Assembly (NCBI GenBank): GCA_016871015.1
Contig: VFZX01000038.1
Coordinates: 1-33,527 of the forward strand
DNA: 33,527 bases
Origin: Acidobacteriota bacterium
GTDB lineage: Bacteria; Acidobacteriota; Terriglobia; Bryobacterales; Bryobacteraceae
Direction of reading: 5' to 3'
Shown here: positions 1 through 33,527 of the stretch, piece after piece
Position numbering within the stretch: the stretch's first letter is position 1
Layout of the letters: every line of letters starts with the position of its first letter
The notes under the pieces: generated by a model
Seen by the model: the letters and a program-made list of their open reading frames with translations, nothing else
Told to the model about the DNA's origin: nothing
Database searches by the model: none
Made by a program: the position numbers and the translations under genes

Positions 1-39
1 TGCCTGCCAATCTTCGATAAACTCGACCTTGCTGTCCAT
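1..39 (-). CDS. N-terminal fragment of a probable transposase (partial, runs off window)
   Basis: Only 13 codons are visible, starting at an ATG at 39-37 on the minus strand and continuing past base 1. The start is supported by a GAGAGGTGA Shine-Dalgarno stretch a few bases upstream. The residues MDSKVEFIEDWQA resemble the opening of IS481-like DDE transposases, which typically begin M-D-x-K-x-x-F-I and lead into a helix-turn-helix. This is recognition of a short pattern, and the fragment is far too short to prove the family. If correct, the element disrupted the protease gene upstream (106-480). Confidence 0.4.
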   Translation of the reverse strand, partial: MDSKVEFIEDWQA

Positions 40-152
40 GCGGCTCACCTCTCGCCAGGGCATCCCCCAGCTTAACCGCTGTCCCCCGGTTACCCTTCGT
101 TTGTGTCAACCGCCCACCGGCACACTTGTCAAGGATGTCTCCGGTTCGCACA
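1..152 (-). mobile_element. Probable end of an IS481/IS3-like insertion sequence (continues beyond window)
   Basis: On the minus strand the S8 propeptide reading frame loses its family-like sequence just after Tyr-Ala-Glu-Arg-Ala-Ala, near position 153. The next bases on that strand read TGTGCG, a TG-type end like those of IS481/IS3-family elements. About 110 nt further on, a well-placed ribosome site precedes a start codon whose first 13 residues resemble the N-terminus of IS481-type transposases. The other end lies outside the window, so neither terminal inverted repeats nor a target duplication can be verified. The boundary at 152 is inferred from where homology to the protease stops. Confidence 0.4.
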
Positions 153-480
153 CGGCTGCGCGCTCGGCGTAATCGATCGCGGAGGCTCTCAGCGGACGGT
201 CCCGCGAGATGTAGACGATGTCGGGATCCTGCGCCAGCGCGCTGATGGCGTTGGCCGGAATCCGGAGCGCGTGCCCTTTGATCGAACTGAGGCGGTGCTT
301 CAATTGAGCTCCGCGGGCGTTGGCGCGGGCCTCCGCCTGTGCCCCAGGGTCACTTTTGTACTGGACGATCACGTCCACCAGTTGACCAGGAGAATCACTT
401 AGGTCGTTTGAGACCTTCGGCCCTGCGAGTAAAGCTCCACTCATGGCGGCGAGCACCGCAGTGATAGTAAAAATATTCAT
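106..480 (-). pseudogene. Truncated subtilisin-type (S8) serine protease: signal peptide and I9 propeptide only
   Basis: The frame encodes about 124 residues. It starts with a signal peptide (MNIFTITAVLAAMSGALLAG) and continues with an inhibitor-I9-like propeptide: a VDVIVQYKSDP strand, a KGHALRIPA segment and ALAQDPDIVYISRDRPLR just before where a mature S8 catalytic domain should begin. The catalytic Asp-His-Ser domain is entirely missing, and the frame ends after ~16 residues that do not look like the family. The proposed insertion sequence starting at 152 explains the break; the last codons (106-152) would then be element-derived. A TTG at 495 is an alternative start, but the ATG at 480 directly precedes the hydrophobic signal sequence. 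A free-standing propeptide acting as a protease inhibitor is a less likely alternative. Confidence 0.6.
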
Positions 481-596
481 GGCTGCTGCTGACAATGCAC
501 GCCATGCGCCAGAACGTCATCGTTGAAAATTCAGACGGTTACGGGGGAAGCCAACGCAGCAGGCCGACAAAGTGTCCCGTGCAAACCGACAAAATG

Positions 597-618
597 GCCG
601 GTGAATCCTACAACCGGC
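597..618 (-). terminator. Weak intrinsic-terminator-like hairpin at the end of pckG
   Basis: GCCGGT and ACCGGC form a 6-bp inverted repeat with a 10-nt loop that spans the pckG stop codon (610-608). On the minus strand it is followed by CATTTTG, a short T-run. The stem is short and the U-tract poor, so this is only a candidate. The 112-nt gap downstream (to 495) holds no gene that I can see, only a direct repeat of TTTGTCGG. Confidence 0.3.
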
Positions 619-2443
619 AGATCAACAACTCGCGCTCGTAGACCAGTTCCTTCGGCAGGTGGTCGTGAAGGTCGATGAACAGCTCTTCGTGTCCCAGTAC
701 TTCCGTCCGCCATGCGTTCCGGTCAAACGCCTGAAGCTCGTCGAACTTCTCGCGGGGAAAATCAAGTCCGGACCATTCGATGTCGTCATAGCGCGGCATC
801 CACCCGATGGGTGTCTCCCGCGACAGCGACCGGCCATGGGCCCTGTCGACGATCCACTTGAGCACTCGCATGTTCTGCCCGAACCCGGGCCAGATGAAGT
901 TGCCCTCCGAGTCCTTACGGAACCAGTTGACATGGAACACGCGCGGCGTTTCGCTCAACGAGCGCTGCATCTTGATCCAATGCCGGAAGTAATCGCCCAT
1001 GTGATAGCCGCAGAACGGCAGCATCGCCATGGGGTCGCGGCGGACCTTGCCGATCGTCCCCGCCGCCGCCACCGTCATTTCCGAACCCATCGTCGCGCCG
1101 GCGTAGACGCCCGCGCCCCAGTTGAACGCCTGGAACACGAGCGGCATCGTCGTGGCGCGGCGTCCGCCGAAGATGATCGCGCTAAGCGGCACTCCTTCGG
1201 GATCCTCCCAGGCCGGATCGATGGTCGGGCACTGCGATGCGGGCGCCGTGAAGCGCGCATTGGGATGCGCGGCTTTCGCGCCGGTTTCACGGGCGATTTG
1301 CGGGGTCCAGCGGTTGCCCTGCCAGTCGATGCACTCGGCCGGCGGATCATCGGTCATACCCTCCCACCAGACGCCGCCCTCCGGTGTCAATGCGACATTG
1401 GTGAAGACGGTATTGCGCCGGAGCGTCGCCATCGCATTCGGATTGGTCTTGTCCGAAGTGCCCGGCGCCACGCCGAAGAATCCCGCCTCGGGATTGATCG
1501 CGCGCAGCCGTCCCGATGCGTCCGGCTTGATCCAGGCGATGTCGTCGCCCACGGTCCAGACCCTCCAGCCCTCGAAGCCCTCGGGCGGGATCATCATCGC
1601 GAAGTTGGTCTTCCCGCAAGCACTCGGAAACGCCGCTGCGACGTAGGTCTTCTCGCCGCCGGGACTCTCCACCCCGAGGATCAGCATGTGCTCGGCCATC
1701 CAGCCTTCATCGCGGGCGATGTTAGAGGCAATCCGCAACGCAAAGCACTTCTTGCCGAGCAGCGCGTTGCCGCCGTATCCGGATCCGTACGACCAGATCT
1801 CGCGCCGTTCGGGGAAGTGGACGATGTACTTTTCCTTGTTGCACGGCCAGGGAACATCCGCTTGGCCCGGCGCAAGAGGCGCGCCCACCGTGTGCATGCA
1901 CGGCACCACGCGCTTGGAGTCGCGGTCGATCTCGCGGAAGACTTCGATGCCGGTGCGCGCCATGATCCGCATGTTGACCACCGCGTACGGCGAGTCGGTC
2001 AACTGGACCCCGATCTGCGACATCGGAGATCCGATCGGGCCCATACTGTAGGGCAGCACATACATCGTGCGCCCGCGCATTGCGCCCTCGAACAGCGACT
2101 TCAGCTTGCGCCGCATCTCGTCGGGATGCACCCAATTGTTCGTCGGTCCGGCATTGTCCTTGGAATAGGAGCAGATGAACGTGCGGTCTTCGACCCGCGC
2201 GACATCGCTCGCATCCGACCGCGCGTAGTAGCAGCCGGGCCAAAGGTCCTGGTTCAGCCGGATAAACGTGCCGCTTTCGACCATCTGCTGGCAGAGCTGA
2301 TCATTCTCCTGACGCGACCCATCCACCCAGTGAATCGCGGCGGGCTGGGTCAACTCCGCCATTTTGTCCACCCATCTCAGCAGGTGCTTGTTCGCCGCGA
2401 GCGGGACAGAAGTGTCCCGCCCAAATCGAGGATCAATTGGCAT
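608..2443 (-). CDS. pckG: Phosphoenolpyruvate carboxykinase (GTP)
   Basis: This 611-residue cytosolic enzyme converts oxaloacetate plus GTP to phosphoenolpyruvate, GDP and CO2, the first committed step of gluconeogenesis. The length fits the GTP-dependent family (about 600 residues), not the ~540-residue ATP family. The nucleotide-binding P-loop [13 protein letters not shown] lies around residues 272-284 and contains the reactive loop cysteine typical of GTP-PEPCKs. GDDIAW follows near residue 298, and GPTNNW is present in the N-terminal substrate domain. The ATG at 2443 lies 10 nt after the stop of fbp, so the two genes form a gluconeogenic operon. A perfect 8-bp hairpin lies within codons 8-15 and could affect translation. 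No truncation or missing key motif is seen. Confidence 0.95.
2401..2420 (-). other. Stable hairpin in the first codons of pckG
   Basis: GCGGGACA and TGTCCCGC form a perfect 8-bp stem around a 4-nt loop (GAAG on the plus strand, CUUC in the mRNA). It lies 24-43 nt into the pckG coding sequence. The pairing is read directly from the sequence. Any effect on initiation or mRNA stability is inference. Confidence 0.55.
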
Positions 2444-2453
2444 GGATAAGCTT

Positions 2454-3419
2454 CTAGTTTAGCGAGCCGCTCATCGCCCGGTCGAATTCATCCATCTCGT
2501 GGCGGCTCCCCATGATGAGGGGAGTGCGCTGGTGGATGGCCGTGGGCTGGATGTCCAGGATCCGGCCGTAGCCATTGCTGGCGCGCCCGCCGGCCTGTTC
2601 GGCGAGGAAGGCGAGCGGATTGGCCTCGTAGAGCAGACGGAGCTTTCCGCGTGGATTGTCGCGGGTGGGTGGATAGAGGAAGACGCCGCCCTTGAGCAGA
2701 GTCCGGTGGAAGTCAGCCACGAGCGAGCCGATGTAGCGGGAGCTGTAGGACTGTTGCCGCAGGCGCGCCAGGTAGCTGCGGTAGGCGAGCGGAAAGCTGT
2801 CCGCATTGGCTTCGTTCACTGAATAGTACCGGCCGCTGTCGGGCATCATCACGCGGTCGTAGCTGAGCACGAACGCGCCGACGTCAGGGTCGAGCGTGAA
2901 TCCGTACACGCCCTGGCCCGCCGTGTAGACGAAGATCGTCGACGAGCCGTAAACGACGTAGCCGGCCGCCACCTGCTCGTACCCTGGTTTGAGCAGGGGC
3001 TCGTCCGGTGAGTCGCGCCGGAAGATGGAGAAGATGGTGCCGACGCTCACGTTCACATCAATGTTCGAGGAGCCATCGAGCGGATCGAACACGATGACAT
3101 ACTTGCCGGATTCCGAACGGTCGATCGTCAAGGGCTGCTCGTTTTCCTCCGACACCAGCACGGCCACGCTTTCCCGCGGACTCAGGCAGTGCAGGAGTGC
3201 CTGGTTGGCGAACACATCCAGCTTCTGCTGGGTTTCGCCCTGGACGTTTACTTCGCCGGCCGTGCCGAGGATATCGACCAGTCCCGCGCGGCGGATCTTG
3301 GCCTGGATCATCTTGGTGGCGAGCGTGATCCCGCTCAACAGCGATGAGAACCGGCCGCGCGCTTCCGGAAACAGGTCCGATTGCTGCTGAAGAATGTGCT
3401 GCTGCACCGTGACGATCAT
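2454..3419 (-). CDS. fbp: Class I fructose-1,6-bisphosphatase
   Basis: This 321-residue cytosolic enzyme hydrolyses fructose 1,6-bisphosphate to fructose 6-phosphate, the penultimate gluconeogenic control step. The family signature for metal and phosphate binding, [10 protein letters not shown], lies near residues 110-120. VSEENE (metal-ligand region) sits upstream and a C-terminal [15 protein letters not shown] segment binds the sugar phosphate. The length is close to the ~330 residues usual for class I enzymes. The ATG at 3419 has no Shine-Dalgarno sequence, but a TATCCT hexamer ends 11 nt before it, suggesting an almost leaderless transcript. It is first in the operon with pckG (10-nt gap) and divergent from the BON-domain gene across 60 nt containing two inverted repeats. 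Confidence 0.95.
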
Positions 3420-3430
3420 CGCGAGCTTGA

Positions 3431-3436
3431 AGGATA
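3431..3436 (-). promoter_or_regulatory. -10-like hexamer for fbp-pckG
   Basis: On the minus strand TATCCT (TANNNT type) ends 11 nt before the fbp ATG. No Shine-Dalgarno sequence lies between, so the transcript would begin only a few bases before the start codon. No convincing -35 element is seen. Confidence 0.4.
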
Positions 3437-3439
3437 GCA

Positions 3440-3461
3440 GGAATTATTCCGGTCCAGACCG
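3440..3461. promoter_or_regulatory. Two adjacent dyad sites between divergent fbp and BON-protein promoters
   Basis: GGAAT-T-ATTCC (3440-3450) and CGGTC-CA-GACCG (3450-3461) are perfect inverted repeats that share one base. They lie between the two divergent -10-like hexamers (3431-3436 minus and 3467-3472 plus), where a repressor or activator could act on both genes. The symmetry is visible; binding by any regulator is inference. Confidence 0.4.
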
Positions 3462-3466
3462 TGATG

Positions 3467-3472
3467 TATGAT
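3467..3472 (+). promoter_or_regulatory. -10-like hexamer deciding the BON-protein start
   Basis: TATGAT ends 7 nt before the ATG at 3480. This hexamer contains an in-frame upstream ATG (3468). If it is the -10 box, that ATG cannot be in the transcript and the protein starts at 3480. Confidence 0.45.
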
Positions 3473-3479
3473 TGTGCCT

Positions 3480-4049
3480 ATGAAACTGACACTTGCACTG
3501 TTTGCTCTGACACTCTGCGCGCCGGCCGTGGCGCAGAAGCAGGTTTTGGAAACGAGGGAAGCGGGCGCCGCAACGGGGAACCGCGGCTTTGACCGCCTGG
3601 TCCGCGAGATCCGGCATGAGCTGATCATGTTGCCGTTCCTGAGTGTGTTCGACGATCTGTCGTTCCGCGTGGAAGGATACAACGTGACGTTGATGGGGTC
3701 GGTGACGCGGCCGACACTCAAGTCTGATGCCGAAAACCGGGTGAAGAAGATCGAGGGTGTCGAGAAGCTGGTGAACAATATCGAAGTATTGCCGCTTTCG
3801 CCAATGGATGACCGGATCCGTGTCGCCACCGCGCGCATGGTGTTTGGACATCCGTCGCTCAACCGCTACGGGATCCAGGCCATCCCGCCCATCCGCATCA
3901 TCGTCAAGAACGGGAACGTGAGCCTGGAAGGCATTGTGGCCAACGAAACCGACAAGAATATCGCGGGAATCGAGGCCAACGGCGTGCCGGGCGTGTTCAA
4001 AGTGACCAACAACCTGCGCGTCGAGCAGCAACAGCAGAAGAAGAAATAG
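3480..4049 (+). CDS. Secreted/periplasmic protein with two BON domains
   Basis: About 189 residues. A clear signal peptide (MKLTLALFALTLCAPAVAQ) is followed by two BON-type modules: roughly residues 30-100 (FDRLVREIRHEL ... VTLMGSVTRPTLKSDAENRVKKIEGVEKLVNNIEV) and 105-180 (IRVATARMVFG ... VSLEGIVANETDKNIAGIEANGVPGVFKVTNNLRV). BON domains are small alpha/beta folds of periplasmic proteins such as OsmY and are thought to bind membranes or phospholipid. The tail is Gln/Lys-rich. The start at 3480 is preferred over the ATG at 3468 because the signal peptide begins there and the earlier ATG overlaps the -10-like TATGAT. The next gene follows after 3 nt, so this is probably first in a five-gene operon ending with sdhB. 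No substrate can be deduced. Confidence 0.8.
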   Translation: MKLTLALFALTLCAPAVAQKQVLETREAGAATGNRGFDRLVREIRHELIMLPFLSVFDDLSFRVEGYNVTLMGSVTRPTLKSDAENRVKKIEGVEKLVNNIEVLPLSPMDDRIRVATARMVFGHPSLNRYGIQAIPPIRIIVKNGNVSLEGIVANETDKNIAGIEANGVPGVFKVTNNLRVEQQQQKKK

Positions 4050-4052
4050 CCG

Positions 4053-4544
4053 GTGGCGGTCAACATCACCCGCGCGATCGTGGGATTCGCGCTGCTGGTC
4101 TTCTGCGGTGTGTGGATTCCGCTGAAGCGCGGTTGGGAGGCGCTCGATCCGTACCTGCTGTGCGCCTATGCTTTGGCTGGGGCGTTGTTTGCGGCGAACG
4201 CTCCGTTCCGGCTGGTTGGAGCGTGGCTGTTCGGCGCGGCGGCTTCGTTCCTGGTGCTGATCCTGGCGATCGGGACGGTGAACTGGACCAGCGCGGCGCC
4301 CAAGCTGCTCGTGCCGTCGCGCGAGGTGCTGTTCCAATTGGCGGTGGTCAGCCTGTCCGCGCCGCTGGTTGCGGCGGCTCTCGCGCGTGTCGTGAGGCCG
4401 GTACCGTTACGCCTGCTGATGTTGGCGGGCGCCTGGCTTTTCATCCGGCAGCCTGCTCACGAAGCGCTGGGTTCGGTCGCGCGATGGCTTCCGGTGGGTG
4501 CGGCCGGAGCCGTTCTGATCGCGCGGAAATACGGGCGAAAGTGA
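4053..4544 (+). CDS. Small integral membrane protein of unknown function
   Basis: 163 residues starting at a GTG three bases after the BON-protein stop, so translation is probably coupled. It is mostly hydrophobic, with about five likely membrane segments: near residues 8-22, 33-50, 55-75, 90-112 and 118-133. It ends in the basic RKYGRK. No catalytic motif or recognised family is visible. It lies directly before the succinate dehydrogenase genes, but a -10-like hexamer immediately after its stop suggests sdhC can also be transcribed separately, so a role in the dehydrogenase is not implied. Its codons show the high third-position GC of neighbouring genes, which supports it as real. Confidence 0.65.
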   Translation: MAVNITRAIVGFALLVFCGVWIPLKRGWEALDPYLLCAYALAGALFAANAPFRLVGAWLFGAAASFLVLILAIGTVNWTSAAPKLLVPSREVLFQLAVVSLSAPLVAAALARVVRPVPLRLLMLAGAWLFIRQPAHEALGSVARWLPVGAAGAVLIARKYGRK

Positions 4545-4550
4545 TATCCT
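4545..4550 (+). promoter_or_regulatory. -10-like hexamer for the sdh operon
   Basis: TATCCT begins right after the TGA of the upstream gene and ends 9 nt before the sdhC ATG (4560). No Shine-Dalgarno sequence lies between. An identical hexamer precedes fbp and the alcohol dehydrogenase gene at similar spacing. Confidence 0.4.
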
Positions 4551-4559
4551 GACGGTTTG

Positions 4560-5351
4560 ATGCCATCGATCGATGTGCCGGTCCGCAATGGCGGATTCGG
4601 TCAGACCTCACGGCGCGACAATTGGTGGCTCGCGCCGCTGCTCACCTTCATCGGACTGGGCGCCTTTGTTCTGTACGCGAACGTCCGGGTCTTTCAGGGA
4701 GACCACTACCATTTCGGCCCGTACCTTTCGCCGTTCTATTCGCCGGAAATCGTCGGTCCGTCGCCACACGCATGGTTTCAAGTGGCGGCGCGGCCCGCGT
4801 GGTGGCCCGGATTCCTGCCCTTCAGCGCGGCGCTGCTGGTGATGTGGGCGCCGGTCGGATTCCGGATGACCTGCTACTACTACCGCGGCGCCTACTACAA
4901 GGCTTTCTGGGCCGATCCGCCGAACTGCTCCGTGGGCGAGCCGCGCAAGAGCTATTGGGGCGAACGCTCCTGGCCGCTGGTGATTCAGAACATCCACCGG
5001 TACTTCCTCTATTTCGCGCTGATCTTCATCGGGATCCTGGCTCATGACGCATGGAAAGCGTATTGGTTCGCGGACGGATTCCACGTGAACGTGGGCAGCC
5101 TCGTGATGACCCTGAACCCGATTCTGCTGGGCGGCTACACGCTCGGCTGCCACTCGTTCCGGCATTTGATCGGCGGAGGGATGGACGAGATTTCAAAGTC
5201 CCCGAGCCGCGCGGCGGCCTATGATTGCGTCACGTGTCTCAACAAGAAGCACATGGTCTGGGCCTGGTGCAGCCTGGTGTGGGTCGCGTTCTCAGACGTC
5301 TACCTGGTACTGTGCTCGACCGGCGTCTGGCAGGACAGGAGGATCTTCTAG
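4560..5351 (+). CDS. sdhC: Succinate dehydrogenase membrane anchor subunit (single large subunit, Sdh1-like)
   Basis: About 263 residues, an integral membrane protein with roughly five hydrophobic segments (around residues 25-45, 82-102, 143-165, 178-198 and 232-253). It anchors the flavoprotein and iron-sulfur subunits and passes electrons to quinone. Identity comes from direct abutment with sdhA and sdhB and from resemblance in size and gene order to the mycobacterial Sdh1 anchor (Rv0249c type), rather than the paired ~130-residue SdhC/SdhD of proteobacteria. Candidate haem or quinone histidines include those in NIHRYF, ILAHDAW and GCHSFRHLIGG. A CVTC pair precedes the last membrane segment. 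The ATG at 4560 is preferred over the TTG three bases earlier. The stop is immediately followed by the sdhA GTG. Confidence 0.8.
   Translation: MPSIDVPVRNGGFGQTSRRDNWWLAPLLTFIGLGAFVLYANVRVFQGDHYHFGPYLSPFYSPEIVGPSPHAWFQVAARPAWWPGFLPFSAALLVMWAPVGFRMTCYYYRGAYYKAFWADPPNCSVGEPRKSYWGERSWPLVIQNIHRYFLYFALIFIGILAHDAWKAYWFADGFHVNVGSLVMTLNPILLGGYTLGCHSFRHLIGGGMDEISKSPSRAAAYDCVTCLNKKHMVWAWCSLVWVAFSDVYLVLCSTGVWQDRRIF
5337..5342 (+). promoter_or_regulatory. Shine-Dalgarno site fixing the sdhA GTG start
   Basis: AGGAGG lies within the last codons of sdhC, 9 nt before the GTG at 5352. This perfect site contrasts with the absence of such sequences before most first genes of transcription units here. Confidence 0.75.
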
Positions 5352-7163
5352 GTGGCCTCCTACGAAACTTTCGAACACGACGTCCTGGTGATCGGCGCCG
5401 GCGGAGCGGGACTTCGCGCGGCGGTGGAGGCATCGGCGGCGGGAACCAAGGTCTGCGTGGTGAGCAAGTCGCTGCTCGGCAAAGCGCACACGGTGATGGC
5501 TGAGGGCGGCATGGCGGCGGCAATGGCCAATGTCGATGACCGCGATTCCTGGCGGGTCCACTTCGCGGACACGATGCGTGGCGGACAGTACTTGAACAAC
5601 CCACGGATGGCCGAGATCCACGCCAAGGAAGCGCCGGACCGGGTCCGGGAGCTCGAAGCCTGGGGCGCGTTGTTTGATCGCACGAAGGACGGCCGGATCC
5701 TGCAGCGGAACTTCGGCGGACACCGGTATCCGCGCCTCGCCCACGTGGGCGACCGCACGGGACTGGAGATGATCCGCACCCTGCAGGATCATGGAGTCCA
5801 CCAGGGGATCGATTTCCAGATGGAGATCACGATCGTCACGCTGCTCAAGGACGGTGACCGCATCGCCGGCGCGATGGGTTATGACCGCGAGCGCGGGCGG
5901 TTCAAGGTCTACCGTGCGAAGGCCGTCGTGCTCGCCACGGGCGGCATCGGACGCGCCTATCAGATCACGTCGAACTCGTGGGAGTACACGGGCGACGGCC
6001 AGGCGCTCGCCTATCACGCTGGCGCGAAGCTCCTCGACATGGAGTTCGTGCAGTTCCATCCAACCGGGATGGTGTGGCCGCCGTCGGTGAAGGGAATCCT
6101 GGTGACGGAGGGCGTACGCGGCGAAGGCGGAGTGCTGCGCAACAACAAGGGCAGGCGCTTCATGTTCGACGACATTCCGGAGAACTACCGCTCGTCGACG
6201 GCGGATAACGAAGAAGAAGGCTGGCGCTATGTCACCGGTGACAAGAGCGCGCGGCGTCCGCCGGAGCTGCTGACGCGCGATCACGTGGCGCGCTGCATTG
6301 TGCGCGAGGTGCGGGAGGGACGCGGGAGTCCGCATGGCGGCGTGTTCCTGGATATCTCCTGGATCAAGGAGAAGGTCCAGAACGCGCCGGAGCACATCAA
6401 GAAAAAGCTCCCGAGCATGTACCACCAGTTCAAGCAGCTCGGCGACATCGACATCACCAAGGAGCCGATGGAGGTGGGACCGACAACGCACTACGTGATG
6501 GGCGGCGTGCGCGTGGACGCGGATTCGCAAATGTCGTGCGTGCCGGGCCTGTTCGCGGCGGGTGAGTGCGCGGCCGGATTGCATGGAGCCAACCGCCTGG
6601 GCGGAAACTCGCTGTCGGACCTGTTGGTGTTCGGCAAGCGCGCCGGTGAGTTTGCGGCCAAGCACGCCAAGTCCGTGTCGATGCCCAAACTCGACAGCCC
6701 GCAGGTGGAGGCGGCGGCCAAGGCGGCAGTGGCTCCCTTCGAGCGCCAGGGCGGCGAGGGTCCCTATCAGATCCAGCAAACGCTTCAGGACAACATGCAG
6801 CAGCTCGCCGGAATCGTCCGCCGTGAGGACGAGATGACGCGGGCGCTCGAACTGATCGCCTCATTGAAAGCGAAGGCGGCGAACGTATCGGTGTACGGAA
6901 ACCGCGAGTACAACGCGGGCTGGCACACGGCGATGGATCTCGACAGCCTGTTGACGGTGTCGGAGGCGGTGGCTCGCGCCGGACTGATGCGTAGAGAAAG
7001 CCGCGGCGGCCACTTCCGGGACGATTTTCCTGGCAAGGACAACGAGTGGGGGCAATACAACATCGAGATCAGCAAGGCGGCCGATGGCTCGATGCGCGTG
7101 GAGCGTGTGCCGATCGTTCCGATGACCGGGGAGCACCAGAAGATCGTCGAGGAGAACAAGTAG
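5352..7163 (+). CDS. sdhA: Succinate dehydrogenase flavoprotein subunit
   Basis: 603 residues. It oxidises succinate to fumarate with a covalently bound FAD on the cytoplasmic face of the membrane complex. The dinucleotide-binding glycine motif GAGGAGL lies at residues 15-21. KAHT (His46) is the expected site of histidyl-FAD attachment. Substrate-site motifs follow: QFHPTGM, EGVRGEGGVLRN, THYVMGGV and GANRLGGNSL. Translation starts at a GTG abutting the sdhC stop and is supported by AGGAGG 9 nt upstream; sdhB starts 1 nt after its stop. A fumarate reductase acting in reverse cannot be excluded from sequence alone, but the Sdh1-like anchor and aerobic-type neighbours favour the dehydrogenase. 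Confidence 0.95.
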   Translation: MASYETFEHDVLVIGAGGAGLRAAVEASAAGTKVCVVSKSLLGKAHTVMAEGGMAAAMANVDDRDSWRVHFADTMRGGQYLNNPRMAEIHAKEAPDRVRELEAWGALFDRTKDGRILQRNFGGHRYPRLAHVGDRTGLEMIRTLQDHGVHQGIDFQMEITIVTLLKDGDRIAGAMGYDRERGRFKVYRAKAVVLATGGIGRAYQITSNSWEYTGDGQALAYHAGAKLLDMEFVQFHPTGMVWPPSVKGILVTEGVRGEGGVLRNNKGRRFMFDDIPENYRSSTADNEEEGWRYVTGDKSARRPPELLTRDHVARCIVREVREGRGSPHGGVFLDISWIKEKVQNAPEHIKKKLPSMYHQFKQLGDIDITKEPMEVGPTTHYVMGGVRVDADSQMSCVPGLFAAGECAAGLHGANRLGGNSLSDLLVFGKRAGEFAAKHAKSVSMPKLDSPQVEAAAKAAVAPFERQGGEGPYQIQQTLQDNMQQLAGIVRREDEMTRALELIASLKAKAANVSVYGNREYNAGWHTAMDLDSLLTVSEAVARAGLMRRESRGGHFRDDFPGKDNEWGQYNIEISKAADGSMRVERVPIVPMTGEHQKIVEENK

Positions 7164-7164
7164 C

Positions 7165-7905
7165 ATGGCGAACGCGACATTCCGCATCTGGCGGGGAGAC
7201 AAGTCCGGCGGCGGCTACAAGGATTACCCGATCGAGACGTCCGAGGGGATGGTGGTGCTCGACGCGGTGCACCAGATCCAGGCGTCGCAGGCGAATGACC
7301 TGGCGGTGCGGTGGAACTGCAAAGCGGGCAAATGTGGATCTTGCTCGGCGGAAGTCAATGGGTTCCCGAAGCTGATGTGCATGACCCGGCTGAACACGCT
7401 GGATCTCACCCAGCCGGTGACCGTGCAGCCGATGCAGACGTTCCCGGTGATCCGGGACCTGGTCACCGACGTTTCCTGGAACTACGAAGTCAAGAAGACG
7501 ATCCAGAAGATGAAGACGCGCAAGCCGGACGCCTCCGATGGCACGTGGCGGGTGAACCAGCGCGATGTCGACCGGCCGCAGGAGTTCCGCAAGTGTATCG
7601 AGTGTTTCCTGTGCCAGAACGTCTGCCACGTGTTGCGCGAACACCAGATGTTCAGCGAGTTCGTTGGTCCGCGGTTCTTTGTGTATGCGGCGGCGCTCGA
7701 AATGAATCCGGTCGACGCGGCGGACCGTGTGGCGGACTTGAAGGACAAGCACGGAATCGGGCTGTGCAACATCACCAAGTGCTGCACGCATGTGTGTCCG
7801 GAAGAGATCAAGATCACCGACAACGCGATCATTCCGCTGAAGGAGCGGGTGGTGGATGAGTTCTTCGATCCGGTCCGGAAGCTGTTCAAGATGTTCAAAG
7901 GTTAA
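7165..7905 (+). CDS. sdhB: Succinate dehydrogenase iron-sulfur subunit
   Basis: 246 residues, carrying electrons from FAD to the quinone site through three clusters. Cys52, Cys57, Cys60 and Cys72 match the plant-ferredoxin-like [2Fe-2S] site (NCKAGKCGSC ... MC). CIECFLCQNVC (Cys144, 147, 150, 154) and CNITKCCTHVCPE (Cys201, 206, 207, 211) supply the ligands of the [4Fe-4S] and [3Fe-4S] centres. The length is normal. The ATG lies one base after the sdhA stop, with GAGGAGA as a Shine-Dalgarno sequence in the end of sdhA. It is the last gene of the operon and is followed by a strong hairpin. Confidence 0.95.
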   Translation: MANATFRIWRGDKSGGGYKDYPIETSEGMVVLDAVHQIQASQANDLAVRWNCKAGKCGSCSAEVNGFPKLMCMTRLNTLDLTQPVTVQPMQTFPVIRDLVTDVSWNYEVKKTIQKMKTRKPDASDGTWRVNQRDVDRPQEFRKCIECFLCQNVCHVLREHQMFSEFVGPRFFVYAAALEMNPVDAADRVADLKDKHGIGLCNITKCCTHVCPEEIKITDNAIIPLKERVVDEFFDPVRKLFKMFKG

Positions 7906-7906
7906 C

Positions 7907-7928
7907 GGGGCCGCGCTGCCGCGGCCCC
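7907..7928. terminator. GC hairpin between convergent sdhB and the secreted-protein gene
   Basis: GGGGCCGCG and CGCGGCCCC pair perfectly over 9 bp with a CTGC loop, beginning one base after the sdhB stop. No T-run follows on either strand, so it may act as a bidirectional RNA-end or stability element rather than a classic intrinsic terminator. Confidence 0.6.
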
Positions 7929-7952
7929 ATTGAGAACCACCCGGCTGAAGCT

Positions 7953-8966
7953 CTAGAAGATCTGGAAGTTGCGCACGGACATCGCTGCCGGGCTGGGTGG
8001 GGGTGCACACGATATGCAAGTGGGGCCGTCGCTGAACCAGATCGAGACCAGGACGAGCCCCGATGCCGGGTGGATGTAGTTCGCCAGCGTGCCCGGGAAG
8101 ATGGGCGTGACGATCGGTGATCCGTACGCCGTCGACACTCCGTGCATAGGCCCGAATCCCATTCCGTTGGCAAGAGTGACCCAGGTACGGTTGGCGAAGT
8201 CGTAGACCGCGAAGCCTGCGGTGCCGCTCCGCGCCGCTGCCGCCTCGAACTGGAACCGGACCGGTGAACCGGCGTTGGCCCGGTTTGCCGCGATGACGAG
8301 CGATTTCGTGAAGCTGACTCCGGCGGATCCGTTCAGCCCACCCTGCAGAGCCGCGGGCGTCGCGCCAGCCGGACTTGTCAGGTGGCCCTCGTCAAGCGCG
8401 GTCATTCCGGCAGCCTTGCCCGCCGTGGCCGTGCCGGCCGGGAACGCATACACGCTGTCGATCATGAGCGCCTGATCGTAGAGCGGGTTGTGGAATGCGA
8501 GCCGGGACAGCGTATTGACGGTTGGAACCCAAACGTTGGTCTGCCAGGGACCCGGAGTCCAAGACGGGTTGGAGGGTGTCGGTAGCGAAGGTGGCATCGA
8601 GAAGACGGCGCTCGTGCTGGGGGTGTTGCTGACTCCGTCGAAGTAGGTTGCGTTAAACGTGGTGGGGAGGCCCAGTGTCGAGCGCATGGGAGCAGACCGG
8701 AACAGCACGACCATGCGCCCATACCATGACGACCCGTGTTGGGAAACATGTCCGTACGTGGGCAAGTAGGCCGTCTGGCGGCTGGAATCCCACGATCCCG
8801 TAGGCCCGTATGAGGGACCGGCCTGAATCTTATTGAGGTAAAAATAGTCCCATTGGCCCGGTCCGGCGTGCATCTCCGGATTGGCCGCGAGGTTTTGAGA
8901 ATAGAGATCTCCAGGCGCCAGGACGGCGGCGGCAAGGGCGGTGCAGGTCAGAGTGCGAAAAGTCAT
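7953..8966 (-). CDS. Secreted protein of unknown function
   Basis: 337 residues. A signal peptide (about MTFRTLTCTALAAAVLAPG) is followed by a mature part rich in Gly, Ser, Thr, Pro and aromatics, with few charged residues and no further membrane segment. The C-terminal part (FAVYDFANRTWVTLANG ... NYIHPASGLVLVSIWFSDG ... VRNFQIF) alternates hydrophobic and polar residues like a beta-sandwich, as in carbohydrate-binding or other extracellular modules, but I do not recognise a family. Two Cys lie close together near the end (CISC). The ATG at 8966 is fixed by an excellent Shine-Dalgarno sequence (AAAGGAGA) 5 nt upstream. It is a single gene, convergent with sdhB, with a palindrome about 70 nt upstream that may control it. 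Confidence 0.75.
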   Translation of the reverse strand: MTFRTLTCTALAAAVLAPGDLYSQNLAANPEMHAGPGQWDYFYLNKIQAGPSYGPTGSWDSSRQTAYLPTYGHVSQHGSSWYGRMVVLFRSAPMRSTLGLPTTFNATYFDGVSNTPSTSAVFSMPPSLPTPSNPSWTPGPWQTNVWVPTVNTLSRLAFHNPLYDQALMIDSVYAFPAGTATAGKAAGMTALDEGHLTSPAGATPAALQGGLNGSAGVSFTKSLVIAANRANAGSPVRFQFEAAAARSGTAGFAVYDFANRTWVTLANGMGFGPMHGVSTAYGSPIVTPIFPGTLANYIHPASGLVLVSIWFSDGPTCISCAPPPSPAAMSVRNFQIF

Positions 8967-8971
8967 TGAAT

Positions 8972-8979
8972 TTCTCCTT
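8972..8979 (-). promoter_or_regulatory. Strong Shine-Dalgarno site of the secreted-protein gene
   Basis: On the minus strand AAGGAGAA ends 5 nt before the ATG at 8966. It rules out the upstream in-frame start at 9011, whose extra 15 residues are highly charged and do not extend the signal peptide sensibly. Confidence 0.75.
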
Positions 8980-9031
8980 TTGGATCGCTGTCTGAGTAGG
9001 CACGCGCACAAAACCCGGTAAAAGGTTCATG

Positions 9032-9057
9032 AGTACCGGTACTTTTTTGCAGTACCC
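9032..9057. promoter_or_regulatory. Palindromic operator-like site upstream of the secreted-protein gene
   Basis: AGTACCGGTACT (9032-9043) is a perfect 12-bp palindrome. It runs into six T residues, and a third AGTACC half-site follows at 9052-9057, 20 bp after the first, so both lie on the same face of the helix. The site is 66-91 bp upstream of the gene starting at 8966. The repeat structure is visible; the regulator is unknown. Confidence 0.45.
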
Positions 9058-9130
9058 GGCTGGGCGGAACAGGCCATCGGCGTCGCGGATCGCTCCCCAC
9101 GACAGTCGATAGCCGAAGCCGGCCTTGAGC

Positions 9131-9333
9131 CTACCTGTATGGTTCACCACCATCGGGCGAGTACATCGCCGCGATGCGCGGGTTGTGTTCGGGCGGGCCG
9201 GGCACCACCTCCACGATGCGTCCGAGTGCGGGTGAGCAGATCGCGGATCGTGAGACGGCGGCTCTTGCCGGACTTCGTACCTGATCATGACCACGAGTCC
9301 GGCGATGGTGATGGCGAGGAAAATTGCGAGCAT
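9131..9333 (-). pseudogene. Small single-membrane-segment ORF, apparently frameshifted
   Basis: On the minus strand an ATG at 9333 opens MLAIFLAITIAGLVVMIRYEVRQE, a credible single membrane helix with codons of high third-position GC. In this frame the sequence then becomes low in coding character. A different frame takes over with natural-looking residues (IVEVVPGPPEHNPRIAAMYSPDG) and ends at a TAG at 9131. A frameshift somewhere about 9215-9265 would join them into a ~65-residue membrane-anchored peptide. I recognise no family. It diverges from pta. The alternative is that only the N-terminal part, or nothing, is expressed. Confidence 0.35.
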
Positions 9334-9351
9334 GGGCGAATTCCGCGATAG

Positions 9352-9357
9352 TACAAT
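9352..9357 (+). promoter_or_regulatory. Possible -10 hexamer for pta
   Basis: TACAAT (5 of 6 to consensus) ends 17 nt before the pta ATG at 9375, predicting a 5' leader of only about 10 nt. An overlapping TACTAT on the minus strand (9353-9348) could serve the divergent small ORF. No -35 element is evident. Confidence 0.3.
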
Positions 9358-9374
9358 CAAACTTCGCCCTCTGC

Positions 9375-10364
9375 ATGTCCCTGCCCGAATCCGCGTCGGC
9401 TTTTTTGGAGACCCAGGCGGCGCGGGTTCGCGCACTGAAGAAAAAGCAGCGCGTCGTTTTTCCGGAAGGCGGTGATCCGCGCATCATCGAGGCCGCCGCC
9501 CGGCTTGCGCGCGAGTCGCTGGTGGCGCCCATGCTGGTGGGAGCCAGGCCCACGGACGCGCCTGACGGTGTCGAGTTCGTGGAGCCGTCAGACAAATACG
9601 CCCCGCTTTATCACGAACGGCGGCGTGCCAAGGGAGTATCGGCTGTCGAAGCTGCGCAGATCGCGCGCCGGCCGCTCTACTTCGCATGCCTGATGGTGGC
9701 GGCGGGCGACGCCGATGGATTCGTGGGCGGCGCGGCGAACTCAACCGGCGACACCGTACGCGCGGCGCTGCATGCGATCGGGACGCAGCCCAAGGTGCGC
9801 ACCGTTTCGACATTCATGATCCTGTGCGTGCGCGACCGTTCCTATGGCCACCAGGGGCTGCTGGCCATCGCCGATCCCGCGATGGTGATCCAACCCACAT
9901 CGGTCGAATTGGCCGAGATCGCGCTGTCAACCGCGGGGAGCGTGCGCGCGCTGCTGGGGATCGAACCCGTTGTCGCGATGCTTTCGTTTTCGACCAAGGG
10001 CAGCGCGCGGCACAAGGAAGTCGACCGGGTCCTCGAAGCGTACCGGATCGTTCAGGCGCGGAATCCGGATCTGCACGTGGATGCCGAACTGCAGGCTGAC
10101 GCCGCGTTGGTACCGGCGGTCGGACGGTCGAAGGCTCCGGGGTCCACGGTTGCCGGGCGCGCGAACACGCTGATCTTCCCCGACATCAATTCGGCCAACA
10201 TCGGCTACAAGCTGGTGGAGCGGCTCGGTGGCGCCGCGGCGTTCGGACCCTTTCTTCAAGGGCTGGCCAAGCCGGCGAACGACCTGTCGCGCGGATGCTC
10301 GCCAGGAGATGTGTATGGCGCCGCGCTGGTGACCGCGCTGCAGTCCGCCGGGAACACGCCGTGA
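9375..10364 (+). CDS. pta: Phosphate acetyltransferase
   Basis: 329 residues, the single-domain form of the enzyme that interconverts acetyl-CoA plus phosphate and acetyl phosphate plus CoA. The VVFPEGGDPRIIEAA opening, the GAANSTGDTVRAAL segment, GRANTLIFPDINSANIGYKL and the C-terminal FLQGLAKPANDLSRGCSPGDV are all family hallmarks. The ATG at 9375 gives the expected N-terminus; the open frame further upstream does not resemble the family. The stop overlaps the GTG of the HDAC-like gene by 4 nt (GTGA), indicating translational coupling. No acetate kinase gene is visible in the window. Confidence 0.92.
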   Translation: MSLPESASAFLETQAARVRALKKKQRVVFPEGGDPRIIEAAARLARESLVAPMLVGARPTDAPDGVEFVEPSDKYAPLYHERRRAKGVSAVEAAQIARRPLYFACLMVAAGDADGFVGGAANSTGDTVRAALHAIGTQPKVRTVSTFMILCVRDRSYGHQGLLAIADPAMVIQPTSVELAEIALSTAGSVRALLGIEPVVAMLSFSTKGSARHKEVDRVLEAYRIVQARNPDLHVDAELQADAALVPAVGRSKAPGSTVAGRANTLIFPDINSANIGYKLVERLGGAAAFGPFLQGLAKPANDLSRGCSPGDVYGAALVTALQSAGNTP

Positions 10365-11281
10365 CGCTGCTGCCGTTTCCGCTGGTCTATCACGAGCGCT
10401 ATGATCTGCGCCTGGGCAGCCACGTCTTTCCAGCGCAGAAGTACCGGCTCATCCGTGAGCGGCTGCTGGCGGACGGCGCCGCGGATGAGGCTGACTTCCT
10501 GGAGCCGGCGCCGATCCTCGACGAGCAGCTTCATCTGGTTCACGACCGGGGATGGATCCAGCGGCTCAAGTTCGGGACGTTGAGCTACCACGAGATCGTC
10601 AAGCTGGAGATTCCGTACTCGCGCCACGTCGTCGACGGGTTCTGGCTGGCGGCGGGCGGGACCCTGCTGGCCGCGCGAAAGGCGCTGGATACGGGCGTCG
10701 CGTTCAATATCGGCGGCGGGTTCCATCATGCGTTCCACGGCCACGGCGAGGGATTCTGCGCGATCAATGACGTGGCGGTTGCGATCCGTGTGCTGCAGCA
10801 GGAAGAGGCGGTCGGCACGGCGGCAGTGCTCGATTGCGACGTGCATCACGGGAACGGAACCGCGGCGATCTTCGCCGGAGATCCCGCCGTCGATACGATC
10901 TCGCTGCACCAACTCAACAACTATCCGTCCGAGAAGCCGGCGTCGTCGATTGACATTCACCTGGATGACGGCGCGGGCGACGAGGAGTACCTGAAGAGGT
11001 TGCGCGAAGTGTGTGGCACGGTCCTGCCGCACAGGCCGGACCTGCTGGTCTACGTGGCCGGAGCGGATCCCTACTGCGAAGACGAGTTGGGCGGGCTTTC
11101 GCTGACGCTCGACGGTTTGCGCGCGCGGGACCGTTTGGTGTTTGAGTCCGCTCGGGAATACGGAGTTCCGGTGGCCGTCGTGCTTGCGGGTGGTTATGCC
11201 GCGAAGACCGAGGACACCGTTACCATCCACTGCAACACGGTGCTAGCCGCCCGCGATTGCCGCGCGAATGTGATATCGTGA
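10361..11281 (+). CDS. Class IV (HDAC11-like) histone-deacetylase-family deacylase
   Basis: 306 residues of the arginase/deacetylase fold, expected to remove acyl groups from lysines (or small molecules) with a single zinc. The His-His dyad is His122-His123 in GGGFHHAF. Predicted zinc ligands are Asp160 and His162 (DCDVHHGNGT) and Asp236 (GADP). The transition-state tyrosine is Tyr279 in AGGY. The pattern GGTLLAARKAL ... GGGFHH ... DDEYL-like ... DELGGLSLT ... R-D-LVF matches human HDAC11 (class IV) better than AcuC or class I/II enzymes. HDAC11 prefers long-chain fatty-acyl lysine. The GTG start overlaps the pta stop by 4 nt, so the two are made together. This suggests a link to acetyl-CoA/acetyl-phosphate-dependent acylation, which is inference. 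Confidence 0.88.
   Translation: MTLLPFPLVYHERYDLRLGSHVFPAQKYRLIRERLLADGAADEADFLEPAPILDEQLHLVHDRGWIQRLKFGTLSYHEIVKLEIPYSRHVVDGFWLAAGGTLLAARKALDTGVAFNIGGGFHHAFHGHGEGFCAINDVAVAIRVLQQEEAVGTAAVLDCDVHHGNGTAAIFAGDPAVDTISLHQLNNYPSEKPASSIDIHLDDGAGDEEYLKRLREVCGTVLPHRPDLLVYVAGADPYCEDELGGLSLTLDGLRARDRLVFESAREYGVPVAVVLAGGYAAKTEDTVTIHCNTVLAARDCRANVIS
11274..11279 (+). promoter_or_regulatory. -10-like hexamer for the beta-propeller gene
   Basis: TATCGT ends 9 nt before the ATG at 11289, with no Shine-Dalgarno sequence. It lies inside the last codons of the HDAC-like gene, so the propeller gene may be transcribed independently of pta. Confidence 0.35.
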
Positions 11282-11288
11282 CGGCGAT

Positions 11289-12167
11289 ATGACCAAGCGA
11301 GACTTCCTTACAACCACCGCCGGTCTGGCCCTGTCCGGCGCCGCGTTTGCGCAATCCGCCGCCAACCGTGGCGTCGCGGGCAAACCCGCGGGAACGAAAC
11401 GGATGGCCAGGACCAAGAAGCTGTTCAAAGCCCCGGACGGATTTCCGAACGCGCTTGCCGCGACGCCCGAAGGGCTTTGGATCGGCGAGCAGAAGATGTC
11501 GGGGGCTAATGCCAGCCGGTACAAGCTGCCGGAGCCGAAATCGCTCAATGAGTCGGCCTGGCTTGTCGACTGGAAGACCGGCAAGGTCCTCAAGACGGTG
11601 ACCACGCCATCGCGCAACACGAGCGGGATGGCGGTGGGCGGAGGCTACGTGTGGATGATCGCCAACGCGCCGCCACAAGGTGTGTTCCAAGTGGACATGA
11701 ATTCGAAGCTCGTCAGCCACCGCCAGATTCCACTGGGCGGACCCGATGGCGGCGGCAGCCACGGCGGGCAGTGGCATCAGGGGAAGCTCTGGATCTCATC
11801 GTTGCGGTTGCGCGGGAATCTCCGCGTCGATCCGCATACCTGGCAGCCCGAGTTCATGATTCCGTTCTATCAGGCGCCGGACCGTGTCCGTTACCACGAC
11901 ATCACCTTCGACCCCGATGGCTCGATGTGGCAGGTGGTGGGTAATGACAGCAAGCGGTACCCCGAGTTCCGCCCCTGTCTCGCACGCTACGACACCGCCA
12001 CGGGACGGGTGCTCGAAACAGTCGACTTCGAGCCCGGCTCCTGCGATCCGCACGGGCTGGCGATGCACGAGGGCAAACTGTACGGCTGCGATGCGGGCAT
12101 CCATCCGGGCTGGCCGAACAACGACAGTCCGACGGCGGGCTGGATTTTTCAGATCGATCTCGTCTGA
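11289..12167 (+). CDS. Exported beta-propeller (SMP-30/YVTN-like) protein
   Basis: 292 residues. The N-terminus MTKRDFLTTTAGLALSGAAFAQ looks like a Tat-type signal with Lys-Arg in place of the usual twin Arg. The mature part has repeating blade-like motifs of the kind found in SMP-30, NHL and YVTN propellers: GFPNALAATPEGLWIGEQ, NTSGMAVGGGYVWMIA, YHDITFDPDGSMWQVV and DPHGLAMHEGKLYGCD. Each pairs a hydrophobic strand with an Asp/Gly turn. Such proteins are lactonases, metal-binding sensors or structural partners; no catalytic set can be assigned here. Its 3' end overlaps the convergent flippase gene by 19 nt. It starts 7 nt after the HDAC-like gene. Confidence 0.7.
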   Translation: MTKRDFLTTTAGLALSGAAFAQSAANRGVAGKPAGTKRMARTKKLFKAPDGFPNALAATPEGLWIGEQKMSGANASRYKLPEPKSLNESAWLVDWKTGKVLKTVTTPSRNTSGMAVGGGYVWMIANAPPQGVFQVDMNSKLVSHRQIPLGGPDGGGSHGGQWHQGKLWISSLRLRGNLRVDPHTWQPEFMIPFYQAPDRVRYHDITFDPDGSMWQVVGNDSKRYPEFRPCLARYDTATGRVLETVDFEPGSCDPHGLAMHEGKLYGCDAGIHPGWPNNDSPTAGWIFQIDLV

Positions 12168-13330
12168 GCGGGACGGAGCCGGAACGCAGCGGCGAGGATC
12201 CACGCGGCCTTCACGCAACGGAAGACCACGGTGACCCACGCCGCACCCTCGGCCCCGTGGCGCGGGATCATCCACGCATAGCCGGCGATGAGGAAGAGCG
12301 CAATCGCCAGGTCGAACCGGACGAATGTGCGAGGCGAGTAGAACAGCAGATAGCTGACCGCGAGCGGGAACAGCAGCGCGGAGGCGAAGGCTCCGGGCAG
12401 CAGAATGCGTAGCGCTGGGATCGCGGGGGCGTAACGCGCCGGGAACAGGGACTCGATGATGCCGGGCAGCACGGCGAGCGAGGCGGCGAGCAACAGCGCA
12501 GCGGCCGGAATCGCAGCAGCGTGAAATCGCCGGAAGAAGCCGCGGAACACTCCTGCCTGGACACGCGGCACGATGCCCGGACTGAATACGTTGGCGAGAT
12601 AGCTCGCCACCAGCTCAGGGACCATCGCAATCGTGTTGGCCGCGCTGTAGATCCCGAGCTCCGCCGGTGTTGACCAGTAGCGAAGCGCGAGGATGTCGGC
12701 GCGCGACAACGTGGTTCCCGTACCGGTGGCGAGCAGCGTCTCGCGCAGGAACTGGAGCAGGGCCCGCATCGCCTCGGCCAACCCAGTCTGCGCGAACGGA
12801 CGCCGCGCCGGATAGAGCGCGAGCGCCGCCACGGGTGCGGCCGCGTAGGCCGTCAGCAGGACCCATACCCGTTGCTCGCCGCTCCACAGCAGCGTGATCA
12901 GTACCCCGCACCGGACTGCGACATGGATCAGCTCCGCGGCGCCGAAGCGTTCAAACTGCTTACGGATCTGGAAGTGCGTCTGCACCGACCGCAGCAACAG
13001 GATCGCGCCGGTGGCGGCCGCGCTCATCGCGTATTCGCGGCCCAACAATAGTGCCGGCAGGAGAATCACCAGCGCGAACGCCGCCTTCAGCAAAGCGCCC
13101 GCGGACTCGGCAGCGGTGAACCGGCGTGCGGGCGGGTCCGGCGATTCGCGAATCACGCCGAGATCCACCGCCGACCCTAGCAGTCCGTCGATCAGCACGA
13201 TCAGCGTGGTGCAAAAGGAAAAGCCCCCGAATTGCTCCGGGGGCAAGGCGCGGACCGCGATCAGGTTCAGCGCGAAGGTGTGCAGCCCTCCGATCAGCTT
13301 GGGCAGGAAAACCCAGAGGAGGGCGCGCAC
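12149..13330 (-). CDS. Lipid-linked oligosaccharide flippase (MOP/Wzx-like polysaccharide biosynthesis protein)
   Basis: 393 residues, almost entirely hydrophobic, with about 12 membrane segments in the Wzx/MOP arrangement. The N-terminus has the family's ALPPEQFGGFSF motif after the first helix. The middle has YWSTPAELGIYSAANTIA, which is typical of the flippase core. It would move lipid-linked sugars across the inner membrane for exopolysaccharide or surface glycan assembly. It starts at a GTG one base after the sugar dehydrogenase stop, so the two are cotranscribed. A terminator-like hairpin followed by a T-rich tract lies about 90-120 nt into the gene. The 3' end overlaps the convergent propeller gene by 19 nt. 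Confidence 0.8.
   Translation of the reverse strand: MRALLWVFLPKLIGGLHTFALNLIAVRALPPEQFGGFSFCTTLIVLIDGLLGSAVDLGVIRESPDPPARRFTAAESAGALLKAAFALVILLPALLLGREYAMSAAATGAILLLRSVQTHFQIRKQFERFGAAELIHVAVRCGVLITLLWSGEQRVWVLLTAYAAAPVAALALYPARRPFAQTGLAEAMRALLQFLRETLLATGTGTTLSRADILALRYWSTPAELGIYSAANTIAMVPELVASYLANVFSPGIVPRVQAGVFRGFFRRFHAAAIPAAALLLAASLAVLPGIIESLFPARYAPAIPALRILLPGAFASALLFPLAVSYLLFYSPRTFVRFDLAIALFLIAGYAWMIPRHGAEGAAWVTVVFRCVKAAWILAAAFRLRPAQTRSI
13213..13244 (-). terminator. Terminator-like hairpin inside the flippase gene
   Basis: On the minus strand GCCCCCG and CGGGGGC pair perfectly over 7 bp (8-nt loop) and are followed at once by TTTTCCTTTT. This has the form of an intrinsic terminator about 87-118 nt downstream of the flippase GTG. 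It encodes part of the conserved PEQFGGFSF segment, so it may be an accident of codon choice or an attenuator. Confidence 0.4.
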
Positions 13331-13331
13331 G

Positions 13332-15155
13332 CTACCGCTTCTTGATCGAGTTCATGTAGGCCATGACCTTGAGGATCACGTCGTTCGGTACACGTCCGGC
13401 ATAGGGCTGCATGGCTCCCGTGCCGCCCGCGTAGATCACCTCGAAGGTTCCGATGTCGGTGCTCACGCGCGGGTGATTGTACTGGCCATCCACAAGGTTT
13501 GAACCAATGCGGCCGGTGCCGTCCTCCAGATGGCAGCCCGCGCAATTCTGGACGTAGGCGGCTTTGCCTTCGGCGATTGCTCCCGGGTTCCCGTTGTAGG
13601 GATTCCGGCCCGTTTCGCGGAACTGGCGGACCTGCGGCTGGAGGCTCGCGTCCGGCGCGCTGTTGAAATCGAGGGCGGTGTTGTCGAGTGGATGGCGGAA
13701 CACGCGGTCGTTCGACGACACCTGGGAGACGCCCTTCGGAATCGTGCGGGCGGTCTGTGCGCCCGGCGGAACCTGATCGGCGGACACGACGCGCCACAGC
13801 GTTCCCGGAGGATTGCCGGTAGCGCCGCGGTCCGATGTGTAGAAGCAATTGCAATTTACCGCGAGCACGTTGCCCTGTTCGTCGTAGCCGCCGGCGGTGA
13901 ACTGGAGGTTGGTGTGCAGCAGCTCTTCCAACTGCCACTTGCTGCCGTCCCAACCGAGTCCGAACACGCGCCCCGAGCACCAGTCGCCCACGAGGTAGAC
14001 GCCGTTCATGCCGCCGTAGTTGGCGACTCCGAGTCCTTCGACCGAGCATCCCCAGCCGTCCTTCAAGGGCGGCGCGCCAGGATACGGATTCTCGTGCGGA
14101 TACTCGGCGGCGGGGTAGAGTCCGACCTGCGCGCACTTGTCGTCCGGACCGGTCATTGGGAAGCACTTGGTTCCGTTCAGCTTCGGCCAGCCATAGTTCT
14201 CGCCGCCCTTGCTTGCGCGGGGCTGGTAGATGATTTCTTCCCAGTGGTTCTGGCCGACGTCGGCGATGTAGAGGTCGCCGGTCTTCTGGTCGAATGAGAA
14301 TTCGTACGGGTTGCGGACTCCGTACGCCCAGATCTCGGGCCGTCCGCGCGTCTTGATCTTCGAGAAGTCGAGCTCGGAGATTCCGAACAGCGACATCAGG
14401 CGCTCGGCATTCGCGCCATAGAACGGATTCGACGGTGGAATCTTGTAGGGAACCTTGTCGTTGTCCTGGGTATTCACGTCGATGCGCAGGATCTTGCCGA
14501 GCCACGAACTCAAGTCCTGTCCGGCTTCAAGCGGATCGCCTTCCCATCCGCCGTCGCCGCTGGCGATGTACAGGAAGCCGTCGGGTCCGAATTCGATCTG
14601 TCCGCCGTTGTGGTTGTAGTAGGGCTGCTCGATCCGCATCAGGACCTTGGCGGTGGTGCGGGTCCGTTCCGGCGTGAGGAAATTGGGACTCCTCGGGTCC
14701 GCCTGGAAGCGCACGATGACGCCGTCGCCGTTGAACGGGAGCGACGCGTAGTGAACGTAGAAGTAGCCGTTGGTGCGGAATTGGGGATGGAAGGCGACGG
14801 AGTAGAGTCCCTGCTCGACGAATCCGGTTTGGACGTCGGAGCCCAAGGGGTTGAAGTTGGTCAGGTCGAGGAAGGGTTCCTTCTGGACTGTGCCATCGCG
14901 CCGCACCACGCGAATTTTGCCCAGGCGTTCGACCACGAAAATGCGGCCCGAACCGTCATTGGCGCTGGCGGCGTTGGTGGGATCGAGGAATCCGTCAGCG
15001 ATCTTCACGAGCGCGATCTTCGGATTTCCGGGGAGCTTTCCACCGGGGCGCGCAACCTCAGCGGGTGTGCGGGGCACTCGTCTGGCCTGGTTGCCTTGCG
15101 CCAAAAGCAAGAGCGGAACAGCGAGGATCAGGAGATGTCGGGTTCGAAAACGCAT
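13332..15155 (-). CDS. Soluble glucose/sorbosone-dehydrogenase-like PQQ protein with C-terminal cytochrome c domain
   Basis: 607 residues. A signal peptide (MRFRTRHLLILAVPLLLLAQ) leads to a six-bladed propeller of the soluble PQQ sugar dehydrogenase (GSDH) family at about residues 45-500: GLYSVAFHPQF, YNHNGGQIEFGPDGFLYIASGDGG, LGKILRID, EIWAYGVRNPYEFSFD and DVGQNHWEEI. A small cytochrome c domain follows, with haem-binding CAGCH at about residues 537-541 and a likely axial methionine in GAMQPY near residue 581. The enzyme probably oxidises sugars in the periplasm, with its own haem as electron acceptor; the substrate is not deducible. It is first in the unit with the flippase (1-nt gap) and divergent from the Gfo/Idh/MocA gene. 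Confidence 0.88.
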   Translation of the reverse strand: MRFRTRHLLILAVPLLLLAQGNQARRVPRTPAEVARPGGKLPGNPKIALVKIADGFLDPTNAASANDGSGRIFVVERLGKIRVVRRDGTVQKEPFLDLTNFNPLGSDVQTGFVEQGLYSVAFHPQFRTNGYFYVHYASLPFNGDGVIVRFQADPRSPNFLTPERTRTTAKVLMRIEQPYYNHNGGQIEFGPDGFLYIASGDGGWEGDPLEAGQDLSSWLGKILRIDVNTQDNDKVPYKIPPSNPFYGANAERLMSLFGISELDFSKIKTRGRPEIWAYGVRNPYEFSFDQKTGDLYIADVGQNHWEEIIYQPRASKGGENYGWPKLNGTKCFPMTGPDDKCAQVGLYPAAEYPHENPYPGAPPLKDGWGCSVEGLGVANYGGMNGVYLVGDWCSGRVFGLGWDGSKWQLEELLHTNLQFTAGGYDEQGNVLAVNCNCFYTSDRGATGNPPGTLWRVVSADQVPPGAQTARTIPKGVSQVSSNDRVFRHPLDNTALDFNSAPDASLQPQVRQFRETGRNPYNGNPGAIAEGKAAYVQNCAGCHLEDGTGRIGSNLVDGQYNHPRVSTDIGTFEVIYAGGTGAMQPYAGRVPNDVILKVMAYMNSIKKR

Positions 15156-15211
15156 CAGGCCATTGATACAGCATTTGGGGAGGGGAATTCAAGTCCGGTC
15201 TGAAAATGAGG

Positions 15212-15217
15212 TAGAGT
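15212..15217 (+). promoter_or_regulatory. -10-like hexamer for the Gfo/Idh/MocA gene
   Basis: TAGAGT ends 9 nt before the ATG at 15227, with a weak TTCAAG 18 bp upstream as a possible -35. The only purine-rich stretch (GAGG) is too far from the start to be a normal Shine-Dalgarno sequence. Confidence 0.3.
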
Positions 15218-15226
15218 AGTGCGACC

Positions 15227-16423
15227 ATGCGCAGAAGAGAGATGTTGTATGCAGCGGGCGGCGGACTGCTTTCGCCCGCGTCCCTGGCCGCGATGCAGGT
15301 GGGACGCGCAGCGCCGTCCTCGTCGAAAAAGATCCGGCTGGGCATCGTGGGCGGCGGGTTCGGCACGCAGTTCTCGTTCCACGAACATCCCAACTGCACC
15401 GTCACCGCGGTCACCGATCTGCGTGCCGACCGCCGCGCCCGAATGCAGCAGGTGTTCCGGTGCGACACCGCGTATCCATCGTATGAGGAGATGCTCAAGC
15501 AGGAGAAGCGGCTCGACGCCGTCGCCATCTTTTCCGGCGCGCTCGACCATGTGAAGCACGTCGAGGCGGCAATGAACCGCGGACTGCACGTGTATTGCGC
15601 CGTTCCGACCTGCCAGACGCTGGATGAGGCGGCGCGGCTCAAGTCCGTTGTGGAGCGCACGGGGCTCAAGTACATGCTCGGCGAGACGAGCTACTACCGG
15701 CCGGGCTGCATCCACGCCCGCCACTTGCATGACTCGGGTGCGCTCGGCGAGATCTTCTATTCCGAGATCAACTACTACCATGACCGCGGTGATCTGGGCG
15801 AGCTTGTCGAGAACAAGAAGACGCGTTTCTACGAGCCTGATGGCTCACGGTCCTGGCGCTGGGGACTCGCGCCCATGCAGTACCCCACACACTGCCTCGG
15901 ATTCGTGGTGGGTGTGACGCGCGAGCGGATCCGGTCGGTGTCGGCGCTCGGATGGGGGTCGCAGCATCCGTACTTGACGGAGAACCGGTACAAGAATCCG
16001 TATTGGAACGAGAGCGCGTTGATGGAGACGGACAAGGGCCACATGGTCCGCTGCAACGTCTTCTGGCTGGTGGGTGAGGATGGTGAGCGCGCCAATTGGT
16101 ACGGGTCGAACGGGACGCTGTACATGGCCAACACCGGCCGGCATGGCGACCTGTTCCAGAAGCGGCTGTCCAAGGCCGAGGCGGTGAAGTATCCGGACTA
16201 CCTGCAGGACAAGATGATCCCGCCGTCCATGCGCCATGCGTCGGGACACGGCGGGTCGCATGTGTTTTTGTCGGCGGAGTTCATCAATGCGTTGGTGGAG
16301 GATCGCAAGCCGGTGATCGATGTTTATGATGCGCTGGCGATGATGGTTCCCGGGATCATCGCGCACCAGTCGGCGTTGAAGGGTGGGGAGCGGATGAAGG
16401 TCCCCTCGTTCGACAAGGCATAG
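15227..16423 (+). CDS. Tat-exported Gfo/Idh/MocA-family oxidoreductase
   Basis: 398 residues. The N-terminus MRRREMLYAAGGGLLSPASLAA is a twin-arginine-type signal. The NAD(P)-binding Rossmann motif LGIVGGGFGTQF lies at about residues 38-49, and the catalytic-region pattern of the family, VYCAVPTCQTLDEAARL (related to the EKP motif but lacking its Lys), follows near residues 124-140. Members oxidise or reduce sugars and related polyols with NAD(P), and secreted Tat forms are common in Acidobacteria and Planctomycetes that handle glycans. The Lys of the usual EKP motif is replaced (CAVPTC), so the chemistry may differ from classic members. It is divergent from the sugar dehydrogenase; the acyl-CoA synthetase pseudogene follows after 25 nt. 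Confidence 0.85.
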   Translation: MRRREMLYAAGGGLLSPASLAAMQVGRAAPSSSKKIRLGIVGGGFGTQFSFHEHPNCTVTAVTDLRADRRARMQQVFRCDTAYPSYEEMLKQEKRLDAVAIFSGALDHVKHVEAAMNRGLHVYCAVPTCQTLDEAARLKSVVERTGLKYMLGETSYYRPGCIHARHLHDSGALGEIFYSEINYYHDRGDLGELVENKKTRFYEPDGSRSWRWGLAPMQYPTHCLGFVVGVTRERIRSVSALGWGSQHPYLTENRYKNPYWNESALMETDKGHMVRCNVFWLVGEDGERANWYGSNGTLYMANTGRHGDLFQKRLSKAEAVKYPDYLQDKMIPPSMRHASGHGGSHVFLSAEFINALVEDRKPVIDVYDALAMMVPGIIAHQSALKGGERMKVPSFDKA

Positions 16424-16429
16424 CTCGTA

Positions 16430-16435
16430 TAGAAT
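16430..16435 (+). promoter_or_regulatory. -10-like hexamer for the acyl-CoA synthetase gene
   Basis: TAGAAT (5 of 6 to consensus) ends 13 nt before the ATG at 16449, with no Shine-Dalgarno sequence between. Confidence 0.35.
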
Positions 16436-16448
16436 ACTCGGAACCAAT

Positions 16449-17965
16449 ATGCTGCTGCACGACTACCTGAACTACTTCGCCATCCGCCAGCCCGACGCGG
16501 AATTCGCCTGCCAGTCCGAACGCGCGGTCACCTGGAGCCAGGCGCTCGCCGAGGTCAATCGCCTGGCCCACGCAATGACCGCGGCTGGACTCGCTCAGGG
16601 CGCCCGCTTCGGAATCCTGGCGAAGAACTGCATCGAGTATCCGCTACTGTACCTGGCGGCGTCGAAGGCTGGAGCAGTGCCCGTACCGTTGAACTACCGG
16701 ATCACGGCGGCGGATTGGGAATTCATTCTTAGCGATTCCGGCTGCGCCGTGGTGTTTGCGGCGAACGAGTATGCGCCTCAGCTCGGCGGGTCGAGAGCGG
16801 TGATTCCCATCGAATCCCTCGCAAGCTGGGCGTCCGCGCATCCAACGGCGGAGCCCGCCTGCAACGCGCGGGAGGACAGCCTGCTGATCCAGATGTACAC
16901 GAGCGGGACCACGGGCCGGCCCAAGGGCGCGATGCTCACGCAGTCGAACCTGACGTCCCAGGTCGTGCAGTTGACCAGTGGATTCGAGATGCCCCGCGGC
17001 CGGACTCTGATGGTGGCGCCGCTTATCATATCGCGGCGGTAGCCGTCGCCTTTACCGCGGTTGCGGTGGGCGGGAGTCTCTATATCCAGGAGAACTTCGT
17101 TCCCTCGGAAGTGGTGCGTGCGCTGAGCGAAGACCGGATCGCGTTCGCGCTGCTCGTTCCGGCGATGATCCAGGCATGCCTGGTCGCCGTGCCAGATGCG
17201 GGCGCGCGCAGCTATCCGGAGCTGCGATTCATCGGCTACGGTGCGTCGCCGATCGCCGAGGCCACCTTACGCCGTGCGATGGAAGCGTTCCGCTGCGGCT
17301 TCTCGCAGGGTTTCGGCATGACGGAGACCAGCGGCGCGGTGACCGTGTTGTCGCCCGACGATCACCAACGCGGTGTCACCGATCGTCCGGAGCTGCTGCT
17401 GTCGGCGGGCCGGGCGGCCTTGGGCACGGAGATGCGTGTGGTCGACCTGGATGATCAGCCTGTTCCTCCGGGCACGTTCGGCGAGATCTGCACCCGGGGT
17501 CCGCAGGTCATGGTGGGCTATTGGAACCAGCCCGGTGCGAGCGCCGAAGCTCTGCGCGGCGGCTGGATGCACACGGGCGACGCGGGCCGGATGGACGCGG
17601 AAGGCTACGTGTTCATTGAAGACCGCATCAAGGACATGATCGTCTCCGGTGGCGAGAACATCTATCCGCGCGAAGTGGAAGAGGTGCTGTTCGGGCATCC
17701 GGCTGTGGCCGATGCCGCGGCCATCGGGATCCCGCATGAGAAGTGGGGCGAGACCATCAAGGCGTTCGTGGTCCTGAAGCCTGGCGCCACAGCGACGGCC
17801 GAGGAGATGCTCGCCCATTGCCGGACACGGCTGGGCGGGTACCGGTGTCCCAGCTCGGTGGACTTCCTGCCAACGCTTCCGAGAAACCCAAGCGGCAAGG
17901 TCTTGAAGAAAGACCTCCGCGAACCCTATTGGAGGGGCCACACGCGGCGCGTATCCGGATCGTGA
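16449..17965 (+). pseudogene. Acyl-CoA synthetase (AMP-forming), broken by a single-base deletion
   Basis: The first frame (16449-17042) carries the N-terminal part, including the ATP/AMP motif MYTSGTTGRPKGAM near residue 150. It then runs out of frame at VAPLIISRR-stop. The other frame picks up exactly at the expected APL-YHIAA position and continues to 17965 with YGASPIAEA, GFGMTET, GYVFIEDRIKDMIVSGGENIYPRE and the C-terminal RNPSGKVLKKDLR. Inserting one T in the run at 17023-17024 (CTTATCAT to CTTTATCAT) restores APLYHIAA, so a one-base deletion is the whole defect. The intact protein would be ~505 residues and activate a carboxylic acid to its CoA thioester; the substrate is unknown. Everything else is well preserved, so the break is either very recent or a sequencing error. 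Confidence 0.88.
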
Positions 17966-17975
17966 GGAAGGAACA

Positions 17976-18004
17976 TTGCTGCACGAGGTTGGGAACACTA
18001 TGAT
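17976..18004 (+). promoter_or_regulatory. Promoter of the nitrilase-amidohydrolase operon
   Basis: TTGCTG (17976-17981) and TATGAT (17999-18004) are separated by exactly 17 bp, a standard sigma-70-type layout. The -10 ends 8 nt before the GTG at 18013, so the mRNA would start at or next to the start codon. Confidence 0.5.
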
Positions 18005-18012
18005 GGTGTGAG

Positions 18013-19041
18013 GTGAAACGGCGCACTCTTCTGACTGGACCGGCGGCGGCGTTCGCGGCGACCCGCGTGAGCCGGTCCGGATCCCCGCCTCGCAAGGTGA
18101 TCACCGGCACCGCGATGCAGGCGTATTGGGTCACACATCCGGGACTGCAAGCGCGGCTGAATGAACTCACCGCGACCGTTGATCAGATGGCGCGGGAATC
18201 CAAGCGGCTGTACGGCCGTGGGCTCGACCTGGCGATCCTTCCTGAGGCAGCGATCACCGGTGAAGTGGGAACCGAGGCGCTCGCCCGCTCATTTCCGTTC
18301 GCCGGACCCATTAGCGAGACATTCGGCCGCGTGGCACGGGAACACCGCTGCTACATCGTGGTCCCCACCTACCTCCGCGAAGCGGACGACCCGCCCCGTT
18401 GCTCGAACGCCGCCATACTCCTGGATCGCACGGGCAAGCCGGCAGGAACCTACCGCAAAGTCCACCTGGTGGTTTCAGGCGATGGCCGGACCATGGAGGG
18501 CGGCGCCACCCCCGGCCGCGATCATCCCGTGTTCGACTGCGACTTCGGCAAGCTCGGCATCCAGATCTGCTACGACATGGAGTTCGACGGCGGATGGCGG
18601 ACTCTGGCGGCCAAGGGCGCCGAGATCATCGCCTGGCCCACGCAATCGCCGCAGACCGCACATCCGGCCGCGCGCGCCGCCGAGCACCGCTGCTACATCG
18701 TGTCGAGCACCTGGCGCAACAATGCTTCGATCTTCGAGCCGACCGGGAAGATCACTGCGCAGATCAAGGCGCCCTCCCAGGTGCTGGTTCAGGAGATCGA
18801 CCTCAGCTACGCGATCCTGCCTTGGAGCTCGAAGCTCCGCAAGGGCGAGGCGCTCCGGGAAAAGTACGGAGCCAAGGTGGGATTCCGTTATTACGAAGAC
18901 GAGGACTGCGGTATCTTCTGGTCGAACGACCCGAAAATTCCAGTGCGTGAGATGGTCCAGGCGCTGGGGGTCCTCGAAGCCGAAGACGAGCTCACCCGCG
19001 TGCGCGAGGCGTACCGGCGCGCTGGCGTTCCCGAAGCGTAA
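18013..19041 (+). CDS. Carbon-nitrogen hydrolase (nitrilase superfamily), Tat-type signal
   Basis: 342 residues beginning MKRRTLLTG, a twin-arginine-like export signal. The catalytic triad of the nitrilase superfamily is in place: Glu78 in LPEAA, Lys149 in YRKVHL and Cys186 in ICYDMEF. It should hydrolyse a non-peptide C-N bond, such as an amide or N-carbamoyl compound; the substrate cannot be named. The GTG start is unusual, but it directly precedes the twin-arginine stretch and lies 8 nt after the -10 box. It heads a tight operon: the amidohydrolase starts 3 nt after its stop. Confidence 0.85.
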   Translation: MKRRTLLTGPAAAFAATRVSRSGSPPRKVITGTAMQAYWVTHPGLQARLNELTATVDQMARESKRLYGRGLDLAILPEAAITGEVGTEALARSFPFAGPISETFGRVAREHRCYIVVPTYLREADDPPRCSNAAILLDRTGKPAGTYRKVHLVVSGDGRTMEGGATPGRDHPVFDCDFGKLGIQICYDMEFDGGWRTLAAKGAEIIAWPTQSPQTAHPAARAAEHRCYIVSSTWRNNASIFEPTGKITAQIKAPSQVLVQEIDLSYAILPWSSKLRKGEALREKYGAKVGFRYYEDEDCGIFWSNDPKIPVREMVQALGVLEAEDELTRVREAYRRAGVPEA

Positions 19042-19044
19042 GCC

Positions 19045-19908
19045 ATGCTCCACCGCCGCGCCTTCTTGGGCTCCGCCGCGGCGGGACTCGCCTACCTCGC
19101 CCACGGCCAGCAGGCCAAGTTCCGGATCTGGGACATCCACTGCCATCTCTACAACACGCCCGGCGACACGCCCGAGAAGAAGATGGAAGTGCTCATCCGG
19201 TGCGCGGACCGCTTGGGGATCGAGCGTCTCATCCTGTCGCAGGGATACTCGTCCGCCCTTCACCCAACGCCGGACCAGCTCCGCGAAGAGAACGACCGTG
19301 TGATGCGCGCTGTCCGCGCGTTCCCGGACCGGGCCTTTGGCTCCGTCTACCTGAGTCCGAGCCACCTCGAGTTCAGCCTCGCCGAGTTCGACCGCTGCGT
19401 CCGCGACGGACCCATGGTGGGCGTCGGCGAGCTGGAAGCCGACAAGCGCTGCAATTCGCCAGAGCTCGACCCGATCGTCGAGCGCGCCATCGCGATGCAC
19501 GCACCGATCGTGCAGCACACCTGGATGAAGGCCGATGGCAACGAGCCCGGCGAGTCGACACCCTATGACCTGGTGGAACTCGCCAAGCGCCATCCGCGAG
19601 CCAATTTCATCTGCGCCCATACAGGAGGCGACTGGGAGCGCGGGATCCGCATCCTGCGCGAAGCGAAGAACGTGCTGGCCGAGGTGGCGGGCCTCGATCC
19701 TGTATCGGGCGTGGTCGAGATGGCGGTGCGCGAGCTGGGCGCCGAACGTGTGGTCTACGGGAGCGACGTCGGCGGCAGGAGCTTCGCGTCCCAGGCCGCC
19801 AAGGTGCTGGGAGCCGGCATTCCGGATTCAGCCAAGGAACTGGTGCTGGGCGGGAATCTGCGCCGCCTGTTCGCGCCCGCCCTCCGCGCCAAGGGATATC
19901 CGGTGTGA
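19045..19908 (+). CDS. Amidohydrolase (amidohydrolase_2 family), Tat-type signal
   Basis: 287 residues. MLHRRAFLGSAAAGLAYLAHG is a twin-arginine signal. The metal-dependent TIM-barrel hydrolase follows, with Asp30-Ile-His32-Cys-His34 (DxHxH) at its start, a QHTW strand mid-protein, FICAHTGGDW and the acidic residue of YGSDVGG near residue 233. The NLRRLF end matches the conserved NARRLF tail of this family, which includes decarboxylases and hydrolases. Its stop overlaps the GTG of the next gene by 4 nt. With the nitrilase-type enzyme upstream it may form an exported pathway for an amide or cyclic substrate; this is inferred from linkage only. Confidence 0.85.
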   Translation: MLHRRAFLGSAAAGLAYLAHGQQAKFRIWDIHCHLYNTPGDTPEKKMEVLIRCADRLGIERLILSQGYSSALHPTPDQLREENDRVMRAVRAFPDRAFGSVYLSPSHLEFSLAEFDRCVRDGPMVGVGELEADKRCNSPELDPIVERAIAMHAPIVQHTWMKADGNEPGESTPYDLVELAKRHPRANFICAHTGGDWERGIRILREAKNVLAEVAGLDPVSGVVEMAVRELGAERVVYGSDVGGRSFASQAAKVLGAGIPDSAKELVLGGNLRRLFAPALRAKGYPV

Positions 19909-20684
19909 TCACCGACACGAACGTCACGCTGTCCCGCTGGCCATTCCGCCGGTTGGACGCGGAGGAGACGCCCGTGCTGGTGGCGCAGTTGCGGCAGGCG
20001 GGTGTCACGCAGGCATGGGCATCGAGCTTCGACGCGCTGCTGCACCGCGACATCGGCTCGGTCAACGCGCGGCTCGCCGACGAGTGCCGCAGGCACGGAT
20101 CCGGACTCTTGCTTCCGTTCGGCGCCGTGAATCCGAAACTGCCGGATTGGCAGGAAGACCTGCGCCGCTGCGCGGAGGACTTCCGCATGGCGGGGATCCG
20201 CCTGTATCCGAACTACCATGGCTACGCGCTGGCGGATCCAGTCTTCACGGAGTTATTGCGCCTCGCCACCGGATACCGGATGGCCGTGCAGATCGCGGTC
20301 TCGGTGGAGGACGTGCGCACGCAGCATCCGCTCGTGCGTGTGCCGCTGGTGGACCTCGCGCCGTTGCCGGAGACCGTCGAGCGGATCCCCGAGGCGAGGG
20401 TTGTCGTGCTCAACTGGTGGTCCGCGCTCCGGGGCGACAAGCTCCGGCCGTTCGCCAACGCAACCCGGATCTACTTCGATATCGCGACGGTGGAAGGCGT
20501 CGAGGGAATCGCGCGTCTCGCTGAGCGGCTCCCGCCCGGGCTGATCCTCTTCGGAACCAACGCTCCGTTGTTTTCCCTCCAATCGGCCGTGCTCAAAATG
20601 CAAGAGTCAGGACTCGCGGAAGCCACCAAGCGATTGATCTTCGAGACCAACGCGAGCGGGATCACTCGACGGACGCAGCCTTGA
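19905..20684 (+). CDS. Amidohydrolase-like protein lacking the metal ligands (possible pseudoenzyme)
   Basis: 259 residues with the overall pattern of amidohydrolase_2 TIM barrels (AGIRLYPNYHGYAL, QIAVSVEDVRTQHPLV, AVLKMQESGL) and no export signal. The metal site is not conserved. The opening DxHxH is Asp4-Thr-Asn6-Val-Thr8 followed by SRWPF, and the late Asp (YGSD in the partner) is Asn in FGTNAP, near residue 218. It starts at a GTG overlapping the upstream amidohydrolase stop by 4 nt, so the two are co-translated. It may be a non-catalytic partner, or use another mechanism. The upstream protein has a Tat signal and this one does not, which complicates a stable complex unless both are exported together. 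Its end overlaps the convergent glycosyltransferase gene by 23 nt. Confidence 0.75.
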   Translation: MITDTNVTLSRWPFRRLDAEETPVLVAQLRQAGVTQAWASSFDALLHRDIGSVNARLADECRRHGSGLLLPFGAVNPKLPDWQEDLRRCAEDFRMAGIRLYPNYHGYALADPVFTELLRLATGYRMAVQIAVSVEDVRTQHPLVRVPLVDLAPLPETVERIPEARVVVLNWWSALRGDKLRPFANATRIYFDIATVEGVEGIARLAERLPPGLILFGTNAPLFSLQSAVLKMQESGLAEATKRLIFETNASGITRRTQP

Positions 20685-22566
20685 TCACGAGGCCCAACTC
20701 GCGCGGGTCCACGGCGCCCGCGGCCAGGTACCGGTCCAACGCGAAATGGACGGCGAGCGGATCCCCGGCGCCTTCCGGAACGGGGCGCTGGAAGGTGTAG
20801 TCGGCGGAACCATGGAACGTCTCCGGATTCAGCCGGTGCTCTCCGGCCCAGGCTGACAGCGTCACCGGTCCGAGCCGCGAGATGACGCTGGCAGCGACGT
20901 GCAGATCCACGGTCAGGGTCCGGGCTCCGGACTGTGCCGGAAAGAGCAGGGCGAAACGCCCGCGGGTCCAGCGCCAGACTCCCTGCTCGATCTCATGGAC
21001 TCCAACGAATTGCGCCCCGTGCGCAGGATTTCCCGCCTCGAGTTTCGCGAACTTCGGAGGAGCGAACCGCGGCGGTGACGGCGGCAGATCCCAAAGCTCC
21101 GCGAAAATGCGCCCGGTCCGCTCGCGGAACACCATGGGTTCAACCGGATATCCAGCAAGGGCCAGCGCGCGGTGGAATCCACCGTAGGGCTTCGGGAAAA
21201 ACGTGCCCGACGCGGAGTTGGTGAGAAAGAGGCCTCCCTGGCCAACCGCCACTCCCCAGTGCGAGTCGAAGTCCTCGCGCGTGCGGAGCCTTGTGTCTGA
21301 CAGCACGAACAGGCTGTTCTGCAAGCCCCAGTCGAGGATCCTCGTCTCGCGCCCCGCCTGTTTCGATTCCAGATGCTGCTTCACGTCGAGAATCGCCGAC
21401 GACCACTGCCCGATGCCGCCGGTGGCCCGCAACCCCGCATGCGCCTGGTAGTGCCAGCTCAGGCACACGGCCGTGTACAGTCCGGCTGCCGCCAGCGCCA
21501 CGAGCCGCGGAGCTGCTGTCCACCCGAGCGCAGCAACCGCGGCAGCCAGGGGCAATGCGGGGACGAAATGATGTTCCGCGACGGGGAGGCGCGAAAAGAA
21601 CAAGAATCCGTAAAAAATCGCGAGCGCGACCGCCGCTCCCCGCGCTGCACCGGACTTCCGCAGGGACCACAACCAGCCCAGAACCAGGACAACAGCAGGG
21701 AAAAAGACCTGCCACTGAGGAACCGGCCCTCCGCCCCAGATCGAGCGATACTCGCGTCCGCAGACGAGCGACTCGGCCCACATGGCGGCGCGTGGCCCGA
21801 GCCGGTCCGTCCAGCTTCCGGCCTGCGAGAACATCCCAACGGCCTCGAACGTGCCGAACCCCGACACCGCCTGATAGATCAGGAACGGAGTCGCGCCGAC
21901 AACGGATCCTGCCGCAACGAGTCCCACGTGCCTGGGATTCGCGCGAACCCACCCGATCAGCCCCGGACTCCAGCCAACCGCCCCTGCCGCAGCGATCCAT
22001 AGAAAATTGGCGCGCGCCCAAACTGCAAGTCCGAGCGTCACTCCGGCCACGAAGGCACGGGTTGCGCCCGGAACCTCACCGTACCGCGTTACGGCGATGC
22101 AGACCAAGCCCAGCGCCCCGATCCAGCCCGCGACGGCGCCATTGTCGAACACCGTGTGGCCGGCCAGGCTTGGGCTAACGGCCATCAACAAAGCTGGCGC
22201 AGGTCCGAACATCCGGCCGATGCCGTACACTCCCAACACCGCCCAGAACACTCCAACGGCACGGACCACTCCCGCTCCGGTCCCAAACAGAGCCATGGCG
22301 GGGATCGCCAGGTATTCCTTCAGCGCGCCCACGTAGCGCACTGTCATCAGCGGAAAGCAACGCCCGCCCACACACTGCCAAGTATCCGGATCCTGGGGCA
22401 GGGGAAGAATCGCTGGGGAGTTGCGCATTTGCGCACCCCCCAGCACCATGAGAGCTTCGTCATACTGCAGTCCGCTGCCTGGGGCGATCGCCACCGCGCA
22501 AAGCACCAAGTAGATGCCACACGCCGCAAGGATCCACCACCGGGACGCGAACCGCGACTGGATCAC
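20662..22566 (-). CDS. GT39/ArnT-like membrane glycosyltransferase with C-terminal soluble domain
   Basis: 634 residues. The N-terminal ~370 contain about nine membrane segments, with the acidic pair of GT-C glycosyltransferases in the first periplasmic loop (LQYDEALMVLGG, near residues 33-44). The C-terminal ~240 residues are soluble and probably periplasmic. Such enzymes transfer sugars from polyprenyl-phosphate donors to proteins or lipids at the periplasmic face. It starts at a GTG two bases after the stop of the VOC gene, so the two are cotranscribed. Its 3' end overlaps the amidohydrolase-like gene by 23 nt on the other strand. Assignment to GT39 rather than another GT-C family is by pattern only. 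Confidence 0.7.
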   Translation of the reverse strand: MIQSRFASRWWILAACGIYLVLCAVAIAPGSGLQYDEALMVLGGAQMRNSPAILPLPQDPDTWQCVGGRCFPLMTVRYVGALKEYLAIPAMALFGTGAGVVRAVGVFWAVLGVYGIGRMFGPAPALLMAVSPSLAGHTVFDNGAVAGWIGALGLVCIAVTRYGEVPGATRAFVAGVTLGLAVWARANFLWIAAAGAVGWSPGLIGWVRANPRHVGLVAAGSVVGATPFLIYQAVSGFGTFEAVGMFSQAGSWTDRLGPRAAMWAESLVCGREYRSIWGGGPVPQWQVFFPAVVLVLGWLWSLRKSGAARGAAVALAIFYGFLFFSRLPVAEHHFVPALPLAAAVAALGWTAAPRLVALAAAGLYTAVCLSWHYQAHAGLRATGGIGQWSSAILDVKQHLESKQAGRETRILDWGLQNSLFVLSDTRLRTREDFDSHWGVAVGQGGLFLTNSASGTFFPKPYGGFHRALALAGYPVEPMVFRERTGRIFAELWDLPPSPPRFAPPKFAKLEAGNPAHGAQFVGVHEIEQGVWRWTRGRFALLFPAQSGARTLTVDLHVAASVISRLGPVTLSAWAGEHRLNPETFHGSADYTFQRPVPEGAGDPLAVHFALDRYLAAGAVDPRELGLVIKAASVE

Positions 22567-22568
22567 GC

Positions 22569-23099
22569 CTAGGCGGATGGCGCCCCAGCCGGAGGCGTGT
22601 CACACGGGGCCTGGCCCGCGGCGGCAGCGGCGGCCATGTCCTTCATGAACTTGGCTCCCCGCTTCTTCATTTCCTTGGGATCGACATCTTCAATGTGTGT
22701 CGCCAGCGCCCAGCAGTTGCCGAACGGATCCACCAGGCGGCAATAACGGTCGCCCCAGAACATGTCGGTTGGGGGCATCTGGACGGTGGCACCGGCCTTT
22801 GCAGCCTTCTTGCACGCGGCGTCGCAGTCGGTGGTGTAAATATAGAAATTCACCGGGCTGCCGCCGAGCGTCTTGGCCGACGGACTGCCCATTCCGGGCA
22901 TCTCATCGCCGACCATGATGTGAGAATCGCCGATCAGGATCTCGGCGTGCATCACGGATCCACCCGGCCCGGGCAGCCGCATCAATTCGGTGGCGCCGAA
23001 GGCCTTCTTGCAAAACTTGATAAATTCGGCCGCGCTGGGGACAGCAAGGCCCGGGGTCACGGTGTGATACCCCTTGGGGATGGGTCTGACTTTGGGCAT
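22569..23099 (-). CDS. VOC-superfamily protein (glyoxalase/PhnB-like)
   Basis: 176 residues. It carries the paired beta-alpha-beta-beta-beta modules of vicinal-oxygen-chelate proteins of the PhnB/YvgO type: YHTVTPGLAVPSAAEFIKFCKKAFGATELMR, HAEILIGDSHIMVGDE, VNFYIYTTDCDAACKKAAKAGA and WGDRYCRLVDPFGNCWALATH. Members bind metals and act as glyoxalases, dioxygenases or resistance proteins; no specific function can be assigned. The C-terminal ~25 residues are Ala/Pro-rich and probably disordered. The ATG at 23099 has no Shine-Dalgarno sequence, but a perfect TATAAT ends 10 nt upstream. The membrane glycosyltransferase follows after 2 nt. Confidence 0.85.
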   Translation of the reverse strand: MPKVRPIPKGYHTVTPGLAVPSAAEFIKFCKKAFGATELMRLPGPGGSVMHAEILIGDSHIMVGDEMPGMGSPSAKTLGGSPVNFYIYTTDCDAACKKAAKAGATVQMPPTDMFWGDRYCRLVDPFGNCWALATHIEDVDPKEMKKRGAKFMKDMAAAAAAGQAPCDTPPAGAPSA

Positions 23100-23109
23100 A
23101 GTGAAGAAG

Positions 23110-23115
23110 ATTATA
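23110..23115 (-). promoter_or_regulatory. Perfect -10 box (TATAAT) of the VOC gene
   Basis: On the minus strand TATAAT ends 10 nt before the ATG at 23099, predicting a leader of only a few bases. An AAATT-GCA-AATTT dyad at 23142-23154 lies roughly at -40 to -50 and could be an UP-like or operator site. The rest of the 138-nt divergent gap shows no other feature. Confidence 0.5.
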
Positions 23116-23237
23116 GCCGGTCAGAAGTCCAAACGCGCACCAAATTGCAAATTTCTTGGCGTGCAGGCGGTGTTCGACGTCCGGATGCGGCACTTAAGGA
23201 GTGTAACCGGTTTGCCGCCAAGCGCATCCGAACAGGC

Positions 23238-24610
23238 ATGATTGCCCAAACCCTTTCCCTTTCCCTTTCCCTTTTGGGCGCCGCATGCCTCAGCGCACAG
23301 CTCACCAGCCAGCAGCGGCTGGACGACCTGCGAAGCCTCGCCGCGCTCTACAACAAGCACTACGCACCCTACGAAATCAAACAGCAATTGTTCAATGTCG
23401 ACATGCTCGACCTCCGCCCGTGGATCGCCAAGTCCGCGGCCGCCCGCAATGATATTGAATTTTACGGTGTGCTCCGCGAGTACGCCGCCTCCCTCCAGGA
23501 CGGCCACGCCAGCTTCGAAATCCCTTCGGCGTTCACCGCCACCCTCTCGTTCGGAGTCGATTTCTACGACGGCAGGCCGCTGATCGACTTCATCATCCGG
23601 CAGCGGCTGCCAGCGGACCGGTTCCCGTTCGAGACCGGCGACGAATTGATCAGCGTCAACGCCGTAGAGGCTGACCTCTGCCTTCCGCAGTTCCTGGAGA
23701 AGGCTGAACGGCTGGGGCTGGAATTGGGAATTTGAACCCGGTGTTCCGTCTTCCGGACGGATTCGTCATGCGCATCGGCGGCCGCCCCAATGACCAATTC
23801 ATTACCGGGACCTTCCAGTCCGACGGACTGCGCATCGGCTTCATCCGGATACCGCGATTCTCGCCGCTCGCCGGCACTGATGAGAATGCCGAGCTGGCGC
23901 GGCTGGTCGGCGAGATCGTGTTCCTGCAGCAGAACACCGATGGACTGGTGGTCGACGTGATGCACAACCCGGGTGGACGCATCGAGATCGTCGAAGGGCT
24001 CGCCTCCGTGCTGATGCCGCGGACCTTCCGCACGGTTGGATACGAAGTACGCGCCACCTGGGCCATGGTGCGCCGCTTCGAGTCGAACCTGGAGGCCGCG
24101 CGCGCCGCGGGAGCGCCGGCCTATGAGATCGATGTGCTGGAGCGGTTCGCCCGCTCGGTCCGCACCGCGTATGAAGAAAACTGCGGCCGGACCGGTGCGC
24201 TGTCGCTGACTCAGCCGTCGCTCGACATTCCGCCGTTTGCGACGCCCGACGGGATTACGATTGCCTACACGAAGCCGCTCATGGTGCTGATCGACGACGT
24301 GTCCTTCTCCGGCGCGGACATGTTTCCGGCGGTCATCAAGGACAACGGGCGCGGAATTCTGTTCGGCTACCGCACGGCCGGCGCCGGCGGCAGCGTGAGC
24401 ACTCTCACCGCAGGCGCCTACACGGAGGGCTCGGCGCGAGTGACACAAACGCTGATGGTCCGCCCGGATGGCCGCTACATCGAGAACGCGGGTGTTGAAC
24501 CGGACATCGAGAACGACTACATGACGCGGGAAAACCTGATGACTGGCGGACGGCCGTTCGTTCAGGCGTTCACGCGGGCGATCGTCCAGCACATTCGCAA
24601 CAGCCAGTGA
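23238..24610 (+). pseudogene. S41 (C-terminal-processing-type) peptidase, split and probably internally deleted
   Basis: The first frame (23238-23735, 165 residues) has a signal peptide (MIAQTLSLSLSLLGAACLSA), the family's helical region with DGHASF and the start of a PDZ-like module (TGDELISVNAVEA). It ends at a TGA at 23733-23735. The second frame (usable from about 23708; first TTG at 23732) continues NPVFRLPDGF and the catalytic core, with VVDVMHNPGGRIE and the nucleophile-serine segment DDVSFSGADMFPA, ending at 24610. The join falls inside the PDZ-like region. Related acidobacterial proteins, as I recall them, have roughly 100 or more extra residues here, so a deletion plus frameshift is likely. 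The 4-nt TTGA overlap could alternatively mean two coupled genes, but the second half lacks a signal peptide. Confidence 0.7.
23244..23279. repeat. (CCCTTT)4 repeat within a hairpin; G-quadruplex-forming motif on the minus strand
   Basis: Four exact CCCTTT units (23251-23274) sit inside the signal-peptide codons of the S41 gene, encoding repeated Leu-Ser. They are flanked by GCCCAAA (23244-23250) and TTTGGGC (23273-23279), a 7-bp inverted repeat. On the minus strand there are five GGG runs, each separated by three bases, satisfying the usual G-quadruplex rule (four G3 runs with loops of 1-7). The tract starts 6 nt after the start codon. Confidence 0.8.
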
Positions 24611-24619
24611 GCGGAAGCT

Positions 24620-27600
24620 CTAGAACAGATACTTCAAGCCGAACTGCATTTCGCGATTGTTGACCTGCGTGCCTGTGATCTGGCCAAAGGTCGCCGAGCC
24701 CAGGGTGCGGTCCGGTCCGCCGAACTGGGGCGTATTGGTGAAGTTGAAGGCCTCCCAACGGAACTGCACGCGGTGGCCTTCCTTCACCCGGAACTCCTTG
24801 AAAAGCGCGAAGTCCCAAGTCTTCTGCCCCGGCGAGTCGAACAGGCCGACGCCAGAGTTGCCGTAGCCCAAAGTCCCGGGCAGAAACAGTCCGTCTCCCG
24901 TGGATCCTTCGAACTTCGACCGGACGAAGGCCGACGTATCGAACCAACGCGTGATTCCGCGTTGACCCCAGACGCGCGGGACACTCGCTCCGGCCACCAC
25001 GTGCGGGCGCTGTACGGAAGCCGGCCCAGTATTTTGAGAGTCGCCAGTCTGCGCCACCGTCACCGGCAGGCCCGACTGCAGCGTGACGATCGAGTTCAAG
25101 GACCATCCTCCGAGGACGAAGCCCTTGGCGCCCTTGGCGCCGCGCATGAAAGGAATCTCATAGAGATTGGAGAACACTAGCCGCAGACGCTGGTCAATGT
25201 TCGACCGCCCGTAGTCCGCCTCGCGGTTCCGCGGGTTCTGCGGAAAGTTCGGACCGAAACCGGCGCCTTCGTTGGCGCCGTAGCCGATTGCGTGGGCGCG
25301 CGAGTAGGTGAAGGCGGTGTTGAACGTCAACCCGGCGGACAGCCGCTTTTCGAAGCGGCCCTGCAGGCCGTTGTAGTTGGTCGACGCCCAGGATTCGTTG
25401 CGCCGGATGGTTCCGAGCGGCAGAGGCCGGTTCGGCTCGCGCGAATCGACGTAGGTCTGGAACGGACGGCGGCCCTGCACCGCGCCCGGGCCGGGGTCCG
25501 GATTATTGAAGTTCTGGACGCTGTTTTCCAGGTTCGATGCCGCGCTGCCGACATAGGCCACGCCGAGGACGTAGTTTCTACCGAAGGAGCGCTCGATCTC
25601 CGCTGACCACTGCCAGATGTCGTTGTTGCGGTACCGCGAGCGGCCCGTCTCATCAAGGAATCCGAGCATCAGCAGCGCCGCCGGCGACCCCGTCACCGGC
25701 GAGCCGCGGAACGGATCCGTGATCGTCGCCGTGGGCGTGTTGCGGTCATTCTGGAACACCGCCGAACCCGAAAACGGCGGGTTCAAGTTGAGGATCGAGA
25801 AGTTGTTGGTCTGTTGCGCGTTGTAGAAGTTGCCGCCGCCGATCCGCAGCACCGTGCTTTCGTTGAAGCGGTAGGCAATGCCCAGGCGGGGCATGATCTG
25901 CTTCTTATTGGTCTCGTAGAGGGCTTCGCGCACGTTCGGATTCGGAGTCAGCATCGGCGTGAAGACGCCGCCGATGGTCTGGGCCAGGCCCTGCTGGAAC
26001 GACAGCGTGCGGATCTTTCCCTGCGCGTCCTCCACGGGTCCGAAGTAATCCCAGCGCAGGCCGAAGTTGACCGTCAGCTTCGAGGTGGCCTTGAAATCGT
26101 CCAGCCAGTACAGCCCCATTTTCGTCTGCCGGATAAAGCCGGCCGGCATGCCCTCGGCCGAATTCGCCGAAAGGGGAATGCCCAGCAGGAACGCAGCCAT
26201 CGAGTCCGGAATACCGGCGATGTCGGCCGTGAAGCTGAGTTGGCCGCGAGGGAGGTTGGAGCCCGCAAAGTCGACGATGTTGGCGCGGTAGAGTCCGCCG
26301 AACTTGAAGTTGTGTTTGCCTCGGGTCCAAAGGAAGTTGTCCGATCCCTCCCAAACGATCTTCTTGTTGATCTGCGCGTTGCCCGAGCCGAGTCCCGTGT
26401 AGCCCGCGAGCGAAATGGATGGCACGCCCTCCTCGAGCGGACGCAGCGTCCGGTTGCCGTCGGCCACCACGCGAAGGTCGAGACCGAGATCGCGGTGCGT
26501 GAAGTCCGTGTTGGTCTGCAGTCCGCCCTGCACGACGCGCATGCGATTCATGCCGAAGCGGAAATCGTTGAGCATGGTGGGCGTCAGGATCTTGGAGTAA
26601 CCCACGGCGAAGTGCTGCGCGCGGTAGTCTGTCGATGTTTTGAAGACTCGCGTCAGCGGGTCGTCGACGAACGTGGAATCCACCAGCACGTAGTGTCCGA
26701 ACACGCGGTCGTTCTCCGAGAAGCGGTGATCGCCGCGGGTGAGGTATTGATCGGAGTCGAGGATCTGATTGTTGATCCCGGCCAGATTCAGAGTCGCCCG
26801 GTTTGCCCGCGCCGTCTCATCCACGTTCGGGAAGGGCAGGAATCCGCCATCGGCGAATGGACTGGATTTCTTCGACGTGAGCAGGTTGATCGCGACAGGC
26901 GAAATCAGGTTCCGCGGGATCACGTTGTTGGGGAACGGAACCGCGTTGGCGCCCACGCCACGGATCGCGCGGTTCACGGGGGCGTTGGCATCGGCGGGAT
27001 ACCAGCGGTTGCCCTGCTGGACGATTTCGGAGAAGTCGCCGTTGCGCATCGCCAATGTGGGGACGGCGGTCCGCGAAGGAGACCCGCGCCGTTCGCGCCG
27101 GCCTTCGTAGTTCGCAGTGAAGAACGTTTTGTCCTTGACGATTGGACCGCTCACCACTCCGCCGAACTGGTTCCGGCGCAGCTTGTTCTTGTTTGCGTTG
27201 GGAGCGAGGAAGAAGCCGCGGGCGTCAAAGGTATCGTTGCGCACGAACTCGAACCCCGTGCCGTGGAACTGGTTGGTGCCGGACTTGATCGCCAGATTCG
27301 CCTGCGCGCCCGAGTTCATGCCGTACTCGGCCGAGTAGACCGCCGACTGAATCTTGAACTCCTCAATCGCTTCAATGGAAGGCGAGAACAGCATCGCCGA
27401 GTGGTGGGAATCGACCGCCACCACGCCGTCGAGCGTGATGTTCTGGTTGGCGTCCCGCTGGCCGTTCGCGGAAATCCCGGCGATCTGGCCGGGCATCGCC
27501 AGCACGCTCGCGATCGTTCCCTGCCCGTTCAAACCCATGCGTGAAGCGCCAAAATTGACGCCAGGCATCAGTGTGGCAAGCTGTGCGAAGTTACGGCCGT

Positions 27601-28027
27601 TGAGCGGGAGCTCGACAATCCGCTTATTGTCGACCACCGAGCCGAGCGTTGCGTCTTCGGTTCGCAGCAGCGGAGCGGTGGCGGCCACTTCGACGCGTTC
27701 CACTTGCTGGCCGACCTGCAGAACGAAATCGAGCCGCGCCTTTTGCTGCAGTTGGAGAACGATGCCGGTTCGGACTTCGCTTTTGAAGCCGCCGCGCCGA
27801 CGGTGACTTCGTACTCTCCGATGTTCAGCAGGCGGAAAGATGTAGTTGCCGGTTTCGTTCGAGGTGGTGCTCCTCACGTCGCCGGTGGCTACGCGCTTTG
27901 CCGTCACGGTCGCGCCGGAAATCACGGCGCCGGTGGGATCGGTGACCAACCCCAGAATCTGAGTCGAGTCGGTCTGAGCGAACGTGGCCAGAGCGAGAAG
28001 AGACGCGGATGCAAGTCTGAACCTCAT
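24620..28027 (-). CDS. Oar-like TonB-dependent outer-membrane receptor with carboxypeptidase-regulatory domain
   Basis: 1135 residues. Signal peptide (MRFRLASASLLALATFAQ); carboxypeptidase-regulatory-like beta-sandwich at about residues 20-105 (ILGLVTDPTGAVISGATVTA); plug-like domain (VVDNKRIVELPLNGRNFAQLATLMPGV) at about 130-240; then a long beta-barrel ending in ...MQFGLKYLF, the aromatic C-terminus recognised by the outer-membrane insertion machinery. Such proteins are expanded in Acidobacteria, import or bind large ligands, and also resemble the Myxococcus adhesion protein Oar. Residues 66-80 are scrambled by two compensating indels (see findings). The ATG at 28027 is supported by AGGGGA 5 nt upstream; the GTG at 28054 is less likely. 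It is divergent from the surface-protein gene and ends 9 nt from the S41 gene. Confidence 0.88.
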   Translation of the reverse strand: MRFRLASASLLALATFAQTDSTQILGLVTDPTGAVISGATVTAKRVATGDVRSTTSNETGNYIFPPAEHRRVRSHRRRGGFKSEVRTGIVLQLQQKARLDFVLQVGQQVERVEVAATAPLLRTEDATLGSVVDNKRIVELPLNGRNFAQLATLMPGVNFGASRMGLNGQGTIASVLAMPGQIAGISANGQRDANQNITLDGVVAVDSHHSAMLFSPSIEAIEEFKIQSAVYSAEYGMNSGAQANLAIKSGTNQFHGTGFEFVRNDTFDARGFFLAPNANKNKLRRNQFGGVVSGPIVKDKTFFTANYEGRRERRGSPSRTAVPTLAMRNGDFSEIVQQGNRWYPADANAPVNRAIRGVGANAVPFPNNVIPRNLISPVAINLLTSKKSSPFADGGFLPFPNVDETARANRATLNLAGINNQILDSDQYLTRGDHRFSENDRVFGHYVLVDSTFVDDPLTRVFKTSTDYRAQHFAVGYSKILTPTMLNDFRFGMNRMRVVQGGLQTNTDFTHRDLGLDLRVVADGNRTLRPLEEGVPSISLAGYTGLGSGNAQINKKIVWEGSDNFLWTRGKHNFKFGGLYRANIVDFAGSNLPRGQLSFTADIAGIPDSMAAFLLGIPLSANSAEGMPAGFIRQTKMGLYWLDDFKATSKLTVNFGLRWDYFGPVEDAQGKIRTLSFQQGLAQTIGGVFTPMLTPNPNVREALYETNKKQIMPRLGIAYRFNESTVLRIGGGNFYNAQQTNNFSILNLNPPFSGSAVFQNDRNTPTATITDPFRGSPVTGSPAALLMLGFLDETGRSRYRNNDIWQWSAEIERSFGRNYVLGVAYVGSAASNLENSVQNFNNPDPGPGAVQGRRPFQTYVDSREPNRPLPLGTIRRNESWASTNYNGLQGRFEKRLSAGLTFNTAFTYSRAHAIGYGANEGAGFGPNFPQNPRNREADYGRSNIDQRLRLVFSNLYEIPFMRGAKGAKGFVLGGWSLNSIVTLQSGLPVTVAQTGDSQNTGPASVQRPHVVAGASVPRVWGQRGITRWFDTSAFVRSKFEGSTGDGLFLPGTLGYGNSGVGLFDSPGQKTWDFALFKEFRVKEGHRVQFRWEAFNFTNTPQFGGPDRTLGSATFGQITGTQVNNREMQFGLKYLF

Positions 28028-28089
28028 TTTTGTCCCCTGTGTCAAAAGTTTCACTGGGCGGATTACCTCCCAGATCCATTGCGACTTCT

Positions 28090-28095
28090 ATCATA
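28090..28095 (-). promoter_or_regulatory. Possible -10 box of the receptor gene
   Basis: TATGAT on the minus strand lies 62 nt before the ATG at 28027, giving a leader of about 55 nt. That leader contains an imperfect stem (28054-28073, CTGGG/CCCAG) and a Shine-Dalgarno sequence. No clear -35 is seen. The remainder of the divergent gap (to 28190) shows no other feature. Confidence 0.3.
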
Positions 28096-28190
28096 TCTCC
28101 ACGGCGTACGATCTGGCGGCAAGGTACACAACGCCGCGGATTTCAGCGACAATAAGAGCAGCGGACGCGTCCACCGCTCCATTCAAGCCC

Positions 28191-28198
28191 GGAAGGAG
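28191..28198 (+). promoter_or_regulatory. Shine-Dalgarno site of the modular surface protein
   Basis: GGAAGGAG lies 12 nt before the first of two tandem ATG codons (28211, 28214). The open frame runs much further upstream without resembling protein, so this site and the signal peptide fix the start at 28211. Confidence 0.6.
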
Positions 28199-28210
28199 CA
28201 TCCTCCCCCG

Positions 28211-31200
28211 ATGATGCGTGCTGCTCTCACCCTGCCGCTGGCCGCGGCCGGTCTGCTTTACGGACAGGCACGTCCGACAATCGAATCGGTGACGCCGGTA
28301 TCGGCAGCCGCCGGTACGCAGAACCTCAACCTGATTGTCACTGGCGCCAACTACTCCCCCGAAGCGCGTGTGGTCTGGAGGTTCGGCGCGCTGAACGCGA
28401 CGGTGCTGAGCACCCAGTTCTCGCCACCGAGCCAGTTGATCGCCGCGGTCCCGGCCGGACTTCTCGCCAGCCCCGGCGAAGTGACGATCGCGGTGACGCG
28501 CCAGATTGAGGGACAGGTCCTTGTTTCGAACCTCGCGACCTTCACCGTCGTCGGCGGATTCTCGATTCAGAACACGTGTCCACTGCCGAATGCCGTGGTC
28601 AGCGTACCCTATACAGCGACGCTTGTCGCGGCGGGGGGAACACCGCCCTACGTGTGGTCCGTAATCTCAGGCGCACTCCCCGCCGGGCTCCAGTTGGCTC
28701 CGGGCGGAACCATCTCCGGCGCGGCGACGACCGTAGGGCAGTCAACATTCACCTTGCAGACCGCCGATTCCGGCGGGCGCACCACGACGCTCCCCTGCTC
28801 ATTGCGAGTCGTGAGCGCCGCCGAAGGCCAAACCCTCGCCATCACTTCGCTATCACCGAACGGCGTGGTCGCCGGCCCCAATGACGTCCGCGTCGAGATC
28901 CGCGGAGTCGGATTCGTCACCGGCGCAGTGGCGGTCCTGTTTTCACCGGGCCGTGAGCAGACCGACCTCGCAACGACGTTCTTCGCTCCCAATGTCATTA
29001 CGGCCGTGATCCCGGCCAGCAGAATCCAGCAGCCCGGCGACTACACGATCTCCGTCCGCCAGCAGGGCCTCGCGCAGTTCTTTTCCAATGCCGAGACGTT
29101 CGTGGTCTCCGCTCCGCTCCAGTTCGTCACCCAATGCCAGTTGCCCGACGGAGGCATCGGGACGCCTTACTCATTCCGGCTCGGCGCCTCCGGTGGATTT
29201 CCACCCTACCGGTTCGCATTGACCGACGGCGCGCTTCCCGGTGGACTCATGCTCGATCCCAGTGGCCTGATCGCTGGCGCAGCCACAGAGGCAGGCAATT
29301 TCCAATTCGGAGTCTCCCTCACCGACAACCGTGGAAATACGGGATCGCGCGCCTGTTCGCTGCGGATGTTCGGTCCGATCGAAGCGTTTCCCTCTGAGCT
29401 GCAGCTCACTCCGAACGCGCCGCAGAACTTGAGTATCACCGCCGCGGTTCCCGGCACCGGAGTCAGCGTGACCGTGAGCACGCAGAGCGGCGGAGGCTGG
29501 TTGCGTGCGGTGGCATCGGCGGCGGGAACTCCCGCGCTGGTCCGTGTGACAGCCGACTCCGCAAGCCTCTCCCCAGGCAGCTATTCCGGCCAGATCGTGA
29601 TCACGGGAAGCGGAGCCACGAACCGCATGGTCACGGTTCCGGTCCGCCTTACCGTGCCCACGATCGAAGCCTCGCGGCTGACAGCGCGCCCGGCGGGTCT
29701 GCGCTTCTTCACCGCGCGCAGCGGACGGGTGCCCGCGCCGCAAGGCCTGTTGATCGGGAATCCCGCGCCCACGCCAGTCGCGTTTAACGCCGCCTCCCAG
29801 GCGCCTTGGCTGTCAGTGGCGCCTGCCAGCGGATCCGTGCAGGCGGGCACTGACGCACGGCTGGTGGTCCAGGCGAATCCGGCGGGATTCGATCCCGGAA
29901 CCTACGCGGGCGAAATCGTGATCACCTCCGGAGCGCTGCGGACCGTCGTCCCCGTGAGCCTCAGCGTGAGCGCGAGCCCCGAGGTGCTGCAACTGTCGCG
30001 CGACGGAGCCACTTTGACCGCCGTGGCCGGAGGACCGCCTCCCACGCCCCGCCAATTCGAAATCCTGGAGGGCTCGGCTGCCTTCTTCTGGGAGACCACC
30101 TCGCCCACTGGCTGGACTCTGAGCCCCGCCTCTGATGCGTCACGGCCCGGACTGCTCTCGCCCGTCGAAATCACCGCGGATTCAAGCGGACTCTCCGCGG
30201 ACGTCCACCAGGCCACCATCCGCGTCGCCGCGCAGGCAGCGGACAATTCGCCACGCCTGTTCACCGCCGCGCTTCGTCTCCTCGGCGCCGACGCGATTCC
30301 GCCGCCGGTGCCGTCCGCGGCTTCGCTGCTTTTTCTGGCAGCGCCCGGGACGCCGGCCTCGCCCCGCCGCCTCGCCCTGCGGAACCTGTCGCGGCGAGCG
30401 ATGACGATCGACGTGCAGATCACCGGAGACAGCCGCCCCTGGACTCTCGACACCACTTCGCGTCGCGTGGTCCCGCCGGGCGAGTCGCGGACCATCGAAG
30501 TGGGAGTGAATCTCGAAGGAGTCGCGCCGGGCATCTACCGGTCCATCCTCGCCATTCAGGGGACCGGCAGCCCGCGCATTCACACCGTCGACCTCGTGTT
30601 GGTCTTCAGTCCGCAGGGCGCCTGCACGCCGTCGCGGCTGGAGATCCTGCCGGTCTCCCTGCCTGGAAACTTCGAATCCGCGGGTGGACTTGCCGAGGAC
30701 GTCGAAGTGCAAGTCCGCGACAACTGCGGGAATCCAGTCAGCACCGGACTGGTCACCGCGGATGTACCGGGCGCGATGCTGTCACTGGCCAGCCTGCGCG
30801 ACGGGCGCTGGGCTGGGTCCTGGTCCGTGCCGAACACCACGGGACCGGCCGAGTTGCGTCTGGCGGCATCCAGCGGCGCACTCCTTGGAAGCCTGTCGAT
30901 CCTGGGAACGGTGACGGCGACTCCGGGAGTCCCGTATCTCGCCCCGGACGGCGTGGTCAGCCTCCCTGGATTCTCGGCGGCGCCCATCGCGTCCGGAGGG
31001 CTCCTCGCAGCTTTTGGAACGGGTCTCGCCACAGCCCTCCAGACCGCTCCAGGGTTCCCGCTACCCAACGGGCTGAGCGGAACCCAGTTGCTCATTGGCG
31101 AAAACCCCGTGCCGCTCTACTTCACCAGCGCGGGTCAGATCAACGCGCAGACGCTGTACAACCTGCGCGCCAACGTTCCGCACCAGGTGTCGGTGCGGGC

Positions 31201-31600
31201 AGGCAGCCGCTGGAGCAACCGTGTTGATATCGCTGTGTCAGTTGCGCAACCGGTGATTTTTGCCGCCACCGATGTCCGGGGCGTTCCGGTTTCGACGGAC
31301 AACCCTGCGCGGCGCGGCGACACGATCGTCGTGTATTGTTCCGGTCTGGGCCCGGTGTCTGGCGCCGTGGTTGCTGGCGGAGCCGCGCCATCCGCCGAAC
31401 TCGCCGCCGCGCTGCTGCCGGTCACCGTAACGATCGCCGGACAACCCGCCGCGGTGGGATTCGCCGGACTCACGCCAGGACTCGCCGGGCTCTACCAGGT
31501 GAACGTGACCGTGTCCACGTCGGCCCCGGCCGGCGACAACGTGCCGCTCACCGTGACCGCCGGCGGACTGACCGGATCCACGGCCATCTCCGTACAGTAG
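28211..31600 (+). CDS. Modular cell-surface protein: (TIG-PIG)x2, BACON-like repeats, TIGR03437 C-terminal domain
   Basis: 1129 residues. A signal peptide (MMRAALTLPLAAAGLLYGQ) is followed by TIG/IPT-like residues 20-118, a putative-Ig (He_PIG) module 122-200, a second TIG/IPT-like module 208-298 and a second He_PIG module 308-388. Four repeats of ~100 residues resembling BACON domains span about 392-800 (for example ...WLSVAPASGSV ... GTYAGEIVITS). An Ig-like module covers about 804-901, and the Solibacter-type C-terminal domain 905-1129 (SAGQINAQTLYNLR, GDTIVVYCSGLGPVSG, GLAGLYQVNVTV). Each He_PIG module opens with CxLP and closes with C-S-L-R, so a disulfide per module is likely. The function is unknown; adhesion or glycan binding is inferred from domain types. 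It is divergent from the TonB receptor. Confidence 0.85.
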   Translation: MMRAALTLPLAAAGLLYGQARPTIESVTPVSAAAGTQNLNLIVTGANYSPEARVVWRFGALNATVLSTQFSPPSQLIAAVPAGLLASPGEVTIAVTRQIEGQVLVSNLATFTVVGGFSIQNTCPLPNAVVSVPYTATLVAAGGTPPYVWSVISGALPAGLQLAPGGTISGAATTVGQSTFTLQTADSGGRTTTLPCSLRVVSAAEGQTLAITSLSPNGVVAGPNDVRVEIRGVGFVTGAVAVLFSPGREQTDLATTFFAPNVITAVIPASRIQQPGDYTISVRQQGLAQFFSNAETFVVSAPLQFVTQCQLPDGGIGTPYSFRLGASGGFPPYRFALTDGALPGGLMLDPSGLIAGAATEAGNFQFGVSLTDNRGNTGSRACSLRMFGPIEAFPSELQLTPNAPQNLSITAAVPGTGVSVTVSTQSGGGWLRAVASAAGTPALVRVTADSASLSPGSYSGQIVITGSGATNRMVTVPVRLTVPTIEASRLTARPAGLRFFTARSGRVPAPQGLLIGNPAPTPVAFNAASQAPWLSVAPASGSVQAGTDARLVVQANPAGFDPGTYAGEIVITSGALRTVVPVSLSVSASPEVLQLSRDGATLTAVAGGPPPTPRQFEILEGSAAFFWETTSPTGWTLSPASDASRPGLLSPVEITADSSGLSADVHQATIRVAAQAADNSPRLFTAALRLLGADAIPPPVPSAASLLFLAAPGTPASPRRLALRNLSRRAMTIDVQITGDSRPWTLDTTSRRVVPPGESRTIEVGVNLEGVAPGIYRSILAIQGTGSPRIHTVDLVLVFSPQGACTPSRLEILPVSLPGNFESAGGLAEDVEVQVRDNCGNPVSTGLVTADVPGAMLSLASLRDGRWAGSWSVPNTTGPAELRLAASSGALLGSLSILGTVTATPGVPYLAPDGVVSLPGFSAAPIASGGLLAAFGTGLATALQTAPGFPLPNGLSGTQLLIGENPVPLYFTSAGQINAQTLYNLRANVPHQVSVRAGSRWSNRVDIAVSVAQPVIFAATDVRGVPVSTDNPARRGDTIVVYCSGLGPVSGAVVAGGAAPSAELAAALLPVTVTIAGQPAAVGFAGLTPGLAGLYQVNVTVSTSAPAGDNVPLTVTAGGLTGSTAISVQ

Positions 31601-31604
31601 ACGG

Positions 31605-31610
31605 TATCCT
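31605..31610 (+). promoter_or_regulatory. -10-like hexamer for the alcohol dehydrogenase gene
   Basis: TATCCT ends 10 nt before the ATG at 31621, with no strong Shine-Dalgarno sequence between (only GGAA directly after the hexamer). It is identical to the hexamers before fbp and sdhC. Confidence 0.35.
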
Positions 31611-31620
31611 GGAATGACGC

Positions 31621-32643
31621 ATGCAAGCAGTGATTCTCGACGGATTCGGCGCGCCGCTGGCGCTGCGGGAGATTCCGGACCCGGTGGCTGGTCCGGGCGA
31701 AGTGGTGATCCGGGTGAAGGCGTGCGGCGTCTGCCATTCCGACCTGCACCTGGCGGACGGCGACTGGGATCTGCTCAAGCGGATCACGAAGCTGCCGCTG
31801 GTGCTGGGGCACGAAGTGACGGGCGTCGTCGAGTCGGCGGGCCCGGATTCCGGTTTCGCGCCCGGTGACCGGGTCGGGGTCCCGTGGCTGCACTGGACCT
31901 GCGGCATGTGTGAGTATTGCACCACCGGCCGGGAGACACTGTGCGGCGAGCAGAAGATCACGGGCGTTACCGTGGATGGCGGCTTCGCCGAGTTCGTCAA
32001 AGCGCCCGCAAGCCACACGGCACGCATCCCGGACGGCATCTCGCTCGAGGACGCCGCGCCGCTGTTCTGCGCCGGGCTCACGGTGTACAAGGCTCTGAAG
32101 TCATCCGGAATCGAATCCGGACAAACGCTCGCGGTGTTCGGTGTAGGCGGACTGGGGCACCTCGCGGTCCAGATCGCAAAGGCCCGTGGCGTGAGGGTGG
32201 CGGCGCTCGATATCGCGGAGGACAAGCTCGCGCTCGCCCGCGAATGTGGTGCGGACCTGACGGTGGACCTGCGGACCGGACAGGCACGCAAAGCGCTCCG
32301 TCCCCTGGGCGGCGCGCATGTCGCGATCGTGTGTTCGGGAGCGAAGGCGGCTTACGAGTCCGCGCTCACATGCCTTCGCAAAGGAGGGACGCTGGTGGTG
32401 GTCGGCATGCCCGCCGAGCCGATCTCAGTGTCGGCGGTGACGCTGGTGGCGGGCGAATACCGGATCATCGCGTCGGCGGTGGGAACCCGCGAGGACCTGC
32501 GCGAGTTGCTCGACCTTGCGGCCGCCGGCGGCATCCGCTGCAGGGTGGAAACAGCGCCGTTGTCCGAAGCCGGCGCGGCCCTGGAGCGGATGCGCAACGG
32601 CGCGATCACCGGCCGGGTGGTGCTGACACCGTTGGTATCCTAG
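31621..32643 (+). CDS. Zinc-dependent alcohol dehydrogenase (MDR family)
   Basis: 340 residues, a cytosolic medium-chain dehydrogenase oxidising primary alcohols or reducing aldehydes with NAD(H). The catalytic zinc site is Cys38 (CGVCHSDLH), His64 (GHE) and Cys150. The structural zinc is bound by Cys94, Cys97, Cys100 and Cys108 (WTCGMCEYC ... C). The Rossmann motif GVGGLG is at residues 174-179, and an Asp at the end of the second strand (VAALDI) favours NAD over NADP. It resembles the AdhP/AdhT-type enzymes of bacteria (ethanol-active), but the exact substrate is not certain. It starts 20 nt after the surface-protein gene and ends 10 nt before the tRNA. Confidence 0.92.
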   Translation: MQAVILDGFGAPLALREIPDPVAGPGEVVIRVKACGVCHSDLHLADGDWDLLKRITKLPLVLGHEVTGVVESAGPDSGFAPGDRVGVPWLHWTCGMCEYCTTGRETLCGEQKITGVTVDGGFAEFVKAPASHTARIPDGISLEDAAPLFCAGLTVYKALKSSGIESGQTLAVFGVGGLGHLAVQIAKARGVRVAALDIAEDKLALARECGADLTVDLRTGQARKALRPLGGAHVAIVCSGAKAAYESALTCLRKGGTLVVVGMPAEPISVSAVTLVAGEYRIIASAVGTREDLRELLDLAAAGGIRCRVETAPLSEAGAALERMRNGAITGRVVLTPLVS

Positions 32644-32653
32644 GAGCAGAGCT

Positions 32654-32730
32654 GGGGACGTAGCTCAGTTGGATAGAGCATCTGCCTTCTAAGCAGAGGG
32701 TCGCAGGTTCGAGTCCTGCCGTCCCTACCA
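32654..32730 (+). tRNA. tRNA-Arg (anticodon UCU)
   Basis: A complete 77-nt cloverleaf. The acceptor stem GGGGACG pairs with CGTCCCT (first pair G-U). The D-stem is GCTC/GAGC. The anticodon stem TCTGC/GCAGA encloses the loop CTTCTAA with anticodon TCT at 32688-32690 (reads AGA, AGG). The T-arm is GCAGG-TTCGAGT-CCTGC. The CCA end is encoded. An integrase gene lies just downstream, so its 3' end may be an attachment site. Confidence 0.97.
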
Positions 32731-32777
32731 ATTGTTTTCAATGAGGTAGGCGCAATTGCCTGCGGGGCCGCTCGGCG

Positions 32778-32801
32778 ATTGTGACGTGATTTGTGACGTA
32801 A
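32778..32801. repeat. Two tandem 12-bp repeats between tRNA-Arg and the integrase gene
   Basis: ATTGTGACGTGA and TTTGTGACGTAA are adjacent copies matching at 10 of 12 positions, with a shared 9-bp core TTGTGACGT. They lie 48 nt after the tRNA CCA and 17 nt beyond the integrase stop. This is where arm-type integrase sites of integrative elements would be expected. Confidence 0.7.
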
Positions 32802-32817
32802 CCGGTCGGACCATGCG

Positions 32818-33527
32818 TCAGTTCACCTTGCCGCCCGCGCGGCGTTGAGCGTGTTCGGGGGTATCGATCAGCCCGCCTCCAAGTGTTTCGACGGCTTGGC
32901 GCTTCGCGGTCATCCGCACGTGCGAGTAGTGATCGAGCATCTTCTTCGAAAGGTGGCCCGCGATGCTTTGCATGGCCGCGTCAGTGACTCCCGCTTCGGC
33001 AAGCTCCGTCACCGCCTGATGGCGGAGGTCGTGGAACCGGAACCCGAGGAACGCCCGCTCCGCGCGCTTACGCGCGTTCTCCGCATCCGGGCCAGTCATT
33101 CCATCCGCCGCCGCGTCTCCCGCTCTGCGAGCCGCCGCCTTGACAAGACTTCGCCAAGCCGTCCGAAACCCCGCCTGCGGCTTTCCTACCTCAATGATGC
33201 CGTTCTCGCAGGCCGGGAAGACGAAGTGCTCAGGGCCACCGCCTCCATGAGCTTCCGACCGCGCCCGCAGCTTCCCGAGCGCTGCCATCGCTTCAGCGTT
33301 CAGAGGAATCGCCCGCCGTCCGGCTTCTGTCTTGCTGCGGTTGATCGTGAGGACGCGCGCGAACAGGTCTACATCAGCCCATCGCAGGTTCAGCACTTCG
33401 ACCTTCCGGCATGTGGTGTTCACTGCGATCACCGCCGCGCAGAACGCAACCTCCCACTCGGGCTTGCTTGCCGCTACTCGAAAGAGGCAACGCTTTTCGT
33501 CCGCGGTGAGCAGGGATCGCGCAAAGA
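32818..33527 (-). CDS. Tyrosine site-specific recombinase/integrase (5' end beyond window)
   Basis: The frame stays open to the window edge, giving at least 236 residues that hold the C-terminal catalytic domain. The apparent GTG at 33432 is internal. Before it, in-frame residues such as LLTADEKRCLF continue the family pattern. The active site is recognisable: Arg in TTCRKVEVLNLRW, Lys in SKTEAGRRAIPL, His-x-x-Arg in HDLRHQAV, then GHLSKKMLDHYSH with the second His and the nucleophile Tyr. It would catalyse integration and excision of a mobile element. The gene reads towards the tRNA and ends 87 nt from its CCA, the usual layout of elements integrated in tRNA 3' ends. The rest of the element lies to the right of the window. 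Confidence 0.92.
   Translation of the reverse strand, partial: FARSLLTADEKRCLFRVAASKPEWEVAFCAAVIAVNTTCRKVEVLNLRWADVDLFARVLTINRSKTEAGRRAIPLNAEAMAALGKLRARSEAHGGGGPEHFVFPACENGIIEVGKPQAGFRTAWRSLVKAAARRAGDAAADGMTGPDAENARKRAERAFLGFRFHDLRHQAVTELAEAGVTDAAMQSIAGHLSKKMLDHYSHVRMTAKRQAVETLGGGLIDTPEHAQRRAGGKVN

Follow-up and report, generated by a model that had tools for sequence, protein, structure and literature searches.

TA-led genes were reported in all three Acidobacteria genomes covered by Zheng et al. (2011, BMC Genomics 12:361, PMC3160421), at a mean share of 13.3% of genes (9.7-19.4). Such TA-led genes carry TANNNT about 12 nt before the start codon, counted from the first T, lack a Shine-Dalgarno (SD) site and are expected to be operon-proximal. 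The same paper gives a leaderless share of 39.4% of all genes for Deinococcus-Thermus. In that phylum, a -10 motif adjoins about 30% of ORFs, with transcription data (PMC12340547); the words 'divergent' and 'bidirectional' are absent from the main text of that paper. Mycobacterium tuberculosis was described as having an extensive leaderless transcriptome in a paper that uses TANNNT 12 times (PMC3898074). Bidirectional promoters with near-symmetrical -10 elements on both strands were described by Warman, Grainger and colleagues, with divergent starts commonly 18 bp apart and also 10 and 23 bp apart (PMC12825309, PMC10268837).

The genome studied here resembles the TA-led genes in TANNNT position, SD absence and first-gene bias. 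It adds one further genome, with a raw share of 44% among divergent first genes with confident starts; this is not directly comparable with 39.4%, because the latter covers all genes. As in Deinococcus-Thermus, the -10 motif lies beside the start codon, here in another phylum. The leaderless transcriptome of M. tuberculosis was reportedly shown by 5'-end sequencing, whereas the present reading, also in comparison with Deinococcus-Thermus, is a prediction from sequence alone. In contrast to the bidirectional promoters, both predicted transcription starts fall on start codons here, and approximately 13-26 bp would make up the whole intergenic region. The leaderless habit has thus already been predicted for Acidobacteriota, and the new angle is that most divergent pairs spaced by 15-26 bp carry a box for each of the two genes.

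Putative promoters in the window

The window is a stretch of 33,527 nucleotides from a bacterium of the family Bryobacteraceae (contig VFZX01000038.1). The initial annotation had listed nine TANNNT boxes 7-13 nt before start codons on both strands, and all were present at their sites, those of fbp and the VOC gene on the minus strand (Table 1). A tenth, before PEPCK, lies at the end of fbp and was absent from that list; its position was worked out from the sequence, given a spacer of 12 nt. In total, 10 of 26 genes had a box at 7-13 nt, against a mean of 1.36 and a maximum of 6 in 1,000 dinucleotide shuffles, with starts taken from the initial annotation or the ORF list. A start caller using the coding signal only placed four starts differently (BON 3468, Gfo 15242, nitrilase 18097, PEPCK 2371) and agreed for the remaining six boxed genes. 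The sdhC box adjoins the stop codon of ORF 4053-4544, and the beta-propeller box is inside the end of the preceding gene, which ends at 11281. The VOC gene has a second register, TAATCT, with a spacer of 8 nt. Another ATG, at 31614, lies 3 nt from the alcohol dehydrogenase (ADH) box.

Table 1. Putative -10 boxes of the window and the divergent intergenic region
Feature	Coordinates	Strand	Remarks
fbp, TATCCT	3431..3436	-	11 nt to ATG 3419
BON-domain protein, TATGAT	3467..3472	+	7 nt to ATG 3480
sdhC, TATCCT	4545..4550	+	9 nt to ATG 4560; 6 nt to in-frame TTG 4557
Beta-propeller-type protein, TATCGT	11274..11279	+	9 nt to ATG 11289
Gfo/Idh/MocA, TAGAGT	15212..15217	+	9 nt to ATG 15227
Acyl-CoA synthetase, TAGAAT	16430..16435	+	13 nt to ATG 16449
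Nitrilase family, TATGAT	17999..18004	+	8 nt to GTG 18013
VOC/glyoxalase family, TATAAT	23110..23115	-	10 nt to ATG 23099
Zinc alcohol dehydrogenase, TATCCT	31605..31610	+	10 nt to ATG 31621
PEPCK (tenth), TAAACT	2456..2461	-	12 nt to ATG 2443
fbp/BON divergent intergenic region, 60 bp	3420..3479		two boxes pointing away from each other

None of the nine listed genes (0/9) had GGAG, GAGG or AGGA at SD distance, in line with the initial annotation. That annotation had also attributed good SD sites to sdhA, sdhB and the genes with longer leaders. Such sites were found for sdhA, sdhB and the gene of the secreted protein, whereas GGAG is 12 nt from the start of the surface-protein gene. For the receptor, GGAGG lies 11 nt upstream of a GTG at 28054 (by eye), and there is none before ATG 28027. 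The split between box and SD site is a tendency, because several tightly coupled internal genes of the window (4053, 10361, 19045 and 19905) lack an SD core. The link between longer leaders and good SD sites is not general, because unboxed divergent genes of the genome rarely have an SD core (48/295, 16%; control 11%).

Positional test across the genome

The sample covered 2.42 Mb of the 8.66-Mb genome (28%), with starts called from the coding signal alone; 16 kb of contig 1 appeared as N and were excluded. Divergent genes were taken as certain first genes. The genome-wide test proposed with the initial annotation, run on this sample, was positive, with a TANNNT peak 6-9 nt before starts. The box was present at this distance in 125 of 468 divergent genes (26.7%), compared with an expectation of 15.2 based on more distant upstream positions and 17.0 in dinucleotide shuffles (maximum 32 in 200 runs). 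Among codirectional genes more than 20 nt from their neighbour, 58 of 473 were boxed (12.3%; expected 11.5 from positions further up, shuffles 11.8, that is, far 6.0 and middle 5.8). Internal in-frame ATG or GTG codons (n = 34,656) had a box at 6-9 nt in 0.72% of cases. By a background-corrected estimate, the box-led share was approximately 14% of all genes and approximately 18% with confident starts. Divergent genes with neither box nor SD core amounted to 52% with all starts and 36% with confident starts; the former value means that a large number of genes either lack an explanation or have been given the wrong start.

A second hump was seen at 11-14 nt, and the listed cases mostly lacked a nearer in-frame start (by eye). 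We read it as leaders of a few nucleotides, with some cases being second registers of a nearer box. Spacers of 10-14 nt, among them those of four of the nine window boxes, would give leaders a few nucleotides long rather than zero.

The data indicate that the TANNNT boxes are very probably -10 elements, with transcription predicted to start at or within a few nucleotides of the start codon and translation to proceed leaderless without an SD site. This reading is well supported in silico by the positional test, the E. coli control and the absence of SD sites in boxed genes. For the transcription start position, the sigma factor and the mode of ribosome loading, we infer the following course. 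The boxes would be recognized as -10 elements, most likely by the housekeeping sigma factor, and their placement would make RNA polymerase start at, or a few nucleotides from, the start codon. In many genes the promoter directly adjoins the start codon, so that transcription probably begins with that codon and the mRNA would have no leader or nearly none. The ribosome would then load on the 5'-terminal start codon without an SD site, while many operon-internal genes and some genes with long leaders would use SD sites instead.

We consider it very unlikely that the boxes are -10 elements of ordinary short leaders whose true translation start lies further downstream. Starts called from the coding signal alone may be wrong, the caller disagreed with the initial annotation at three of the nine genes, and in some cases, such as sdhC (4557 and 4560), another in-frame start codon is close by, all of which would suit such a shift. 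Against it, the peak at the called starts spans 4 nt, and the boxed share of divergent genes rises from 30% to 44% on restriction to confident starts. At margin 3, a box lay at 5-10 nt in 44 of 101 divergent genes, compared with 5.9% in the control band, and at margin 5, 17 of 40 were boxed (control 10.0%). Boxed operon-type genes without SD cores, described below, also speak against downstream starts.

Form of the motif and Shine-Dalgarno sites

The consensus of the boxes was tGnTA[t/c][a/c][a/c]T, that is, an extended -10 element with A/C-rich middle positions, neither of which was used in selection. The upstream TGn occurred in 25.7% of 249 leaderless boxes versus 14.1% of 312 other boxes. 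For a -35 element of the E. coli type 15-19 nt from the box, no match above the shuffles was obtained: the best match to TTGACA was 2.75 of 6 positions in leaderless boxes, 2.75 in other boxes and 2.69 in shuffles. A T excess 24 nt upstream, 35% initially, shrank to 29% as the data set grew, and we do not propose a -35 element. In operon-type genes, an SD core was present in 8 of 74 boxed genes versus 228 of 573 unboxed genes (p = 3e-7), and in all four boxed gene classes it was at the control level of 11-12%. Outside operons, ATG was the start codon in 172 of 211 boxed genes versus 420 of 668 unboxed genes (p = 2e-7).

AT-rich, unfolded start regions aid SD-less initiation in other bacteria, and TANNNT could by analogy be an AT-rich translation signal or an unpaired stretch near the start codon, with no promoter. 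We find this scarcely credible: the motif has the form of a -10 element with an upstream TGn, it is commonest before divergent genes, and sdhC orthologues that are not box-led usually have TANNNT further upstream (see below).

Boxes before downstream genes

The box is found mainly before first genes, where it is enriched but not exclusive. Tight downstream genes, at most 20 nt behind a codirectional gene, were boxed in 66 of 647 cases (10.2%; expected 5.1, shuffles 11.8), contrary to the initial claim that the box is confined to first genes. In 17 of the 66, the TA is the stop codon of the neighbour (49 remain without these); 13 boxes lie wholly inside the preceding gene, and another 13 overlap its stop codon in other ways. 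The initial annotation had also taken all nine window genes as heads of transcription units, and only fbp, BON, Gfo and VOC have a divergent neighbour; the other five (sdhC, beta-propeller, acyl-CoA synthetase, nitrilase and ADH) follow a same-strand gene at a distance of 7-47 nt. That divergent genes have the highest box share would fit a box marking only the heads of transcription units. The boxed tight downstream genes and these five of nine window genes, all less than 50 nt from a codirectional neighbour, argue against it, and we regard a heads-only mark as unlikely.

Other genomes and the sdhC promoter

The first pass over relatives mostly used the gene model of the own genome, with poor coding density in several sets. 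The sets were then re-analysed, each with its own trained model, except the Nitrospirota/delta pool (3 boxes vs approximately 1.2, first pass only) and the Planctomycetota pool (1 vs approximately 0.2, first pass only). E. coli K-12, the negative control, showed no peak (6 boxes at 6-9 nt vs 10.4 expected, 147 genes), and pooled actinobacterial loci, the positive control, gave 8 boxes vs 1.3 expected (103 genes). The signal was clear in relatives G002 (9 vs 0.8) and G032 (7 vs 1.0) and weak in G001, of the same genus (4 vs 1.2). There was no signal in G010 (1 vs 2.5) and G028 (2 vs 1.0), no clear signal in two pooled sets of loci from named Acidobacteriota (3 vs 2.0 and 3 vs 1.3) and no excess in cyanobacterial loci (5 vs 6.2); the absences in relatives and phylum pools are weak evidence because the pools are small (37-103 genes).

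The sdhC gene was box-led at 7-9 nt in the own genome and in three of the 19 relatives whose start codon aligned; all four lacked an SD core. Two further matches are excluded from this count: G023 is partial, and G005 has no start codon at the aligned position. Among the remaining 16 relatives, 12 had an SD core and 15 had TANNNT at least 25 nt upstream, the latter being the further point against a translation signal. In G001, TATCCT lies 27 nt upstream, and the gene has an AGGAG. The results showed that one gene swaps between box-led and SD-led versions among relatives. The relatives are not independent, because 8 of the 19 come from one genus (g25), all SD-led or unboxed. The fbp promoter is not comparable across genomes, because fbp was found in only 3 of the 41 genomes searched, the own included.

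Short divergent gene pairs

In divergent pairs 15-26 bp apart, both sides were box-led in 9 of 14, versus 7 of 188 at a distance of at least 45 bp. With a lower-order gene model, the values were 7 of 11 and 3 of 195, respectively, and six short pairs were identical under both models. Start calls shift with the model: the gap of one C36 pair changed from 70 bp to 16 bp, and a 24-bp C33 pair was lost from the later list. In the short pairs, the start codons are approximately 14 to 27 bp apart (transcription starts are only predicted), and the boxes are often overlapping and near-palindromic. Overlapping opposite-strand -10 elements were present in 18 of 23 boxed genes where the divergent gap measured 10-27 bp, in 13 of 28 where it was 28-60 bp, in 31 of 70 where it exceeded 60 bp and in 44 of 124 boxed codirectional genes (p = 2e-4 against the 10-27 bp gaps).

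Two pairs were followed in relatives. The genes for SAICAR synthetase and a PCP_red-domain protein (gap 22 bp) were adjacent and divergent in 3 of 6 other genomes encoding the small protein, and the match coordinates there give gaps of 22, 28 and 25 bp. Two of the remaining genomes have the two genes on separate contigs, and in one no synthetase was found. The permease and S55-like protein pair (gap 19 bp) was adjacent in 0 of 18 relatives with the permease (25 searched).

We give an even chance to the view that these are minimal divergent promoters, in which approximately 13-26 bp between start codons would hold one near-palindromic or interlocked -10 pair firing two leaderless mRNAs in opposite directions. 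If this is true, further promoter contacts would sit inside both coding regions, and therefore unrelated genes could stand back to back with hardly any regulatory DNA.

Significance

Predicted heavy leaderless use is extended here to a large-genome lineage of Acidobacteriota. This affects start annotation, as gene finders expecting SD sites may misplace starts, and would have consequences for expression in SD-dependent hosts. The sdhC gene, box-led or SD-led within one order, offers a natural case for how the initiation mode switches. Shared boxes, if real, would show how little intergenic DNA two divergent genes require.

Window genes and their upstream boxes

In the window, a TANNNT hexamer (hereafter, box) had been proposed 7-13 nt before the start codons of nine genes, encoding fbp, a BON protein, SdhC, a beta-propeller, a Gfo/Idh/MocA protein, an acyl-CoA synthetase, a nitrilase, a VOC protein and an alcohol dehydrogenase (ADH). 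All nine boxes were recovered with spacers in that range, a spacer being the stretch that separates the hexamer's final T from the start codon. None of these genes had a Shine-Dalgarno (SD) core (GGAG, GAGG or AGGA) at SD distance, in agreement with the initial annotation; sdhA, sdhB and the secreted-protein gene did. A tenth box, TAAACT (spacer 12 nt), precedes the PEPCK gene. Boxes at 7-13 nt were thus found in 10/26 window genes, against a mean of 1.36 and a maximum of 6 in 1,000 dinucleotide shuffles of the genes' own upstream stretches. The starts in this count were those of the initial annotation or of the ORF list, and the coding-only caller places those of BON, Gfo, nitrilase and PEPCK elsewhere. 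Contrary to the initial statement, the nine genes do not all head transcription units: five sit 7-47 nt behind a same-strand gene.

Family matches were obtained for fbp, sdhA, sdhB, ADH, BON, Gfo/Idh/MocA, AMP-binding, nitrilase, glyoxalase fold, receptor and PEPCK. The beta-propeller and SdhC genes gave no family match and keep the names of the initial annotation; SdhC was placed by its position ahead of sdhA and sdhB, and is matched in 21 of 40 relatives. The two closest named full-length relatives of SdhA (78%) are Acidobacteria MAGs, followed at 73-75% by Bryobacterales, Gemmatimonadetes and other MAGs, so the genome is probably a Bryobacterales-like member of the Acidobacteriota. The class 1 fructose-bisphosphatase gene fbp was present in just 3 of 41 genomes searched, own included; it may therefore have been acquired horizontally or been retained in a patchy fashion. 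Because the two AMP-binding ORFs match successive parts of one Pfam family, a frameshift or assembly error probably lies between them. An S41-type peptidase may likewise be split over two ORFs. The tRNA-Arg(TCT) gene and the integrase ORF suggest that a mobile element has inserted at the tRNA and extends beyond the contig end.

Features located in the window (contig VFZX01000038.1) and in the own genome (G000)
Feature	Position	Strand	Remark
fbp (class 1 fructose-bisphosphatase)	2454-3419	-	
AMP-binding enzyme, first ORF	16449-17042	+	matches first part of the Pfam family
AMP-binding enzyme, second ORF	17066-17965	+	matches second part of that family
S41-type peptidase, first ORF	23238-23735	+	
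S41-type peptidase, second ORF	23741-24610	+	Pfam match for second half only
tRNA-Arg(TCT) gene	32654-32730	+	near contig end
Phage-integrase-family ORF	32818-33432	-	adjoins tRNA-Arg(TCT), near contig end
SAICAR synthetase/PCP_red-domain gap, 22 bp	G000 C7:14163-14184 (L009)	divergent	contains TATCATA, with a -10 box on each strand

Genome-wide distribution of the box

The own genome comprises 8.66 Mb in 720 contigs, of which the window is contig 38. A sample of 2.42 Mb (96 stretches, window included) gave 1,690 genes, 1,588 of them usable, called with a self-trained coding model blind to upstream signals. The predicted positional peak was found: 125 of 468 divergent genes (26.7%) carried a box at 6-9 nt (33, 31, 37 and 24 at the successive spacers) against 15.2 expected from positions 30-79 nt upstream. 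Boxes also preceded 58 of 473 genes lying over 20 nt behind a codirectional neighbour (11.5 expected). Shuffling gave the same picture (observed vs shuffled: divergent 125 vs 17.0; far 28 vs 6.0; middle 30 vs 5.8; tight 66 vs 11.8), and only 0.72% of 34,656 internal in-frame ATG/GTG codons had a box at 6-9 nt. Restricted to confident starts, boxes with spacers of 5-10 nt preceded 44 of 101 divergent genes, against 5.9% in the control band. The peak at 6-9 nt across the 2.42 Mb supports in silico the leaderless reading first proposed for the window, and the box-led genes are very probably transcribed without leaders.

Contrary to the initial expectation, the box was not confined to first genes: among genes overlapping or within 20 nt of a codirectional gene it occurred in 66 of 647 (5.1 expected). 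In these 66, its TA was the neighbour's stop codon in 17 cases, it otherwise overlapped the stop codon in 13, and it lay entirely within the preceding gene in 13.

Form of the box and relation to start codon and SD

Upstream of the aligned boxes of 183 genes, G stood two places up in 58% and T three places up in 38%; hexamer positions four and five were A or C in 69% and 82%. None of these positions played a part in box selection. Box and upstream T/G together have the form of an extended -10 element. Upstream of the boxes, no sequence stood out as a -35 element. Outside operons, ATG starts were commoner in boxed genes (172/211) than in unboxed genes (420/668, p = 2e-7). In operons, box and SD tend to be mutually exclusive: an SD core was present in 8/74 boxed and 228/573 unboxed operon-type genes (p = 3e-7). 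Good SD sites had been described for internal genes and for those with longer leaders, but just 48/295 unboxed divergent genes (16%) had an SD core (control 11%), against 220/556 unboxed operon genes (control 10%).

Short divergent gaps

Gaps of 15-26 bp separated 14 of 234 divergent pairs; both sides were box-led (5-10 nt) in nine, one side in three and neither in two. At gaps of at least 45 bp, both sides were box-led in 7/188 (p = 1.5e-8). A lower-order gene model gave 7/11 and 3/195, respectively; six short pairs were identical in both models, and individual starts shift between them. Part of this excess is expected from geometry, because a leader cannot fit into a short gap without the promoter being inside the neighbour's gene. 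Leaderless promoters permit such gaps. With the same caller, gaps of 10-45 bp made up 34/233 divergent gaps in the own genome and 1/27 in E. coli K-12.

An opposite-strand TANNNT overlapped the box in 18 of 23 boxed genes at gaps of 10-27 bp, compared with 13/28 at gaps of 28-60 bp, 31/70 at wider gaps and 44/124 in codirectional genes (p = 2e-4, 10-27 bp vs codirectional). Both partners were typed by Pfam in 10 of 17 listed short pairs. Partners with families look functionally unrelated, e.g., SAICAR synthetase/PCP_red-domain protein, amidase/RmuC and RmlD-type reductase/esterase. By match coordinates, the SAICAR synthetase/PCP_red gap stays short in three relatives (22, 28 and 25 bp); the other short pair checked was adjacent in 0/18. 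In E. coli and other bacteria, divergent transcripts are described that share near-symmetrical -10 elements and start 18 bp from each other (10 and 23 bp also occur; PMC12825309, PMC10268837). Searches of openly licensed papers, judged at listing level, brought up none that links such elements to leaderless genes. We regard a two-way leaderless promoter between such genes as an evenly balanced proposition.

Leaderless use among relatives

Each set was scored with a gene model trained on that set.

Boxes at spacers of 6-9 nt in the own genome, relatives and controls
Set	Genes	Boxes	Expected
Own genome	1,581	240	31.1
G002 (same genus)	54	9	0.8
G001 (same genus)	50	4	1.2
G010 (same family)	50	1	2.5
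G032 (same order)	60	7	1.0
G028 (same order)	37	2	1.0
Named Acidobacteriota loci, first pool	54	3	2.0
Named Acidobacteriota loci, second pool	45	3	1.3
Actinobacteria	103	8	1.3
Gemmatimonadota	62	2	1.6
Cyanobacteria	59	5	6.2
E. coli K-12	147	6	10.4

For sdhC, 19 relatives had an aligned start codon. In the window genome and in the relatives G024, G035 and G032, the gene is preceded by a box at 7-9 nt and by no SD core (0/4). The other 16, eight of which share one genus and are not independent, have an SD core in 12 and a TANNNT at least 25 nt upstream in 15. In the same genus as the window genome, G001 has TATCCT 27 nt upstream followed by AGGAG, and in G002 an SD core is present but the 60 nt upstream hold no box. 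Since these two are SD-led and the window genome is box-led, sdhC has switched mode inside one genus.

Zheng et al. (2011) reported leaderless genes in 3/3 Acidobacteria genomes, at a mean of 13.3% (9.7-19.4); SD use is treated class by class in PMC10783764. Among papers on start-site mapping, the 15 listed out of 228 do not name the phylum. The background-corrected leaderless share of the own genome, about 14% of all genes and about 18% with confident starts, is near these figures, so our main finding is a further case of leaderless use already predicted. The habit seems variable within the order, in what are small samples of relatives. Little or no leaderless peak was seen in G010 and G028 (L240-L247, 80 kb each), and judging from these two genomes, the order may have seen losses or gains of leaderless use.
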